NCBI GenBank assembly: GCA_003478355.1
Contig: QUFC01000003.1
Coordinates: 1-64,000, forward strand
Source: Lachnospiraceae bacterium AM48-27BH
Lineage (GTDB): Bacteria; Bacillota; Clostridia; Lachnospirales; Lachnospiraceae
Direction: 5' to 3'
Length of the DNA stretch: 64,000 bases
Shown here: in pieces, positions 1 through 64,000 of the stretch
Layout: each line of letters starts with the position of its first letter
Numbering within the stretch: the first letter of the stretch is position 1
Made by a program: the position numbers and the translations under genes
The notes under the pieces: generated by a model
What the model was told of the DNA's origin: nothing
The model's database searches: none
Seen by the model: only the letters and a program-made list of their open reading frames with translations

Positions 1-81
1 GAATTTTCAGGGTTTTACATACTGTTCAATCTTTGATTTTCAAGGTTCTTTGTTGTTGTCTGTCTCAGCAGCAACTCGTTT

Positions 82-110
82 AGTATATCAGATGTTGTTC
101 TGTTTGTCAA
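82..110 (-). promoter_or_regulatory. Downstream promoter of the tandem pair (P2) and start of leader
   Basis: TTGACA (105-110), a 17-bp spacer and TATACT (82-87) on the minus strand. Both promoters are preceded by the same AAAGTTGTTGACA context. The transcribed stretch from about 50 to 1 contains an 'AGAACCTTGAAAATC' sequence resembling the leader or spacer sequences seen around clostridial rRNA genes. This suggests a 16S or 23S gene just beyond position 1. Confidence 0.65.
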
Positions 111-176
111 CAACTTTTTTTATTTATTTTTGAACTTTTTTAGAAGTCCGTGCCCCGTTCTCACGGGGCGTGTATT

Positions 177-205
177 ATAATAACAAATAGTCAGCAAAAT
201 GTCAA
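177..205 (-). promoter_or_regulatory. Upstream promoter of a tandem pair, rRNA-operon style (P1)
   Basis: On the minus strand a perfect TTGACA (200-205) is followed after 17 bp by TATTAT (177-182). A GCCCCG/CGGGGC hairpin (152-169) lies just downstream, then a second promoter. It points out of the window to the left. Tandem strong promoters followed by a leader are typical of rRNA operons, but no rRNA sequence is inside the window, so that target is inferred. Confidence 0.65.
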
Positions 206-250
206 CAACTTTTTTAAACTTTTTTCGACTTTTTCCAGCGTTTCTTAATT

Positions 251-1780
251 CTATGCTTTTGCATCCAGTGTAAACCAGAATTCTACGCCATCTTCTACAT
301 TCTCCACTCCATACTCTCTGTGATGAGAATCCATGATCGCCTTAACAATGGACAGTCCAATTCCACTACCTCCATATGCCCTGGTTCTGGCTTTATCTAC
401 TTTATAGAATTTCGTCCACAGATTCGGAAGTGATTCTTCCGGGATATGTTCCCCATTATTTCCTACTGTCACTTTTACGGTATCACCAAGTTCTTCTATC
501 CGTATCCAGATCCGCCGGTCTCCATCCAGGTGATTTAAGGCATTGCTTACATAGTTCGTGATCACTTCTTCTATTTTAAACTCGTCTGCCCATACATAAA
601 CCGGATGCTCTGCCTTAAATTCAATCTTGGCTTCTTTCTGTTTGATCAATATATCAGAATTAGATAAAACGCCCTCAATCAGTTCCACAAGATCAAAACG
701 TTCCATAGATACCTGATCATTGCCAAACTCTAACGCTGTCAGCGTCAGAAGCTGACGTACCATCTTATTCATTTTATTGGCTTCATCCAAAATAACGCCG
801 CAATAATAATCCCTGCTATCCGGATCCTCTGCAATGCCTTCCGTAAGGCCCTCCGCATATCCCTGGATCAGAGCGATCGGTGTCTTTAATTCATGAGATA
901 CATTGGCAATAAATTCTTTTCTCATCTCATCAATCTGGACCTTCTGCTCAATATCTTTTTGCAGCTGGTTATTGGCCGACTTCAGTTCTCCGATTGCTTC
1001 TTTCAGACGATCAGACAATACATTCACACTATTACCCAGTACTCCAATCTCATCCTGGGAATGTCCCTCATATTTTGCCTCAAAATCCAGTTTGGACATC
1101 CGTTTGGCAATCTCTGATAGCTTCAGGATTGGAGAAGTGACCGTTTTCGAAACAAAGTAAATAATGACACTGCCCAAAATCAAGGCTGCAATTCCTACAT
1201 ATGCCAGAAACCGGTTTGATAGCTCTACGCTCTCCCGTATACTGGCTAATGGCGTTGTCATAATAAAGATCGTATTGTTATCGGAATAGTAACCCCAGCA
1301 TTCCAGATAAAAAGACCTGGAATGTGGTTCAAATGTCTTCTGGATCGTAAAATTGTTGTCCTGTTTGATGATCTGCGCCCGCCGGTCATCATTTCCAATA
1401 ATATATTTCTTGGCCTTATCAATCATAAAACCAGCATCTCTGGCTGATGACACAATAACCTTATCATTGATGCCATCCACGATCACTGTCATGATATTAT
1501 ATTTATCATTTAACGTCTTCAACAGCCGGACTGCATCTGTCTGCTCTCCACTGTCCAGTTTATCACTTCCGGCAAATTCATCCGCGATGGCTTTCCCTTC
1601 ATCCAGACAATCCATTACCATAATATTCATCTGTTCATAAGCCAGCTCCAGCGTCTGAACTTTGTCCTGGACATAAAAGCTTTCCAGCATCCAGTTATTA
1701 ACACACCAGATACCAATCAGAATTGCTGCCGTAAGCCCTGTAAAAATCAGCGTAAAACGAATTCTCAGTGAACGTTTCAT
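251..1780 (-). CDS. Membrane sensor histidine kinase (HAMP, HisKA, HATPase)
   Basis: 509-residue two-component sensor kinase. A transmembrane segment near residues 9-30 and a second near 192-212 bracket an extracytoplasmic sensor domain, followed by a HAMP linker. The phosphoacceptor His296 sits in NVSHELKTP, and the ATPase domain shows the N box (NYVSNALNH) and the G box (GGSGIGLSIV). The start overlaps the stop of the response regulator gene by 4 bp (ATGA) and has a GAGGTGGGAG ribosome site inside that gene, so the two are translationally coupled partners. The stimulus cannot be read from the sequence. It is the last gene before the left-edge promoters and lies downstream of the pectin module, but a link to pectin is not shown. 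Confidence 0.93.
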   Translation of the reverse strand: MKRSLRIRFTLIFTGLTAAILIGIWCVNNWMLESFYVQDKVQTLELAYEQMNIMVMDCLDEGKAIADEFAGSDKLDSGEQTDAVRLLKTLNDKYNIMTVIVDGINDKVIVSSARDAGFMIDKAKKYIIGNDDRRAQIIKQDNNFTIQKTFEPHSRSFYLECWGYYSDNNTIFIMTTPLASIRESVELSNRFLAYVGIAALILGSVIIYFVSKTVTSPILKLSEIAKRMSKLDFEAKYEGHSQDEIGVLGNSVNVLSDRLKEAIGELKSANNQLQKDIEQKVQIDEMRKEFIANVSHELKTPIALIQGYAEGLTEGIAEDPDSRDYYCGVILDEANKMNKMVRQLLTLTALEFGNDQVSMERFDLVELIEGVLSNSDILIKQKEAKIEFKAEHPVYVWADEFKIEEVITNYVSNALNHLDGDRRIWIRIEELGDTVKVTVGNNGEHIPEESLPNLWTKFYKVDKARTRAYGGSGIGLSIVKAIMDSHHREYGVENVEDGVEFWFTLDAKA

Positions 1781-2454
1781 GCTCCCACCTCGAATTTATA
1801 TCCCATACCCCAGATGGTCTTAATGTAATCTCCCTTCTCACCCAGTTTACTTCTCAGTTTTTTCACATGGGTATCAATGGTCCTGGCATCGCCAAAATAG
1901 TCATAATTCCAGACATTGTTCAAAATCTTCTCTCTGGACAGAGCAATTCCCTGATTTTCAACAAAATAAGTAAGAAGTTCAAACTCTTTATAGCTGAGTT
2001 CAATCGGTTTGCCGTCAATCGTCACCTGATGAGCGGCCTTATTGATCTCAATGCCGCCCACATTCATGACTTCTCCAACCACATGATTACTTCTGCGAAG
2101 GATCGCTTCTACTCTGGCCACCAGGATCTTCGGACTGAATGGTTTGGAAATATACTCATCCACACCAAGATCAAATCCCTGAAGCTCGTCCCGTTCCTCT
2201 CCTCTGGCCGTCAGCATGATGATCGGCACTTTTGAATGAAGGCGAATGGTTTTCAACACTTCCCATCCATCCATCTTCGGCATCATCACATCCAGTAAGA
2301 TCAGCGCAATGTCTTTCTGCTGGAAAAAGATCTCCACAGCCTCTTCTCCATCTCCTGCCTCAATTACCTGATATCCTTTTATTGTAAGAAAGTCTTTCAC
2401 CAGTTTTCTCATTCTGGCTTCATCATCTACTACCAATATTTTTGTCTGTTCCAT
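1777..2454 (-). CDS. OmpR/PhoB-type response regulator
   Basis: 225-residue response regulator with a receiver domain and a winged-helix DNA-binding domain. The receiver shows the acidic pair D10-D11, the phosphorylated Asp55 in ILLDVMMP and the conserved Lys in the SKPFSP loop. The C-terminal half has the PhoB-type signature ending in YIKTIWGMGYKF. The ATG at 2454 is chosen over an upstream in-frame TTG (2478) because AGGAGG lies 8 bases before it. It pairs with the downstream kinase (4-bp overlap). A terminator-like hairpin and a repeat element separate it from apt, so it probably has its own promoter. Confidence 0.94.
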   Translation of the reverse strand: MEQTKILVVDDEARMRKLVKDFLTIKGYQVIEAGDGEEAVEIFFQQKDIALILLDVMMPKMDGWEVLKTIRLHSKVPIIMLTARGEERDELQGFDLGVDEYISKPFSPKILVARVEAILRRSNHVVGEVMNVGGIEINKAAHQVTIDGKPIELSYKEFELLTYFVENQGIALSREKILNNVWNYDYFGDARTIDTHVKKLRSKLGEKGDYIKTIWGMGYKFEVGA

Positions 2455-2535
2455 CACAAAGCCCTCCTGTTTCTCCAATTATACTCCTTTCCCTGTGTCC
2501 ATACTATGGGGAAATTGTGAAAAAAGAATGAAAAA

Positions 2536-2555
2536 GAATCCTGCTTGCAGGATTC
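2536..2555 (-). terminator. Hairpin with T-run between apt and the response regulator
   Basis: GAATCCTGC and GCAGGATTC form a perfect 9-bp stem with a 2-base loop, followed on the minus strand by TTTTTC. It would stop leftward read-through just before the response regulator gene. Confidence 0.6.
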
Positions 2556-2560
2556 TCCGC

Positions 2561-2657
2561 CTGCGGCGGGTCGCTTTAGCGACACTCTTCCACTCCGCCG
2601 CAGTGCGATCCCGCGGAGCGTTTTGTGTCATAGGACGAAGTTTCCTATGACATAAAA
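2561..2657 (-). repeat. Composite hairpin element, copy 1
   Basis: An outer 9-bp stem (2561-2569 with 2595-2603) encloses a small hairpin GTCGC-ttta-GCGAC and an ACTCTTCC-type linker. It is followed by TGCGATCCCGCGGAGCG and then a second hairpin (2626-2635 with 2643-2652) flanked by TTTT and AAAA. The same order and spacing recur at 29586-29695, with a different stem sequence but preserved pairing. It is not coding: a 77-codon frame across it has no protein-like composition. Confidence 0.7.
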
Positions 2658-2698
2658 GACACGTTCCCACAAGAAATGTCTTCTTATAAGAACGTGTC
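2658..2698 (-). terminator. Terminator of apt
   Basis: Nine-bp stem GACACGTTC/GAACGTGTC (2658-2666, 2690-2698) with AAAG before and TTTT after on the minus strand, directly after the apt stop codon. Confidence 0.7.
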
Positions 2699-2723
2699 CT
2701 TTCGATCTCCATGATTTTACAGA

Positions 2724-3248
2724 TTACTTACCCTCGTAAGTGATCACAGCATCTACATCATAGCCTTTTAAGCGCTCACGGCCCTTCAGACCAGCCAGTT
2801 CCATCACAAAGCAGATTTTCACAACCTGTCCGCCCAGTCTCTCGACCAGCTTGATCATAGCTTCTGTGGTACCGCCAGTAGCGATCAGATCATCCACAAT
2901 CACCACTTTCTGTCCCGGCTGAATAGCGTCTTTATGCATCTCGATCACTGCGCTGCCGTACTCCAGATCATACTCTTCTGATATGGTTTCGCATGGAAGT
3001 TTGCCTTTCTTACGGATCGGAATAAATCCTTTATGCATGGCATAAGCAACCGGAACTCCGAAAATAAATCCTCTGGACTCCGGACCAACTACCAGATCAA
3101 AATCAACATCCCTTAACATGTCTAAAATCTGGTCAATCGCCAGATGCAGTCCTTCTGCATCCTTTAAAATCGTAGTTACATCTCTAAAAATAATGCCAGG
3201 CTCCGGGAAATCCGGAATGCTTCTTACATAATCTTCTACCTTTTTCAT
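2724..3248 (-). CDS. apt: Adenine phosphoribosyltransferase
   Basis: 174-residue purine salvage enzyme that makes AMP from adenine and PRPP in the cytoplasm. The PRPP-binding motif VVIVDDLIATGGTT is intact, the GPESRGFIFG segment is present, and length matches the family (about 170). The ATG overlaps the stop of the LacI-type regulator gene in an ATGA, so translation is coupled to that gene. The regulator reads as frameshifted here; if that were real it would also reduce apt translation. The neighbours do not suggest a purine operon, so apt seems to ride on the regulator's transcript. Confidence 0.96.
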   Translation of the reverse strand: MKKVEDYVRSIPDFPEPGIIFRDVTTILKDAEGLHLAIDQILDMLRDVDFDLVVGPESRGFIFGVPVAYAMHKGFIPIRKKGKLPCETISEEYDLEYGSAVIEMHKDAIQPGQKVVIVDDLIATGGTTEAMIKLVERLGGQVVKICFVMELAGLKGRERLKGYDVDAVITYEGK

Positions 3249-4251
3249 CGGCTAATCTCCCTCATATCTTTTACAGTTTCACGGACGATCAGTTTATTGT
3301 CTAAATAAATCCGTCTATGATCTATAATACCATCTTCCAACTGCCTAAGCAAGACCCGGGTTCCCTCTTTGGCCAGTTCCCCCATATTTCGTTCCACAGT
3401 AGTCAGTTTCATATTTCCATAAGCAGACATATTCCAGTTATCGAATCCGATCAAGGCACATCTTTCGGCACCTGAAGTCCCAGCTCACCTGCTGCCGCTT
3501 TGGCTGCAAATGCCATCTCATCGTTAAAACACAGGATCGCCGTCGGAATCTTCTCCTGGTTCAGGATCCTTTTGGCCGCCTCATAACCGCTGGAGTAACG
3601 GTAATTTGCTGTCTCGACCTGCACCTGATCCGGATTCAGCCCACGTTTCAACATGGCATTTCTCCAGCCCACATGACGCAGTCTGGTAGAATCCAGTCCC
3701 GGGGTTCCCTCGATCACGGCAATCTCCCGATGACCCATTTCCAGAAGGTAATCCATGGCTTTTTCCATGGCCTTGGTCTCATCTGTCACCACATTGGGCA
3801 CATCATAAAGAATCACACGGCAGATTGCTACCATAGGGATCTCCTTTTGTAGCACTTCATTGATAAACTCGCTATCCTCCGACCGCTGGGACAGCAGAAT
3901 GATTCCGTCATAGAAGCTGGGGTTCAAGGTCCCTTTTTCATGCATATCAATACCTTTTACTACCACATTATACTTACTTCCGACCACGCTGTACACGCCA
4001 GTCAGCACGTCATGAAGAACAAACGGGGACGTCATTTTGCTGATGGTGGAAAAATACAGACCAATGGTATAGGAACGGGACAATTTTAAATGAATAGCCG
4101 CCTGATTGGGAATATAGCCCATCTCCCTGGCAATCTCTAAAATCTTCTGTTTATTCTCCGATCTGCCTGCACTGACATCATTTAATGCTCTGGAAACTGT
4201 CGAATAGGAAACGCCTGCGCGCTTCGCAATATCCTTAATTGTTACTGCCAT
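3245..4251 (-). CDS. LacI-family transcriptional regulator (frameshifted as read)
   Basis: LacI/GalR-type repressor with an N-terminal helix-turn-helix (VTIKDIAKRAGVSYSTVSRALND) and a sugar-binding core; about 335 residues if repaired, the usual length. The frame breaks at about 3450: the first part ends VPKDVP-stop, and the next frame continues IGFDNWNMSAYGNMKLTTV, exactly the expected sequence. Restoring one T in a CCTT(T)GATC context repairs it. The ATG at 4251 follows an AGAGGTG site. It lies downstream of GH28 and is the best candidate local repressor of the pectin genes. The palindromic operators near uxaB and GH105 fit a LacI protein, but this link is inferred. Confidence 0.9.
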
Positions 4252-4300
4252 ATCTCACACCTCTCTGCTGTCATTGTACACCAGTCTCCATATTTACGCA

Positions 4301-5854
4301 TTATTTTTCCACAAAATTGTCAATGTTCTCCACTATCACGGCCGGGCCATGCTGTCCTTCAATCTTTACATCTTCTAATATAAGGTTCTCGATATTATTC
4401 GCATAAATTCCAGTGTAATTCATTTCCCCAAGTCCATCCATCATAGCAGGAAGTCCCATTTGGGCATCTTCCGCATAGGTGACATGAATCCGTTCCATCT
4501 GTACCTGGCCAATTTTCTGCTCCGGAAGTCCATAGAGGTAAGCCGCCGCTACATGACAGTTGGTCGCTTCAATATCCCGGAATGCCAGATTGCGGATTTC
4601 CGGAGTTCTCTCATCCACAGGAAGTGCCTCCTTGGTCTGGACATAGTCTGTGTGGCCATCTGGATCACAATAATAGAAGCAGTTGACCACAAACGGAGTC
4701 ATCACATGATCCATGCGGATATTTTCAAAAATGATCTCATCCAGAACAGCATCTTTGCCGCGGCCTCTGCGAGTCTTGATACGAAGTCCCCGGTCTGTAT
4801 GAAGGAATAAACAATCTTTCACCGTCAGATTACGGACACCGCCTGCCATTTCACTTCCAATGGTAAGGGAGCCATGACCATCTCGCATGCAGCACTGACG
4901 AATGGTCAGATCCTGACATGGACGTTTGTATTTTCTTCCCATATAGATTTTTCCGGATTTCACAGCGATACAGTCATCACCTACGGAAAAATACACACCG
5001 GTGATCTCCACATCATGACAGGACTCCGGGTCCAAGCCATCCGTATTCGGAGATACTTTTGGGTTGATCACAGACATATCTAAGAAACGCAAGTGATCGG
5101 AAAAATATGGATGGATGTTCCAGCTTGGACTGTTCTGCACCCGAATACCCTGAACGGTCACATCGGAACAATGATTTAAGAAAATCATCCGCGGGCGGAA
5201 AGCGATATTTTTCACCTTATGGTCTTTCCACCAGTTTTCAAAAGAAGCGTTGCCATCAATCATGCCCTGACCGTAAATCGTTACCCGGCTTACGTTAATT
5301 CCCATGATAATACCAGAAAAGCAGTCTAACGGATTACCTTCCCAGGTTCCTAAGTTATACTCTTCTTTTTCATCATAGCTGTCGATCAGGCCCTTTAACA
5401 CCGGGAATTTCGTCCGGTCGGTCTCCGCAGAAAGAACAGCGCCTTCTGCCAGTTCCAGTCGCAGATCGTCTCTTAAAAATAAGCTGGTGATCTTATAGGT
5501 TCCCGCCGGGATCAGCACACGGCTCTCTTTTGGACAGCAAAGGATCGCAGCCTGGATAAAATGGGTATCATCCTGGATTCCGTCACCCTTCGCACCAAAA
5601 TCCCGTACATTTAAAGTCACAAACTCATGGTCCGTCTTCACAGAGGCCATGCTCTCTTCTTCCTGGTCTTTCACCAGGATCTCATACCGGGTATCCGGCT
5701 TCAGATCATAGATGCTATTGATGACACGGTTGGTCTTTTTATAGAATTTTCCATTTACATAAATCTCACGTTCTTTTTGAGACTCAAAAATACTGCCGTC
5801 CTGGATCTCGAATGTAATGCAGCGTGCTGTCTGAAAAATCACTTTGATGCTCAT
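4301..5854 (-). CDS. GH28 polygalacturonase-family enzyme, cytoplasmic
   Basis: 517 residues. An N-terminal beta-sandwich of about 80 residues (fibronectin-III-like) precedes a right-handed beta-helix. All four GH28 signatures are visible: NTDGLDPES, GDDCIAVKSGK, GHGSLTIGSE and RIKT. There is no signal peptide or membrane anchor, so the enzyme probably trims short galacturonides after ABC import, as an exo-acting enzyme. A paralogue with the same layout lies at 15395-16981. The start has AGGGGAG 8 bases upstream. Upstream are seven 11-bp repeats and a hairpin separating it from the permease gene, which suggests separate control of enzyme and transporter levels. Confidence 0.93.
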   Translation of the reverse strand: MSIKVIFQTARCITFEIQDGSIFESQKEREIYVNGKFYKKTNRVINSIYDLKPDTRYEILVKDQEEESMASVKTDHEFVTLNVRDFGAKGDGIQDDTHFIQAAILCCPKESRVLIPAGTYKITSLFLRDDLRLELAEGAVLSAETDRTKFPVLKGLIDSYDEKEEYNLGTWEGNPLDCFSGIIMGINVSRVTIYGQGMIDGNASFENWWKDHKVKNIAFRPRMIFLNHCSDVTVQGIRVQNSPSWNIHPYFSDHLRFLDMSVINPKVSPNTDGLDPESCHDVEITGVYFSVGDDCIAVKSGKIYMGRKYKRPCQDLTIRQCCMRDGHGSLTIGSEMAGGVRNLTVKDCLFLHTDRGLRIKTRRGRGKDAVLDEIIFENIRMDHVMTPFVVNCFYYCDPDGHTDYVQTKEALPVDERTPEIRNLAFRDIEATNCHVAAAYLYGLPEQKIGQVQMERIHVTYAEDAQMGLPAMMDGLGEMNYTGIYANNIENLILEDVKIEGQHGPAVIVENIDNFVEK

Positions 5855-5882
5855 GTTGTTTTCTCCCCTTAATGTTTTGTTA

Positions 5883-5959
5883 TGTTTTGTTGATATTCTA
5901 TAGATGTTCTATTGCTGTTCTGTTGCTGTTCTGTTGCTGTTCTATTGCCGTTCCGTTTA
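5883..5959 (-). repeat. Tandem 11-bp repeats in the GH28 leader
   Basis: Seven consecutive 11-base units read on the plus strand: TGTTTTGTTGA, TATTCTATAGA, TGTTCTATTGC, TGTTCTGTTGC (twice), TGTTCTATTGC, CGTTCCGTTTA. A ten-base partial unit lies at 5873. One unit is about one helical turn. They sit just upstream of the GH28 ribosome site and do not encode protein. Confidence 0.75.
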
Positions 5960-5970
5960 AACGCAAAAGA

Positions 5971-5993
5971 GGATTCTCCATGACAGAGAATCC
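5971..5993 (-). terminator. Intra-operon hairpin between permease and GH28
   Basis: GGATTCTC (5971-5978) pairs with GAGAATCC (5986-5993); on the minus strand it is followed by TCTTTTGCG. It follows the permease stop codon and could attenuate or protect the upstream transcript. Confidence 0.55.
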
Positions 5994-6007
5994 TCCTGTA
6001 ATCCGTA

Positions 6008-6859
6008 TTAGCCCTTGACACCGCCTGCTGCAATACCATCAATGAAGGAATCCTGTGCGCAGAAGAATACGATCAGGGATGGAATGATGGAGATCAGTGA
6101 CATAGCAAGAATTCGGTTCCACTGGAAGCCTACGTCTCCATCCATGGACATACGCAGGTAAATGGAGTTGGTGTATTTTTCCATGTCGGAAATATAGATC
6201 AATGGTCCCATAAAGTCATTGGAGGTCCACATGAACTGGAACAGTGCACAGGACACCAGGGATGGCTTTAACATTGGAACGATCACATACCATAAGGTCT
6301 TGATGGCGTTACATCCATCGATCTTGGCTGCCTCTTCCAGTTCCTTCGGAACACCTCTCAGGAACTGGATCAGCATGAATACGAAATAAGTATCCGCTGC
6401 AAATAAGGACGGAATCACCAATGGTAAATAGGAGTTTGTCCAGCCCCATTTGTTGAACATGATATACTGTGGCGCATTTAATACAACCTGTGGAAGGAAT
6501 AAGGTTGCCATCATCATGGAAAACATGAAACCTTTACCCTTGAAGTTGAATCTGGCAAAACCGTATGCAGTGATCGTTGCAGATACAATGGTGAAAACCA
6601 CCTTTGGGATGACGATCTTGTAAGTGTTTAACATGGATAAGATCAGGTTGATCTTTCCACCATAGTTCTTAAATGCATTCTCATAGCCATCAAATACCGG
6701 ATTCTTTGGCCAGAACCAGGCGCTGGTAAAGATCTCGGAGTTGGTCTTGAAGGTAGCGCCGACCATCCAGATCAACGGATATACCATGATAAATCCAACA
6801 GCAATCAAAAGGGTATAACGGATCACGGTACTGATTTTTCTTTTCTGCTCTCTTGTCAT
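6008..6859 (-). CDS. ABC sugar transporter permease (MalG/UgpE type)
   Basis: 283-residue inner-membrane subunit of a carbohydrate ABC importer, with about six transmembrane helices and the cytoplasmic EAA loop (EEAAKIDGCNAIKTLWYVIVP) that docks the ATPase. It forms a heterodimer with the product of the gene just upstream (6-base gap) and receives substrate from the lipoprotein encoded at 8402-9781. Start chosen with GGGAGG 9 bases before the ATG. No ATPase gene is in the module. The substrate is inferred from GH28 and GH105 neighbours to be pectin-derived oligosaccharide. It is closely similar to the protein at 16996-17844. Confidence 0.94.
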   Translation of the reverse strand: MTREQKRKISTVIRYTLLIAVGFIMVYPLIWMVGATFKTNSEIFTSAWFWPKNPVFDGYENAFKNYGGKINLILSMLNTYKIVIPKVVFTIVSATITAYGFARFNFKGKGFMFSMMMATLFLPQVVLNAPQYIMFNKWGWTNSYLPLVIPSLFAADTYFVFMLIQFLRGVPKELEEAAKIDGCNAIKTLWYVIVPMLKPSLVSCALFQFMWTSNDFMGPLIYISDMEKYTNSIYLRMSMDGDVGFQWNRILAMSLISIIPSLIVFFCAQDSFIDGIAAGGVKG

Positions 6860-6865
6860 GATATT

Positions 6866-7768
6866 CTACCTCCCATCCTCATCAGAATAATAAACCCATT
6901 TTTTCTGGCTGACAAACGCAATACCGGTCAACGCACATACGATAATGAACAGTACCCATGCCTGTGCACTTGCCATACCCATCTTGTGACGTAAGAATGC
7001 GTTGTTGTAGATCAATACAGAAATCAAGGTTGTCGCGCCGTTTGGTCCACCCTTGGTTACTAAGAACGGTCCGTTGAACTCCTGGAACGCCTGGCATAAC
7101 TGGGTGATCAGGTTATAAAAAATAACCGGTGTGATTAACGGTACGGTAATCTTGAAGAACTGGGTCCATTTGCCGGCGCCGTCGATGGAAGCTGCCTCAT
7201 ACAGATCCTGGGACACACCCTTTAATGCTGCCAGGAAAATGACCATGGCCGAACCAAACTGCCATACTCGCAGAAGCACGATCACTGCTAACGCGCCATT
7301 ATCACTTGCCATCCAGTTGATCTTCGGAAGGCCAAATGCTGTGATCACGGTATTGATCAGACCATCCGTATTAAATACTGCTCTCCACAGGATCGCGATC
7401 GCGATGGAACCGCCTAAAATGGATGGAATATAGTAAGCGGTACGGAAGAAGTTTACTCCCTTTAATTTAAAATTCAGAATATATGCGATAAATAAAGCGA
7501 ATGCCAGTTTTAACGGTACATCGAAAATTGCATATTTAAAGGTTACTTTAAACGCTCTTAAGATATCTTCATCGGTAAAGATCTTGTTGTAGTTCATCAT
7601 ACCGTATTTGCTGATTCCGCTGAACATATCATAGTTGGTGAAGCTGTAATACAGGGAAGATGCAAATGGATACACCTTAAATAACAGAAAACCGATCAGC
7701 CACGGTAATACAAACACAAAACCGATGTTTTCTGTCAGAACCTTATGTAAGCTTTTCTGCTGCTTCAT
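6866..7768 (-). CDS. ABC sugar transporter permease (MalF/UgpA type)
   Basis: 300-residue membrane subunit, partner of the next permease. About six transmembrane segments; the EAA loop reads YEAASIDGAGKWTQFFKITVP. The ATG has AGGAGG 8 bases upstream. It lies in the same leftward operon as the binding-protein gene, but a small ORF, a 133-bp hairpin element and a strong hairpin intervene, consistent with the usual excess of binding protein over permease. Paralogue at 17850-18800. Pectic oligosaccharide transport is inferred from context only. Confidence 0.94.
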   Translation of the reverse strand: MKQQKSLHKVLTENIGFVFVLPWLIGFLLFKVYPFASSLYYSFTNYDMFSGISKYGMMNYNKIFTDEDILRAFKVTFKYAIFDVPLKLAFALFIAYILNFKLKGVNFFRTAYYIPSILGGSIAIAILWRAVFNTDGLINTVITAFGLPKINWMASDNGALAVIVLLRVWQFGSAMVIFLAALKGVSQDLYEAASIDGAGKWTQFFKITVPLITPVIFYNLITQLCQAFQEFNGPFLVTKGGPNGATTLISVLIYNNAFLRHKMGMASAQAWVLFIIVCALTGIAFVSQKKWVYYSDEDGR

Positions 7769-7813
7769 AACTGCTGCCTCCTATTTCTCCTAATTTCCTA
7801 TCTTTCATTTATT

Positions 7814-7946
7814 GTAACTATTCAGTACCTTCATAGTTACGAGCAAAAATCCATTCCAGATCAGCTTCGCTGATGGGATTTTTGCTTTCTAGCCTATGTG
7901 TTCTTACGGTCAGCGCAGCATGTGCGCAGACCTACTGAATAGTTAC
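7814..7946. repeat. 133-bp three-hairpin palindromic element, copy A
   Basis: The ends are a perfect 14-bp inverted repeat (GTAACTATTCAGTA at 7814 with its complement at 7933). Inside lie three hairpins: GTAACTAT/ATAGTTAC (7814-7840); AGCAAAAATCC/GGATTTTTGCT (7842-7886), enclosing ATCAGC-ttc-GCTGAT; and GGTCaGCGCA/TGCGCaGACC (7908-7932). Another element of exactly the same length and plan lies at 36851-36983. It is non-coding and sits between a small ORF and the permease gene. The first 27 bases recur, inverted, at 62956-62982. Confidence 0.75.
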
Positions 7947-7949
7947 CAT

Positions 7950-8282
7950 TTATTTCAGTTCAGCCAGATACTCCTCATATTTCTCCCGATTGATGGTGCG
8001 AAGTCCGCACCCTTTCTCCAGAATTCCGAAAAGCTTTTTCTGCTGAGCCTCGGTCAGAAATGCAAAACTGCCTTCCTGTTTCCTTTGTTCAATTATGTCC
8101 GCAGCCTCCTTACGGAAAATCAGCTGCAGTGCCCGGTAATGTTCAAAGATTTCCTCGGACATCTCGTCTATGGTGTCAATTAACAGGGCCATCTGGTCCA
8201 AATCAAGAATATTCAAATTTTGAAAATATGTTACAATATCGGCATAGTTTGCCTTATCCTTTACTGCTTCTCTAATATCCAT
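7950..8282 (-). CDS. Small hypothetical protein (110 aa)
   Basis: 110 residues, helix-rich and charged, with no signal peptide, membrane segment or motif I recognise. It reads like a real soluble protein (MDIREAVKDKANYADIVTYF at the start, many Glu, Lys and Leu) with a weak AGGGAT ribosome site. It is inserted between the binding-protein and permease genes of the first pectin module. The second module has no counterpart, and the stop codon abuts the 133-bp hairpin element. No function can be proposed. It may be an accessory gene brought in with the element, or an unrelated small gene. Confidence 0.55.
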   Translation of the reverse strand: MDIREAVKDKANYADIVTYFQNLNILDLDQMALLIDTIDEMSEEIFEHYRALQLIFRKEAADIIEQRKQEGSFAFLTEAQQKKLFGILEKGCGLRTINREKYEEYLAELK

Positions 8283-8326
8283 ACTAATCCCTATACCTAT
8301 ATCACAGTTCCTACTATTTCTTTATT

Positions 8327-8357
8327 GAAGCCGCCGGAGCTTGATCCCGGCGGCTTC
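8327..8357 (-). terminator. Strong hairpin after the binding-protein gene
   Basis: Perfect 11-bp stem GAAGCCGCCGG/CCGGCGGCTTC with a 9-base loop and no long T-run. It is positioned to stabilise the binding-protein mRNA or to limit read-through into the permease genes. A functionally similar hairpin follows the paralogous gene at 19962-19994. Confidence 0.7.
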
Positions 8358-8401
8358 GCCTGTTGCTTTATGCCTGTCTGATTCTGTCAATCCTTATAAA
8401 A

Positions 8402-9781
8402 TTAGTTGCCCAGAGTCTCATTTACACCGTCTAACAGTGCCTTCGCTGCTGCTGCTGCATCATAATCATCAGAGCTTAATTTACCAAATACTTTGTAGTA
8501 AACACCATCTGGATTAGCCTTTAAGTCATTGTGCTCAAACTTGGAATCCAGTGGGAACTTGGAGTGATCCATAACTTTCGCATTTGCTTCTTTTACTAAT
8601 GCGTTGCCAAGATTCTTCTCATCTAATACTGTCTTTGCTGCTGCGGAGCATGGGATACCACGCTCAGTAGCGCAGATCTCGATGCCTTCCGGATCATTTA
8701 ACAGGTAGTTGATCAGCATTGCTGCTTCCTTTGGATGAGCAGAGTTAGCGGAAACTGCAAGACCCATAGAGATCTTGGTAAATCCACCATTGTAATCACC
8801 AAATTTGATGAAATCGCCAATTACAAATTCCTGGTTTGGTTTGTTGGTACTCTCAACAACTGCCTTCTGGAACTTGGATGCAGAAGAATCCCACTCGAAG
8901 ATACCTGCATATTTACCATCGATCCACTTTGCGTTCTTATCAAGAGAATCGGCCATATCGCCGTTGATGGTTGCCAGTGTTGGGATCACATGACCATCTT
9001 CCAGTTTGTTGATGAAGTCCATGCCAGTTGCGATCTCTTCCTCTGTATACTGTACTTCGCCGTTCTCTACCCATGGTTTTCCATATACGGACTCCAGATA
9101 ATATACTAAGAAGATCATACGATCATACTCACTAAGCGCTAATGGATAGTAATCCTCGTTGTAAGCCTTGAATGCCTCGCCTGCTGCAAATAAGGAAGCC
9201 TCATCTGTTGGCAGAGCAACGCCAACTTCGTCAAATGTGGTCTTATTCCAGTAGAACAGACGTCCGGTTAATGCTACCGGCACTGCCATTAATTTGCCAT
9301 CTGCTTTACAAAGCTCCAGAGCATCAGATGGGAACTGTGTCAGATCCAGAACATCGGAGTAATCTTCCAGATTTGCAAAGTTTGTACCGTTACCGCTGTA
9401 AGACTCGATCCAGTTCCAGTTGATCTGCATTACATCTGCTGCATTGCCGCCCATGATGTTTAATGCCTGTTTCTCTTCCCAGCCGGACCATGCGCCGTAC
9501 TCGGTAGTTACGGTAATATATGGATATTTCTCCATGAAAGCTGCTACTGCTTTCTCTGTTGCCTCATGTCTGGAGTCACCGCCCCACCAGGAGAACTTTA
9601 ATTCCACTGGTTCCTGGCTGTCTGCTGCATCACCTGCTGCAGAAGACTCTGCTGCTGTCGTATCAGCCGCTGCTGCTGCGGTTGTCTCTTTTGCAGTGTT
9701 GCTGCCGCCGCATGCTGCTAAAGACAGTGTCATGGCGGAAGCCAGTGTCAGGGACATTGCTTTTTTAATGCTTCTTCTCAT
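8402..9781 (-). CDS. ABC transporter sugar-binding lipoprotein
   Basis: 459-residue extracellular solute-binding protein (family 1). The signal peptide MRRSIKKAMSLTLASAMTLS ends in a lipobox, LAAC-GG, then an Ala/Thr/Ser-rich linker, so the mature protein is membrane-anchored on the outside and captures oligosaccharides for the two permeases. The ATG at 9781 is chosen over a longer frame because GGGAGAG precedes it and the lipoprotein signal begins there. A paralogue with similar N-terminal features (EPVxxRFSWWGGxSRHKAT) is at 20020-21393. The pectin substrate is inferred from neighbours. Confidence 0.94.
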   Translation of the reverse strand: MRRSIKKAMSLTLASAMTLSLAACGGSNTAKETTAAAAADTTAAESSAAGDAADSQEPVELKFSWWGGDSRHEATEKAVAAFMEKYPYITVTTEYGAWSGWEEKQALNIMGGNAADVMQINWNWIESYSGNGTNFANLEDYSDVLDLTQFPSDALELCKADGKLMAVPVALTGRLFYWNKTTFDEVGVALPTDEASLFAAGEAFKAYNEDYYPLALSEYDRMIFLVYYLESVYGKPWVENGEVQYTEEEIATGMDFINKLEDGHVIPTLATINGDMADSLDKNAKWIDGKYAGIFEWDSSASKFQKAVVESTNKPNQEFVIGDFIKFGDYNGGFTKISMGLAVSANSAHPKEAAMLINYLLNDPEGIEICATERGIPCSAAAKTVLDEKNLGNALVKEANAKVMDHSKFPLDSKFEHNDLKANPDGVYYKVFGKLSSDDYDAAAAAKALLDGVNETLGN

Positions 9782-9837
9782 AATAATTACTCTCCCTTTC
9801 CTATTTTGTGTGCGCTCCCGGTTGCAAATTTTAATGT

Positions 9838-9851
9838 TGCAAAGGTTTGCA
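9838..9851. promoter_or_regulatory. Palindromic operator candidate in the binding-protein leader
   Basis: TGCAAAGGTTTGCA is a perfect 14-bp palindrome of LacI-operator type. Two further TTGCAA motifs flank it. It lies about 90 bases downstream of the predicted start of transcription, so it would act as a roadblock rather than by covering the promoter. Confidence 0.45.
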
Positions 9852-9943
9852 CAATCTTGCAAAAAATTATGCATATTCGACACCTCCGCCGCTTCGCGAT
9901 TGTACCGTGTCAAAAACATGCACCATTTCTTGTTGATGTCTGT

Positions 9944-9972
9944 ATTATAGCATTGTTTATATTGCTTGTCTA
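9944..9972 (-). promoter_or_regulatory. Promoter of pectin module 1
   Basis: TAGACA (9967-9972), 17-bp spacer, TATAAT (9944-9949) on the minus strand, about 160 bp before the binding-protein ATG. The 329-bp interval 9782-10110 holds this promoter, the palindrome at 9838 and the divergent GH105 promoter region; nothing else is seen in it. Confidence 0.7.
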
Positions 9973-10049
9973 TTATATATTTTGTCTATTTTTTCACCAT
10001 CTTTTTGGTGCTAATGACTAATTTCTTTTCTGTGTCGTCTATGTTAATA

Positions 10050-10072
10050 TATACTATATGCAAACGTTTGAA
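10050..10072 (+). promoter_or_regulatory. GH105 promoter -10 and LacI/cre-type operator
   Basis: TATACT (10050-10055) with a poor -35, then the operator-like TGCAAACGTTTGAA (10059-10072) overlapping the expected transcription start. The position suits repression by a LacI-family protein. It also resembles a cre site for CcpA, and sequence alone does not separate the two. Confidence 0.5.
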
Positions 10073-10110
10073 ACGCAAAGTTTTCAGCAATTATAGAAAG
10101 AGGTATGAGT

Positions 10111-11238
10111 ATGGAAATCCTTGACCGCTATATTGATCAGCTTTTAGAAAAAAGCAGCCCTCAGGCACCGATCTGGAATATCGAAAAGATCCGGCAGGGG
10201 GCAAAACCTTCCTGGAACTATATTGATGGCTGCATGATCAATGCCATTCTGGAACTTTATCACATTAAGAAGAACCCGGCTTATCTGGAATTTGCCGATG
10301 CATTTATTGATTATTTTGTATGTGAAGACGGTTCCATTCTTTCCTATGACCCGAAGGAATACAATCTGGACAATGTCAATGCCGGCAAGACCTTATTTGA
10401 CTTATATAAACTGACCGGTAAAGCGAAATATCGCAAGGCCATGGATACGGTATACAGCCAGCTTCAGGGGCAGCCACGCACATCTACCGGCAATTTCTGG
10501 CACAAGCTGATCTATCCGAACCAGATATGGCTGGATGGCCTTTATATGGCACAGCCGTTCTATATGCAGTATGAATTGACCTTCAACGATGGAAAAAACT
10601 GTGAGGACAGCTACCAGCAGTTTCTTACCGTTTACGATAAGATGCGGGATTTGAGAAATGGACTTTATTATCACGCTTATGACGATTCCCGCGAAAGCTT
10701 CTGGTGCGACAAAGTAACAGGTCTTTCCGACAACTTCTGGCTCCGCGCCCTTGGCTGGTATGCCATGGCACTGATCGACACCATGGAGGTGATGCCAGAA
10801 TCCATGAAGGAAGAAAAAGAAACTCTGGGCCGGATCTATCATGAGTTGATCGATTCTATGCTTCCATACCAGGATGAGGAAACCGGCATGTGGTATCAGG
10901 TAGTCAACCGCGGTGGTATCCGCCCAAATTACCTGGAGACCTCCGGTTCCGCCATCTTTGCTTACGCTATCATGAAGAGCGTGCGACTGGGATTTTTAGA
11001 TGATTCTTATTTTGTTTATGGCAAGAAAGCCTTTGACGGGATTTGCAAAAAATATCTGTCTGAGGAAAACGGTGAACTGCAGTTAGGCGGCATCTGCCTG
11101 GTGGCAGGTCTTGGAAATAAGGAGATGCGGGAAGGCACTTTTGATTATTATATGAGAGAACCCGTAGTAAAGAATGAGGCCAAGGGCGTGGCGCCGCTCA
11201 TTCTGGCGTATGTGGAAGTGCTGATGACGGAGCAGTAA
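10111..11238 (+). CDS. GH105 unsaturated uronyl hydrolase
   Basis: About 375-residue (alpha/alpha)6-barrel hydrolase of the YteR/YesR family, which removes the 4,5-unsaturated uronic acid from the non-reducing end of lyase-generated pectin or rhamnogalacturonan fragments. The signature WLDGLYMAQPFYMQYE carries the expected catalytic Asp, and FWLRALGWYAMAL is also typical. No signal peptide, so it acts after import. The second ATG (10111) is preferred over 10105 because AGAGG lies 7 bases before it. It is transcribed divergently from the binding-protein operon and ends in its own terminator. Paralogue at 18797-19927. Confidence 0.92.
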   Translation: MEILDRYIDQLLEKSSPQAPIWNIEKIRQGAKPSWNYIDGCMINAILELYHIKKNPAYLEFADAFIDYFVCEDGSILSYDPKEYNLDNVNAGKTLFDLYKLTGKAKYRKAMDTVYSQLQGQPRTSTGNFWHKLIYPNQIWLDGLYMAQPFYMQYELTFNDGKNCEDSYQQFLTVYDKMRDLRNGLYYHAYDDSRESFWCDKVTGLSDNFWLRALGWYAMALIDTMEVMPESMKEEKETLGRIYHELIDSMLPYQDEETGMWYQVVNRGGIRPNYLETSGSAIFAYAIMKSVRLGFLDDSYFVYGKKAFDGICKKYLSEENGELQLGGICLVAGLGNKEMREGTFDYYMREPVVKNEAKGVAPLILAYVEVLMTEQ

Positions 11239-11248
11239 AATCAAAAAT

Positions 11249-11286
11249 AACGCCGCTTCGCAGAGATTTTTCTCTGAAGCGGCGTT
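11249..11286 (+). terminator. Terminator of GH105
   Basis: Long stem AACGCCGCTTC...AGCGGCGTT with an inner CAGAGA/TCTCTG, followed by GTTTTTG, ten bases after the stop codon. Confidence 0.85.
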
Positions 11287-11342
11287 GTTTTTGATACTAA
11301 GCAGCTGTGATTTTTGATGATTTCGTGGCAGCCACTTTCATA

Positions 11343-11468
11343 TCATAACATTTTTGTCGATTTAATCCACTGTCCAATTATGTATTGCCAATTCTGTCGA
11401 TCTTGTAAAACCCTTAAAACAATAACCTCTTTTCCACTCTGAGCAATCATAACTCTGTAATGCTCCAT
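11343..11468 (-). pseudogene. Truncated ParE/RelE-type toxin remnant
   Basis: A 41-codon frame with GGAGG just before its ATG. The segment YRVMIAQSGKEVIVLRVLQDRQNW resembles only the C-terminal strand region of ParE/RelE toxins, which normally exceed 80 residues. The N-terminal half is absent between it and the antitoxin-like gene. It begins 9 bases after that gene's stop, the usual antitoxin-toxin order. Family assignment is from pattern recognition on a short sequence, so it is tentative. An unrelated small protein is the alternative. Confidence 0.45.
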
Positions 11469-11477
11469 AATCCTCCG

Positions 11478-11639
11478 TCAAACAGCATCAATTTCTACCC
11501 ATGCTTCCTCAAGTGTCTGAACTCTCCCCTGTTCAACATCATCAAGGGCATCATCCAATGTTTTCAGTAACAGTTTCATCTTCGTATTTTCATCATAAGT
11601 AAAAGTGTTTGATTTGTTTGTTTCTGCTAATACAGCCAT
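11478..11639 (-). CDS. Small antitoxin-like protein (53 aa)
   Basis: 53 residues from an ATG with a GAGGTGATAAGAGT ribosome site. The C-terminal LDDALDDVEQGRVQTLEEAW segment matches the 'aGr...eea' helix common in RelB/ParD/Phd-type antitoxins, which neutralise the toxin and repress the operon. The N-terminal part is short and has no clear DNA-binding fold. The downstream partner is truncated, so this is probably a relict or orphan antitoxin. The stretch 11239-11762 otherwise holds only the two flanking terminators. Confidence 0.5.
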   Translation of the reverse strand: MAVLAETNKSNTFTYDENTKMKLLLKTLDDALDDVEQGRVQTLEEAWVEIDAV

Positions 11640-11701
11640 ACTCTTATCACCTCACTTTTGTTTCTATGCTTATTTTAGTGAATGATTACTTATATGTCAA
11701 G

Positions 11702-11733
11702 GAGGGGCATGTCCGTAAATGGACATGCCCCTC
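11702..11733 (-). terminator. Terminator of uxaB
   Basis: Thirteen-bp perfect stem (GAGGGGCATGTCC/GGACATGCCCCTC) with a 6-base loop, about 30 bases after the uxaB stop codon. Confidence 0.8.
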
Positions 11734-11762
11734 TCTTATCACATCGCTTACTTCAGTTTTTA

Positions 11763-13099
11763 TTATCTTGACAGAACTACATCGTATGCAGCGCCCATGC
11801 CCTTCTCTTCGATCAGGTCATAGTACTCCTGAACAACTGGAAGCATATCGCTTAAATCCTGGCCCCAGTACTCGGACTTCTTTAAGATGTCTGCTACAGA
11901 AGCAGTCTTCATGAACTTCATGATCTCTTCATCATCGTTCGCCTCATCGGTGCGATAGAATGCGATCAGAGCTGCCAGAGAGAATGTCAGACCCTGTGGA
12001 TAGGAACCTTTCTCCTCTTTGTACTCTAAGATAGTCGGCAGAACTCTTGCTTTAAACTTGGAAACGGAGTTCAGTGCGATGGACAGCAGCAGATGTTTGA
12101 TGAATGGGTTGGAGAATCTCTCCAGAACTGCTGCACCGAACTTGCGGTTGTCCTCGGTATCACCGATGGTAGGAATGATCTCCTCGAAGATGCATTTCTT
12201 TAACAGAGCGGATACTTTCTCATCCTTTAAGCACTGTCCCACGGTCTCTAAGCCGTACAGACGGGCTCCTAATACCATGGAAGTATGAGCACCGTTTAAG
12301 ATTCTTACTTTTCTCTTCTTGTATGGATCTACGTTGTCAGTCCAGATTACATTGAAGCCAGCCTTCTGCAGTGGAAGCTCGTCCTCATGATGTCCCTGGA
12401 TTACCCACAGATGGAAGATCTCAGCGGTATCCATCATATTATCCTGCTCGCCGATTCTCTCGCACAGAGCTGCATGCTCGTCTCTTGGGAAACCGGTTAC
12501 GATACGGTCTACTAAGGTAGAGCAGAAATCATTCTCTTTCTTTAACCATGCCTTGAACTCATCGCCTAAGTTCCACAGATCTGCGTACTGCTCGCAGCAC
12601 TTCTCCAGTTCTTCGCCGTTGTGGTCGATCAGCTCGCAGGACAGGATGATAAAGCCCTTTAAGCCTAACTGGAATCTCTTATATAATAACTGGGTCAGTT
12701 TGCCAGGGAAGCTCTTTGCCGGAGCATCCTCGAACTTGTTGTCTGCTACGAACTGGATACCTGCCTCTGTTGTGTTAGAAACGATGAAGCGGAAATCCGG
12801 GTTCTCAGCCAGTGCCATATATGCTGCGTTATCTGTATATGGATTAACACATCTGGAGATCACGTCGATGTGCGTATGCTCGTTAACGACCTGACCATTA
12901 TCAATACCTCTTAAGAACAGGTTGTACTCACAGTTCTGCTTCTCCAGCATCTCGCACATACCTTTCTCGATAGGCTGTACGATCACAACAGAACCATCAA
13001 ATAAGTTCTGGTCTTTTAATTTCTGGAAGAATAATCTACGAAACCTCTTAAAAATCCACCCTCGCCAAACTGAATAACTGTTTCTTTACGATTGCTCAT
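11763..13099 (-). CDS. uxaB: Tagaturonate reductase (frameshifted as read)
   Basis: NAD-dependent altronate:tagaturonate oxidoreductase of the mannitol-dehydrogenase superfamily. It reduces tagaturonate to altronate in the galacturonate pathway, the fate of pectin monomers. From ATG 13099 (GGAGG upstream) the frame reads MSNRKETVIQFGEGGFLRGF, the N-terminal Rossmann signature, then hits a stop near 13020. The next frame continues FQKLKDQNLFDGSVVIVQPIE to the end. One missing T in TATT(T)CTTCC restores about 445 residues. It has a promoter flanked by two palindromic operators and its own terminator. uxaC and uxaA are not in the window. Confidence 0.88.
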
Positions 13100-13121
13100 T
13101 GTCTGCCGACCTCCATAAAAT

Positions 13122-13135
13122 TGTAAGTGCTTACA
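13122..13135. promoter_or_regulatory. Operator 1 of uxaB
   Basis: Near-perfect palindrome TGTAAGTGCTTACA, lying about 10-20 bases downstream of the predicted transcription start and just before the ribosome site. It pairs with operator 2, centres 67 bp apart. Confidence 0.65.
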
Positions 13136-13150
13136 TTTGTTTCTGAAACT

Positions 13151-13179
13151 ACTATACAACATTTCATTTCACAATGCAA
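13151..13179 (-). promoter_or_regulatory. uxaB promoter
   Basis: TTGCAT (13174-13179), 17-bp spacer, TATAGT (13151-13156) on the minus strand, between two similar palindromes. Confidence 0.75.
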
Positions 13180-13188
13180 GCACTTTTT

Positions 13189-13202
13189 TGTAAGCGCTTA
13201 CA
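13189..13202. promoter_or_regulatory. Operator 2 of uxaB
   Basis: Perfect palindrome TGTAAGCGCTTACA with the central CG typical of LacI-family operators; it also fits the cre consensus. It lies just upstream of the -35 element, so with operator 1 a repressor could loop the promoter. Confidence 0.65.
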
Positions 13203-13213
13203 TTTCTTATATT

Positions 13214-13244
13214 GTTACCGTTCATGCATTGCACGAACGGTAAC
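13214..13244. repeat. 31-bp palindromic repeat, copy B
   Basis: GTTACCGTTC (13214-13223) and GAACGGTAAC (13235-13244) form a perfect 10-bp stem around an 11-base loop. Same length and ends as the repeats at 36851 and 38020. It directly follows the MATE stop codon. Confidence 0.7.
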
Positions 13245-13245
13245 A

Positions 13246-14574
13246 TCATATAAACTTTTTCTCCATCCATTTCCCGCTGCGCATTCTCAGATAAAATATC
13301 ATTCCCCGAAAAGCCCAGTCCAGTCCCATTGCCATCCAGACACCCAGAACACCTACTGTCAGGAATTCACGGAACAGATAACTGCATCCCACGCGGAAGG
13401 TCCACATGGAAAAAATGGAAATTCCCAACACAAAATTCACATCGCTGGATGCCTTTAATACACACGGGATATTAAAGGCAAATACCCAGGTCACACCGCA
13501 GATGAGCGAATGGAAGCAGATCAGTTGTCTGGCCACTGCAGCCGTTTCTTCCGTCAGGCGATAAAATCCTGTAATCTGCCCTGACCACACATATGCCGCA
13601 ACTGCCAGCCCCGCTTCTAAAAGAAAGGAAACAAATAATATGTGTGACGCATAAAACTGTGCTTCTTTCTTCCGTTCAGCTCCAATGCACTGCCCTACGA
13701 CCGTTGTCATGCCTAGTCCAACTGCATAAGCCGGCATCTGGATAAAATCTGCCACCGTTAATGCCACTGCATTTGCTGCAATCGCAGTTGTCCCATAAGA
13801 TGTAACAACACCCTGCACCAAAAGCTTACCAACATGAAAAATCCCATCCTCTAAGGCCATCGGAACTGCCAAACGCATGATATTCCTGACAATGAAGCTT
13901 TCTCTCGGAAGACCGGCAAATTTTCTTAATCCGACGCTTCTCTCGCCCATTCCGAGACATATCAGTAAAAATCCACCACCAATTCCTTTCGCAAGTAATG
14001 ACGCGAGTCCGGCTCCAAATACGCCCCAGCCCATCCCATAGATCAACGCTGCATTCAGTACAATATTGGTCAGACAGGTCACTACAGATCCTGCAAGAGA
14101 AATTCTGGATTCTCCCATGCCTCGGAACAAAGCGCTGCAGGAATCAAACAGCATAATACAGGGATATGCAAGTGCCGATAAATAGAAATAGGTCACTGCC
14201 TCCTTGAGTACCTGTGGCTCTGCATTTCCAAAAATACTTTTCAGAAGGAACTGATTCCCAGCACAGCAGCATAATCCTAAGATCACTGCTAATGTAACTG
14301 AAAGGATCAAAAGCTGCTTAGCAACGGAATTCGCATTTTTATCATCGCCTTTTCCCAGATACTGAATACACAAAATGCTGCCACCAGCTGCCAGAGCCGA
14401 AAATACGCTGTGGAACAGCATATTAATCGAATTAACCAGGGAAATTCCGGATATCGCCACTTCTCCCACCGGTGCTACCATCAGCATATCCGCAATCCCG
14501 ATTGTTCCTAAAAATACCTGTTCCACGATCAGCGGGACAATCAAAGATACTAATTGTTTCCTGCTAAACATCAT
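13246..14574 (-). CDS. MATE-family efflux transporter
   Basis: 442-residue, twelve-helix multidrug and toxin extrusion-type exporter driven by a cation gradient. Two homologous six-helix halves are recognisable, beginning LVSLIVPLIVEQVFLGTIGIAD and RLAVPMALEDGIFHVGK. It is the last gene of the second pectin operon, only 6 bases after the TIM-barrel gene, so it is probably co-expressed with pectin uptake. A substrate cannot be read from sequence; export of a sugar acid or of an inhibitory plant compound is possible but unsupported. A palindromic repeat follows the stop. Confidence 0.9.
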   Translation of the reverse strand: MMFSRKQLVSLIVPLIVEQVFLGTIGIADMLMVAPVGEVAISGISLVNSINMLFHSVFSALAAGGSILCIQYLGKGDDKNANSVAKQLLILSVTLAVILGLCCCAGNQFLLKSIFGNAEPQVLKEAVTYFYLSALAYPCIMLFDSCSALFRGMGESRISLAGSVVTCLTNIVLNAALIYGMGWGVFGAGLASLLAKGIGGGFLLICLGMGERSVGLRKFAGLPRESFIVRNIMRLAVPMALEDGIFHVGKLLVQGVVTSYGTTAIAANAVALTVADFIQMPAYAVGLGMTTVVGQCIGAERKKEAQFYASHILFVSFLLEAGLAVAAYVWSGQITGFYRLTEETAAVARQLICFHSLICGVTWVFAFNIPCVLKASSDVNFVLGISIFSMWTFRVGCSYLFREFLTVGVLGVWMAMGLDWAFRGMIFYLRMRSGKWMEKKFI

Positions 14575-14580
14575 ATAGTT

Positions 14581-15393
14581 TTATTCTCCAAGGATCCTCT
14601 TCAAATACTCCAGACTCTTTCGGGCACAGGTCCGTGTGTCCGGTTCACAGTTCGTTTCCAACGCTAATGCGCCATCATATCCAATCTCCTTTAATGCCTG
14701 GATCGTTTCCTGAAAATCATAATGAGCATGTCCCGGATACCAGCGGTCATTATCTGCCACATGGACATGACCGATATACCCTTTTCCTGCCCGGATCGCA
14801 TCTCCGATATGAGCCTCCTCAATATTCATGTGGACGGTATCAATATGAAGCAGCAGCTTTTGAAATTTTTCTTTTTTTAAATACTCCACGCCTTCCGCAA
14901 TCGTTGTCAGATAGTCGCTTTCAAACCGGTTCATGATCTCGAATCCAAGCCGTACCTGATAATGTTCAGCCAGATCATCCAGCTTGTGTAAGCTGTCAGT
15001 CAGATTCTTCTTAAACTCTTCTCCATCATCATGGCAGTCGGAAAACCGTCCCGCCACCAGTCCTAAAATCACCAGTGCCTGATCCGGAGCTGCTGTCACC
15101 ATATGCTGTTCCAGATGCCGGATGGCTGCCTTTCGTACTGCCTGGTCTGCAGCACCGAGACTGTAATGCAGCCGTCCATAGACAGAACCGGTTCCGATCG
15201 ATGTCAGGCGAATGTTATATTTTTTCAATAAGCTCCACAATTCCTGTCGATCGATCTCCGCCGAATCAAAAATATGCATTTCCACACCTTGATAACCGTC
15301 CTCTGCCATCTGTGGAATAATCTCCGCATATGGGCCATGATAGACTAGAAAGTTATCATCCTGTGACAAAGTTCCTGTTGTTGAAATGATCAT
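14581..15393 (-). CDS. Sugar isomerase/epimerase-like TIM-barrel protein
   Basis: 270-residue protein of the xylose-isomerase-like TIM-barrel superfamily (AP endonuclease 2 fold). Metal-ligand-type segments are visible: GFEIMNRFES (Glu), LLLHIDTVHMNIEE (Asp, His), GHVHVADNDRWYPGH and ALETNC (Glu). Such proteins isomerise or epimerise sugars and keto-sugars in the cytoplasm. The start codon lies one base after the GH28 stop codon, so it is tightly coupled and probably acts on a pectin-derived sugar. The exact substrate is unknown; tagaturonate/fructuronate or related epimerisation is one possibility. Confidence 0.8.
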   Translation of the reverse strand: MIISTTGTLSQDDNFLVYHGPYAEIIPQMAEDGYQGVEMHIFDSAEIDRQELWSLLKKYNIRLTSIGTGSVYGRLHYSLGAADQAVRKAAIRHLEQHMVTAAPDQALVILGLVAGRFSDCHDDGEEFKKNLTDSLHKLDDLAEHYQVRLGFEIMNRFESDYLTTIAEGVEYLKKEKFQKLLLHIDTVHMNIEEAHIGDAIRAGKGYIGHVHVADNDRWYPGHAHYDFQETIQALKEIGYDGALALETNCEPDTRTCARKSLEYLKRILGE

Positions 15394-15394
15394 A

Positions 15395-16981
15395 CTACCG
15401 AACAGCTCCTTTCTCCTCTCCGTCTACGATCAAATGATCAATGTTATGGAAATCAAAGGCTTCTCCCTCATTGCCCTCTACCGTTACATGATTCATGACC
15501 AGTGTATTCGCATTATTGATATATAAACCTAACTTGCATGTTTCTCCCAAGTCATCCATCATAGCTGGTTCCATTGGAACTGGATCAGAAGCATAATCGA
15601 CATGGATATTCTCCATTTCTACATAATCGATCTTCTGCTCTGGAAGTCCATAAAGAAATGCACCTGCTGCATGGCAATGGCTGCACTCAATGTTTTTAAA
15701 TACCAGATGGTTCACTGCCGGTGTCCTCTCATCAACAGGAAGCGGAGATTTACACTTTACATACTCTGAATGACAATCTGGATCACAGCAATTATAAAAG
15801 CAATTCACTACAAAAGGAGTCCTTACATCTTCCATCTGAATGTCTTCAAAACAGATTCCTTCTATCGTTGCGTCCTTGCCTCTTCCGCGACGGGTTTTGA
15901 TCCGCAAGCCGCGGTCTGTATTCTTAAAGATACATTTACTGGCATGAAGATTTCTCACACCGCCAGCCATCTCACTTCCTATCGAAACAGCTCCATGACC
16001 ATTTTCCATATAACACTGACGGATTTCTAAGTTCTGTGATGGTTCTTTGTACTTATGACCCATATAATACTTGCCGGACTTCACGGCAATACAGTCATCT
16101 CCCAGTGAAAAATGAACACCGATCACTTCCAGGCCATTGACCGATTCCGGATCCATCCCATCTGTATTCGGAGAATCCCATGGATTTAAAATGGTCAGAT
16201 CCAAAAAACGGATCTTTCTGGAAAAATACGGATGCAGATTCCAGGACGGGCTGTTCTGGACAGTAAGACCATGAACCGTCACATTCTCACAATTATTTAA
16301 AAAGATCATTCTCGGGCGGAATGCTATGATCTTTGCTCTGTCATCCTCCCACCAGTTATCATTGGCAGCATTGCCATCCAGCACACCTCCACCGGTGATC
16401 ACCACATTGGAAACACCAATTCCGGTGATCATACTCGCAAAGCAATCCAATGGATTTCCTTCCCATGATCCGAGATTATATTCTTTTTCTTCGTCATAAC
16501 TCTGGATCATACCAGGAAGTACCGGAATCATTTTTCGGTCAATCGTTCCAGAAAGCACAGCCTCATCATCCAGATCAATGCAGATATTGCTCTTTAAAAA
16601 CAGGCTGGAAACCTTGTAAATACCCTTTGGAATCCAGACACGGCTCTGCGCCGGGCATGCCATGATCGCTGCCTGTATTGCAGCAGTATCATCGTGGATT
16701 CCATCACCAACTGCCTGAAAGCGCTTTACATCCAGTGTAACAAATTCATAATCTGTATGAATCACCGTGATTTCCGAACTATCATTTTTGCTCTTTATCT
16801 GGATCTCATAATCCGTATCCGGTTTCAGATTTTTAATCGTCTGCGTAGCACGGTCTGATTCCATATATTTTTCCCCGTTGAGCCAGATCTCATAGGGCTC
16901 ATTGGTATTCCAGATACCAAAATCTTCCACCTCGATCATCGCCTTACGGGATGTGAGAAATAGAACAGAAAATTTTAACAT
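15395..16981 (-). CDS. GH28 polygalacturonase-family enzyme, second copy
   Basis: 528 residues with the same architecture as 4301-5854: an N-terminal beta-sandwich (to about residue 80), then a beta-helix with GH28 signatures NTDGMDPES, GDDCIAVKSGK, GHGAVSIGSEM and RIKT. No signal peptide, so it acts on imported galacturonides. The ATG follows AGGAGGAGACCT, directly after the permease gene. The two GH28 copies are clearly paralogous but differ throughout, so this is an old duplication or separate acquisition, and they may prefer different oligosaccharides. Confidence 0.93.
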   Translation of the reverse strand: MLKFSVLFLTSRKAMIEVEDFGIWNTNEPYEIWLNGEKYMESDRATQTIKNLKPDTDYEIQIKSKNDSSEITVIHTDYEFVTLDVKRFQAVGDGIHDDTAAIQAAIMACPAQSRVWIPKGIYKVSSLFLKSNICIDLDDEAVLSGTIDRKMIPVLPGMIQSYDEEKEYNLGSWEGNPLDCFASMITGIGVSNVVITGGGVLDGNAANDNWWEDDRAKIIAFRPRMIFLNNCENVTVHGLTVQNSPSWNLHPYFSRKIRFLDLTILNPWDSPNTDGMDPESVNGLEVIGVHFSLGDDCIAVKSGKYYMGHKYKEPSQNLEIRQCYMENGHGAVSIGSEMAGGVRNLHASKCIFKNTDRGLRIKTRRGRGKDATIEGICFEDIQMEDVRTPFVVNCFYNCCDPDCHSEYVKCKSPLPVDERTPAVNHLVFKNIECSHCHAAGAFLYGLPEQKIDYVEMENIHVDYASDPVPMEPAMMDDLGETCKLGLYINNANTLVMNHVTVEGNEGEAFDFHNIDHLIVDGEEKGAVR

Positions 16982-16995
16982 AGGTCTCCTCCTTT

Positions 16996-17844
16996 TTAAC
17001 CTTTTACACCACCAGCTGCAATACCATCGATAAACTGATCCTGAGCCAGGAAAAAGACGATCAGGGTCGGAATGATGGAGATTACTGAAAGTGCAAGAAT
17101 CTTATTCCACTCAAAACCAGTCTCGCTATCGGCAATCAGACGCAGTCCCAGGGATGCCGGGTATTTCGTTACCGTATTAATATAGATCAATGGTCCCTGG
17201 AAGTCATTGGAGCTCCACATGAACTGGAATAATGCTACAGAAACAATGGACGGTTTCACGATCGGCACTACGATATAGATTAATCTCTGCAGAGAATTAC
17301 AGCCATCGATCTCCGCTGCCTCTTCCATCTCTTTGGATACTGATCTCATAAACTGCACCAGCATAAATACGAAATACGGCTCATTGGCAAAGAAAGACGG
17401 TACAACAAGCGGCTTATAGGTATCTACCCAGCCAAGGTCTGTAAACATTAAGAACTGTGGAATATTCAAAACTACCTGTGGAAGAAACAGTGTACTCATC
17501 AATACTGCAAATAAAAAGGTCTTTCCTACAAACTGAAATCTTGAAAAGCCATATGCAGTGATGATCGTGGAGATCACGATCCCGACAACCTTTGGAAATA
17601 CAATAATATACGTGTTCATCATGAATTTTCCAAAGCTGTATCCTGTTGCTGTCCAGCCTTTTACATATGCTGCAAAGGATGGGTTTTTAGGAATAAAACT
17701 AATTGTAGAATAGATCTCATTATTGTCTGCCTTTAAAGAAGCGCCCACCATCCAAAGCATCGGATAAAACATCAGGACACCTACCGCACACAAAACAACA
17801 TATCGGAGTATGGTTGATATCGTATTTTTAGTTTTTCTTGTCAT
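16996..17844 (-). CDS. ABC sugar transporter permease (MalG/UgpE type), module 2
   Basis: 282-residue membrane subunit starting MTRKTKNTISTILRY. The ATG at 17844 is preferred over an in-frame GTG at 17853: AGAGGTG lies 6 bases before it, and the paralogue at 6008-6859 starts at the equivalent Met-Thr-Arg. About six transmembrane helices; the EAA loop is EEAAEIDGCNSLQRLIYIVVP. The reading frame of the preceding permease gene overlaps its ribosome site, so translation is probably coupled. It works with the upstream permease and the binding protein at 20020-21393. Confidence 0.93.
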   Translation of the reverse strand: MTRKTKNTISTILRYVVLCAVGVLMFYPMLWMVGASLKADNNEIYSTISFIPKNPSFAAYVKGWTATGYSFGKFMMNTYIIVFPKVVGIVISTIITAYGFSRFQFVGKTFLFAVLMSTLFLPQVVLNIPQFLMFTDLGWVDTYKPLVVPSFFANEPYFVFMLVQFMRSVSKEMEEAAEIDGCNSLQRLIYIVVPIVKPSIVSVALFQFMWSSNDFQGPLIYINTVTKYPASLGLRLIADSETGFEWNKILALSVISIIPTLIVFFLAQDQFIDGIAAGGVKG

Positions 17845-17849
17845 CCTGA

Positions 17850-18800
17850 TCACCTCTCATCATCGGAATAATAAACCCAGTATTTCTGGCTTAAGAATGC
17901 AATTACCGTAAAGATTGCAACAATCACAAACAGTACCCATGCCATTGCACAGGCAATTCCCATATCGTAAGACTTAAATGCACTCTGATATACCAACAGG
18001 GAGATCAATGTCGTAGAGCTTAAAGGACCGCCCTTGGTAATGATATACGCGCTGTTAAATTCCTGGAAAGAGTTGCAAAGCTGTGTAACCAGATTATAAA
18101 AAATAACCGGTGTGATCAGTGGAACCGTCACACTGAAAAACTGTCTCCATTTTCCTGCTCCATCGATTGCAGCCGCCTCATACAGATCCTGTGAAACACC
18201 CTTTAATGCAGCTAAGAAAATTACCATAGCAGAGCCAAACTGCCATACATGTAAAAGACAGATGACCCAGAGTGCATACTTCGGACTTCCAAGCCAGTTA
18301 ATACCAGAACCGCCAAAGAAGCGGAGTACCTGATTGATCAGTCCGTCAGACTGGAATAAGAATTTCCATACGATCGCAACTGCTACTGATCCGCCAAGAA
18401 TTGATGGGATGTAGTATACGGTTCGGAAAAACTTCACAAACTTGATCTTAAAGTTTAAGATATATGCGATAAAAAGAGAAAAGATCAATTTTAAAGGAAC
18501 CGTGATAAACGCATATTTAAAGGTTACAAGATAAGCCTTCATATACTTCTTCGTATTGAAAATCTTAATATAGTTTCCCAATCCGATAAAATCAGCATCT
18601 CCTTTGAACAGGTTAAAATCCTTTAAACTGTAAATAAAAGAAGAAAAGAATGGATAACACTTAAAACACAAGAATCCTAAAAGCCACGGAAGAACATATA
18701 ACAGTCCCCTGTTCCTCTTCCAGAACTTCTGCCATGCCGTTTTTTTCACAGGCACGCTTTCTGCTGTTTTTGCCATACTCGATACCATCCTTTCTATCAT
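17850..18800 (-). CDS. ABC sugar transporter permease (MalF/UgpA type), module 2
   Basis: Up to 316 residues; about six transmembrane helices and an EAA loop YEAAAIDGAGKWRQFFSVTVP nearly identical to the module 1 paralogue. The first ATG (18800) overlaps the GH105 stop codon as ATGA. A later ATG at 18776 (MAKTAESVPVKK) has an AGAAAGG site further upstream and is an alternative start. Partner of the next permease. No ATPase gene is nearby. Confidence 0.92.
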   Translation of the reverse strand: MIERMVSSMAKTAESVPVKKTAWQKFWKRNRGLLYVLPWLLGFLCFKCYPFFSSFIYSLKDFNLFKGDADFIGLGNYIKIFNTKKYMKAYLVTFKYAFITVPLKLIFSLFIAYILNFKIKFVKFFRTVYYIPSILGGSVAVAIVWKFLFQSDGLINQVLRFFGGSGINWLGSPKYALWVICLLHVWQFGSAMVIFLAALKGVSQDLYEAAAIDGAGKWRQFFSVTVPLITPVIFYNLVTQLCNSFQEFNSAYIITKGGPLSSTTLISLLVYQSAFKSYDMGIACAMAWVLFVIVAIFTVIAFLSQKYWVYYSDDER

Positions 18801-19927
18801 TCCTCATTATTATGAAGGAGAAGATATTCCCCATAAGCCATCATCATAACTCCCTGGGCTTTGGGATCATCCTCCACCACCGGTTCTGACAGATAATATT
18901 CCACACTGCCATTCCGCTCATGTCTCGGTCCAAGACCTGCCACCTCACAGGTATGCCCTAAATGCAGCCTGCCGTCATGATCTGTCAGGTGCAGATCCAT
19001 GACCCCACGAAAAATCTCTTCTCCAATCTGCTGGTACTTATCTGCCAACAGTAATTCCAGCCTGCAGGCTTTCATGATCGAATATGCGATCATCAATGAT
19101 CCTGAAGATTCCAGATAATTTCCTTCTGCCTCAGGCAGCGCGATCAATTGATAAAATAGCTTACTCTCCTTATCCTGCCACTTTAAAACGCCGCGTATCG
19201 CTTCGCGATACAGATCACCCAGTTCTCTCTTACAGTCATACAATTCTTCGCTTGCCAGTTCATAGCAGTCAACCAATGCCATCAGATACCAGCCGATGGA
19301 ACGAAGCCAGAAGTTGGGTGAAAGTCCTGTTACCTTGTCTGCCCAGTCTCTCTCTTTGTATTCATCATACGCATGGTAATACAAGCCAGTCTGTTCATCA
19401 TATAGATGCCGTCTCACGCTCTTAAACTGTCCAATGATATCATAGTAATTTTTTCGTCCTTGAAAACGATTTTCATATTCCATATAAAACGGCTGCGCCA
19501 TATAAAGACCATCCAGCCACACCTGGAATGGATAGATCAGCTTATGCCAGAAATTTCCTGTTGTCAGTCTCGGCTGATAATGCAGCTGCTCCATCAACTT
19601 ATCTGCTGCCTTTTTCCATCGTTCTTCTCCGGTCTCATCATACATAAAATAAAACAGTTTTCCTGCATTGATAAAATCCAGGTTATATTCACTTAATACA
19701 TAACTCTTGATTTCCCCGTCTTCCTTCACATAAGGATCCATGAAACGGATGATATACTCCCGGTAAAAGTCATCTCCGGTCACTTCATACATCTTTTTGC
19801 ATCCCAGGAGCAGACATCCGTCTTCATAATTCCACTCGTTAAAATATTGGCCATCTACCGTTTCCCGATAGATATCCAGACCCTTATAGTCATTCATATA
19901 GTCCTTAAAAAATTTCTGCAGTTCCAT
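18797..19927 (-). CDS. GH105 unsaturated uronyl hydrolase, module 2
   Basis: 376 residues, same family as 10111-11238, with the WLDGLYMAQPFYMEYE signature and NFWLRSIGWYLMAL. No signal peptide. The ATG at 19927 (MELQKFFKDY) has GGAGGAGAAG immediately upstream; a longer frame starting at 19990 runs through a hairpin and is not supported. It stands between the binding-protein and permease genes, a different position from the divergent copy in module 1, and its stop overlaps the permease start. It releases unsaturated galacturonate or glucuronate from imported pectic oligosaccharides. Confidence 0.92.
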   Translation of the reverse strand: MELQKFFKDYMNDYKGLDIYRETVDGQYFNEWNYEDGCLLLGCKKMYEVTGDDFYREYIIRFMDPYVKEDGEIKSYVLSEYNLDFINAGKLFYFMYDETGEERWKKAADKLMEQLHYQPRLTTGNFWHKLIYPFQVWLDGLYMAQPFYMEYENRFQGRKNYYDIIGQFKSVRRHLYDEQTGLYYHAYDEYKERDWADKVTGLSPNFWLRSIGWYLMALVDCYELASEELYDCKRELGDLYREAIRGVLKWQDKESKLFYQLIALPEAEGNYLESSGSLMIAYSIMKACRLELLLADKYQQIGEEIFRGVMDLHLTDHDGRLHLGHTCEVAGLGPRHERNGSVEYYLSEPVVEDDPKAQGVMMMAYGEYLLLHNNEE

Positions 19928-19961
19928 CTTCTCCTCCTCTGCCCCTTTTGGATATAAGAAG

Positions 19962-19994
19962 GGCCGTGGAAACCCTTCTGGTTCTTCCACGGCC
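19962..19994 (-). terminator. Hairpin between binding-protein and GH105 genes
   Basis: GGCCGTGGAA/TTCCACGGCC form a perfect 10-bp stem, with an inner CCCTT-type pairing in the loop. No T-run follows. It probably stabilises the binding-protein mRNA or limits read-through, like the hairpin at 8327-8357. Confidence 0.65.
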
Positions 19995-20019
19995 GCTGAT
20001 TTCCCTTAAAATCTGATTA

Positions 20020-21393
20020 TTAATATGGATTAGATGCATTGACATCATTCACAGAATCGATCAGGTACTGAGCCAGTTCTGCCGGATCTCCGCCTGCACT
20101 TAAATTATCGAATACCTCATAATAAACGCCGGTACGCTCTTTTAATGCAGAATTCTCGAAGTTCGGATCAAAGGAATATATGCAGGTATCGCTTGTGATC
20201 GCATTTGCCTCTGCTACATATTTATCAACCAGACCCTCATCCTCCAGAATCTTTAATGCTACGGTATTACATGGGATACCTCTCTGGGTATTTAAGATTT
20301 TTACGCCAGTCTCGTTGGATGTTAAAAACTCCATAAGCAATGCAGCTTCCTCTTTGTGCTGGGAAGTCTCGGTGATCGCAAAGCCCTGGGAAACCTTGCT
20401 CATACCAAAGCCATTGTCACCAGCTCCAGTTAGATAGTCACCCATCACAACTTCGATACCATCATTGACAGAATTTACGATATTATTTGCTGCAGAGTCA
20501 TACTCCAGGATTCCTGCGTAATGACCATCCATCCATTTCGGATTGGATAAGAAGCTTTCTGCTCCATCTGCCTGGATCGTTGCGATGCTTGGCTCTACAT
20601 GATTCTCTTCCAGGGAATTGATGAAATTCATGCCATCTGTCACTTCTTCTACGGTATACTGAACCTCCATGTCTTTTACCCATGGTTTTCCGTATTTCTG
20701 CTGCAGATACCAGTTCATAATCCAGAATCTCTCATAGCCCTCATCAGCCAATGGATAGTAGTCATCACCCAGCTTCTCTTTAAAGGTATTGCCTGCTGCC
20801 AATAACTCATCCCATGTTGTTGGAATCTCAATTCCTGCCTTATCGAAGGAAGTCTTCTGCCACATAAATAATTTACTGGTCACACTGATCGGAACACCCT
20901 GTAATTTGCCAGCTACTGTCATTGCCTCCAGATTTACTTCCGGGAAATTTTCCAAAGAAATGATGTCCGAATACTGATTCAGATCCACAAACTTAGAACC
21001 ATCTCCGGAATACTGATATAACCAGTTCCAGTTGATCTGCATCAGATCCGGCGCCGTTCCACCAGCTAACTGCGTAGCAACTTTATCCTGCCAGCCATCC
21101 CATGCGCTGTACTCGCATTCTACAGTAATCCACGGATACTCTTTCATAAATGCATCAACAGCTTCCAGGGTTGCCTTATGTCTGGATTCGCCGCCCCACC
21201 AGCTGAACCGGATCGTAACCGGTTCCTGGTCACCTGTTGCCTTGCTGTCTGCTGCTGCGGACTCCCCTGCTGCTGTGGTGGCTGCCTCTGTTGCTGCTGC
21301 TGTGGTCTGCTGTGCAGAATTTCCGCCGCCGCAGCCTGCCAGTGTTACGGTTGCCATTGCTGCTGCCAGTGTAACTGATAATACTTTCTTCAT
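20020..21393 (-). CDS. ABC transporter sugar-binding lipoprotein, module 2
   Basis: About 457-residue family 1 solute-binding lipoprotein. The signal peptide MKKVLSVTLAAAMATVT precedes the lipobox LAGC-GG; a Thr/Ala/Gln-rich linker follows. The ATG at 21393 (GGAGG 8 bases upstream) is chosen over an in-frame codon at 21408. The core RFSWWGGESRHKAT is shared with the module 1 protein, so substrates are probably related. It is placed after the bicupin gene in the nine-gene operon, ahead of GH105 and the permeases. Confidence 0.94.
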   Translation of the reverse strand: MKKVLSVTLAAAMATVTLAGCGGGNSAQQTTAAATEAATTAAGESAAADSKATGDQEPVTIRFSWWGGESRHKATLEAVDAFMKEYPWITVECEYSAWDGWQDKVATQLAGGTAPDLMQINWNWLYQYSGDGSKFVDLNQYSDIISLENFPEVNLEAMTVAGKLQGVPISVTSKLFMWQKTSFDKAGIEIPTTWDELLAAGNTFKEKLGDDYYPLADEGYERFWIMNWYLQQKYGKPWVKDMEVQYTVEEVTDGMNFINSLEENHVEPSIATIQADGAESFLSNPKWMDGHYAGILEYDSAANNIVNSVNDGIEVVMGDYLTGAGDNGFGMSKVSQGFAITETSQHKEEAALLMEFLTSNETGVKILNTQRGIPCNTVALKILEDEGLVDKYVAEANAITSDTCIYSFDPNFENSALKERTGVYYEVFDNLSAGGDPAELAQYLIDSVNDVNASNPY

Positions 21394-21434
21394 AATGTTT
21401 TCCTCCATTATATTATTTTTTACTTAACTGGTCT

Positions 21435-22163
21435 TTATTTGTATGCCAATTCTGGAACTGCGATTTCAAACCATACATAATTCACGTTTTCGTTTTCTTT
21501 TATCTCGATGGCATGATCAATATCAACCGGGATAAATGCAAAATCCCCTTCAGAGAGTTCGATTTCCTCATCACCAGCTTTGTACAAAAACTTTGTGCCA
21601 GGCATTCCGTAATACCACTGGTACAGATCATGATGTCTGTGCGGATCTGCTTTATTCGGTCCTTTTCCAATAATAGCGCCCATCGTCATTCTGGTGATCC
21701 AATGGGTATCCAGAATCGAGTATGCCTTGATTCCATCTGGCCGGAAGCCTTCTGTATACTGAATACACTGGCTCAACGGACAAAATCTCGGAAGGGAGAT
21801 ATGCCATTTTCCCCACCATTCCACATCCATCGGAAGCATCTCGCAGGTTAACTGCAGATACTCCACATCCGTGACTGCGTGAAGGACATTTTTTTCCAGA
21901 TCCATATTCGGAATGAACAGTGATGGCTCTGTCACCATAAATGCTTTATCTCTGGTTGTGATATAACATTCACCACTGGTAATATAGATCAGCTGTGTGA
22001 TATCACCAAACACCTCCAGTTCAACCGTTTCTCCCGCTTTTACCTGGCATTTATAAGTATGTACGCCTTCAACCATACCAGGCAGCATTTCTGCCCTTTT
22101 TACCCCATTTGGCAAAATCTCAAATGCCATGTTCTCCTTTTTTTGATACTTGATAACCCCCAT
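21435..22163 (-). CDS. Bicupin protein of pectin module 2
   Basis: About 242 residues with two cupin-like beta-barrel halves; the C-terminal half carries a metal-site-like PHRHHDLYQWYYG segment and ends GDFAFIPVDIDHAIEI. The start at 22163 has AAGGAGG upstream and lies 10 bases after the preceding lipoprotein gene; a longer frame overlapping that gene is rejected. It resembles the 260-residue protein at 28639-29421 in layout and in motifs (RWHIALPYF versus KWHISLPRF). Cupins in uronate pathways include KduI and KdgF, which act on unsaturated uronates. A similar role here is inferred, not shown. Confidence 0.75.
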   Translation of the reverse strand: MGVIKYQKKENMAFEILPNGVKRAEMLPGMVEGVHTYKCQVKAGETVELEVFGDITQLIYITSGECYITTRDKAFMVTEPSLFIPNMDLEKNVLHAVTDVEYLQLTCEMLPMDVEWWGKWHISLPRFCPLSQCIQYTEGFRPDGIKAYSILDTHWITRMTMGAIIGKGPNKADPHRHHDLYQWYYGMPGTKFLYKAGDEEIELSEGDFAFIPVDIDHAIEIKENENVNYVWFEIAVPELAYK

Positions 22164-22173
22164 CATAACCTCC

Positions 22174-23448
22174 TTATTCTTGTTTGGAATAATCATCCCA
22201 ATATTTTTCATAAACAGCTAACAATTCATCTCTGTCTATTTCCCCTGTAATGTACCTGGCCCATTCCTCGCTTGTTGTTTCTGCGATTCCTATGGGCAGA
22301 TAGCCCATGAGATCATCGGTCATTTTATGCCTTGTATAGTATTCATACGTATCCTTTGCCATGCTGCATAAGCCTGTCTGGCACTCGGAAGCAATCACCG
22401 GCATGATTCCCATGTTTTCTTTTTGGTAAGCCAGTGCTCCACTGTCTCCGCTCATCCAATTAATGAACTCTTTTGCTTCTTTCTGATGTTTTGAGTTTCT
22501 TGTAACACCAAATCGTACCGTATCCATCAAAAGTGGATTTTTCTCTGCATTATCGCTTAATAACATTGGACCAATCTGGGTTACCTGATCAACCCCCTGT
22601 CCCGCTTCTTTCATTCCACTTAAATCTCTGGCGCTTTCGTTTAAAATCATGGCATATCGCCCAATATAAAAATAATTTCTTGCCAGATCTGTATCCAGCT
22701 GAAGTGGTCTCCGGTTTCCATATTCCAGCGTCAGGTCACAAAAATCAAATAATGCCTGCCAGTCCGGATCATCTACAATCGGTTTCTGTGTATTTTTCTT
22801 CAATCTCCGGATATACAGCTTGGGGTCCGGTTTTAACGCCGTCATCTGCAGCAATCCATTTTCTACCCAGGTATTGATCTCGTGATAAGGATTCATGAAC
22901 TGGAAAATGTCTTTTTTCTCCAGATCCTCGCAAAGCTGTTTTAATTGTGATTTTGTTCTCGGTACCCGTTCCCATCCGGCTTGTTTTAACAATTCCATGT
23001 TATAGAGGATTCCCATCCCATAGATGGCATCCGGAACCGAATAATAATGCCCATCGATCTTTCCTGCCTCCACTACATCCGGAAACATCTGTGTCAGTAC
23101 GGGAAGATCATCCAGCTGGATCAGGTGGACACTCCACTCCCTCAATTTTTCTCCCGCTCCTGCTTCCATAATATCCGGAAGAGTTCCGGTAGCCAGTTTC
23201 ATATCCATCAGATCCCAATATGAATTCTGGCGAACCAAAATCCACTCGATATCTTTGATCTCCGGATGTTCCTTCAAATAAAGCTTTGTCAGTCCATCAA
23301 TGCTCTGATCCCACTGGGATTCTGCAATACAGACCTGAAGCGTGACCATCCCCTGCGACTCCTTCGGCTCTTCATTATGGACCGCACATCCTGCATTGAT
23401 CAAACAGATGCCTGCGATCAATGCGGCAATTTTATTCACTTTTTTCAT
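22174..23448 (-). CDS. Extracellular solute-binding lipoprotein without dedicated permeases
   Basis: About 424-residue lipoprotein: signal MKKVNKIAALIAGICLI, lipobox NAGC, then a family 1-type binding fold (DIMEAGAGEKLREWSVHLIQLDDLP, GQGVDQVTQIGPMLL). The ATG at 23448 has GGAG 7 bases upstream. It is the first gene of the module 2 operon and diverges from the YesM-type kinase gene. A separate binding protein (20020-21393) already serves the permeases, so this one could be an alternative substrate receptor or a periplasm-side partner of the sensor kinase. Both are inferences. Confidence 0.82.
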   Translation of the reverse strand: MKKVNKIAALIAGICLINAGCAVHNEEPKESQGMVTLQVCIAESQWDQSIDGLTKLYLKEHPEIKDIEWILVRQNSYWDLMDMKLATGTLPDIMEAGAGEKLREWSVHLIQLDDLPVLTQMFPDVVEAGKIDGHYYSVPDAIYGMGILYNMELLKQAGWERVPRTKSQLKQLCEDLEKKDIFQFMNPYHEINTWVENGLLQMTALKPDPKLYIRRLKKNTQKPIVDDPDWQALFDFCDLTLEYGNRRPLQLDTDLARNYFYIGRYAMILNESARDLSGMKEAGQGVDQVTQIGPMLLSDNAEKNPLLMDTVRFGVTRNSKHQKEAKEFINWMSGDSGALAYQKENMGIMPVIASECQTGLCSMAKDTYEYYTRHKMTDDLMGYLPIGIAETTSEEWARYITGEIDRDELLAVYEKYWDDYSKQE

Positions 23449-23554
23449 TGGCATTCTCCATTCCGTCAGAAATTCACGGCTCAGGAAGATTGTTTATGTC
23501 CTGATTTTACCGGTTCTGACCTTATTTTTACACTGACAGTATTGCTTTTCAGGT

Positions 23555-23567
23555 GGACAATTTTCAC
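23555..23567 (-). promoter_or_regulatory. Candidate YesN-type activator site, operon 2
   Basis: On the minus strand GTGAAAATTGTCC, identical over 13 bases to 29512-29524 in the same orientation upstream of the second bicupin gene. A weaker half-site (GCAATACTGT) follows about 22 bp later. The downstream -10 (TAAAAT) lacks a good -35, as expected for an activator-dependent promoter. Confidence 0.5.
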
Positions 23568-23679
23568 TTTTTTCTTTAAAAATCATCTGCCCTTTTCTTG
23601 CCTTTCATATGCGGGTATTATATCATAATTAATAAGAAGCAGATTGCAATTCTCTATTCTGCCTTCAGGAGGATTTTTC

Positions 23680-25650
23680 ATGAATACAAAGCCTTATGAG
23701 AGTGTTCACATCCGTATGATAAAGTTTCTATCTGTCTGCCTGATCGTACCGATGTTGATCTACTGCTGTTATTCCTATACTGCAACAAAGTCCAGATTAG
23801 TTAAAAACTACCAGGAGCAGACTCTAAACACGATGGAAGCCACTTCCCATTCCATCACTTCTTATATGAGGATTGCAGACTTTACTGCCAAAAGCATCCA
23901 TTTTAATGGTGAGATTCTTCCGCTTCTAAAACTAAATGGGCAAAAGCTTTCTCCGAGCCGCCAATTACAGGTGACCAACCAGTTATTCGGTTATCTGCAG
24001 CAGCTTTATGGCATCGTTCCGGAGGCAACTCAGATCCATTTAGATGCATATAAGCTACGAAGACTCATGATCCTGACCGACACCTTTCAGCAATACGAAA
24101 AAGAACACATCTATGTCTGGAAGGAACGCAAAGTGACTACTCCACCTTATGAAACATATATTAATCCCACCCATCTGCAATATGACTACAATTTCACAAA
24201 CACCGATTTAAATACCTATGCGATGGTTGTTACTTTAGTTCTTCCGATTTATGATATTCCTGCAACTGACGAACCAATTGCTAAATTATCCATAGATATT
24301 CCTCTGGATGTATTTCAAAGTATGTGTTCTCCTCTTTATGATGAGGCAGAGCACTTTTCAATCATCGATTCCAAACACCATGTGATCTTTTCATCAGATG
24401 CTGCAGCTAATGGGACCCTTTCTTCTGATCCATTGTTTCTGACCATGACCGATCAGGCTGCTGCATCCGGTCAATCGATCATACATTCCAGCAGAAAGGA
24501 TTATTATTACTGTGTTCCCATTCAGGACTCTTCCATGAACTGGTATATGATCAAAACAACACCAAAAAACTATGTATACCGGGATGCGAGTATTTTCCTG
24601 CGGCACAGCACCTTTCTTTTATTTTTATCACTGCTCATTGCCCTGACACTGTCTGTCACCACAGTGATGCGGCAGACTGAGCCGTTACGGCAATTGACCA
24701 AATACACCGATGCGATCCAGAAAGGGAATTTGAATGAACATCTTTCTGACTACCTGGTCTATACGGAAAATGATGAGATTGGAAGCCTGATCCGAAGTAT
24801 CCAGAAGATGATCTACTCCATCAACCATTTTGTTATTCGGGAATACCAGTTGGAGTTAGCTAACAAATCCAGTGAATTAAAGGCGCTGCAGGCTCAGATC
24901 AACCCTCATTTTATTTACAATACCTTGCAATGCATTGCTGCGGAGTCCTTAGAAACCCATAATATGGAAGTCTACCGCTCCATCACCACCCTGGGACACA
25001 TGATGCAGTATTCCATGGATACCAAAAATAACAAGGTTACTTTAAAACAGGAGATCACCAACTGCAGTAACTATATCCGTTTACAAAAAATGCGTTTTTC
25101 CAACAAAGATATCCGTCTGGAATTAAACAACGAACCCGACACCTTGGAAATCCTGGTTCCTAAAATGATTCTGCAGCCATTGGTAGAAAATGCTTTTAAA
25201 CATGGAAACTTATTAAAGATCCCTGATGCCTGCATCCAGATCCGTTCTTTTCTGAAGGATCACATCCTTCACATCTTAGTAGAGGACAATGGGATCGGCA
25301 TTTCTTTTCATACACTGGCTCAGGTCCAGGAACAATTAAAAAATACCAAAGAGGAATTAACCAATCAAGGTGCCAACACGGTTCTTCGATATTTTACAGA
25401 AGCGGAACAACATGCAAAACAGGAAGAACCTTCCGATACTTCATCCAGCTTTGAAACACGTTTAAAAAATGATCGTCAAAATGTTCATATTTCTAATCAT
25501 ATCGGACTTTGTAATGTTTACATGCGTCTGCTTTTAATGTACAACAACCAGTGCCAGCTCTCCATCTATCCCAATGATGAATGCGGCACTACCATCCATA
25601 TCGAAATTATATTAAATACACTTGAGGAGGGAGTGAAACAAACATCATGA
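23680..25650 (+). CDS. YesM-type sensor histidine kinase
   Basis: 656-residue membrane kinase of the HPK7/YesM type. A first transmembrane helix near residues 13-33, a large extracellular sensor region and a second helix near 305-325 are followed by HAMP (QTEPLRQLTKYTDAIQKGN), the His_kinase box with phosphoacceptor (LQAQINPHFIYNTLQ) and an ATPase domain (LQPLVENAFKHG). The ATG at 23680 follows AGGAGG. It overlaps the response regulator gene and probably senses pectic oligosaccharide outside the cell, since it diverges from the pectin operon; the ligand is inferred. Confidence 0.94.
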   Translation: MNTKPYESVHIRMIKFLSVCLIVPMLIYCCYSYTATKSRLVKNYQEQTLNTMEATSHSITSYMRIADFTAKSIHFNGEILPLLKLNGQKLSPSRQLQVTNQLFGYLQQLYGIVPEATQIHLDAYKLRRLMILTDTFQQYEKEHIYVWKERKVTTPPYETYINPTHLQYDYNFTNTDLNTYAMVVTLVLPIYDIPATDEPIAKLSIDIPLDVFQSMCSPLYDEAEHFSIIDSKHHVIFSSDAAANGTLSSDPLFLTMTDQAAASGQSIIHSSRKDYYYCVPIQDSSMNWYMIKTTPKNYVYRDASIFLRHSTFLLFLSLLIALTLSVTTVMRQTEPLRQLTKYTDAIQKGNLNEHLSDYLVYTENDEIGSLIRSIQKMIYSINHFVIREYQLELANKSSELKALQAQINPHFIYNTLQCIAAESLETHNMEVYRSITTLGHMMQYSMDTKNNKVTLKQEITNCSNYIRLQKMRFSNKDIRLELNNEPDTLEILVPKMILQPLVENAFKHGNLLKIPDACIQIRSFLKDHILHILVEDNGIGISFHTLAQVQEQLKNTKEELTNQGANTVLRYFTEAEQHAKQEEPSDTSSSFETRLKNDRQNVHISNHIGLCNVYMRLLLMYNNQCQLSIYPNDECGTTIHIEIILNTLEEGVKQTS

Positions 25651-27263
25651 AATTATTAATTGTCGATGATGAATACCATGTAATCAAAACGGTCAGATAT
25701 CTGCTTCAGATATCCCCGATCCAATTCGATGAGATTTTTGAGGCACAGTCAGCCAAAGATGCCATCACCATCATTGAACGGGAACGACCTGAAATCCTGA
25801 TCACAGATGTACTGATGGCAGATGTAACAGGACTGGATCTGATGAATTACTTAAATAGCACTTCCATTCCGATTAAAACGATCGTCATTTCCGGATATAA
25901 TAATTTCGAATATATCCGTGCTGCTTTAAAAGAGGGCGGTGTGGATTATCTGCTAAAACCGATCGATGCAGATCAGTTATTTTCCGCTGTAGAGACCGCC
26001 ATTAATCAATGGGAAAAGGAAGATGCCCAGAAAAGGCAGACCTTAAAGCATCTGGATATGATCCAGTCCATGAGTTCTCTGTGTAAGGAAACTCTTCTTT
26101 ACCGTATCATGACTCAGAGCTCTATCGAAAAGTATTATCAAGATCTGCTTCAGATTGTTCCTGGCCTGAAGCAATGTCGTAACTGTATGGTTGGTTATGC
26201 TAACTGCGGCCCGTTTTTTTCAACACATTCTGAAAAAAGCTACAACGTGTTGAAAGAATTTATCGCCTCTTTGGATGGTATTCTTCAAAAGAATAACATT
26301 GGTTCCTGCTTCTGGAGCTCTGATGATACCTCTGAGATACTGCTTTTTTTGCACCATCACACCAGTGATGCGCTGCAGATACTTCAGGACTCTCTGGAAA
26401 AACTATGCAGTGAATATGCACTTCCATTCAGTTTTGGCATCAGTCGTCCTATGGCTTTTCCATCTATGGCTCTTAACGCCTGCAAACAGGCCCGTACTGC
26501 GTTTTTCCATCAAACTGTTTTCAACAAATCTCCGGTCCTGCTTCTCTATAATCAGGTACGTGAATCTTCCTGCCAATTGGAACAGCCTGATCTGGAACAG
26601 AAATTATTCAGTGCGCTGATTACTGGAAATGAAGAACTGTTAGATGCTTCTATCAGCGAATGGATCCATATACTTTTTGAAGATGACGATCTGTGTCTTC
26701 AGACCGCTTTCCATGCGATTGAGCATTTTAATCATCTGATGGAAAACTGGAACATTGAACTTTCCAGACAATATCCAAAGCTCACTCTTTCCGATTGTCC
26801 GAAACTATTTTATTTTCAATTTTTAGATAGTGATGGTCATTTATCGCTTGAAAGTTTGAAAAAAAGCATCAAATTTGAAATGTTTCAATTATCTGGAGAA
26901 CTGACTTCTCCAAGCACCAATCCGCAAAATGACGTAATCTACCAGGTCGCACATTATATTCGCCTGAATTACGCCAAGCCCTTTAGTCAGTTTTCCTGCG
27001 CCCAGTTGTTTTTCATCAACAAAAATTATATGTGTCGAAAATTTAAAAACACCTTTCATACCAGCATGGTTTCCTATCTAAACCAGATCAGGATCGATCA
27101 TGCCAAAGAACTTCTTGAAACCCCGGGAGTTAAGATTAAAGATGTAGCAAATCTGGTTGGTTTTGAAGACGAAAAATACTTTTCCCGGCAATTTCACAAG
27201 AATACCGGACTTTCTCCCAACGAGTACCGGGCTCAATTCATATCAAAAGCAGAAACTGATTAA
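25647..27263 (+). CDS. YesN-type response regulator with AraC DNA-binding domain
   Basis: 538 residues. The N-terminal receiver has D7-D8, phosphoacceptor Asp54 (ILITDVLMAD) and KPID; a long middle region of unknown fold follows; the C-terminal AraC/XylS domain has two helix-turn-helix motifs (DHAKELLETPGVKIKDVANLVG and YFSRQFHKNTGLSPNEYR). The start overlaps the kinase stop by 4 bp (ATGA). Such pairs activate neighbouring carbohydrate operons, and a candidate site shared by two promoters here is noted at 23555 and 29512. Confidence 0.94.
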   Translation: MKLLIVDDEYHVIKTVRYLLQISPIQFDEIFEAQSAKDAITIIERERPEILITDVLMADVTGLDLMNYLNSTSIPIKTIVISGYNNFEYIRAALKEGGVDYLLKPIDADQLFSAVETAINQWEKEDAQKRQTLKHLDMIQSMSSLCKETLLYRIMTQSSIEKYYQDLLQIVPGLKQCRNCMVGYANCGPFFSTHSEKSYNVLKEFIASLDGILQKNNIGSCFWSSDDTSEILLFLHHHTSDALQILQDSLEKLCSEYALPFSFGISRPMAFPSMALNACKQARTAFFHQTVFNKSPVLLLYNQVRESSCQLEQPDLEQKLFSALITGNEELLDASISEWIHILFEDDDLCLQTAFHAIEHFNHLMENWNIELSRQYPKLTLSDCPKLFYFQFLDSDGHLSLESLKKSIKFEMFQLSGELTSPSTNPQNDVIYQVAHYIRLNYAKPFSQFSCAQLFFINKNYMCRKFKNTFHTSMVSYLNQIRIDHAKELLETPGVKIKDVANLVGFEDEKYFSRQFHKNTGLSPNEYRAQFISKAETD

Positions 27264-27309
27264 CCATTCATAGCAATGCGATGTCACATAATACATTCAG
27301 GAGGTTTTT

Positions 27310-28518
27310 ATGCATCACAATCATCTACACATGCAGCAGCTGTCCAGTCAGCATATGGAACAATATAATGCCCTGCTCCGCTATGTATTTCAGGTCACGG
27401 ATCATCAATTAAGCGATGTCGGATGGCAGGAAAAAGAAATCATCCGCGCTAAATTCCCTACTATGGAAAAGGCAGATGTCATTGGCTGGTTTGATGATAA
27501 TACCTTAGTCTCCCAGGTCGCTGTTTATCCCATGCATATCAACATCTACGGAACTATTTATTTTATGGGTGGGCTCACAGGGGTCGGCACATATCCTGAA
27601 TACTCCAACATGGGGCTGATGCACAAGCTTCTGGAACAGGCTTTAAAAAATATGCGTGAAAAAGGCCAGTACATTTCCTATCTGTATCCGTACTCCATTC
27701 CCTATTACCGCAGGAAAGGCTGGGAGCTGATTTCTGACAAAATCACTTATAAGATCAAAGATTTCCAGCTTCCAAAGAAACGGCAGGTTCCAGGCTTTGT
27801 GCGCCGAGTGGCACCGGAAAGCAACGCTATCCAGGAAACCTATAACCGCTATTCTGCTCATACACACGGTGCAGTCATCCGTGATGATCTGGCATGGAAT
27901 GAATACTGGTTATGGGATCAGGACGATATTATGGCTGCCATCTATTACACTGATAAGGAGGTTCCGGACGGATACGTAATCTATTGGATCGAAGATGAGA
28001 TCTTTCATATAAAAGATATGATCTACAATACAGAGGAAGCCCGCATCGGCTTGTGGAATTTTATATCTGCCCATTTTTCCATGATCACACGGGTAGAGGG
28101 CAATACCTTCACCAGCGAACCTCTCGCTTTCCTTTTCGATGATGCAGAGATACAGGAAACCATTTCCCCTTATTACATGGCCAGGATTGTAGATTTTCAG
28201 CAATTTATTGCTCAATACCCCTTTAAGCCTGACAATAATGACCGTGAATGGCATTTCACTCTCCTGGATCCGATCATGGAATGCAATCAGGGCTCCTTCT
28301 GTTTAAAAATTGATAAAAATGGCAGAGGAACTGCAACCCCGATTTCAGAGGAATGTCCTGATCAAATAACGATCCAGACGATGACTACAATGCTGATGGG
28401 CTATAAACGCCCCTGTTATCTGGCGAAGGTCGGACGCTTAAATACCAGCGAAGCAATTATTGATCTTCTTGAGGATGCCATCGAGCAGTCTGAACCTTAT
28501 ATCTCTGATTATTTTTAA
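27310..28518 (+). CDS. Eis-like GNAT N-acetyltransferase
   Basis: 402 residues. An N-terminal GNAT domain with the acetyl-CoA-binding stretch GLTGVGTYPEYSNMGL, a second GNAT-like domain, and a C-terminal sterol-carrier-like segment match the 'enhanced intracellular survival' acetyltransferase family. Some members acetylate aminoglycosides or protein lysines; the substrate here is unknown. AGGAGG lies 5 bases before the ATG. It follows the YesMN pair in the same direction and ends in a bidirectional terminator. Any role in sugar use is unclear. Confidence 0.85.
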   Translation: MHHNHLHMQQLSSQHMEQYNALLRYVFQVTDHQLSDVGWQEKEIIRAKFPTMEKADVIGWFDDNTLVSQVAVYPMHINIYGTIYFMGGLTGVGTYPEYSNMGLMHKLLEQALKNMREKGQYISYLYPYSIPYYRRKGWELISDKITYKIKDFQLPKKRQVPGFVRRVAPESNAIQETYNRYSAHTHGAVIRDDLAWNEYWLWDQDDIMAAIYYTDKEVPDGYVIYWIEDEIFHIKDMIYNTEEARIGLWNFISAHFSMITRVEGNTFTSEPLAFLFDDAEIQETISPYYMARIVDFQQFIAQYPFKPDNNDREWHFTLLDPIMECNQGSFCLKIDKNGRGTATPISEECPDQITIQTMTTMLMGYKRPCYLAKVGRLNTSEAIIDLLEDAIEQSEPYISDYF

Positions 28519-28522
28519 AAAC

Positions 28523-28572
28523 AAAAATTGGCGCGTGATAAATGATCACTCATTCTTCACACGCCAATTTTT
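28523..28572. terminator. Bidirectional terminator with repeat-like core
   Basis: AAAAATTGGCG (28523-28533) pairs with CGCCAATTTTT (28562-28572) between convergent genes. The enclosed part shares TTGGCGCGTGAT and ATTCTTCACA with the composite element at 29579-29695, so this terminator seems to contain a reduced copy of it. Confidence 0.75.
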
Positions 28573-28638
28573 TATTTCATTTGAAAGAATCTGCATCACC
28601 ACTCAATGGGGCTTTACACTTTCTCACTAACCGTAAGA

Positions 28639-29421
28639 TCAATCGTCTGGATTTTTCTTTCTGTTGAATTTTTCTTCATCGGTAAAATGCTCAAACCACA
28701 CGTAGTAAACCTCTTTGCCTGGTTCCGATACCAGATCATGGTCAGCACCTGCCGGGATGAAGCTCCAGTCACCAGCCTTATGGTTGATGGTCTCCATGTT
28801 ATTGTCCTTCTTGTATCCTACGCTCATAGAGAAATCAGAATTGCCTACACAGTAGTTCCACTGATGTACTGCCGGATGTCCTGCCTCTGTGGTTCCTTCT
28901 CCATTTGCCCTGGTAGTTCCCAGAATGATTCTTCCTAACCATCCGGTACACAGAACCATACGTGCCTCTGTATGTGGTCCCTTGCAATCCTGTACATAGC
29001 GGACACACTCACTATGCAGTCTGAAATACGGTAATGCAATATGCCATCTGTCATACTCTGCTTTGTCATATTCATTCATATCAACAACATTAAAGACAAA
29101 CTCCATGTCTTCTTTTGCACGGATCTCATATGGTACTTTGTCAAAGAACGGTGCATAAAATGCCAGTTCAGTGATCTGATGAACACCATCACAATCCTCT
29201 AATTCTCCATTTCCTTTACCAAAGAAAATGATCACGGTCTTATCAGCATACAATTCTGGTTTCACAGAAGAACCTGCTTTTAAGAAATATTTGAAGCTGC
29301 GGATTCCACCATCATATACGCCTGGAAGAAGTTCGGTTTTTGCAACTCCGTCAGCATCAAAATTCTTCTCAATCTCGTCAGCCTTCACCACATAATAGTT
29401 TTTGTCATAATCTTTTTTCAT
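28639..29421 (-). CDS. Second bicupin protein
   Basis: 260 residues, two cupin-type halves, related in layout to the 21435-22163 product (shared patterns FKYFLKAGSSV / YKCQVKAGETV, RWHIALPYF / KWHISLPRF, GDWSFIPAGADHDL / GDFAFIPVDIDHAI). AGGCGG-type ribosome site before ATG. It is a single-gene unit with its own promoter region carrying the candidate YesN site, so it is probably co-regulated with the pectin operon. Cytoplasmic. Isomerisation or linearisation of an unsaturated uronate is a reasonable guess only. Confidence 0.75.
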   Translation of the reverse strand: MKKDYDKNYYVVKADEIEKNFDADGVAKTELLPGVYDGGIRSFKYFLKAGSSVKPELYADKTVIIFFGKGNGELEDCDGVHQITELAFYAPFFDKVPYEIRAKEDMEFVFNVVDMNEYDKAEYDRWHIALPYFRLHSECVRYVQDCKGPHTEARMVLCTGWLGRIILGTTRANGEGTTEAGHPAVHQWNYCVGNSDFSMSVGYKKDNNMETINHKAGDWSFIPAGADHDLVSEPGKEVYYVWFEHFTDEEKFNRKKNPDD

Positions 29422-29511
29422 GTCTCCGCCTCCATAAACCTGATTGATTTGATGGTTCTATCATACCTGATTCCGCCCAAAATCAACACATACATTTTTG
29501 ACTAATAAGGG

Positions 29512-29524
29512 GGACAATTTTCAC
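29512..29524 (-). promoter_or_regulatory. Candidate YesN-type activator site, bicupin gene
   Basis: Minus-strand GTGAAAATTGTCC followed 22 bp later by TCAAAAATGT, an approximate direct repeat two helical turns apart, upstream of a TATGAT -10 with a poor -35. The first 13 bases are identical to 23555-23567. Confidence 0.5.
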
Positions 29525-29585
29525 CTTCACGGTTATGGGGGGAATTACCTGTGAATTCAAGTCGAACATCCGTGAGACTTGGCGC

Positions 29586-29695
29586 GTGATTCTGGTCAGC
29601 GTAGCTGACATATTCTTCACAGAATCACTGCGCATCCTCGCGGAGCGTTTTTTGTGTAACGGGTAATTCAACAGAATTACCCGTTACACAAAAAA
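29586..29695 (-). repeat. Composite hairpin element, copy 2
   Basis: An outer 9-bp stem (29586-29594 with 29620-29628) encloses GTCAGC-gta-GCTGAC and an ATATTCTTCA linker. Then comes TGCGCATCCTCGCGGAGCG (29629-29647) and a 22-bp perfect hairpin with a 4-base loop (29648-29695) whose ends are T6 and A6. It has the same order and spacing as 2561-2657. The 329-bp interval 29422-29750 holds this element, the candidate activator site and the cspA terminator. Confidence 0.75.
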
Positions 29696-29731
29696 GAACC
29701 GGGAAGCCAATCTCTTGACTTCCCGGTTCTT
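29694..29731 (-). terminator. Terminator of cspA
   Basis: Thirteen-bp perfect stem AAGAACCGGGAAG/CTTCCCGGTTCTT followed on the minus strand by TTTTTTG. Confidence 0.9.
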
Positions 29732-29750
29732 ATCCTTCGTTTATCTGAAA

Positions 29751-29954
29751 TTATGCAGTGTGAACGTTAACAGCCTGCATACCACGGTTACCCTCTGCTA
29801 AATCGAAAGTAACTTTCTGGCCATCCTCCAGAGTCTTGTAGCCGTCAGCTACGATACCGGAGAAATGTACGAATACTTCTTCACCAGTCTCATCGTTTGT
29901 GATGAAGCCATATCCCTTAGTTGCGTTGAACCACTTAACTGTACCCTTATTCAT
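29751..29954 (-). CDS. cspA: Cold-shock protein
   Basis: 67-residue single cold-shock domain: an RNA chaperone binding single-stranded nucleic acid. The RNP1-type KGYGFIT and RNP2-type VFVHFSGI motifs are intact; N-terminal [20 protein letters not shown] lies 7 bases before the ATG. A perfect consensus promoter drives a leader of about 120 bases that contains a full terminator-like hairpin, so expression is probably controlled in the leader. Confidence 0.97.
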
Positions 29955-29996
29955 GATGGTACCTCCTAAAAATAATATGATGATTCGGGGTGAAAC

Positions 29997-30055
29997 AAAA
30001 AAATCACATATTTTTGTAAATCAACTGACGCCAAATGACTTACAAAAATATGTGA
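29997..30055 (-). promoter_or_regulatory. cspA leader hairpin with T-run (attenuator or thermosensor candidate)
   Basis: TCACATATTTTTGTAA (30004-30019) and its exact complement (30040-30055) form a 16-bp stem followed on the minus strand by seven Ts. It is downstream of the cspA promoter and upstream of the ribosome site, so it would stop most transcripts unless refolded. Cold-dependent anti-termination is an inference. Confidence 0.65.
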
Positions 30056-30083
30056 ATCAAAAGCTCACTTCGAATACATAGCT

Positions 30084-30112
30084 ATTATATCATCCCCGGC
30101 ATTTTCTGTCAA
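30084..30112 (-). promoter_or_regulatory. cspA promoter
   Basis: TTGACA (30107-30112), 17-bp spacer, TATAAT (30084-30089) on the minus strand: a perfect consensus. Confidence 0.85.
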
Positions 30113-30128
30113 GGAAGAACCATGTAAA

Positions 30129-30158
30129 AACACCCGGAACCATACGATTCCGGGTGTT
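30129..30158 (-). terminator. Terminator of rplJL
   Basis: Perfect 11-bp stem AACACCCGGAA/TTCCGGGTGTT, 22 bases after the rplL stop. It closes the ribosomal operon here; no rpoB follows. Confidence 0.85.
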
Positions 30159-30180
30159 GATCAGCAATGGAAAATCAAAA

Positions 30181-30552
30181 TTACTTAAGAGTAACTTTTG
30201 CTCCCTCAGCCTCCAGAGCGGTCTTGATCTGCTCTGCTTCCTCTTTGGATGCGCCAGCTTTAACTACCTTTGGAGCGCCATCAACTACGTCTTTAGCTTC
30301 CTTTAAGCCTAAGCCAGTAGCTTCACGAACAACTTTGATAACTTTAACCTTGTTAGGACCAACCTCAGTTAACTCAACGTCGAACTCAGTCTTCTCCTCT
30401 GCTGCCTCTGCTGCAGGACCTGCTGCTACAACAACACCAGCTGCTGCGGAAACACCGAACTCCTCCTCACAAGCTTTTACTAACTCGTTTAACTCTAAAA
30501 CAGATAACTCTTTGATAGCTTCGATAAACTCAGCGGTTGTTAATTTTGCCAT
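30181..30552 (-). CDS. rplL: 50S ribosomal protein L7/L12
   Basis: 123 residues: N-terminal dimerisation helices ([23 protein letters not shown]), an Ala-rich hinge, and the conserved C-terminal domain ([26 protein letters not shown]) that recruits translation factors. Length is typical. It follows rplJ by 74 bases and ends the operon at a strong terminator. Confidence 0.98.
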
Positions 30553-30626
30553 TGTTAGATACCTCCGTATAATATTTTATAATTAATGTTTCGTTGTTTG
30601 GTCGGTTTTAAAAACCTGATACAAAC

Positions 30627-31115
30627 TTAAGCTTCCTGCTTCTCAGCGATCTGATTAAGCACACGAGCGAAGTTTGTAATTGGGGACTGCATGCTGCCCA
30701 GTAATCTGCCCAGAAGAACCTCTCTGGATGGGATTGTAGCGATAGCCTGCATACCCTTTGCATCGTAGTAAGTGTCCTCTACAACGCCGCCCTTGATCTC
30801 CAGTTTGTCAGCTTTCTTAGCGAACTCAGCAAGAATTCTAGCAGGAGCAGTAGCATCTGTCTTGGATACAGCTAATGCTGTAGGTCCTTCCAGGTTTGGC
30901 TCCAGGGCTTCGAATGCGGTTCCCTTAGCTGCAAAGCGGATCATGGTGTTTTTGTATACTTTATAAGTAACTCCTGCTTCTCTTAACTGTTTACGCAGCT
31001 GTGTATCCTGCTCTACAGTAAGGCCACGGTAATCAACAACTACTGCTGTCTGAGCACCGTTAAGAAGTTCAGAAATTTCAGCAACAACTGGCTGCTTTAA
31101 CTCAACTTTTGCCAT
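30627..31115 (-). CDS. rplJ: 50S ribosomal protein L10
   Basis: 162 residues. It anchors L7/L12 dimers on the ribosome stalk and represses its own mRNA by binding the leader. Typical N-terminal VVDYRGLTVEQDTQLRKQLREA and C-terminal helix. GGAGG upstream of ATG. An L10-type leader with attenuator precedes it, with its own promoter just after rplA. Confidence 0.98.
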   Translation of the reverse strand: MAKVELKQPVVAEISELLNGAQTAVVVDYRGLTVEQDTQLRKQLREAGVTYKVYKNTMIRFAAKGTAFEALEPNLEGPTALAVSKTDATAPARILAEFAKKADKLEIKGGVVEDTYYDAKGMQAIATIPSREVLLGRLLGSMQSPITNFARVLNQIAEKQEA

Positions 31116-31164
31116 GATTGGTTTACCTCCTTATTTATTTTGGTATTGAGGTCCGAAACAATGT

Positions 31165-31287
31165 AAAAAAGTCTCTCTGTCCAAGACAGAGAGACTTTAC
31201 AAATCACAAAAGTGAATCTTGTACATGTCCTCGGCAGGCGTTATCACCTTAAGCCTTACGGCACCTGCTGTCTTCGGCATTCAATAC
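31165..31287 (-). ncRNA. Ribosomal protein L10 leader with attenuator
   Basis: The minus-strand leader contains CCGAAGACAGCAGGTGCC and GGTGATAACGCCTGCCGAGG, the conserved L10-leader kink-turn/stem parts. These are followed by a perfect 11-bp terminator stem (31171-31181 with 31185-31195) and TTTTTT. When L10 is in excess it binds this structure and lowers rplJL expression (established for the family). Confidence 0.88.
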
Positions 31288-31293
31288 TTGAGT

Positions 31294-31322
31294 ATTATAT
31301 CATAATTTATTGTGTATGTCAA
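31294..31322 (-). promoter_or_regulatory. rplJL promoter
   Basis: TTGACA (31317-31322), 17-bp spacer, TATAAT (31294-31299) on the minus strand, immediately after the rplA stop codon. Confidence 0.85.
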
Positions 31323-31335
31323 CAACAATTTAAAA

Positions 31336-32031
31336 CTAGTTCACTAATTTACCTACATTCAGTTTTACGCCAGGTCCCATAGTAGAGGTAACGGTAGCGC
31401 TCTTGATGTAAGCACCTTTCAGTGTGCTTGGTTTTGCTTTGATGATGGCATCCATAAGCGTCTGGAAGTTGTCCGCCAACTGCTCTTCTGTGAAAGAAGC
31501 TTTACCAACTGGCACGTGGATAATATTGGTCTTATCAAGTCTGTACTCGATCTTACCAGCTTTGATCTCGTTGATAGCTTTGGTTACGTCCATAGTAACG
31601 GTACCAGCTTTTGGGTTTGGCATTAAGCCCTTCGGTCCAAGTACACGGCCCAGACGACCAACAACACCCATCATATCAGGTGTAGCTACAACTACATCGA
31701 AATCTAACCAGCCTTCGTTCTGGATCTTCGGAATCAGTTCCTCAGCACCTACGAAATCTGCACCTGCTGCTGCAGCCTCGTCAGCCTTAGGTCCTTTTGC
31801 AAATACCAGGATTCTGACTGTCTTACCAGTTCCATGAGGCAGAACTACTGCACCACGGATCTGCTGATCAGCGTGACGTCCGTCACAACCGGTTCTGATG
31901 TGAACCTCTACAGTTTCATCAAATTTAGCAACAGCTGCTTTCTTAACGATAGCTAATGCGTCTGCTGCATCATAAAGAGTAGCACGGTCTACTAATTTAG
32001 CAGCCTCTACGTATCTTTTTCCTCTTTTCAT
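31336..32031 (-). CDS. rplA: 50S ribosomal protein L1
   Basis: 231 residues, full length. Two-domain L1-stalk protein that helps release deacylated tRNA; also a translational repressor of the L11-L1 message. The conserved [10 protein letters not shown] and [17 protein letters not shown] segments are clear. AGGAGG lies upstream, preceded by a GTGGGAGGG...CCAC hairpin motif. Confidence 0.98.
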
Positions 32032-32047
32032 TCCAAATAACCTCCTA

Positions 32048-32075
32048 GTGGTATTGTCGGGGATTGCCCTCCCAC
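32048..32075 (-). promoter_or_regulatory. L1-type mRNA hairpin before rplA
   Basis: The minus strand begins GTGGGAGGG and continues through ATCCCC to CCAC. Nearly the same motif occurs before rplK (32551-32579). Proposed L1 autoregulatory site by position and resemblance to the 23S L1-binding region. Confidence 0.6.
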
Positions 32076-32101
32076 GTTTTTAAAGTTCCAGCTGTTGCGA
32101 A

Positions 32102-32527
32102 TTATTCCTCAACAGTAATACCCATACTTCTTGCAGTACCAGCGATCATGCTCATAGCAGATTCAACGCTTGCTGCGTTTAAGTCTGGCATCTTTAACTC
32201 TGCAATCTTCTGAAGCTCTGCTTTAGAGATTGTAGCTACTTTTGTCTTGTTAGGTGTTGCAGAACCGGATTTCAGTTTGCAAGCCTTCTTTAACAGAACA
32301 GCAGCTGGTGGAGTTTTTGTTACGAAGCTGAAGCTTCTGTCTGCATATACAGTAATAACTACTGGGATGATCAGATCACCCTGATCAGCAGTTCTTGCGT
32401 TGAACTCTTTGGTGAACTGTACGATGTTAACACCGTGCTGACCCAGTGCAGGACCAACTGGTGGTGCTGGTGTTGCCTTGCCTGCTGGAATCTGTAATTT
32501 GATATATCCTGTTACTTTCTTTGCCAT
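32102..32527 (-). CDS. rplK: 50S ribosomal protein L11
   Basis: 141 residues, standard length. It forms the GTPase-associated centre with 23S rRNA and is needed for stringent-response activation by RelA-type enzymes. The N-terminal proline-rich [20 protein letters not shown] and C-terminal [17 protein letters not shown] are diagnostic. GGAGG before ATG; it follows nusG. Confidence 0.98.
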
Positions 32528-32550
32528 AATTAGGCACCTCCTAAAATATT

Positions 32551-32579
32551 GTGGTAATGTCGGGGGATGTCCCTCCCAC
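32551..32579 (-). promoter_or_regulatory. L1-type mRNA hairpin before rplK
   Basis: Minus-strand GTGGGAGGG...ATCCCCC...CCAC, matching the motif upstream of rplA almost base for base. Confidence 0.6.
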
Positions 32580-32591
32580 TTGTTGCATTTG

Positions 32592-33107
32592 TTACATCTT
32601 CTTCACTTCAGTGAATGCCAGTTCAACCGGTGTTTCACGGCCAAACATCTCGACATTGATCGTGATGGTTTTCTTAGCTTCGTTGATCGTCTTGATCAGA
32701 CCAACGGTATCTTTCCATGCACCTGCCGTTACAACAACAGCGTCTCCGACCATAAAGTCTACGACTACATCAGGTGCGGTAAAGCCCAGGCCAGCCATCT
32801 CCTCTTCACTTAAAGGAACCGGCTTAGATCCCGGTCCGACAAATCCGGTCACTCCACGGGTGTTACGAACTACATACCACGTATCATCATTCATAACCAT
32901 GTGAATCAGCACATAACCCGGGAACATCTTCTTGTCAGCAGCCTTCTCCACGCCGTTTTTGATTTCGACTACGGACTGCATGGGAACGGATACTTCCAGG
33001 ATCTGATCCTGAAGATTCCGGTTTTCAATCGTCTTTTCAATATCGACTTTGACTTTGTTCTCATAGCCTGAATAGGTATGGACTACATACCAATTTGCTT
33101 CTGCCAT
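32592..33107 (-). CDS. nusG: Transcription termination/antitermination factor NusG
   Basis: 171 residues from the ATG at 33107 (AAAGGTG 8 bases upstream); an upstream GTG at 33116 is less likely. NGN domain ([26 protein letters not shown]) followed by a KOW domain ([16 protein letters not shown]). It binds RNA polymerase and couples it to the ribosome or Rho. Lies between secE and rplK as in most Firmicutes. Confidence 0.97.
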
Positions 33108-33127
33108 ACAATTCACCTTTGCCCTTA

Positions 33128-33328
33128 TTATAAAATGAAACTAAGACCATATTTCATGATCAGGTCCAGGAGCGCAATGATTAAGCCCAAAGCTACAGAG
33201 CAAACGATAACAGCAACTGTCTGCTTGCCTACTGTATCCTTATCCGGCCAGATGATTTTGTTGAACTCAGCTTTCAAACCTTTGAAAAAGTTTTTTTTCA
33301 CTTTCTCTTTGCCCGCTGTTTCTCCCAT
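33128..33328 (-). CDS. secE: Preprotein translocase subunit SecE
   Basis: 66-residue single-span membrane subunit of SecYEG. The conserved FFKGLKAEFNKIIWPDKD segment precedes the transmembrane helix. The ATG at 33328, with AAAGGA upstream, is chosen over an in-frame TTG at 33349. Located between rpmG and nusG. Confidence 0.95.
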   Translation of the reverse strand: MGETAGKEKVKKNFFKGLKAEFNKIIWPDKDTVGKQTVAVIVCSVALGLIIALLDLIMKYGLSFIL

Positions 33329-33354
33329 TCTTTCACGTCCTTTACTCAACCTGA

Positions 33355-33504
33355 TTACTTTGTTTCTTTGTGCAAAGTATGTCTCTTACAGAATCTGCAA
33401 TATTTCTTGGTTTCCATTCTGTCCGGATGAGTTTTCTTATCCTTTGTCATGTTGTAATTACGTTGTTTGCATTCTGTACATGCCAGTGTAATTCTTGTGC
33501 GCAC
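33355..33504 (-). CDS. rpmG: 50S ribosomal protein L33
   Basis: 49 residues starting at a GTG with GGAGG nearby. It reads [18 protein letters not shown], and two CxxC pairs (Cys9, Cys12, Cys36, Cys39) form the zinc site, so this is the zinc-binding form of L33. First gene of the rpmG-secE-nusG-rplK-rplA transcript. Confidence 0.95.
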
Positions 33505-33615
33505 GACTTCCACCTCCACTTTAAATTTCGTTGTTGTGTGTTGCGGATCTCTTTTTCAGCTGAAAATGAATTTTGAGCATAAAAAAAAGACCTATCTTCT
33601 TCCATTCGCCCAATA

Positions 33616-33644
33616 ACTATAACACAGGACGATTGCAACGTCAA
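33616..33644 (-). promoter_or_regulatory. rpmG-secE-nusG operon promoter
   Basis: TTGACG (33639-33644), 17-bp spacer, TATAGT (33616-33621) on the minus strand, about 110 bp before rpmG. Confidence 0.75.
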
Positions 33645-33684
33645 TCTTTTTTTTATTTAATTTTCTTTTTTTATTTCCCGATTT

Positions 33685-34461
33685 CTAGTTTTTACCAATA
33701 CAGACTGTCAGGCCATAGACCTGTTCCACTCCCATTTTTAAAAGGATCCGGGTACAGGCTTCCATGGTGCTTCCTGTAGTATATATATCATCCACCAGCA
33801 GCACCCTTTTTGTTCCCTGGGGAATGCTTCCGGGGCCAAATGCCTGCTCTAAATTGTGAAATCTGGCGGAACTGTCAAGCGTTTTCTGGGGTGCTGTTTT
33901 CCGGATTCTTTTTAACGCACCTCCGCAGACTGGAATCCCGGATTTTTCACTTAATTTCTCTGCCAGCACCTCCGCCTGGTTAAATCCACGGATCTTTCTT
34001 CTGGTTGGATGGATTGGCACCGGGACGAAAAAATCCGGGTTCCAGAAATGGATCTGTCTGCCAAACCGCAGCCAGAGGGCCTCGCTGTAAAAATCCAAAT
34101 ATTCCCGTTTGTTTTTGTATTTGATGGCAGACATGGACCGGGATGCAGTATCGTTGTAATTGAGAAGGGCCAGATTCCGCTCAAAGGAGCGGTGGTGACG
34201 GGTACAGTCGTAGCAGAATTCCATGCGGTCACTTTCTAATTCTTTGCCGCATTTAAGACAGACAGGCTGGTGGACAGGAGAAAGTTTTTTGACACAGGAC
34301 GGGCAGATGAACTCCCCTTTTGGGATAACGATCTCTCCGCAGACAGGGCAGCGGCGGGGAAATACCAGATCCAATAACATTTCCCGGCCTTGCTTTACTG
34401 CATTTTGTATACAAATACTTTTTCGTTTTTCTTCTGATTGCAATTTTTCATCATACTCCAT
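33685..34461 (-). CDS. comFC: ComF-family phosphoribosyltransferase-like protein
   Basis: 258 residues. The N-terminal zinc ribbon is CPVC...CPSC, with further cysteines at CLKC and CYDC. The C-terminal phosphoribosyltransferase-like domain has the PRPP motif VLLVDDIYTTGST. ComFC-type proteins support DNA uptake in transformable bacteria; the biochemical reaction is not settled. It lies downstream of recD2 with a 54-base gap. No other competence genes are in the window. Confidence 0.92.
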   Translation of the reverse strand: MEYDEKLQSEEKRKSICIQNAVKQGREMLLDLVFPRRCPVCGEIVIPKGEFICPSCVKKLSPVHQPVCLKCGKELESDRMEFCYDCTRHHRSFERNLALLNYNDTASRSMSAIKYKNKREYLDFYSEALWLRFGRQIHFWNPDFFVPVPIHPTRRKIRGFNQAEVLAEKLSEKSGIPVCGGALKRIRKTAPQKTLDSSARFHNLEQAFGPGSIPQGTKRVLLVDDIYTTGSTMEACTRILLKMGVEQVYGLTVCIGKN

Positions 34462-34515
34462 TCTCTCTTTTTATCTGATCTTTTATCGGTACATTACTCC
34501 TTTCCGGCGGCTCTT

Positions 34516-36741
34516 TTACAGAGCCGCCAGTTCACAGATCCTGTCCTGAAGACCGGAATAACGTTTTTGTTCAATCTGGTTGGCTGCCATGGCATGGAAG
34601 GTGTCTGGCAGACCTACTAAACAGACACAGGTTCTTGCCCTGGTCACGGCAGTATAGAGAAGGTTGCGGGTCATCAGCATCCGCGGACCGCTGTGGACCG
34701 GGATGATCACCGCCGGATACTCACTTCCCTGGGATTTATGGATGGTGATGGCATAAGCCAGTTCCAGTTCTTCTAATTGTTTGAAGCTGTATTCCACCAT
34801 TTTCCCCTCGTCAAATTCCACGGTCAGTTCTTCCGTGAACAGGTTGATCTCCCGGATGATCCCCGTATCGCCATTGAAAATGCCGCTTCCCTTATCCATG
34901 GGGATTCCATATTTATTCCGCACTTCCCACTCCATCTGGTAATTGTTCTTGATCTGCATCACCTTATCTCCCAGACGGAATGTGATGCCTCCGATCTCTT
35001 TTTCCGGTTTTGCCTTATCTGGTGGGTTTAAAAAAGACTGCAATATGGTATTCAGCCGCTCCACCCCCAGTGCCCCTTTTCGCATAGGTGTCATGATCTG
35101 GATGTCAAATGGCTTGGCGTTCACGTAACCTGGCAGCTTCTGTGTGATCAGGGTCAGCATAGCACTGATGATGGCATCTGGGTTCTCCCTGCGGATAAAG
35201 AGGAAATCGCGGCTTCTCTTGGCCAGATCTACTCGCTCCCCCTCGTTGATCTTATGCGCATTGACAATAATATCGCTCTCTGCTGCCTGACGGAAAATGT
35301 GGGTCAGCTTCACCACATTGAACTGCTCGGAAGCGATCATGTCTTTTAAGACATTACCTGGTCCCACGGAAGGGAGCTGGTTCACATCACCTACCAGAAT
35401 CAATCTGGTTCCAACGTTGACTGCCTTTAATAAATTCTGCATGAGCTGGATATCCACCATGGACATCTCATCGATGATGATCACATCTGCATCCAGTGGG
35501 TTCTCTTCATTTCGCTCAAAATGCATACTGCCTGTGTCATCACCCTCTCCAGGCGTTCCGGTCAGTTCCAGCAGCCGGTGGATGGTCTTGGCCTCATAGC
35601 CGGTGGCTTCTGTCATACGCTTGGCAGCACGCCCTGTGGGAGCCGCCAGGAAAATCTCCATCTCCTCACTCTCAAAATACCGGATAATGGTATTGATGGT
35701 GGTGGTCTTTCCAGTACCAGGGCCACCGGTGATGATCAGAAGACCGCTGTTGACTGCCTCCATCACTGCCTTCGCCTGTAAAGGATCCAGCTCGATATTT
35801 TCTGATTCTTGTATTTTTTCCAGTTTTTTTTGAATGTTTTCCTCCGGCATGGAGCCACGGATATTCAAATCATGAAGCATACGGGCTACATTTAACTCTG
35901 TATAATAGTAAACAGCCGCATACACGCACTGTTTCTCTTCCTTCTGCTTGATCACCAGCTTCCGCTCCATCTGCATATCGGAGAGATGCTTCTCCATGGC
36001 ATCTTCTGTTACCTTCAGCAACTCCGCTCCATGGCGCAGCAATTCTTCCTTAGGCAGATACGTGTGCCCCTGGGCAGATGCCTGGAGAAGTGTATACAGA
36101 ATACCTGCTTTGATCCGGTAGTCAGAATCTGTAAAAATACCCACCCGCTGGGCGATCTCGTCTGCCATCTTAAATCCCACACCCGGAATATCATCTGCCA
36201 GCTTGTATGGATTTTCCTTCACGATTCCATACATCCTTGGGCCATACTCGTGATAGATCTTCACTGCCAGATTCATGGAAATACCGTACTCCTGTAAGAA
36301 GATCATAGCCTGGCGAAGTTCCTTTTTCTCCTCCATCTGGTCAGAAATAGCCATGGCCATCTTCTCACTGATGCCCTTTACCTCCGCCAGACGCTCCGGC
36401 TCCTCCTCAATGATACGGAAAGTATCTGCTTTGAAGCGCCGCACGATTCGCGCTGCCAGTGCTGCTCCTACACCTTTGATCGCCCCAGACCCCAGATAGC
36501 GCTCCATGGCAGTGACATCCTCTGGAGCCTTGATCTCGTAAGATTCCACAGCCAGCTGTTCTCCGTAGACCGGATGCTCCGTCATAGTCCCTGTGGCTTC
36601 GATCATCTCACCCTCGCCTATGTACTGGAATGTTCCTACCAGAATGTACTCTTCGCCCTCTGATGAAACACTCATAACCGTATAACCGTTATCTTCATTC
36701 CGGAATTTAATTTTCTCCACAAATCCGGTCACTGTCGCCAT
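34516..36741 (-). CDS. recD2: RecD2-type ATP-dependent DNA helicase
   Basis: 741 residues, normal RecD2 length. N-terminal OB-like region, helix-hairpin-helix segments (YLGSGAIKGVGAALAARIV, IPGVGFKMADEIA), then superfamily 1B helicase motifs: Walker A GGPGTGKTTT, DEAD-like IIIDEMSM, VGDVNQLPSVGPG, and the C-terminal YAITIHKSQGSE. It moves 5' to 3' and acts in repair or replication independently of RecBC. Reads leftward into comFC. Confidence 0.96.
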   Translation of the reverse strand: MATVTGFVEKIKFRNEDNGYTVMSVSSEGEEYILVGTFQYIGEGEMIEATGTMTEHPVYGEQLAVESYEIKAPEDVTAMERYLGSGAIKGVGAALAARIVRRFKADTFRIIEEEPERLAEVKGISEKMAMAISDQMEEKKELRQAMIFLQEYGISMNLAVKIYHEYGPRMYGIVKENPYKLADDIPGVGFKMADEIAQRVGIFTDSDYRIKAGILYTLLQASAQGHTYLPKEELLRHGAELLKVTEDAMEKHLSDMQMERKLVIKQKEEKQCVYAAVYYYTELNVARMLHDLNIRGSMPEENIQKKLEKIQESENIELDPLQAKAVMEAVNSGLLIITGGPGTGKTTTINTIIRYFESEEMEIFLAAPTGRAAKRMTEATGYEAKTIHRLLELTGTPGEGDDTGSMHFERNEENPLDADVIIIDEMSMVDIQLMQNLLKAVNVGTRLILVGDVNQLPSVGPGNVLKDMIASEQFNVVKLTHIFRQAAESDIIVNAHKINEGERVDLAKRSRDFLFIRRENPDAIISAMLTLITQKLPGYVNAKPFDIQIMTPMRKGALGVERLNTILQSFLNPPDKAKPEKEIGGITFRLGDKVMQIKNNYQMEWEVRNKYGIPMDKGSGIFNGDTGIIREINLFTEELTVEFDEGKMVEYSFKQLEELELAYAITIHKSQGSEYPAVIIPVHSGPRMLMTRNLLYTAVTRARTCVCLVGLPDTFHAMAANQIEQKRYSGLQDRICELAAL

Positions 36742-36771
36742 AATTTTCCCCTGCTCTCTCTGTAGAATGAA

Positions 36772-36810
36772 AAAGTACCTCCGCTTATTTTCTTTTAGCA
36801 GAGGTACTTT
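36772..36810 (-). terminator. Terminator downstream of mreB
   Basis: Stem AAAGTACCTC/GAGGTACTTT with an inner GCT/AGC pairing, lying between mreB and recD2 on the minus strand, with T-rich sequence after. Confidence 0.7.
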
Positions 36811-36850
36811 CTTCTTTCGTAAATGAGTGAAACTCCGTGTAAATTAAAAC

Positions 36851-36983
36851 GTTACTGTTCACGCATTGCGCAAACAGCAACGGATTTTGCCGATGCTTCG
36901 CATGCTAAATCGGCAAAATCTGTTACCACCACTGTATCATACGGCATTTTCAGTTCAGAAAATGCCTACCCGTGTACAGTAAC
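36851..36983. repeat. 133-bp three-hairpin palindromic element, copy C
   Basis: Outer repeats GTTACTGT (36851-36858) and ACAGTAAC (36976-36983) enclose three hairpins: CGTTaCTGTT/AACAGcAACG (36850-36882); a perfect 12-bp GATTTTGCCGAT/ATCGGCAAAATC (36883-36920); and GGCATTTTC/GAAAATGCC (36943-36966). It has the same length and layout as 7814-7946. The first 31 bases are also a copy of the short palindrome at 13214 and 38020. It abuts the mreB stop codon. Confidence 0.75.
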
Positions 36984-36984
36984 A

Positions 36985-37988
36985 TTAAAACTCCTTCTTA
37001 TTGCCATCGCCATGCACGAACTCGATGAATTTACCGGTTCCGATGGCTACTGCAGTTAATGGATCTTCTGCGATCATCGTGCTGATGCCTGTTTTTTCCT
37101 CGATCAGGCATCCAGACCGCTGAGCAGGGAACCACCGCCTGTCAGCACGATACCACGATCAAAGATATCTGCCGCCAGCTCTGGTGGAGTACGCTCCAAT
37201 ACGTTGTGTACGGCATCTACGATCTGCATCGCCGGCTCACGAAGAGCCTCCAGAGTCTCATCGGAAGTAACCACAATAGTCTTAGGAAGACCGGTTACCA
37301 GGTTACGGCCACGGACTTCCATGGTCAGGACCTCTGGGCGGCGGTATGCTGCGCCGATATTGATCTTGATCTCCTCTGCAGTTCTCTCACCGATCAGAAG
37401 ATTGTGTTTTTTTCTCATGTAGCGGACCAGAGCTTCATCGAAATCGTCTCCGGCTACTTTGATGGAGGTACTTACTACGGTACCGCCCAGGGAAATCACT
37501 GCAATATCTGCAGTACCTCCTCCGATATCTACGATCATGTTACCACATGCCTTGGAAATATCGATACCGGCGCCAATGGCTGCCGCAACCGGCTCCTCGA
37601 TGATGGTAACTTCTCTTGCGCCTGCCTGGTAGGTTGCATCCTCAACTGCCTTCTTCTCAACCTCGGTAGCACCACTCGGGATGCAGACGCTGATTCTTGG
37701 CTTTCTTAAGGTTCTCTTGCCTACGGCTTTATTAATGAAATATTTTAACATCTTCTCAGTCACAGTATAATCAGAAATTACACCCTGACGAAGAGGACGG
37801 ACTGCCACGATGTTACCCGGGGTACGTCCGATCATCAGACGCGCCTCCTCACCAATGGCCATAATCTTACTGCTGTCACGATCAATGGCTACAACGGAAG
37901 GCTCTTTCAGTACAACGCCTTTTCCCTTGATATATACCAGAATGCTGGCTGTACCAAGATCGATTCCAATGTCATTTGACATTACCAT
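36985..37988 (-). CDS. mreB: Rod-shape protein MreB/Mbl (frameshifted as read)
   Basis: Actin-like cytoskeletal protein that guides cell-wall synthesis. The phosphate-1 motif GIDLGTASILVYIKGKG, phosphate-2 VDIGGGTADIAVISLGG and adenosine motif IVLTGGGSLLSGLDA are clear. The first frame stops after GLDA at 37104; the next frame continues LIEEKTGISTMIAEDPLTAV to the stop at 36985. Restoring one C (GCC to GCCC) gives 334 residues, the family length. Multiple mreB paralogues are common in Clostridia, so it could be mbl. mreC and mreD do not follow. Confidence 0.92.
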
Positions 37989-38019
37989 GCTCTATCTTCC
38001 TCCTGTCTTTCCTGACGGT

Positions 38020-38050
38020 GTTACGATCCACGCGCTGCGCAAATGGTAAC
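38020..38050. repeat. 31-bp palindromic repeat, copy D
   Basis: GTTACGAT and ATGGTAAC pair (one mismatch) around a 15-base loop containing CACGCGCTGCGC. It has the same length, ends and loop pattern as copies at 13214 and 36851. It lies in the mreB leader. Confidence 0.65.
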
Positions 38051-38109
38051 TGGACGGTTTTTCTCTTCATCCATATGGCGCAAAATGCCATTGCGCCCAT
38101 AATATCTAT

Positions 38110-38138
38110 ATTATATACAAAGTCTGCCAGTTTTTAAA
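38110..38138 (-). promoter_or_regulatory. mreB promoter
   Basis: TTTAAA (38133-38138), 17-bp spacer, TATAAT (38110-38115) on the minus strand. Confidence 0.65.
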
Positions 38139-38288
38139 GGGGTTTTTTATTTTTTCTCGTCTTATTTTTTGGTCTTGTTGGTTTCTTACAATTCCTTTCT
38201 TGTTTGTTTAAGGGTTTTTAATTAATTTTATTCTTATTTTATAGTGGAGACACATTTCTGTCACATTTTTCCGATATATTATAAGTAC

Positions 38289-38388
38289 GTTATCCGAAAG
38301 GGTAACGGGCCTTTGTTTCAAGTAAACCACTTGAAATCACAAAGCTTTTTCATACTCATACCTGCTAAGGGCGATCCTTAGCAGGCCC
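38289..38388. other. Structured non-coding region, possible small RNA
   Basis: Three hairpins in 100 bases: GTTATCC-gaaa-GGGTAAC (38289-38306); CTTTGT..ACAAAG around TTTCAAGT/ACTTGAAA (38311-38344); and a perfect 10-bp CCTGCTAAGG/CCTTAGCAGG (38361-38385). GGGCC (38307) can also pair with GGCCC (38384), closing the last two into one domain. A TATTATA-like -10 precedes it on the plus strand. No ORF. The 470-bp gap 37989-38458 holds this, the mreB promoter, repeat D and a terminator. Confidence 0.45.
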
Positions 38389-38428
38389 CCCTTAAAAAAT
38401 TTCCTAAAATATACCTACCATTCCCTTT

Positions 38429-38460
38429 GAAAATAGCTCCGCGAAAGCGGAGCTATTTTC
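38429..38460. terminator. Strong terminator after the M23 peptidase gene
   Basis: Perfect 14-bp stem GAAAATAGCTCCGC/GCGGAGCTATTTTC with a GAAA loop, overlapping the M23 stop codon. Symmetric A/T flanks mean it could work in both directions. Confidence 0.85.
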
Positions 38461-39538
38461 ATGTACCAGATTCTCTCATCTCATACACCCGGTTATATTC
38501 CTTCGTCTCCTGATCCTTCACTGTTTCAGACCGGTTTAACTCCAGAAATTTCACCAGTTCATAACAATCGATCCAGATCTCGTTATTTCCCTCTTTCTGG
38601 GATTCATCGAAAATCAGCTGTAAACCAAAATGCAGATGGGATACCTCAATATTGTTGGTATTTTCTGTCTGACTGTATCCGGTCCGACCCATGTAGCCGA
38701 TCACATCGCCTGCCTGGACCACGCTGCCTTCCTTCAAGGACTTGTGATAAGGATAGTTTTTCCGCAAATGGGCGTAATAATAATACCTTTTTTTATCAAA
38801 GCTGCGGATACCCAGCCGCCAGCCGCCGTACTGGTTCCAGCCAATGGCCTCCACGTAGCCGCTTTCCACTGCAATGATCGGGGTTCCCACCTGCCCCATC
38901 ATGTCATGTCCCAGATGTTGGCGTTTGTAGCCATAGCTTCTGGATGCGCCAAAATCGTCGTAGTCCTCGTAGGGGAAATACTTTGCAATCGGGGAAAATG
39001 CTTTTAAACCATATTTTCTCACCCAGACTTTTTCTGGATCTTTCTCATTTGAATTTTCTTCCTTCGGCACCTGGATCTCAAATTCCCCTACCATGCCTCC
39101 TAAGACCGCTGTGTAGGCTTCCAGATAATAGGAGTAGTATTTCATATCCTTTGTCAGTTCTTCCATGGTCTGGCCGTCCTGCAGCTCTGAAACCAGTGTC
39201 TCCATGTCTGATGCCCTGTATTTAAAAAAATCTCCACCATATTTAGCTCCCAGATACGCCAGAAGCTGGATCCAGTTTAAATGGAGCTCCTTCTGACAGG
39301 TATCCACATCATACCGGAACGCCTTGTACATGGCGTCCTTGGTCACGGTAAAATCCACCCATTTGATATACTTTTTCTGCTCCTCTTGCTCTGCCGGAGC
39401 CACCGTCTGGAGACTCCTTCCAACAGGAGTCAGACAGAATAAAAATGCAGCCAGAAGCACCAGCTCCAGCGCCACCACCAGCTGCAGAAATTCCGGTTTT
39501 TTATATGGATTCAAAAAATCAGCCCCTTTTTCAGACAT
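38459..39538 (-). CDS. M23-family metallopeptidase, membrane-anchored
   Basis: Up to 359 residues. An N-terminal transmembrane helix ([19 protein letters not shown]), a middle region of unknown fold, and a C-terminal LytM/M23 domain with the zinc ligands in HLGHDM and HLHFGLQL. It probably cleaves peptidoglycan peptides or works with a partner outside the membrane. The ATG at 39538 lies inside a terminator hairpin and has no ribosome site. A TTG at 39514 with AAGGGG 7 bases before it is a better start by spacing and would give MNPYKKPEFLQ. It lies downstream of the radical SAM gene. Confidence 0.85.
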   Translation of the reverse strand: MSEKGADFLNPYKKPEFLQLVVALELVLLAAFLFCLTPVGRSLQTVAPAEQEEQKKYIKWVDFTVTKDAMYKAFRYDVDTCQKELHLNWIQLLAYLGAKYGGDFFKYRASDMETLVSELQDGQTMEELTKDMKYYSYYLEAYTAVLGGMVGEFEIQVPKEENSNEKDPEKVWVRKYGLKAFSPIAKYFPYEDYDDFGASRSYGYKRQHLGHDMMGQVGTPIIAVESGYVEAIGWNQYGGWRLGIRSFDKKRYYYYAHLRKNYPYHKSLKEGSVVQAGDVIGYMGRTGYSQTENTNNIEVSHLHFGLQLIFDESQKEGNNEIWIDCYELVKFLELNRSETVKDQETKEYNRVYEMRESGT

Positions 39539-39570
39539 TTGTAGTTAATCTATGTCCAAAAAGGGGCTGA
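39513..39570 (-). terminator. Terminator overlapping the M23 start codon
   Basis: TCAGCCCCTTTTT (39519-39531) and its exact complement (39558-39570) form a 13-bp stem, with an inner GACAT/ATGTC, followed by TTTTTTG on the minus strand. The ATG at 39538 lies in the inner stem. Confidence 0.8.
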
Positions 39571-39574
39571 TATT

Positions 39575-40708
39575 CTACTTCCGGATTCTCCCTGCCATAT
39601 AAAGCTGGTAAATCTCCCTAAGCCGCGGATACGCATACTCAAAAAACATCTGATAGGATTTACAGAAATAATTCCGGTTGGTGTTCTCAGCCGTCACCGG
39701 CTCCCGGTTTCTCCGGCAGCCATTGCGGCACAAGCCGAACCAGCGGCATTTCTGGCAGTCTTCCTGCTGCCTCATGGACCACTGGATAAAGCCCAGCTCG
39801 TCCCGTTTTTCATCCATCTCCTCAAAGCTGTTTTCCTGGATATTGCCCAGTCTCCACTGATCCAGAGCATAAAAATCACAGGGATAAACGCTTCCATCTG
39901 CCTCAAACACCCACTGTTTGCCGCAGACGCCCCGCATATTGCAGCTCTCCGGCTGCTGTCCCGCCATGATCATCATGAGATTTTCAAAATAACGGTTGTA
40001 CACATAAGTTCCCGACCGCATGTCCAGATACCAGGCATCGAACATGCTCTTCAAAAATTCTCCGTATTTCTCCGGTGTCAGGGAATACTCGTGCTGGCCC
40101 GGTTCCTCGCCGATCGGGTCCAGACACTCAATATACTGCTGGTAGCCAAAATGATTTTTCTTAAAATAATTATAGATCTTCTGGCCATTACGGGCAGTAG
40201 CCGCAGTCACCACCGTCAGAATATTGTACTCTACCTGATGCTTCTCCAACAGGCGGATGGCAGAGATCACCCTCTGGTACGTGCCTTTTCCAGCCGCGTC
40301 CAGCCGGTAGCGGTCGTGGATCTCTTTTAAACCGTCCAGAGACACTCCCACCAGAAAATGGTTTTCCCCCAGAAACGCTGCCCATTCCTCATTGATCAGA
40401 TATCCATTGGTCTGAAGGGCATAATGGATCTTCAGCTTCTTCGGATTTTCGTGAGCTGTCACGTAAGCCACCAGATCCCGGTAAAAATCCAGTCCCGCTA
40501 AAGTCGGTTCTCCACCCTGAAACGCGATGGTACATTCATAATCCCCATATTCCATAGCCTTGTCCACAATGGTGTGCATCGTGTCCACGGACATTTTCCC
40601 ATAAGAACGGATCTCCCGGTTGTCCAGTTCATCCGCGTAAAAGCAGTACCGGCAGCGCATGTTGCAGTTGCCGGAAGCCGGTTTTATCAATAGACTCAGT
40701 GCTGGCAT
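39575..40708 (-). CDS. Anaerobic sulfatase-maturase-like radical SAM/SPASM enzyme
   Basis: 377 residues. The radical SAM cluster ligands Cys15, Cys19 and Cys22 (GNCNMRCRYCFY) and a C-terminal SPASM cysteine set (CGKQWVFEADGSVYPCDFYAL, CQKCRWFGLCRNGC) match the anSME family, which converts a Cys or Ser of sulfatases to formylglycine using SAM. No sulfatase gene is in the window, so the target lies elsewhere or the enzyme modifies another protein. GGGGGAAG site before ATG. Ends in a hairpin that reaches into the M23 gene. Confidence 0.85.
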   Translation of the reverse strand: MPALSLLIKPASGNCNMRCRYCFYADELDNREIRSYGKMSVDTMHTIVDKAMEYGDYECTIAFQGGEPTLAGLDFYRDLVAYVTAHENPKKLKIHYALQTNGYLINEEWAAFLGENHFLVGVSLDGLKEIHDRYRLDAAGKGTYQRVISAIRLLEKHQVEYNILTVVTAATARNGQKIYNYFKKNHFGYQQYIECLDPIGEEPGQHEYSLTPEKYGEFLKSMFDAWYLDMRSGTYVYNRYFENLMMIMAGQQPESCNMRGVCGKQWVFEADGSVYPCDFYALDQWRLGNIQENSFEEMDEKRDELGFIQWSMRQQEDCQKCRWFGLCRNGCRRNREPVTAENTNRNYFCKSYQMFFEYAYPRLREIYQLYMAGRIRK

Positions 40709-40742
40709 ATGTATCTTCCCCCAATATTGATTGTGTACAAAA

Positions 40743-40764
40743 AGAGGCGAATCTCTCCGCCTCT
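40743..40764 (-). terminator. Terminator of the serC-serA-DUF1015 operon
   Basis: AGAGGCG/CGCCTCT stem with an 8-base loop followed on the minus strand by TTTTTG. Confidence 0.7.
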
Positions 40765-40781
40765 CTTATTGTACCGTTATT

Positions 40782-42026
40782 CTATTCTTCTGTCAATTTA
40801 TGGATAAACAATCCACTCCGCAGCTTTGGCTCAAACCAGGTGGATTTGGGCGGCATTAGTTTTCCTGCGTCTGCCACCTGAAATAATTCCTGGATGGAGG
40901 TCGGATACATGGAAAATGCCACGGTCATGTCCTCTGAAACTCTCCGCTCTAACTCCTTTAAGCCACGGATACCACCGATAAAGTCTATCCGCTTATCAAT
41001 CCTCGGATCACCGATCCCCAGGACCGGGCCAAGAAGATGATCCTGCAGAATCGATACATCCAGCCCACTTACCGGGTCATCACTCCGGTACTCATCTTTT
41101 ACCTTCAACAGATACCAGACACCCTCCAGGTACATTCCGAAGGTGCCTTTTTTTACTGGCGCATAAGGCTCGCTTCCAATCTGCGCCACATCGAATCTAT
41201 CATGGACCGCTGTAAAGAATTTTTCCATAGACAGGCCATTTAGATCTTTTACCACCCGGTTATAAGGCATGATCATCAACTGGTCTTCCGGGAACAGGAC
41301 CGAAAGGAAATAGTTAAATGGTTCCGCTCCCGTATAACCCGGGTTCTCCTGACGGCGTTTTAAGCCCACTTTCACAGCAGAAGCCGCACGGTGATGGCCG
41401 TCTGCAATATAAGTCGCCAGAACCTTGGCAAAGACAGCTTCGATCTTCTGGTTCTGCTCTGCCTTTCTCACCTTCCATACCCGGTGACCAATGCCGTCCT
41501 CGGACACAAAATCATACAGCGGTCTCTCCAGCATTACCTGCTCCATGATCTGTCCCAATACCTCATTCTGACGATATGCCAGGAAAATGGGACCTGTCTG
41601 GGCATTCATCACATCCACATGGCGGATCCGATCCTGCTCCTTCTCTTCCCTGGTGTTCTCGTGCTTCTTGATCACGCCGCTGACATAATCGTCAATCGAA
41701 CAGCAGGCCACGATTCCAGTCTGGCTCCGTCCATCCATAGTCAGCTGATATAAGTAATAGGACTGATCCTCATCCGTCAGATATGTATGATCCGCCAGGC
41801 GGGCCTTTAAAAGTTCTTTTGCCTTTTCATAGACCTTCGGATCGTACATGTCCGTGTCATCCGGGAACTGTGTCTCCGGACGATCCATATTTAAGAAGGA
41901 AAGCGGATGATCCTTCACCGCCTCCCTGGCTTCTTTTCGATTGTATACATCATACGGAAGCGCGGCCACCCGGGCAGCCAGCGCTTCCACCGGACGAATA
42001 CACACAAATGGTTTTACGATCGCCAT
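40782..42026 (-). CDS. DUF1015 family protein
   Basis: 414-residue cytoplasmic protein of the DUF1015 family, present in many anaerobes next to serC and serA. It contains YIADGHHRAASAVK, a DGHHR motif of the kind found in the ParB/sulfiredoxin fold and in the archaeal serine kinase SerK. There is no signal peptide or membrane segment. AAAGGGG lies before the ATG, 35 bases after the serA stop. With no serB in sight, a role in the serine/phosphoserine step is an attractive inference but unproven. Confidence 0.9.
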   Translation of the reverse strand: MAIVKPFVCIRPVEALAARVAALPYDVYNRKEAREAVKDHPLSFLNMDRPETQFPDDTDMYDPKVYEKAKELLKARLADHTYLTDEDQSYYLYQLTMDGRSQTGIVACCSIDDYVSGVIKKHENTREEKEQDRIRHVDVMNAQTGPIFLAYRQNEVLGQIMEQVMLERPLYDFVSEDGIGHRVWKVRKAEQNQKIEAVFAKVLATYIADGHHRAASAVKVGLKRRQENPGYTGAEPFNYFLSVLFPEDQLMIMPYNRVVKDLNGLSMEKFFTAVHDRFDVAQIGSEPYAPVKKGTFGMYLEGVWYLLKVKDEYRSDDPVSGLDVSILQDHLLGPVLGIGDPRIDKRIDFIGGIRGLKELERRVSEDMTVAFSMYPTSIQELFQVADAGKLMPPKSTWFEPKLRSGLFIHKLTEE

Positions 42027-42061
42027 ATGATTCCCCTTTGCTTGTATCGTTTGATTATTCG

Positions 42062-43228
42062 TTATTTGATCACACGTACCCGTAATACGCCCTTGATCGC
42101 CTTTAATTTCTCCACCATGTCTTCCTCTGCCGGATTCTCCAGATCCAGAAGGGTGTAAGCATACTTGTCACGGCTCTTGTTGGTCATGTCGGAAATGTTC
42201 ACATTGCCAGAGGCTAAAATTCCAGTGATCTGGCCGATCATGTTCGGAACATTCAGATGCAGCACTGCCACACGGCTTGCGGCGTGGCAGACACCCATAT
42301 CGCAGTTTGGATAATTGACGGAATTGCGGATGTTGCCATTCTCCAGATAATCCATCAGTTCTTCCACTGCCATCTTCGCACAGTTGTCCTCCGATTCCTC
42401 AGTAGAAGCGCCCAGATGCGGGATTGCGATCACGTTCTTCATGGCTACAGACTTTGGATTTGGGAAATCCGTCACATAGCGGCGGACTTTTCCGGTCTCC
42501 AGGGCAGCTGCCATAGCATCATCATCCACCAGAAGGTCTCTGGCAAAGTTTAATACGACTACGCCATCCTTCATCTGACCGATGGTCTGTCCATTGATCA
42601 TGCCCCTGGTGCTGTCTAACAGCGGTACATGGACTGTAATATAATCACATTCCTGATAAATGGTATCCACGGAAGTGATATGTTTGACATCCCGGGATAA
42701 AGCCCACGCTGCATTGATCGATATGTATGGATCGTATCCGTAAACCTCCATGCCAAGGGCTGCCGCAGTGTTGGCAACCTCTGCGCCAATGGCCCCAAGA
42801 CCGATCACGCCCAGCTTTTTGCCCTTGATCTCGTAGCCTGCAAATGCTTTTTTCGCTTTCTCTACGGTTTTCGCAATATTTGCATCTTCTTTATTTTCTT
42901 TGCACCATTCGATACCACCGACCACATCTCTGGCTGCCAGTAAAAGTCCGGCGATCACCAGCTCTTTGACGCCGTTGGCATTTGCTCCCGGGGTGTTGAA
43001 CACCACAATTCCCTCATTGGCACAACGGTCCAGCGGAATATTATTGACGCCCGCTCCGGCTCTTGCGATAGCAAGTAAAGAATCACCAAACTCCGTCTCA
43101 TGAAGGGCTGCGCTTCTTACCAGCACACCCTCTGCCCTGGCTAAATCATCGGTCAGCGCATAGTCAGCCGTCAGCCGGTCGGTTCCGTATTTGGAAATTG
43201 CATTAAAGCAATAGATATTTCTCATCAT
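42062..43228 (-). CDS. serA: D-3-phosphoglycerate dehydrogenase
   Basis: 388 residues. First step of serine synthesis: NAD-dependent oxidation of 3-phosphoglycerate. The nucleotide-binding GKKLGVIGLGAIGAEVANTA, catalytic-region HLGASTEESEDNCA and a C-terminal ACT domain (VLHLNVPNMIGQITGILASGNVNI), which usually binds serine for feedback, are visible. The start overlaps the serC stop (ATGA), so the two are coupled. Confidence 0.97.
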   Translation of the reverse strand: MMRNIYCFNAISKYGTDRLTADYALTDDLARAEGVLVRSAALHETEFGDSLLAIARAGAGVNNIPLDRCANEGIVVFNTPGANANGVKELVIAGLLLAARDVVGGIEWCKENKEDANIAKTVEKAKKAFAGYEIKGKKLGVIGLGAIGAEVANTAAALGMEVYGYDPYISINAAWALSRDVKHITSVDTIYQECDYITVHVPLLDSTRGMINGQTIGQMKDGVVVLNFARDLLVDDDAMAAALETGKVRRYVTDFPNPKSVAMKNVIAIPHLGASTEESEDNCAKMAVEELMDYLENGNIRNSVNYPNCDMGVCHAASRVAVLHLNVPNMIGQITGILASGNVNISDMTNKSRDKYAYTLLDLENPAEEDMVEKLKAIKGVLRVRVIK

Positions 43229-44307
43229 TTATGCGCCTCCTCAAAATCCTTCATAAATGCCACCAGCTTCTCCACGCCTTCGATCGGCATTGCGTTGTAA
43301 ATGCTGGCTCTCATGCCGCCAACGCTTCTATGACCTTTTAAATTCACAAATCCTGCTGCGGTAGCTGCTTTCACAAATTCCGCATCCAGATCTGCATCTC
43401 CAGTGACAAATGGAACATTCATGAGGGAGCGGTCTTTCTTCTCCACAGTTCCCTTAAATAACTGGCTCTGATCCAGGAAATCATAGAGGATCTTGGCTTT
43501 CTTCTCATTGTATTCCTTCATGGCCTGTAAGCCGCCTCTGGCTTTCAGCCACTTAAATACTTTGCCGCAAATGTAAATGCCATAAGCAGGCGGTGTATTA
43601 TAAAGGGATTTTGCGTCTGCATGGACTTTATACTGGCACATGGTCGGTGTTCCCGGAAGAACATCCTCCGTGATCAGGTCTTCCCGGATGATCACAATGA
43701 CCACACCTGCAGGTCCGATATTCTTCTGTGCTCCACCATAGATCAGGCCATATTTCGTCACATCCACCGGCTCAGATAAGAAGCAGGAGGACACATCGGC
43801 AACTAAGGTCTTACCCTTGGTATTCGGCAATTCATGGAACTTGGTTCCATAAATCGTGTTATTCTCACAAATATAGACATAATCTGCATCCTCGTCGATC
43901 GGAAGATCAGAGCAGTCCGGAATATAGCTGAAGGTCTTATCTTCACTGGATGCAATGGCGTTGGCCTTACCGTATTTCTGGGCTTCTTTCCATGCTTTCT
44001 TTGCCCACTGGCCGGTAATGATATAATCTGCCACACCATGCTTCATCAGGTTCTGCGGAATGGCAGAAAACTGCAGATGAGCGCCGCCCTGTAAGAACAG
44101 GACCTTATAATTATCCGGAATTCCCATTAACTCTCTTAAATCTGCTTCTGCCTCTGTGATAATGGTTTCAAAGGCTTTCGACCGGTGTGACATTTCCATC
44201 ACCGACATTCCAGTTCCCTTGTAATCTAACATTTCTGCTGCTGCTTCTTTCAGAACTTCTTCCGGCAGTACGGCCGGACCGGCTGAAAAATTGTACACTC
44301 TGCTCAT
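43225..44307 (-). CDS. serC: Phosphoserine aminotransferase
   Basis: 360 residues; a PLP-dependent class V enzyme that makes phosphoserine from 3-phosphohydroxypyruvate and glutamate. The N-terminal MSRVYNFSAGPAVLPEEVL is diagnostic, and the PLP lysine lies in GLIYGGAQKNIGPAG. ATG 44307 is chosen over an in-frame GTG at 44322, with GGGG upstream. First gene of serC-serA-DUF1015. Confidence 0.97.
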   Translation of the reverse strand: MSRVYNFSAGPAVLPEEVLKEAAAEMLDYKGTGMSVMEMSHRSKAFETIITEAEADLRELMGIPDNYKVLFLQGGAHLQFSAIPQNLMKHGVADYIITGQWAKKAWKEAQKYGKANAIASSEDKTFSYIPDCSDLPIDEDADYVYICENNTIYGTKFHELPNTKGKTLVADVSSCFLSEPVDVTKYGLIYGGAQKNIGPAGVVIVIIREDLITEDVLPGTPTMCQYKVHADAKSLYNTPPAYGIYICGKVFKWLKARGGLQAMKEYNEKKAKILYDFLDQSQLFKGTVEKKDRSLMNVPFVTGDADLDAEFVKAATAAGFVNLKGHRSVGGMRASIYNAMPIEGVEKLVAFMKDFEEAHK

Positions 44308-44349
44308 AACCTTTTTCCCCACTTTCTGTTTTTTTATTTTTTATGTGAA

Positions 44350-44382
44350 AGGGGCGCCGTAGTATAAACTACAGCAGCCCCT
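44350..44382 (-). terminator. Terminator of ilvB
   Basis: AGGGGC/GCCCCT outer stem with inner GTAGT/ACTAC, just after the ilvB stop; a short T-run (CCTTTC) follows on the minus strand. Confidence 0.6.
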
Positions 44383-44390
44383 CTTCCACT

Positions 44391-46070
44391 CTACAGCTTC
44401 AAATCCGTATCATCAAAAGCGTCAGAGATCGCTGCTCCCGGGGATACCATCGGGAATACCTTATCGTCGCAGTGGATCTGGCAGTCGATGACTACCGGGA
44501 TATCCAGCTCCATGGCTTCCTTCAGAACTGGTTCCAGTTCTTCCTTCTTCGTTACCCGGTAAGCTTTCGCACCCATGGCTTCTGCCAGTTTCACGAAATC
44601 CACCTGATCATTTAATATGGTATGCGAATACCGTTTTCCATAGTACAGATCCTGCCACTGGCGGACCATACCTAAAACGTGGTTGTTGATGATCACCTCA
44701 ATAATTGGAATATTGTAACGGGTCGCAGTGGCGATCTCGTTCATATTCATACGGAAACATCCGTCTCCGGCAATATTGAACACCTTTTTGTCTTTCTTTC
44801 CCATCTTAGCTCCAAGAGCAGCTCCAAGACCATAACCCATGGTTCCAAGACCGCCTGACGTTAAGAAGGTATGCGGATTTTTGTATTTATAATATTGTGC
44901 AGCCCACATCTGATGCTGGCCAACCTCAGTAACGATGATGGCATCGCCCTGGGTCACATTGTAAATGCCCTCGATGATGGCAGGTCCGGTCAGAACCTCT
45001 TTGTTATAATGAAGTGGATACATGTCTTTCATGCGCTCAATATGAGCTACCCACTCATCGTGATTCTGCGGATCCAGTCTGGCATTTAATTTTCTTAAAA
45101 TCATCTTTACATCGCCAATGATGCTGGCATCGGTCTCAATATTCTTATTAATCTCTGCCGGATCAATGTCGATCTGAAGGATCTTGGCATTTTTCGCAAA
45201 TTTACTGGCATTTCCGACTACACGGTCACTGAATCTGGCACCGATAACCACCAACAGGTCGCACTCCGTGATGCCAAAGTTGGACGTCTTGGTTCCATGC
45301 ATACCTACCATACCAGTATACAGTTCATTGGTTCCATCAAACGCACCTTTGCCCATCAGGGTATCCGCCACCGGAGCCTGAAGCTTATTCGCAAATGTCC
45401 GCACCTCTTCTGCCGCATCGGAAAGGATCGCGCCGCCGCCTACCATGATAAATGGTTTCTGGGCTTTTCTGATCATCAAAAGTGCCCGTTCCAAGTCTTC
45501 CTCAGTAATCGTATCTACCTGACGAGCGATGGTCACTGGCTCTTTTGCTTCATACTCACAGCTTGCCGCTGTCACATCCTTGGTGATATCTACCAGCACA
45601 GGACCTGGGCGGCCACTTTTGGCGATCTGAAAGGCTCTTCTTAGAACATCTGCTAACTTTGTGATGTCTTTCACAATAAAATTATATTTTGTGATCGGCA
45701 TAGTCACACCGGTAATATCAATCTCCTGGAAGCTATCACGCCCTAAAAGGCTGACGCCAACATTACAGGTAATGGCAACCACCGGAATGGAATCCATGTA
45801 AGCGGTAGCAATTCCTGTTACCAGATTGGTAGCACCAGGTCCGGAAGTAGCTAAGCACACACCCACCTTACCGGTGGCTCTGGCATAACCGTCTGCCGCA
45901 TGGGACGCTCCCTGTTCATGGGAGGTCAGGATGTGGGTAATCTCATCCTGATGTTTATAAAGTGCATCGTAAATATTTAAGATCGCTCCGCCCGGATAAC
46001 CGAACACGGTATCCACGCCCTGTTCCTTCAGGCACTCTACAACGATCTCTGCTCCAGTCAATGTCTGCAT
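44391..46070 (-). CDS. ilvB: Acetolactate synthase, large subunit
   Basis: 559 residues. ThDP- and FAD-dependent condensation of pyruvate to acetolactate, the first common step of branched-chain amino-acid synthesis. GGAILNIYDAL with the catalytic Glu (LTSHEQGASHAADGYAR), and the ThDP motif GDGCFRMNMNEIATATRYNIP...IINN are intact. The regulatory subunit ilvN and ilvC are not adjacent. Third gene after leuB and ilvD. Confidence 0.96.
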   Translation of the reverse strand: MQTLTGAEIVVECLKEQGVDTVFGYPGGAILNIYDALYKHQDEITHILTSHEQGASHAADGYARATGKVGVCLATSGPGATNLVTGIATAYMDSIPVVAITCNVGVSLLGRDSFQEIDITGVTMPITKYNFIVKDITKLADVLRRAFQIAKSGRPGPVLVDITKDVTAASCEYEAKEPVTIARQVDTITEEDLERALLMIRKAQKPFIMVGGGAILSDAAEEVRTFANKLQAPVADTLMGKGAFDGTNELYTGMVGMHGTKTSNFGITECDLLVVIGARFSDRVVGNASKFAKNAKILQIDIDPAEINKNIETDASIIGDVKMILRKLNARLDPQNHDEWVAHIERMKDMYPLHYNKEVLTGPAIIEGIYNVTQGDAIIVTEVGQHQMWAAQYYKYKNPHTFLTSGGLGTMGYGLGAALGAKMGKKDKKVFNIAGDGCFRMNMNEIATATRYNIPIIEVIINNHVLGMVRQWQDLYYGKRYSHTILNDQVDFVKLAEAMGAKAYRVTKKEELEPVLKEAMELDIPVVIDCQIHCDDKVFPMVSPGAAISDAFDDTDLKL

Positions 46071-46151
46071 AAACCCTCATTCTCCTCTGTTTCGTTCTTG
46101 CTCTGATCCGAACGGCTCCACAGCCAGTCGCCGGGCCGTTCCCTCTGATTT

Positions 46152-47813
46152 TTACTCGTCAGCCAGAATCGCTCCCTTATCTGCGGAAGTTACTAACTTA
46201 CGGTAACGTTTCAGATATCCAGTTACCTCTTTTACCTTTGGTGTCCAGTTCGCGCGGCGTCTTGCCAGTTCCTCATCGGATACCTTCATATTGATGGTGT
46301 TAGCATTGATATCGATGGAAATGATATCGCCCTCTTCTACCAGTCCGATCGGACCGCCTGCAGCTGCCTCCGGGCTTACATGTCCAATGGAAGCGCCTCT
46401 GGATGCGCCGGAGAAACGTCCATCTGTGATCAATGCTACGGAAGATCCCAGCCCCATACCTGCGATAGCGGAGGTTGGATTCAACATTTCTCTCATACCC
46501 GGACCACCCTTTGGTCCCTCATAACGGATGACAACCACATCGCCAGCCACGATCTTGCCGCCCTTGATGGCTGCAATGGCATCCTCTTCACAGTCGAACA
46601 CTCTCGCCGGGCCTTCATGCTGCAGCATCTCCGGAACCACCGCAGAACGTTTTACCACGCAGGAGTCTGGTGCGATATTTCCTTTTAATACAGCGATACC
46701 ACCGGTCCTGGAATATGGGTTGTCCACAGTGCGGATCACCTCTGGATTTTTATTGACACTGTTCTTGATGTTCTCGCCTACTGTCTTGCCAGTAACCGTC
46801 ATGCAATCCAGGTTCAGAAGTCCCAGCTTGCTGATCTCCTTCATAACGGCGTAGATACCGCCTGCCTCATTTAAGTCTTCCATATAGGTTGGGCCTGCCG
46901 GTGCTAAGTGGCACAGGTTTGGTGTCTTGGCGCTGATCTCATTCGCAATATCCACATTTAACTCCACGCCTGCCTCATGAGCGATGGCTGGAAGGTGGAG
47001 CATACTGTTGGTGCTGCAGCCTAACGCCATATCCATGGTCAGGGCATTGCGGAATGCTGCTTCAGTCATGATGTCTCTTGGACGGATATTTTTATTTACC
47101 ATATCCATCACTGCCATACCTGCGTGTTTTGCAAGGCGGATTCTCTCAGAATATACAGCCGGGATCGTACCGTTACCCTGTAAGCCCATACCAAGGACCT
47201 CCGTCAGGCAGTTCATGCTGTTGGCGGTATACATACCGGAACAGGAACCACAGGTTGGACATACCTTATTCTCAAATTCACATACATCTTCCTCAGTCAT
47301 TGTGCCTGCGGCATAGGAGCCAACAGCCTCAAACATACTGGAAAGACTTCTCTTCTTGCCTTTTACATGGCCAGCTAACATCGGACCGCCGCTGACGAAC
47401 ACCGTTGGGATATTTAAACGGGCTGCTGCCATTAACAGTCCTGGCACATTCTTATCGCAGTTCGGGATCATGACCAGACCATCGAACTGATGGGCCATTG
47501 CCATACACTCGGTGGAATCAGCGATCAGATCTCTGGTCACTAAGGAATATTTCATACCCACATGTCCCATGGCGATTCCATCGCAGACTGCGATAGCCGG
47601 GAACACGATCGGGGTACCGCCTGCCATGGCGATTCCCTGTTTTACTGCTTCTGTGATCTTGTCCAGGTTCATGTGTCCCGGAACGATCTCATTATAGGAA
47701 TTGACCACACCGATCAATGGTCTGGCCATCTCTTCTTCTGTTAACCCCAGCGCCCGGAATAAGGATCTGGCCGGGGCCTGCTGCATACCCGCTTTTGCAT
47801 TATCACTTCTCAT
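46152..47813 (-). CDS. ilvD: Dihydroxy-acid dehydratase
   Basis: 553 residues. An iron-sulfur enzyme that dehydrates dihydroxy-acids to the keto-acid precursors of valine and isoleucine. Cluster-ligand regions PNCDKNVPG and [18 protein letters not shown] are present, as is the [19 protein letters not shown] signature. AAGGAG before ATG; 99 bases after leuB and 81 before ilvB, one leftward operon. Confidence 0.97.
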
Positions 47814-47912
47814 GGTATTCGTCTCCTTCTATCACTGTTCAGCAGCCTCTGACTGATATCCGCTAAACAATTCTATTTCATTTTACTCATTCTGTGAATA
47901 TTCGGCTTTCGC

Positions 47913-49001
47913 TTATGCGTGGATCCGATCTGCGATCAGATCACCCATCTGGATGGTGCCAACCTTCTTGCATCCCTCAGAATAGATGTCACCGGTACGG
48001 TAGCCTTCGGTCAGTACCTGCTGTACTGCCGTTTCAATCGCCTCTGCCTCCTTGTCCATATCGAAAGAATAACGGAGCATCATCGCCGCGGAAAGAATGG
48101 TTGCGATCGGGTTTGCCAGGTCTTTGCCTGCAATATCCGGTGCGGAACCGTGACTTGGCTCGTAAAGACCAAATTTGGTCTCATTAAGACTTGCAGAAGA
48201 CAGCATACCAATCGAACCAGTGATCATACTTGCTTCATCTGAAAGGATATCTCCGAACATATTCTCGGTCAGAACCACGTCAAACTGTGCCGGGTTCATG
48301 ACTAACTGCATCGCACAGTTATCAACTAACATATGGGAAAGCTCTACTTCCGGATAATCTTTTGCCACTTCCTCTACGACTTTTCTCCAAAGTCTGGAAG
48401 AATCCAACACATTGGCTTTATCCACACTGATGACTTTCTTTCTTCTCTTCATGGCGATATCGAATGCCTTGATTGCGATCCGGCGGATCTCATTCTCATT
48501 ATATGTTAAGGTATCGGTGGCAGTCAAAACACCGTCCACTTCCTCGGTGTGACGCTCGCCAAAATACAGACCACCAGTTAACTCTCTCATGATCACCATA
48601 TCAAATCCTGCGGCACTGATCTCTTTCTTTAATGGACAAGCGTCTGCCAGTTCTTTATACAGATAAGCCGGACGGATATTGGCAAATAAACCAAGACCTT
48701 TCCGGATGGCTAATAAACCAGCCTCTGGTCTTAAATTCGGAGCCACATCATACCAGCGGGAATTCCCTACGTTGCCTCCAACAGCGCCAAGCAATACTGC
48801 ATCTGCTGCCTTGGCAGTTGCCAATGCCTCATCCGTTAACGGAACTCCGTGTGCATCAATGGAACATCCTCCCATCAGGATCGGAGTATAGTCAAATTTG
48901 TGACCAAACACCTCTCCTACTTTATCAAGCACCTTGCATGCCTCTCTGACGATCTCCGGGCCAATTCCATCTCCCGGTATGGTTACGATCTTACACTCCA
49001 T
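47913..49001 (-). CDS. leuB: 3-isopropylmalate dehydrogenase
   Basis: 362 residues; NAD-dependent oxidative decarboxylation in leucine synthesis. Signature [14 protein letters not shown], active-site [10 protein letters not shown] and the C-terminal [26 protein letters not shown]. The ATG at 49001, with GGGAGG upstream, is preferred to 49019. First gene of leuB-ilvD-ilvB; leuC and leuD are not adjacent. A clear promoter lies 100 bp upstream; no T-box was found. Confidence 0.96.
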
Positions 49002-49104
49002 TGCTGCTGTTCCTCCCATTTATCCTCTTTCTCGAAGCTCTGAAAAACCCACACAGTAACACTTTATCAATATAACAAGTTAAAACATTGGGTTATTTCT
49101 TTTC

Positions 49105-49133
49105 ATAATATCTCATTTATCTCAAGATTTCAA
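49105..49133 (-). promoter_or_regulatory. leuB-ilvD-ilvB promoter
   Basis: TTGAAA (49128-49133), 17-bp spacer, TATTAT (49105-49110) on the minus strand. Confidence 0.7.
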
Positions 49134-49198
49134 TAAGGCATCGGAAATTCTGATAAAGTTATTTGGAATTTTATCTATAACTTATGGTTATACCTGGG

Positions 49199-49816
49199 CT
49201 ATTTTCTATAAAAGTGTTTTAAACAAGTCTTTAATTTTTCCAGATCTCCGTCTGCAAAACAGTATCCATCCATACCGGTGGCCTTCGCTCCATCAATGTT
49301 ATCCTGCAGATCATCAATGAAAAAGCACTCCTCCGGCTTTAAGGAAAATCGTTCATAAAAATGCTCATACATCTCCCTCTGCGGCTTCATGCATTTTACC
49401 TCAGCCGAATAAAGAATACCATCAAAGCACTCCCACGCCGGGATAATGTTCTTGTACCAGGTAACCATGCGCAGGGACGCATTGGAACACAGATAGATCC
49501 CAAAGCCCTCTGCTTTCAACTCGCGGACCAGTTCTTCCATGCCGGGCACTTTCCACATACAGTATTCATTCCAGTGCTCCAGGCACAATCTGGCCATCTC
49601 TTTTGCGTGATCATCCGGCAGTCGCTTCTGCATCCGTTTTAACGCTGCAGTTTCTGTGATCAGGCCCATATCTAACATCAACCATTCCGGTGATATAAAA
49701 ACTGAAGTGCAGACTTTTTCCATTTCCGCCTCATCCGTCATAAAATGACGGCAGACCTTCATCGAATCATAGCGGACCAATACATTTCCCATATCAAATA
49801 CGATGTTTTTGACCAT
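49199..49816 (-). CDS. HAD-superfamily hydrolase (subfamily IA)
   Basis: 205 residues. Motif I FDMGNVLVRYD, motif II YLCSNAS and motif IV FFIDDLQDNIDGAKATGMDGY place it among HAD phosphatases, often acting on sugar phosphates or small metabolites. The substrate cannot be predicted. AGGAGGAG before the ATG. It stands alone between the yajC terminator and the leuB promoter. Confidence 0.9.
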   Translation of the reverse strand: MVKNIVFDMGNVLVRYDSMKVCRHFMTDEAEMEKVCTSVFISPEWLMLDMGLITETAALKRMQKRLPDDHAKEMARLCLEHWNEYCMWKVPGMEELVRELKAEGFGIYLCSNASLRMVTWYKNIIPAWECFDGILYSAEVKCMKPQREMYEHFYERFSLKPEECFFIDDLQDNIDGAKATGMDGYCFADGDLEKLKTCLKHFYRK

Positions 49817-49845
49817 AAATCTCCTCCTTTATCGTATAATTAAGA

Positions 49846-49876
49846 ATCCCGTCCTGCTGATAAAACGGGACGGGAT
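49846..49876 (-). terminator. Terminator of yajC
   Basis: Perfect 9-bp stem ATCCCGTCC/GGACGGGAT followed on the minus strand by TCTTAATT. Confidence 0.75.
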
Positions 49877-49889
49877 CTCAGTTTGTTAT

Positions 49890-50165
49890 TTATGCTTCTG
49901 GTTTCTCAACCTGAACGATAGCAGTTTTCTGCATCGGGATACGGCAGTTCTTATTATTGCCGAACTCAACGATCACGGTATCATCTGTCATATCAATGAC
50001 AACTCCGTAAAAGCCACTGGAAGTCAGAACTGTGTCGCCTACTGCAACACTTGCTAACAACTCAGCCATCTTCTTCTTCTCTTTGTTCTGTGGACGGATT
50101 GCTACGAAATACATCAGACCGATCAGGAATGCTGCGTAGACTACCCAGAATCCAATTCCGTTCAT
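49890..50165 (-). CDS. yajC: Sec translocon accessory protein YajC
   Basis: 91 residues with one N-terminal membrane helix (VVYAAFLIGLMYFVAIRPQNKEKKK) and a small cytoplasmic domain. Joins SecDF to form the auxiliary part of the Sec translocase. Last gene of scfA-scfB-secDF-tgt-yajC. Confidence 0.94.
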   Translation of the reverse strand: MNGIGFWVVYAAFLIGLMYFVAIRPQNKEKKKMAELLASVAVGDTVLTSSGFYGVVIDMTDDTVIVEFGNNKNCRIPMQKTAIVQVEKPEA

Positions 50166-50228
50166 GTTTTTTCCTCCTTGACTGGTCTCCTGACGCCTCG
50201 CTCCAGGAAATCCAATTATCTTTTTCTT

Positions 50229-51364
50229 TTAATTTTCTCCACGCGCCATGCCTTCCAGCTTTTCTGCCTTATAGTCCTCATAACGGTGTGCTTCGATCGC
50301 GTCGCGGATCTCTTCCATCATTGTATTATAAAAATACAAATTATGCAAGACACATAATCTCATGCCCAGCATTTCTTTCGCCTTCAGAAGGTGGCGGATA
50401 TACGCTCTGCTGTAGGAACGGCAGGCCGGACACTGACAGCCCTCCTCGATCGGACGATGATCCAGCTCATATTTCTGGTTGAACAGGTTCATCTTGCCAT
50501 GATTGGTATATACATGACCATGGCGACCATTTCTGGTCGGATATACACAGTCGAAGAAGTCCACACCTCTTGCCACACCCTCTAAGATGTTGGCCGGAGT
50601 ACCGACGCCCATCAGATAAGTTGGCTTTTCTTTTGGCAGGTATGGAACTGTCTCGTCTAAGATCCGGTACATCTCTTCATGGGTCTCGCCTACTGCAAGA
50701 CCACCGACTGCATAGCCATCTAAGTCCATAGCGGAAATGGTCTTGGCATGAGCGATGCGGATATCTTCAAACACTGCACCCTGATTGATGCCGAACAGAA
50801 GCTGTTCTTTATTGACTGTATCCGGCAATGCATTCAGTCTTGCCATCTCATCCTGCACCGCTCCAGCCATCTGGTGGTTCGGGCTACGGAATTCTCCACG
50901 TATTTGCGGTCCGCCACACTGGATGGACACTCATCGAATGCCATGGCGATGGTAGAACCTAAGTTAGACTGGATCTGCATGCTCTCTTCCGGTCCCATGA
51001 AGATCTTGCGTCCATCGATGTGAGAGTTAAAGTACACACCCTCTTCTTTGATTTTTCTCATTTTGGCCAGGGAAAATACCTGGAAACCGCCGGAATCGGT
51101 TAAGATCGGCCGATCCCAGTTCATGAACTTATGAAGTCCGCCGAACTCCTTGATCAGCTTGTCTCCGGTACGCACATGCAGATGGTAGGTGTTGGACAGC
51201 TCCACCTGAGTGCGGATCTCCCGGAGATCATCCGTGGAAACCGCCCCCTTGATGGCAGCAACCGTACCCACATTCATAAATACCGGAGTCTGGATCTTGC
51301 CGTGAACGGTGGTCATCTCCGCGCGTTTCGCCCGGCCATCCGTTGCTATAATCTTATATTCCAT
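50229..51364 (-). CDS. tgt: Queuine tRNA-ribosyltransferase (frameshifted as read)
   Basis: Exchanges guanine-34 for preQ1 in GU(N) tRNAs. The active-site region [21 protein letters not shown], the second catalytic-Asp region [13 protein letters not shown] and a zinc site [17 protein letters not shown] are present. The first frame ends [13 protein letters not shown] at 50834; the next frame carries [22 protein letters not shown] onward. One missing base around TGC(A)AGGATGAG repairs it to 378 residues, the family length. Starts 3 bases after the secDF stop. Confidence 0.92.
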
Positions 51365-51366
51365 GA

Positions 51367-53483
51367 TTATTTCTCTTTCTTATGGGTAGTCATGACATAC
51401 CATAATGCGCCTGTGATGCATACGGAGGAATAAGTACCGCATACAATGCCGACGATCAGAGGCAGTGCAAACTCACGAACAGAGCTTACGCCCATGATAA
51501 ACAGTACGATAACCATGACAACAGTCGTTAAGGAAGTGTTGATGCTTCTGGTAAAGGTCTGGGTGATGCTTAAGTTCACCAGATCTGCCAGGCTCTGCTT
51601 GTTGGTCTTAACCTTTAAATTCTCACGGACACGGTCAAAGATAACGATGGTCGCGTTGATGGAATAACCAACGATCGTCAGCATACATGCGATAAAGGTA
51701 GATCCCACAGACCATCTTGCAGCTGCATAGAAGGTCAGGACAACCAATACATCATGAAGCAATGCTAAAACTGCACTGGTCGCAAAACGGATATCCTTAA
51801 ACCGGAACCAGATATAGATCAGCATGCAGATCGTCGCAATGATCACTGCCGCGATGGCATCACGCTTCATCTCGTTGCTGACTGCACCGGAAATGCTCTC
51901 TGCAGTGATCTTATCTTCCTCAACACCAAAGTTTTCTACCAAAGCATCATTTAAAGCCTGTCTCTGCTCAACAGACAGCGTCTTGGTTTTAATGATGACC
52001 TCGTTGGTTCCGGTAACCTTCTGGGTCTGAACCTCTGCGTCACCAGTTACCTTGGTCACAACCGGAACGACCTTACTGGAAATGTCTTCCAGGCTCATAT
52101 CTTCATTAAATGTCACATTGGTGGAAGTACCGCCCTTAAACTCCATACTGTAGTTTAAGACACCATCTCCACCTGCACCGTGGACTCCCATCATCACCCA
52201 TCCTGCAACGATCACAACACAGGAGATGATAAAGCACAGGTTCTTTTTTCCAAGGAAATTGATCGCTTTTTTCTCTTTGCTGACACCGTAGAATTTCGGA
52301 TCATCCAGTCCCAGGTTATACAGAGCGCTTAAGATTGCCTTGGTCACAAACAGAGCTGTGAACATGGACAGAACGATACCAAGTGCCAGGGTAGATGCAA
52401 ATCCCTTAACGGTACCGGAACCTCTCCAGAACAGGACTACGGCTGCGATCAGAGTGGTCACATTACCATCAATGATGGCAGATAAAGCCTTGGAGAAACC
52501 AGTCTTGATCGCTGATTTTACGGTCTTTCCAACACCGATCTCTTCTTTAATACGTGTAAAAATGATAACGTTAGCATCCACGGCCATACCGATGGACAGG
52601 ATAATACCTGCGATACCAGGTAAAGTCAGAGTAACCTCAAATGCAGACAACAGAACCAGTTCCAGAGCTACATACAGGCACAGCGCCAGTACAGAAGCCA
52701 GACCAGGCACTAAGTAAACTGCGATCATAAAGACTGCCACAATGCCAAATCCAATAGCGCCTGCCTTTAAGCTGGTGGCAATGGCCTCCTGCCCCAGCTT
52801 TGCACCTACTACATTGGAACGAAGCTCCTCCAGCTCCAGGGACAGGGAACCGATACGGATGGTCGCTGCCAGGTTCTCAGCCTCATCGTAATCCTGCATA
52901 CCGTCGATGTAGCACTCTCCACCGGTGATCGCGGAATTTACTGTTGGATAAGAACCATAGAACCATCATAGATAATGCCGATTCTCTTTCCGATGTTCTT
53001 TGCAGTTGCATCTGCGAAGGTTTTTGCTCCTTCCTCCGTGAAGGTCAAGCTTACTACATAGGATTTCTGACCATTTTTCTCCTGGATAGCAGCCTTTGCG
53101 CTGGCAACCTGATCTCCAGTCAGAATGGTATTCCCTGACTCATCCACAAATATCAGGGAACCTGGTTTACCAAGCTCTTCCAAAATGGCGTTGGCATCAG
53201 AAACACCTGGAATATCAATGTTGATACGGTTAGATCCCTCCTGATAAACCTCAGCCTCTGTGCTGTAGTTCTGGACTCTCTGCTGCAGCTTGTAAATGGT
53301 ATCAGACATTTCTTCAGAAGATGGATTTTCCTCTACTGCCTGATAAGTGATGCTGACACCACCTGCCAGATCCAGACCCAGCTTGATGTCATCCATGGTA
53401 TCATAGCCGAAATATCCGAACACACCGATACAGATCAGGGTGATCAGAAGGCCAATGATGCCCTTCCTTTTGTTACTCTTCAT
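51367..53483 (-). CDS. secDF: Fused protein translocase SecDF (frameshifted as read)
   Basis: SecD and SecF fused in one chain of about 705 residues; it uses the proton motive force to pull proteins out of SecYEG. SecD has the [14 protein letters not shown] motif and SecF has [12 protein letters not shown]. Twelve membrane spans are expected. The first frame stops after [10 protein letters not shown] (52938) and the next resumes with [17 protein letters not shown] then [15 protein letters not shown]. One missing T (GTT(T)CTTATCC) restores it. It starts 12 bases after scfB. Confidence 0.94.
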
Positions 53484-53495
53484 GATTTTTCTCCT

Positions 53496-54887
53496 TTACT
53501 CGGCTAATGCCGCTTTAATCATAATCGAACACTCGATTCTCTTCTTCTGCATCTGGCAGCCGATATCATAAGCGTCCGTAATGGAACCATGGAAATTGTA
53601 GGAGTTTGCCGCACATCCGCCGCTGCAATAGAATCTTGCAAAGCAGTTTCTGCACTTTTCTTTGGCGTACACGTTGCAGAGCTTGAACTCATCGCGTACC
53701 TCGGTATTGGTAATGCCTTCATCTACGTTGCCTAACAGGAATTTCTCCTGACCAACAAACTGATGGCATGGATACAGATCGCCCCATGGGGTAACTGCCA
53801 GATACTCCGTTCCTGAGCCGCAACCAGACAGTCTCTTTGCCACACATGGGCCCTGCTGAAGATCCAGCATAAAGTGGAAGAAATTAAAACCCCTTCCTTC
53901 TTTCTTTCTCTTGATATACTCAACCGCCAGCTTATCGTACTCTTCCAAAATCTGTGGAACATCCTCTTCCCGGATGGAATATGGCTCTTCTGGAGCAGCC
54001 ACAACCGGCTCGATGGACATCTGCTTGAATCCCAGATCTGCAAAATGAATCACATCGTTGGAGAAATCCAGATTATTTCTGGTAAAGGTTCCGCGGACAT
54101 AATAATTCATCTGGTTTCTGCTCTCTGCAAACTTCTGGAATTTCGGAACAATGATATCATAGCTTCCGGCTCCCTTTCGGAATGGACGCATCTTATCGTT
54201 GACTTCTTTTCTGCCGTCTAAACTTAATACCACGTTGCTCATCTCACGGTTGCAGAACTCCATGATCTCATCATTTAACAGAACACCGTTGGTAGTCAGG
54301 GTGAAACGGAATTTCTTATTATGAGCTTCCTCCTGAGAACGGCCGTACTCCACCAGCTGCTTTACCACATCCCAGTTCATAAGCGGCTCGCCGCCAAAGA
54401 AGTCTACCTCCAGGTTCACACGGTTTCCGGAATTGGCGATCAGGAAATCCAGAGCTTTTTTACCAACCTCAAAGCTCATGAGCGCTCTTCTGCCATGGTA
54501 TTCTCCCTCTTCTGCGAAGCAGTAACGGCATGCCAGATTGCAGTCATGGGCAATGTGCAGGCACAGCGCCTTCACAACCGTCTTTCTCTTCTTGAAATCC
54601 ATAACAAAATCACGGTATACATCTCTGGTAAACAGCTCTTCCGCATCGATCAGTTCCTGGATATCGGACATGGCATCGTCAATGTCCTGGGTACTGTATT
54701 TTTTTGCCAGTTCTGTGCGAACCTCTTCTGACATCTCCTGTGGGATCTGCTGAGGCTTCTCCAGTTCTCCCAGTTTTTCTTCCAGCATCGCAATGGCATC
54801 ATATACCACGTCATCGACCACATGAATTGCTCCGCTGTTTACATCCATTACGATGTCATAACCATTATTTTTGTACTGATGAATCAA
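53496..54887 (-). CDS. scfB: SCIFF peptide thioether maturase (radical SAM/SPASM)
   Basis: 463 residues. A RiPP-recognition-like N-terminal domain precedes the radical SAM ligands Cys116, Cys120 and Cys123 (HDCNLACRYCFAEEG); the C-terminal SPASM domain has CGSGTEYLAVTPWGDLYPCHQF and CRNCFARFYCSGGCAANS. It belongs to the six-cysteine peptide maturase family that forms thioether (ranthipeptide) links from cysteines of the precursor. The precursor gene lies directly upstream, and secDF follows. Confidence 0.95.
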   Translation of the reverse strand: MIHQYKNNGYDIVMDVNSGAIHVVDDVVYDAIAMLEEKLGELEKPQQIPQEMSEEVRTELAKKYSTQDIDDAMSDIQELIDAEELFTRDVYRDFVMDFKKRKTVVKALCLHIAHDCNLACRYCFAEEGEYHGRRALMSFEVGKKALDFLIANSGNRVNLEVDFFGGEPLMNWDVVKQLVEYGRSQEEAHNKKFRFTLTTNGVLLNDEIMEFCNREMSNVVLSLDGRKEVNDKMRPFRKGAGSYDIIVPKFQKFAESRNQMNYYVRGTFTRNNLDFSNDVIHFADLGFKQMSIEPVVAAPEEPYSIREEDVPQILEEYDKLAVEYIKRKKEGRGFNFFHFMLDLQQGPCVAKRLSGCGSGTEYLAVTPWGDLYPCHQFVGQEKFLLGNVDEGITNTEVRDEFKLCNVYAKEKCRNCFARFYCSGGCAANSYNFHGSITDAYDIGCQMQKKRIECSIMIKAALAE

Positions 54888-55013
54888 AACTTTTCTCCTT
54901 ATCTAAACTCTGATGCCTGTCCCGACAGACACCTCGCATATTCATATTCTGCACTCCAGGTGCCTTATGTTATCCTGGCCAATCCCGTAAGAATTTCTAT
55001 TATAACATAAAGC

Positions 55014-55042
55014 ACCCCTACAATCCCAAGGATCGTAGGGGT
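55014..55042 (-). terminator. Hairpin between scfA and scfB
   Basis: ACCCCTAC/GTAGGGGT with an inner ATCC/GGAT pairing. It probably keeps peptide transcripts above maturase transcripts. On the minus strand GCTTTATGTTATAAT follows, so a weak internal promoter is also possible. Confidence 0.7.
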
Positions 55043-55070
55043 TACCTGTTTGTTATCATCCCCGGCTCGA

Positions 55071-55217
55071 TTAGCGATTTGCGTTCTCGCAGCTCTGGTT
55101 ACCTACGGTACAGGAAGTCTTGCATGCAGACTGACAGGAAGTCTGGCACTCGCCGCATCCACCCTTCTTCATGCTGCTCTTTAATGTACTGTTTGTTAAA
55201 GTTTTTACTTTTTTCAT
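55071..55217 (-). CDS. scfA: SCIFF six-cysteine ranthipeptide precursor
   Basis: 48 residues, MKKVKTLTNSTLKSSMKKGG then the core with six cysteines (Cys21, 24, 28, 32, 36, 43) in the spacing CxxCxxxCxxxCxxxCx6C, ending NANR. This core is the near-invariant 'six cysteines in forty-five residues' (SCIFF) peptide of Clostridia. The maturase links cysteine sulfurs to other residues; a signalling role has been proposed for ranthipeptides. GGAGG precedes the ATG, and a strong promoter lies about 75 bp upstream. Confidence 0.97.
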   Translation of the reverse strand: MKKVKTLTNSTLKSSMKKGGCGECQTSCQSACKTSCTVGNQSCENANR

Positions 55218-55293
55218 GGTTTTTACCCTCCTGATATTCTATAAACTCACGCAGCGCAGCCAAAATCCCACACTGTCTATAGTTTTCGCAAAA

Positions 55294-55322
55294 ATTATAT
55301 CATAAGAATCTCTGCTATGCAA
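55294..55322 (-). promoter_or_regulatory. scfA promoter
   Basis: TTGCAT (55317-55322), 17-bp spacer, TATAAT (55294-55299) on the minus strand. Confidence 0.75.
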
Positions 55323-55387
55323 GTTTTTTGTACTATTGGCTTTTGCGGACGAATAGATTAAAGCAAATCCACGAAAAGGACTTCTCT

Positions 55388-55747
55388 ATGGAACTTTTTT
55401 CTCCCAAGAAACTGCTTCAGGCACTTCTCTGCTCCTATCTTCTATCTGCTATTCTGCTGCTTGCCACAGCATTTTTCCTTTATCGTTTCCGTTTAAAGGA
55501 AAGCCAGATCAGACTGGCAGTTGCCGTCATCTACGTGTTATCCGGTGCTCTGGCTGGTTTTTTCTTCGCCCGCACCACCGGAAAACGCCGTTTCTTCTGC
55601 GGACTTGCTGCCGGACTTTCTTACTTTCTGATCCTGGCAGCAGTCTCTTCCTTTCTCGGGGAAGGATTCACTGTGTCCATGCCACATCTTCTGACCACCA
55701 TGGGGATGTGTATCGGAGGCGGCATATTTGGAGCAGTCATCAGCTGA
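55388..55747 (+). CDS. TIGR04086-like small membrane protein
   Basis: 119 residues with four predicted membrane helices (LLCSYLLSAILLLATAFFL, AVAVIYVLSGALAGFFFA, FFCGLAAGLSYFLILAAV, LLTTMGMCIGGGIFGAVIS). This family is a conserved neighbour of SCIFF/yajC genes in Clostridia. The ATG at 55388 has AAAGGA 7 bases upstream; a longer frame from 55328 overlaps the scfA promoter and is rejected. Function unknown; divergent from scfA. Confidence 0.8.
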   Translation: MELFSPKKLLQALLCSYLLSAILLLATAFFLYRFRLKESQIRLAVAVIYVLSGALAGFFFARTTGKRRFFCGLAAGLSYFLILAAVSSFLGEGFTVSMPHLLTTMGMCIGGGIFGAVIS

Positions 55748-55767
55748 CAGCCTTCATTTTTCTGATC

Positions 55768-57042
55768 TTAAGCCGGTTCTTCCTCTTTCTCCTCTTTCGG
55801 AAGAATGATCTTCACCCGGTCGACCCGGTTCTTGTCCACCTTAGTCACCACAAAGCGGATTCCGTCATCGGCAACCTCCTCGCCTTCTTCTGGCAGATGG
55901 TCTAACAGTCCGATGATCAGTCCGCCCACAGAATCGTAGTCCTCCGACTCCAGCTCCAGGCCCAGACGGTCGTTTAAGTCATCTAGTTTCATAGCGCCTT
56001 CTACGGAATATTCACCCGGTGCAACTTCAATCAGGTTTTTCTCCTCATCCTGATCATACTCATCACGGATCTCTCCAACAATCTCTTCCAGCATATCCTC
56101 TAATGTAATGAGGCCGGCTGTCGCACCGTATTCATCCAAAACGATCACGATATTATTGAAGGTTTTCCGCATCTCTATCATCAGTTCAGAAGTCTTCTTA
56201 TACTCATAAGTATACAAAGGCTCCCGCAAATGATCCCGGATCTGGAAATGCTCGTGATCCTCGATCAGAAGCAGATCTTTTACATTAATGATACCGATCA
56301 CATTGTCCGTGGTATCCTCATAAACCGGAATTCTGGTATACCGTTCTTCCCGGTATAATTCAATCACCTCATCATAAGTAGCATTGACATCCACAAAGAC
56401 CATATCAATTCGTGGCACCATGATATCCTTCGCCAGAGAATCGCCAAAATCAAACACATTGTTGATCATTTTGCGTTCCTCGCTCTCGATGACTCCCTCT
56501 TCATGTCCCACATCCACAATGGTACGCAGTTCATCTTCCGTGATCACATCATGCTTGGCATTGGGATCCACATGCATCAGGGTCAGAACGCCTAAGGACA
56601 TTTTGTTGACCACAACGATCACCGGAGTCAAGGCTCTCATGAAAGTATATATAATTTTCGCATTCTTTAAAGAAATCTTTTCCGCGGAAATCGTAGACAA
56701 GGTCTTTGGTGTGATCTCGCCAAACACCAGGATTAACAAAGTCAGGATACCTGTAGCAATTCCTACTGCCTTGCTTCCCAACAACTTGATCGTTAACGTT
56801 GTCATAAGCGATGATGCAGAGAGGTTGACCAGGTTATTTCCAATGAGAATTGCGCTGAGCATCTTCCCCTGTTCCTCGATCACTTTAGTCAAGATAATGG
56901 CCCGCTGATCTCCGGACTCTGCAAGGGAACGCACACGGATCTTATTCACCGTAGTAAGTGCAGTCTCAGACGATGAGAAAAATGCAGATAAACTTAATAA
57001 TACAACTAACACAAGCAACTGTATGACGTCACTCGAATCCAA
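55768..57042 (-). CDS. CNNM/CorC-HlyC family membrane protein
   Basis: 424 residues. N-terminal CNNM (DUF21) membrane domain (FFSSSETALTTVNKIRVRSLAESGD), two CBS domains (IMVPRIDMVFVDVNATYDEV; PVYEDTTDNVIGIINVKDLL) and a C-terminal CorC/HlyC domain (DDLNDRLGLELESEDYDSVGGLI). Such proteins are linked to magnesium or cobalt export; the old name 'hemolysin' is misleading. The last residues are Glu-rich. Confidence 0.93.
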   Translation of the reverse strand: MDSSDVIQLLVLVVLLSLSAFFSSSETALTTVNKIRVRSLAESGDQRAIILTKVIEEQGKMLSAILIGNNLVNLSASSLMTTLTIKLLGSKAVGIATGILTLLILVFGEITPKTLSTISAEKISLKNAKIIYTFMRALTPVIVVVNKMSLGVLTLMHVDPNAKHDVITEDELRTIVDVGHEEGVIESEERKMINNVFDFGDSLAKDIMVPRIDMVFVDVNATYDEVIELYREERYTRIPVYEDTTDNVIGIINVKDLLLIEDHEHFQIRDHLREPLYTYEYKKTSELMIEMRKTFNNIVIVLDEYGATAGLITLEDMLEEIVGEIRDEYDQDEEKNLIEVAPGEYSVEGAMKLDDLNDRLGLELESEDYDSVGGLIIGLLDHLPEEGEEVADDGIRFVVTKVDKNRVDRVKIILPKEEKEEEPA

Positions 57043-57148
57043 AAAAAATCACTCCTTTACGCATAATTTTAGTTGTGATTGTACATGATAATCGGATATT
57101 TGTCAATTCAAAACTGCGGAACCATTCCCTTATTTATGAACCATTATC

Positions 57149-57607
57149 TTATTTTTTACAAAACAGTTCCCACAAAAGCAGGATCAGGCTTCCTGCAAAC
57201 ACAAAAATATCTCCTAAATTAAATACCACGTCTTTTAATTTTTTCCACTGGATGCTGAAATAATCCACCACATATCCACGAAACAGCCGGTCATACAGAT
57301 TGCTCAATCCACCACCGATCACCATAGAAAGGCCGATCTTTTCCACAATCTGTCCTTTTCTAGGAAGCATCCAGCATAAAATACCTGTTGCTGCAGACAC
57401 CACTGCCAGCGGGATCATTTTCACCAGCTCCTGTTTTTCTTTTAATGCCCCAAATGGGAATCCTTCGTTATGGTTCCGGTAAAGCAGAATCCAGCCTCTG
57501 CTTCCCTCCAGTTCTTTGGGAAACTGCTCCTGATCCATCTCATCAATGGTATCCTTCAGTCCAAGATCCAAAAGCACTACTGCCGCGATCAGAAACAAAA
57601 AAATCAT
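57149..57607 (-). CDS. lspA: Lipoprotein signal peptidase-like protein
   Basis: 152 residues, four membrane helices. The catalytic aspartates of signal peptidase II lie in GGLSNLYDRLFRGYVVDYF and VVFNLGDIFVFAG. The N-terminal conserved block is divergent (YRNHNEGFPFGAL). The ATG at 57607 with AGGAGG upstream is used; a longer frame to 57706 is not supported. Cleaves prolipoproteins such as the binding proteins here. Because of divergence it may be a second, specialised copy. Confidence 0.8.
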   Translation of the reverse strand: MIFLFLIAAVVLLDLGLKDTIDEMDQEQFPKELEGSRGWILLYRNHNEGFPFGALKEKQELVKMIPLAVVSAATGILCWMLPRKGQIVEKIGLSMVIGGGLSNLYDRLFRGYVVDYFSIQWKKLKDVVFNLGDIFVFAGSLILLLWELFCKK

Positions 57608-57692
57608 ATTTATTTCCTCCTTTTTCATAGGATAATACCAAAATCTATGGAGCGTATCTGTTTGGTTTTCCCTCAGATACAATAAAATTTCT

Positions 57693-59427
57693 ATGGTTTC
57701 ATGCAACCAGGCCGTTAATTCTGAAAATTACGCCGATTTTATCTACCGCTATGGCAATATCTCCCTGGAGCTGATCCGGCAGCAGACCGGAACCGACTGC
57801 ATCAGCTATGTGGACGAAGAATATGTGATCCTCCATGCGCCTTTGGATCAGGTACTTCCCATCACTCTGGCGCGGTATTCTTATTCATCCATTCCGGCCC
57901 TTTATACCCTCTTAGACTCCACCAATATGGAGCAATCCGGTATTCTTCCGGTCATGCGGCAGCCAGGTCTCAACACCGGTGGTGAAGGAGTACTTCTTGG
58001 GATCATCGACACCGGGATTGACTACCGGAATCCTCTTTTTTGCAATACTGACGGCACCACCCGGATCTTAGGAATCTGGGATCAGACTGCCACCGATTCC
58101 TTTTCTATGGAAAGCTCCCGCGGCGCTTCTTATGAATTTCTTTATGGAAAGGAATACCGGAAAGAACAGATCGATGAAGCCTTAGCTTCCACGGATCCTC
58201 TGTCCCTGGTTCCTGTCACCGATGACTCCGGCCACGGAACCTTCCTTGCAGGGATTGCCGCTGGCAGAACTGAGGAGGATGCTGATTTTACCGGGCTGCG
58301 CCTTCCTGTTCCCTTGGCATCGTCAAACTCCATCCGGCCAAGCAGTATCTGCGGGACTATTACCAGATTCCGGCATCCGCCACCGCTTACCAGTCTAATG
58401 ATATCATGACCGCCGTCACTTACCTGCGTTTCCTGGCATACCGTCACCAGATGCCTCTGGTGATCTGCCTGGGTCTTGGCACCAATCAGGGAAGCCATGA
58501 TGGGACTTCGCCTTTAAGTCAGACATTAAACCACCTAAACACGCTGCGCGGCGTCTGTTCCGTCTGTGCCGCCGGCAATGAAGTGGGCTTCCGCCATCAC
58601 TGCAGCGACGTGGCAGCAGAAGACAGCTCCCACTACACGGAGATCGAACTGCGGACCGGGGAAGGGGAATCCGGCTTTCAGCTGGAATTATGGGCTTCAT
58701 TTCCCGAGGTTTATACGGTTGGTCTGGTATCTCCCACCGGTCAGGCCACCGGACGGATCCCTTATGGCTCTGACAACCACACCACCATCCGGTTTCCGCT
58801 GGAACAGACGGATGTGACCGTCTCCTATCTTCCTGCCTCCGTCACCCAGAATACCTATCTGGTAGTCCTGCGGTTCCAGACTCCTGCCGCCGGGATCTGG
58901 AAGATCCAGGTGTACCCGTCCAGAACGCTCTCCGGGATCTTTCATCTATGGCTTCCTGCCAGGGACTGGTCTCTCCGGACACTTTTTTCTTAAATTCTGA
59001 CCCGTCCACCACCATCACCGATCCCGGAAATGCTGCATTTCCTATCACCGTTTCTGCCTGCGATCACACCAATGGCAGTCTCTACATCCACTCCAGCCGT
59101 GGTTACACCCGTGATGGACGGATCAAGCCGGATCTGGCCGCCCCTGGAGTAGACGTCTACGGTCCTGGAATTTCTTCCGTTCCAGGCGATTTTCCCTACA
59201 CCCGTATGACTGGCTCCAGCATTGCCGCCGCCCACGTGGCCGGAGCCGCCGCCTGTCTGTACTCCTGGGGATATGTAAAAGGCAATGAGCCTTCTATCAA
59301 CAGCCGCTCCATCAAAGCATACCTGACGCTTGGCGCAGACCGGATCGCCTCTTACCGCTATCCGAACCCGGAATGGGGGTATGGAATGTTAAATCTTTAT
59401 CAAAGTTTTCTGGCCATGCGGGAGTAA
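57693..59427 (+). CDS. Subtilisin-like S8 serine protease (two frameshifts as read)
   Basis: About 578 residues if repaired. The catalytic triad is visible across three frames: Asp106 (GIIDTGID), His181 (DDSGHGTFLAG) and Ser in GSSIAAAHVAG. The first break is at about 58295 (GGGG read as GGG; the next frame reads GIVKLHPAKQYLRDYYQIPA). The second is at about 58965 (AGGGGAC read as AGGGAC; the next frame gives GLVSPDTFFLNSD). The inserted beta-domain and lack of a signal peptide match the clostridial CspB-like group, whose members act in spore germination; that role is inferred. Its ribosome site is weak. Confidence 0.85.
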
Positions 59428-59437
59428 AAAATACCGG

Positions 59438-60873
59438 CTATCCACGCATCTCGATCCGTGGCCCGCCATGCTTTTCCAGATAATTTCTGGTGATCACTAC
59501 CGTTCCGATGCCTGGATCCTTCGGCACCTCATACATAATATCCAGCATAAACTCTTCCATGATAGCACGGAGAGCTCTGGCTCCTGTATCACGCTTCAGG
59601 GCTTCTTCTGCGATCCATTCCAGAGCCTCATCCTCAAACACCAGCTTCACTTCATCTAACTCCAGCAGCTTCTTATACTGCTTCAAGATCGCATTTTTCG
59701 GCTTTTTCAGAATATCCACCAGCGCCTCTCTGGTCAGCTTCTGAAATGTCACCACCACTGGAAGACGGCCTAAAAACTCCGGAATCATGCCGAAGGTCCG
59801 AAGATCCTGATTGGTCACATGGCTTAAAATATTGGGGTCCTGATCATACTGGTCCTTTAACTCCGCCTGGAAACCGATGGAAGCCTTCCTTGTCAGCCGC
59901 TCCCGGACAATATCCTCAAGATCCGGGAACGCGCCGCCGCAGATAAAGAGAATATTATCGGTATTGACAGTTGCCATCGGTGTCAGAGCATTTTTCTGGT
60001 TTGATCCCACCGGCACCTCCACCTGGCTTCCCTCCAACAGCTTTAACAATTCCTGCTGAACGGACTCACCGCTGACATCCCTGGTGTTGGTGTTTTTCTT
60101 CTTGGCGATCTTATCGATCTCATCGATGAAAATGATCCCACGCTCGGCCTTTTCCACATCGTTATCCGCTGCAGCTAACAGCTTGGAAACCACACTCTCA
60201 ATATCATCACCAATATAGCCCGCTTCTGTCAGTGCTGTGGCATCCGCAATGGCCAACGGCACATCCAGCAGCCTTGCCAGGGTCTTTACCAGATAAGTTT
60301 TACCACTTCCGGTCGGTCCGATCATGAGAATATTGGACTTCTCAATCCGTACCTCCTCCTCCTCTGCCATCTGCTCTTTTTCCTCTGTCTGTGCTTTGGC
60401 TGTCTGGGAAAATACCCGTTTGTAATGATTGTAAACTGCCACGGAGATCACCTTCTTGGCCTGTTCCTGACCGATCACATACTGGTCCAGTTCTCCCTTG
60501 ATCTTGTGCGGAGCCGGGATATTTTTCAGATCAAAAGCCGGTTGTGCCTCTTTCTCTGATTTCTTCTTGATCTTCTGCTTCTTTGGGATCTCCATACCCG
60601 GAATGTTCAGATTGTTAAAATCATTCAGGTTCATATTCATATATGGCATATTCTGAAGCTGGGAAAATCCATGCCATTTTTCATAATGGCATCAAAGGAC
60701 TTCTGCATACAGTCATGGCACAGGCACATACCACCTGGCATCGTGATCATCTTTCCTGCCTTGCTTTCCGGCCTGCGGCACACATAACAGATATGCTCAT
60801 ACTGGTTATCGTCATTGTCTTCTATGGTCTCCCCCTCCGTCTGAGAGGTTAACTTCTTCTCGTTATCTTCCAA
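59438..60873 (-). CDS. clpX: ATP-dependent protease ATPase subunit ClpX (frameshifted as read)
   Basis: AAA+ unfoldase of ClpXP. The N-terminal zinc domain has Cys29, Cys32, Cys52 and Cys55. The frame ends after DFPSF-RICHI at about 60645, and the next frame continues FQNMPYMNMNLNDFNNLNIPG. A missing T in AGCTT(T)CAG restores 478 residues. Walker A GPTGSGKTYL, Walker B GIIFIDEIDKIA, sensor GRLPVVVTF and the ClpX-type RDTGARALRAI are intact. The start is a TTG with AGGAG nearby. It is longer than usual because of a spacer of about 60 residues with a charged insert. clpP is not adjacent. Confidence 0.93.
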
Positions 60874-60944
60874 AATTATCTTCTCCTGTATCTGTCATTG
60901 TTCTGGCAGCCAGCCCAGTCCATCCACAGGGCTGTAAGAACTGC

Positions 60945-60978
60945 GTAATGGTTCAGTATGAAGGTACTGAATCGTTAC
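60945..60978. repeat. 34-bp palindromic repeat, copy E, in the clpX leader
   Basis: GTAATGGTTCAGTA and TACTGAATCGTTAC form an imperfect palindrome; read on the minus strand it begins GTAACGATTCAGTACCTTCA, nearly the same as the repeats at 7814 and 62956 (inverted). Confidence 0.65.
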
Positions 60979-60998
60979 AAAACTGCCATATTGTCTCT

Positions 60999-61027
60999 AG
61001 TATAAACAAAATCAGGCCCCGGCACAA
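60999..61027 (-). promoter_or_regulatory. clpX promoter overlapping the htrA terminator
   Basis: TTGTGC (61022-61027), 17-bp spacer, TATACT (60999-61004) on the minus strand. The -35 lies in the loop of the htrA terminator. Confidence 0.65.
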
Positions 61028-61044
61028 GTCCGGAGCCTGATTTT
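61008..61044 (-). terminator. Terminator of htrA
   Basis: AAAATCAGGC/GCCTGATTTT outer stem and CCGG/CCGG inner stem, followed on the minus strand by TTTTGTTT. Confidence 0.85.
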
Positions 61045-61089
61045 ACACTCTTTTAAGATTTATAAAAACTGATACATGATTTCAGGTAC

Positions 61090-62772
61090 TTACTGCTGTG
61101 CCTGACCATTTCCATTCTGACTGCCATTATTCTGGCTGTTACCATTCTGGGCATCCTGGCCAAGAGTTGCCTTGGTTCCCAGGGTGATGGTGACGGTTCT
61201 GTCCACATACTCGCCATTTTCCAGACTCTTAACACCTAATTCTACCGTCTCGCCTGCTTTGTAGTATTTTAACAGATCCTGTAAAGCCGCCATGCTCTTG
61301 ACACTCTGGCCATCGAATTTCACGATGATATCTCTCTTTCTCAGATCAGAGTTCGCTGCTGCACCACCGTCAATGATACCATATACGAAAACACCGGCTG
61401 GCATATCCTGCTGTTTCACCATACTATCGTCTACAGTCAGACCCTGAATGCCTAAATAGCCTTCCTCACCCTCTGCAACAGTCTGGTTCTTGGTTCTCTG
61501 AGTCATCAGAGTGCTTAAGATCTCCTGTGCTTTTGAGATCGGGATTGCATAACCAATACCCTCTACATCCGTGGATGAATATTTCGCTGCATTGATACCA
61601 ATAACCTCACCCTTCATATTCAGAAGTGCGCCGCCGCTGTTGCCAGGGTTAATGGCTGCATCCGTCTGAAGCAGATTTCTGGTGACGGTGTTATCTACTT
61701 TTACTTCACGGTTCAGTGCGCTGACATAGCCAACAGTGACAGACTGGCCATATCCGAGGGCATTACCAATCGCAACGACACCCTGACCAACCTCCAGAGC
61801 ATCAGAATCGCCTAATTTCGCAACAGAGATCTGGCTTAAGGTATCCTCTGGAATATCTTTTAAGGCAACTGCGATCACTGCCAGATCGGAATCTGCATCA
61901 GTACCTTTGATGGATGCGTTAACAGAAGTATCATTAATAAATACCACCGACAGATTCTCAGAATCCTCTACTACATGGTTGTTTGTAGCGATCAGAAGTT
62001 CTTCATCGTTCTGGCCAATGATAATACCGGAACCGCTGCTTGGTACTTCATAAGTCTGGCTCATGCCCCACCAGTTATTGCTCTGGTATAACATGGTATT
62101 GTTGATGGCAACCACGGAAGGCATTGCGGATTTTACAATGGCTGAAACATCCAGTGCAGCCGCATTGCCTGCTACTGCGCTGTTTCCGCTGGCAGAAGCG
62201 CTTGCAGAGGTCTGAGCCTCTGTCGTAGAGTCCTCAACTGCCGTCTGTGAGCTTACCAATGGATAGCTGGCCGGTCCAAAGGAATCTGCGATCTTATTGA
62301 TTCCAACCATGGTTCCGCCGGAAACGGTACCAAACAGGAGAGCTGCTGCTGTGATGCCTGCTACCTTTCTGGTAAGTCCGTTCTTTCTTCTCTTCTCGTG
62401 ATGCTCCTCAGATGGCTGATGATTCTGGAAACTGCCCTGGAAGCCAGACTGGCTGGTCTGTGCCTGCTGACCTGCCTGGCTGTTCTGGTACTGTACCTGC
62501 TGGTTCTGTGCAGACTGGCTGTTCTGATACTGTACCTGCTGGTTCTGTGCAGACTGGCTGTTCTGATACTGTGCCTGCTGCTGGTTCCCGGATGTCTGCT
62601 GGTTCTGCCAGTTATAACTGCCCTGAGTCTGTGCGCCTGTGGATGCCTGTCCCTGTTGCTGGTTCTGTACCGGCTCTGGATCCTTCATGGTAAAGTCTGG
62701 TGTTCCCATATTGCTGTTATTATGTTCATCAGAATTCATATTCTGCTCTTTGTTGGTGTTCTCTTCGTACAT
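61090..62772 (-). CDS. htrA: HtrA/DegP-type S1C serine protease with PDZ domain
   Basis: 560 residues. A cytoplasmic Gln/Asn/Ser-rich N-terminal tail with 13-residue repeats (units at residues 68-80 and 81-93), one membrane helix near 134-158, a trypsin-like domain with triad His266, Asp296 and Ser379 (NPGNSGGALL), and a C-terminal PDZ domain (VKFDGQSVKSMAALQDLLKYYKAGE). It degrades misfolded proteins outside the membrane. The tail repeats come from a 39-bp tandem DNA repeat at about 62475-62590. Confidence 0.95.
   Translation of the reverse strand: MYEENTNKEQNMNSDEHNNSNMGTPDFTMKDPEPVQNQQQGQASTGAQTQGSYNWQNQQTSGNQQQAQYQNSQSAQNQQVQYQNSQSAQNQQVQYQNSQAGQQAQTSQSGFQGSFQNHQPSEEHHEKRRKNGLTRKVAGITAAALLFGTVSGGTMVGINKIADSFGPASYPLVSSQTAVEDSTTEAQTSASASASGNSAVAGNAAALDVSAIVKSAMPSVVAINNTMLYQSNNWWGMSQTYEVPSSGSGIIIGQNDEELLIATNNHVVEDSENLSVVFINDTSVNASIKGTDADSDLAVIAVALKDIPEDTLSQISVAKLGDSDALEVGQGVVAIGNALGYGQSVTVGYVSALNREVKVDNTVTRNLLQTDAAINPGNSGGALLNMKGEVIGINAAKYSSTDVEGIGYAIPISKAQEILSTLMTQRTKNQTVAEGEEGYLGIQGLTVDDSMVKQQDMPAGVFVYGIIDGGAAANSDLRKRDIIVKFDGQSVKSMAALQDLLKYYKAGETVELGVKSLENGEYVDRTVTITLGTKATLGQDAQNGNSQNNGSQNGNGQAQQ
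62475..62590 (-). repeat. 39-bp tandem repeat inside htrA
   Basis: Two near-identical 39-bp units plus partial copies encode the QYQNSQSAQNQQV unit of the HtrA N-terminal tail. As 39 is a multiple of three, copy-number change keeps the frame. Confidence 0.8.
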
Positions 62773-62896
62773 AAGTCATATCCCCTTTCCTGATACTTTT
62801 ATGTTTTCTTTTCCCAGGGCTTTTTCTTTCTCTTCCCTGTTTCTGTAAAGTAATATATCAATGCTTTGTGTCTAATTTGTGACGGAAGTATAATAA

Positions 62897-62934
62897 AACA
62901 GTGAAAACCAGAATATTTTCTGATCTTCACTGTT
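62897..62934 (-). terminator. Terminator of the LCP gene
   Basis: AACAGTGAA/TTCACTGTT stem with inner CAGAA pairing, followed by TTTTATTA on the minus strand. It lies about 75 bases past the LCP stop codon. Confidence 0.75.
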
Positions 62935-62955
62935 CTTTTTTACTCATGATATTGT

Positions 62956-62982
62956 GTAACTATGAAGGTACTGAATAGTTAC
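62956..62982. repeat. 27-bp palindromic repeat, copy F
   Basis: Exact reverse complement of positions 7814-7840, with GTAACTAT/ATAGTTAC stem. It lies between the LCP stop and its terminator. Confidence 0.75.
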
Positions 62983-63009
62983 GATATTTTTGAGGCCCGC
63001 ATATCTTCT

Positions 63010-64000
63010 TTAATTACCACCTGGCTCTACAGCCTCTGTAGTCGTCTCGCTGATCGTGGATGACGGGCTATGATCAGCCGCTGTCGTTTCTGGATATCCA
63101 GGATGTGGAGCCACAGCTGTGGTTTCCGGAGTCGTCCCAGGTCCTCTCATATCATCCGTGCTGGTGGTGCTGTTTCCCTTGGTATTGGTCTTTCCATCAC
63201 TGCCTGGATGGATTATAATACTGCCATCCGGAGCCACGATTCCACCAGAGCTGCTTCCTGTAGTCTCCGTAGTACTTCCCGGATGGGCTGGATCATCCGC
63301 TCTGCTCTCTGTGGTACTTCCCGGATGCTGGATGATCTCTCCCGGTCCGTCTGCGGAGCTTTCATCCTCCTCTGGTCCGTCTACCAGATTACCATTTTCA
63401 TCTGTCTCACCGATTCCAGGATGTTTCGTTCCATCAGCAGCTGTGGTCTCAATGATATTGCCATCCTCATCTGTCTCTGGCTCTGCCGTTGACTCCGCTG
63501 CCGTAGTTTCCGTGTTCTTAGAGCCGGAGGAGTTTGAAGAAGAACTGTCGTTTGGCAGATATCCTTCTGTAGACACATGTCCGATACTCTTGCCCTGGGA
63601 ATACATACCCGTATCTGAAGCAATCTTGGCGCTGATCTGCTTTACGGTGTCCGTCGGTGTGTATGCCTCATCTCCAAACAGGAACGTATGCAGCTCGCTG
63701 ACGTTGGATTCCAGGGTCTGTGGAATGACGCAGGCGCCCTTGGAGCCCATATTGGCCTCACCTCTTGCAGATGGGAATCCCATGGTCTCACCAATGTGAT
63801 ACTTGGTAATGCTGAGCGCGATGTTGGTCAGATCTGCGAAGTCCAGATTGTTGGATACCTGTGGCAGAACCGTCATCAGAATATTGTTCAAAGCCGCGTA
63901 ATCTGCTTTCTTGGCTTTATCAAAGGCCAGCTCAATGATCTTTCTCTGACGCTCGGTCCGGGCGTAATCGCTGTCCATTTTTCTTAAACGGGCATAAGCG
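63010..64000 (-). CDS. LytR-CpsA-Psr (LCP) family protein, partial
   Basis: C-terminal part of an LCP protein; the frame stays open to the window edge (AYARLRKMDSDYARTERQRK precedes the first Met at 63978). LCP enzymes attach anionic polymers to peptidoglycan outside the membrane; the Arg-rich DSDYARTERQRKII belongs to the lipid-phosphate-binding region. After about 150 residues comes a Thr/Ser/Asp/Glu/Pro-rich, low-complexity tail with five HPG tripeptides, probably a flexible wall-spanning segment. Ends in EPGGN. Confidence 0.9.
   Translation of the reverse strand, partial: AYARLRKMDSDYARTERQRKIIELAFDKAKKADYAALNNILMTVLPQVSNNLDFADLTNIALSITKYHIGETMGFPSARGEANMGSKGACVIPQTLESNVSELHTFLFGDEAYTPTDTVKQISAKIASDTGMYSQGKSIGHVSTEGYLPNDSSSSNSSGSKNTETTAAESTAEPETDEDGNIIETTAADGTKHPGIGETDENGNLVDGPEEDESSADGPGEIIQHPGSTTESRADDPAHPGSTTETTGSSSGGIVAPDGSIIIHPGSDGKTNTKGNSTTSTDDMRGPGTTPETTAVAPHPGYPETTAADHSPSSTISETTTEAVEPGGN

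Follow-up and report, generated by a model that had tools for sequence, protein, structure and literature searches.

PATEs and IS605-type MITEs, non-autonomous derivatives of IS200/IS605, consist of ends only, carry no genes and have a hairpin at each end. REP, BIME and REPIN sequences, which are associated with RAYT transposases, are intergenic palindromes of high copy number. Group IIC introns insert behind intrinsic terminators, in the direction of the gene.

The element described here was found in two copies in a stretch of 64,000 nucleotides of Lachnospiraceae bacterium AM48-27BH (hereafter the window). It occurs in numerous Lachnospiraceae from gut and rumen and often follows the terminators of genes. 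Like PATEs and IS605-type MITEs, it is gene-less and reduced to ends that each bear a hairpin. Its subfamily C lies 3' of a T-rich pentanucleotide without target duplication, and one left end is homologous to that of a tnpA-tnpB element. It differs from them in its four-hairpin body, of which hairpin H2 and the GGA core are absent from the IS605 loci read, in the end complementarity of the C short forms, and in subfamilies A and B, which are tied to terminators, with many carriers lacking a Y1 match. With group IIC introns it shares insertion behind intrinsic terminators in gene direction, but its length of about 125-180 bp leaves no space for a reverse transcriptase or the domains of an intron. 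The reading considered probable is that of an IS200/IS605-type transposable element that is non-autonomous and carries no gene. Put differently, the element probably belongs to an already known kind of single-strand transposon, as a branch without a name, and is not a new RNA. No description of it was found in the open-access papers searched.

The two copies of the window

The positions and the order of parts given in the earlier note for two composite hairpin elements were borne out in the sequence of the window (table 1). In both copies, a 9-bp stem (S1) is followed by an inner GTC..GAC hairpin, a TTC-containing linker, the returning strand S1' and the string T-GCG(C)-ATCC-(N)-CGCGGAGCG. Downstream of CGCGGAGCG come a T/A-flanked hairpin (H3) and then the terminator of the right-hand gene, which lies on the minus strand. 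The element exceeds its earlier description: an extra hairpin (H1) is located to the left, S1 is prolonged by a further GCG(C)/GCG(C) stem that includes a bulged T, and CGCGGAGCG itself folds into a hairpin of 3 bp with GGA as its loop.

The H3 of both window copies is of the type of subfamilies A and B. Judging from the sequence, copy 2 seems to be chimeric, its body being of C type and its end of A/B type. In the case of copy 1, the target would, by analogy with copies in relatives, be TTTAT on the minus strand (2656-2652). A reduced form had also been proposed at 28523-28572, a site between convergent genes. This hairpin has GGCGCGTGAT and ATTCTTCACA in common with copy 2, but it is terminator-like and gave no covariance-model match at E<=5; it is possibly a decayed copy of the element.

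Table 1. Features of the window, with coordinates in window positions.
Feature	Coordinates	Strand	Basis
Copy 1, hairpin H1; putative right end of the transposon (element reads on minus strand)	2535..2556	+	sequence, fold, alignment
Copy 1, H2	2557..2607	+	sequence, fold, covariation
Copy 1 H2, 5' side: CCGC extension; S1; inner hairpin; then linker	2557-2560; 2561-2569; 2570-2583
Copy 1 H2, 3' side: S1'; bulged T; GCG	2595-2603; 2604; 2605-2607
Copy 1, conserved core: ATCC and CGC-GGA-GCG mini hairpin	2608..2620	+	alignment, fold
Copy 1, H3 hairpin with T/A-run flanks; putative left end	2621..2657	+	sequence, fold
Intrinsic terminator of phosphoribosyltransferase gene; its T-tract is the H3 flank of copy 1	2658..2699	-	sequence
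Phosphoribosyltransferase gene	2724-3248	-	Pfam
Hairpin resembling a terminator, between convergent genes; perhaps a decayed copy	28523..28572	.	sequence, fold; no model report
Copy 2, hairpin H1, C-type sequence (CAAGTC..GACTTG)	29558..29581	+	sequence, fold
Copy 2, H2	29582..29633	+	sequence, fold, covariation
Copy 2 H2, 5' side: GCGC; S1; inner hairpin; then linker	29582-29585; 29586-29594; 29595-29609
Copy 2 H2, 3' side: S1'; bulged T; GCGC	29620-29628; 29629; 29630-29633
Copy 2, core ATCC-T-CGC-GGA-GCG	29634..29647	+	sequence, fold
Copy 2, H3 hairpin, A/B-type T-run end	29648..29695	+	sequence, fold
Terminator of cold-shock protein gene, abutting copy 2 H3	29696..29729	-	sequence
Cold-shock protein gene	29751-29954	-	Pfam

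Folding, covariation and spread

As single-stranded DNA, each window copy folds into four successive hairpins, that is, H3, the 3-bp stem with its GGA triloop, H2 and H1. The z values of the two folds are -7.7 and -11.6, and both copies fold better than all 200 shuffles on both strands (the minus strand computed as DNA).

The covariance model matched 185 of the 397 Lachnospiraceae genomes. In common gut bacteria, the DNA that follows genes is shaped by this unnamed element, which nearly half of the sampled genomes of the family contain. All 36 carrier genomes, which had been picked for carrying a copy, contained 3-97 matches each; copies beyond the window were counted in the genomes of relatives. 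Groups of near-identical copies are scattered inside single genomes (G350, G024 and G369). Fifteen of 120 retrieved stretches were discarded as chance matches, and other phyla were named in nine of the 80 listed titles. On viral contigs, 19 pattern hits were read and none was a real copy.

For the alignments, 29 loci were excluded, leaving 79 copies, or 50 once near-duplicates were removed. Alignment A1 has 49 copies, after one with a long inner hairpin was dropped, and alignment A2 has 44, after a further five, irregular in H1 or in length, were dropped. H1, H2 and the core are alignable across subfamilies A, B and C.

In the 44 relatives, 88.1% of the cells are paired and covariation is 0.487 (0.165 in shuffles), values which the dropping of irregular copies biases toward good pairing. 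The outer stems of the two window copies had been said to differ fully; they differ in only five of the nine S1 positions (CTGCGGCGG versus GTGATTCTG). Across the relatives, both partners vary at each of the nine S1 pairs. Of the S1 pairs counted, 336 are Watson-Crick, two are G-U and two A-C, wobble being rare on either strand. The stem of the GGA loop varies as well (GCC-GGA-GGC in four copies, CCC-GGA-GGG in two), and in eight copies this position is without a complementary stem. The selection on structure suggested in the earlier note is supported by this compensatory change, and the search for further copies in related Lachnospiraceae returned many.

Insertion sites of subfamily C and the RNA reading

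An exact empty site was found for a subfamily C copy at an orthologous position. G350 reads ...GTATATTTAT + 179 bp + TATTTTTAAG..., whereas G431 reads ...GTATATTTATTATTTTTAAG... with a gap of 0. The 179-bp unit is placed directly 3' of TTTAT, without target duplication. This is the IS200/IS605 signature. A second pair of filled and empty sites again has TTTAT as the target, with a difference of 3-5 nt on the far side. The comparison covered 31 G350 elements against about 365 kb of G431; both flanks were matched for six of the 31, and divergence made four of the six unreadable.

Half of the G350 copies fetched (15/30) are without H2 and the core, keep both ends and fall into six lengths. An origin of all these short forms by independent deletions was considered and dropped, since eight of the 15 share one length; some of them may therefore be a single short form that moved or mutated. 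The ends of the C short forms are complementary over 7 bp (AGTCGAG/CTCGACT), whereas the IS200/IS605 family is described in PMC7290912 as being without terminal inverted repeats.

A link to an autonomous element was seen at one left end. The left end of the copy C007 is homologous over about 43 nt to the left end of an IS605 element in the same genome (L168), which encodes a TnpA of 135 aa (PF01797) and a TnpB of 375 aa with three IS605/Cas12f-type Pfam domains. The right end of this IS605 shows no resemblance to H1, and homology of this kind was shown for C007 and for no A/B left end. A search for an autonomous partner of the G350 elements did not find one: the left-end pattern occurs at 60 places, and a comparison of coordinates put none of them 2 kb or less from any of the seven Y1 hits.

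The proposed transposition would proceed as follows. The element would read on the strand opposite to that of the earlier note, and H3, as its left end, would adjoin the 3' side of a T-rich 5-bp target (TTTAT and, putatively, TTTAA or TTTGT). The GGA mini hairpin, H2 and the right-end hairpin H1 would follow. A Y1 (HUH) transposase, the presumed mobilising enzyme, would excise and insert the element in trans as folded single-stranded DNA. Since the substrate would be recognised largely by shape, the stems would be free to change as long as they still pair. Subfamily C would target TTTAT/TTTAA whichever way the neighbouring genes point, and subfamilies A and B, presumably moving in the same way, the T-tracts of intrinsic terminators. 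Such insertion would place A/B copies behind genes and in the direction of the gene. The window copies would likewise have arrived by IS200/IS605-type transposition.

The same structures could belong to a host-selected RNA or 3' UTR element (a regulatory RNA, a transcript stabiliser or a terminator accessory), a transcribed sequence retained for the structure of its RNA. The strong covariation fits this explanation, as does the fixed orientation of A/B copies behind genes. Nevertheless, presence varies between orthologous sites, H2 and the core are missing from the G350 short forms, and G-U pairs are few in S1 whichever strand is read. Nor is H3 itself laid out as a terminator, because a T-run precedes its stem and an A-run follows it. 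In agreement with the earlier note, which recognised no named RNA family, the window and 12 loci including copies gave no Rfam match at the gathering score. A permissive scan of copy 2 returned sub-threshold hits only, mostly of miRNA models on the long hairpin. We regard the RNA explanation as very unlikely; dispersal within genomes, the exact empty site, the loss of H2 and core and the rarity of S1 wobbles favour mobile DNA instead. As this element illustrates, covariation by itself is no proof of an RNA, and the element is a possible source of mistaken structured-RNA or terminator calls.

Y1 transposases and the terminator-bound subfamilies

PF01797 (Y1) matches were present in 17 of the 36 carrier genomes and absent from 19, with a median of 23 copies in the former and 19 in the latter. 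The carriers lacking a match are a weak point of the IS200/IS605 reading. A match was also found in four of five additional genomes and in seven of ten genomes of a further set, in which G007 is counted again. Six carriers have at least 58 copies; a Y1 match is absent from four of them (97, 79, 59 and 58 copies) and present in two (82 and 61).

Among 63 Y1 loci (sets of 30 and 33), a strong model match was found at three, L348, L352 and L362, with one match each and all from the set of 33. L352 and L362 are Y1 fragments at contig ends of one genome. No Y1 gene among the 63 loci has strong matches on both sides. These counts bear on REP/REPIN-like repeats spread by a REP-associated tyrosine transposase (RAYT), which would also be intergenic, palindromic and numerous. 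The element, on the contrary, is far longer than REPs and of another architecture, shows no conserved GTAG tag beside a hairpin in alignments A1 and A2 and is not regularly located beside a Y1 gene. This origin is hardly credible.

The subfamilies differ in the places that they occupy. Terminator-like hairpins adjoin 53 of 84 A/B copies (4.3 expected), a count possibly inflated by some tandem A/B copies in which the H1 of the next copy lies beside H3, and five of 55 C copies (0.6 expected). In collinear contexts, copies with and against the gene number 37:4 for A/B and 13:9 for C, 40 copies far from a gene being set aside (19 C, 17 A/B and 4 other). Both counts exclude the 15 chance loci, the 19 viral loci, end-pattern misfits, duplicates and copies near contig ends. 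Ten copies in neither A/B nor C were distributed as five --, one ++, one +- and three -+.

At the one tRNA locus tried for an A/B empty site, the element is present in one of nine genomes sharing the left neighbour and end remnants occur in some relatives, with no clean junction, which is a second weak point of the reading. Orthologous sites among the other loci fetched contributed nothing. As to a replication-strand bias of insertion, the strand of the copies showed no association with GC skew in G350 (20 loci); in G298, where gene direction is confounded with skew, all 19 loci fit (+ where skew is negative, - where it is positive). This bias is not counted as evidence here.

The preference for terminators could serve as a testable example of the way in which transposons of the single-strand kind may reach sites where insertion does no harm. 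It is conceivable, though doubtful, that a lineage homes to intrinsic terminators through an A-rich guide near the core that base-pairs with the T-tract, the conserved GGA-loop module being recognised by an enzyme other than the known Y1 transposases. If true, the terminator bias would be accounted for, as would the carriers in which no Y1 match was found.

Alternatively, a non-Y1 enzyme that recognises terminator T-tracts could mobilise A and B, which would then be mobile elements sharing this shape; we judge this unlikely. The lack of PF01797 matches in four of the six richest carriers would agree with it, as would the differences between A/B and C in ends and occupied places. IS genes, however, are often lost from metagenome assemblies. 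The alignment of H1, H2 and core across the subfamilies also speaks against it, and so does copy 2 of the window, in which a body of C type is joined to an end of A/B type. Furthermore, eight B copies of G024, read by eye, start after TTTAT or ATTAT, resembling the target of subfamily C.

Architecture of the element

The hairpin element described in the earlier note is present in two copies in the window, but its extent had been set too small and needed correction: with both strands read at both sites, the repeated unit proved to be longer. In the direction of that note, its first half consists of hairpin H1, GCG(C), S1, an inner hairpin, a TTC-bearing linker and S1' (S1 and S1' form the 9-bp stem of hairpin H2). 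The second half runs from a bulged T through GCG(C), ATCC, (N) and the mini hairpin CGC-GGA-GCG (with ATCC, the core) to H3, a hairpin with a T-run in front and an A-run behind. The terminators adjoining H3 are those of the right-hand minus-strand genes (phosphoribosyltransferase and cold-shock protein). Folded as ssDNA, the opposite strand of each copy forms four successive hairpins, with energies of -38.1 kcal/mol for copy 1 and -47.1 kcal/mol for copy 2 (z of -7.7 and -11.6), a stability which none of 200 shuffles reached in either case.

Coordinates of the two element copies and of other features in the window
Feature	Position	Strand	Remark
Copy 1	2535-2657	+	subfamily A
Copy 2	29558-29695	+	C-type H1/H2, A/B-type H3
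Ribosomal protein L10 leader (Rfam RF00557)	31156-31295	-	77.7 bits; ordinary
Short tandem repeat, periods 11/22/33	5883-5957		TRF
Short tandem repeat, periods 18/39	62453-62580		TRF

Relatives, covariation and dispersal

The scan of the core pattern over one genome per species returned at least 120 stretches, 15 of 120 being discarded as chance matches. Among the 80 titles listed, nine name other phyla, and their stretches show none of the hairpins; the remaining ones are Lachnospiraceae genera or labels such as Eubacterium, Eubacteriales, Clostridiales and Sarcina. The 79 usable copies were reduced to 50 by removal of near-duplicates, six irregular copies were left out, and the other 44 were aligned from H1 through the core and used for a covariance model. 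Standard pairs fill 88.1% of the alignment cells vs 67.2% in shuffles, both sides change at 24 of the 28 pairs, and covariation amounts to 0.487; shuffles give 0.165, and sliding the partners never yields more than 0.130. The structure of the element is under selection, as had been proposed from the two window copies, and pairing is preserved in the relatives. The invariance of the core in this alignment is a selection effect, because the copies were picked by their core. Among 132 copies passing the stem test, the core stem is CGC-GGA-GCG in 118, GCC-GGA-GGC in four, CCC-GGA-GGG in two and non-complementary in eight.

If the element were an RNA family, more G-U pairs would be expected on one strand, but neither strand stands out. 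The S1 cells, counted after moving one subtype's misplaced gap, comprise 336 Watson-Crick, two G-U, two A-C, 24 G-A and 17 other combinations, and the H1 cells include 17 G-U and 16 A-C.

The model matched all 36 genomes fetched for already carrying a copy, with three to 97 matches in each. An even draw across the family was searched under stricter filters, with scoring limited to 11 candidates in each genome; matches at E <= 1e-4 occur in 185 of its 397 genomes, and the related Lachnospiraceae do hold further copies. Near-identical copies lie at differing places and in differing directions within several genomes (G350, G024 and G369), and locus L204 of genome G028 has three tandem A-type copies with a 126-bp period. 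Behind this array stands a lone H1 that has AAAAA/TTTTT arms. In viral contigs, the core-pattern scan gave 19 matches, none with the hairpins and none a real copy. No published description of the element was found in the open-access literature searched.

Subfamilies and their insertion sites

Three subfamilies are distinguished. In A (CCGCC...TGCGATCC) as in B (CGCGCC...TGCGCATCC), H3 carries a T-run and an A-run; C starts with TCAAG or TTCAAG, finishes with TTAAA or ATAAA and often has an extra CCACC..GGTGG hairpin in H3. The H1 and H2 of copy 2, near those of G350, are fused to an A/B-type H3; therefore, subfamilies seem to have swapped ends and bodies.

The insertion of subfamily C was read from G350 and G431, two genomes of one genus with 70-89% identity across the syntenic stretch. 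For 31 G350 elements compared with approximately 365 kb of G431, both flanks matched in six, four of which are too divergent for reading. The filled site in G350 reads ...AGAGAGTATATTTAT, then 179 bp starting with CTCAGTCGAG and ending with CTCGACTTGAA, then TATTTTTAAG..., and its empty counterpart in G431 is ...AGAGAGTATATTTATTATTTTTAAG..., with no bases between and no duplication. At the second site, behind a terminator, TTTAT again precedes the element and the far side is off by 3-5 bases. A passage of PMC7290912 describes IS200/IS605 elements as inserting 3' of a set tetra- or pentanucleotide and leaving no duplication, and C resembles them in lying 3' of TTTAT without duplication (one exact and one near-exact site). 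In addition, the left end of the C elements in G007 can be aligned, along about 43 nt, with that of a tnpA-tnpB element of the same genome; this element encodes a TnpA of 135 aa (Y1_Tnp) and a TnpB of 375 aa (OrfB_IS605 and Cas12f1-like domains).

The C left end occurs at 60 places in G350. Of 30 fetched, 13 have the core, 15 have both ends without H2 and core, and two lack the right end. The 15 short forms fall into six lengths, eight sharing one, and could have arisen by independent deletion or by movement of forms already shortened. Whichever way they arose, the loss of H2 and core points to parasite-like behavior. It is unlike a locally needed RNA and, together with the missing one-strand G-U excess, leaves the RNA family as not the best reading.

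A/B copies are placed differently with respect to terminators. A G+C-bearing hairpin lies directly past the A-run of H3 in 53 of the 84 copies placeable by end patterns, vs 4.3 in shuffled flanks; for C, a hairpin beyond the H3 end is found in five of 55 copies vs 0.6. In collinear gene contexts, copies lying with and against the gene number 37:4 for A/B and 13:9 for C (convergent and divergent contexts, 22 and 17 for A/B, five and five for C; 36 A/B and C copies distant from genes were excluded). By eye, eight printed copies of G024 appear to begin behind TTTAT or ATTAT. Most economically, A/B would share a T-rich target of a similar kind, which terminators present in one direction only. At a tRNA locus compared among nine genomes with a common left neighbor, no clean A/B empty site was seen; the element is in one of the nine, end fragments occur in some relatives, and a genome with another left neighbor has a variant copy.

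Transposases and mode of movement

The element is probably an unnamed, widespread, non-autonomous branch of the IS200/IS605 type, with a four-hairpin body and, in A/B, a preference for terminators. It would be recognized as a single strand by a Y1 (HUH, PF01797) transposase working in trans, and A/B and C would share one mode of movement. The A-rich stretch next to the core may be a guide that pairs with the target. IS608 and ISDra2 have their guide tetranucleotides 5' of the end palindromes, as a part of PMC8266576 describes, but here the target-complementary stretch is on the other side of the hairpin, and the element would differ from them in this respect.

Y1 domains were found in 17 of the 36 carriers, in four of five other genomes and in seven of a further ten, one of which was also counted before. 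Copy number does not track Y1 presence (medians of 23 with and 19 without). Another enzyme might move A/B, and four of the six carriers with at least 58 copies have no Y1 match (97, 79, 59 and 58 copies), while two do (82 and 61). IS genes are easily lost from metagenome assemblies, which many carriers are, and a Y1 gene may also have been lost after the element spread. In the covariance model search, none of 63 Y1 loci was flanked by strong matches on both sides, and three had one each (L362, 91 bits; L352, 80 bits; L348, 41 bits). At these loci (L352 and L362 of G423, L348 of G426), the copies lie about 0.4-0.6 kb from Y1 sequences, two of which are contig-end fragments.

Several copies depart from the common layout. 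Two loci of G298 (L290 and L282) keep H1, H2 and H3, with the core mini hairpin lost or swapped for a different hairpin. At L120, a C-type copy (~4700-4770, plus strand) has its inner hairpin loop broken by other hairpin sequence, apparently a nested insertion. At loci L202, L208, L212 and L218 of G028, several copies have a second repeat, starting with GATTGCGCAAAGCGCAATC, directly behind them; it may be a further element with the same arrangement. The short derivative at L323 of G350 has become an almost perfect palindrome made from the left end.
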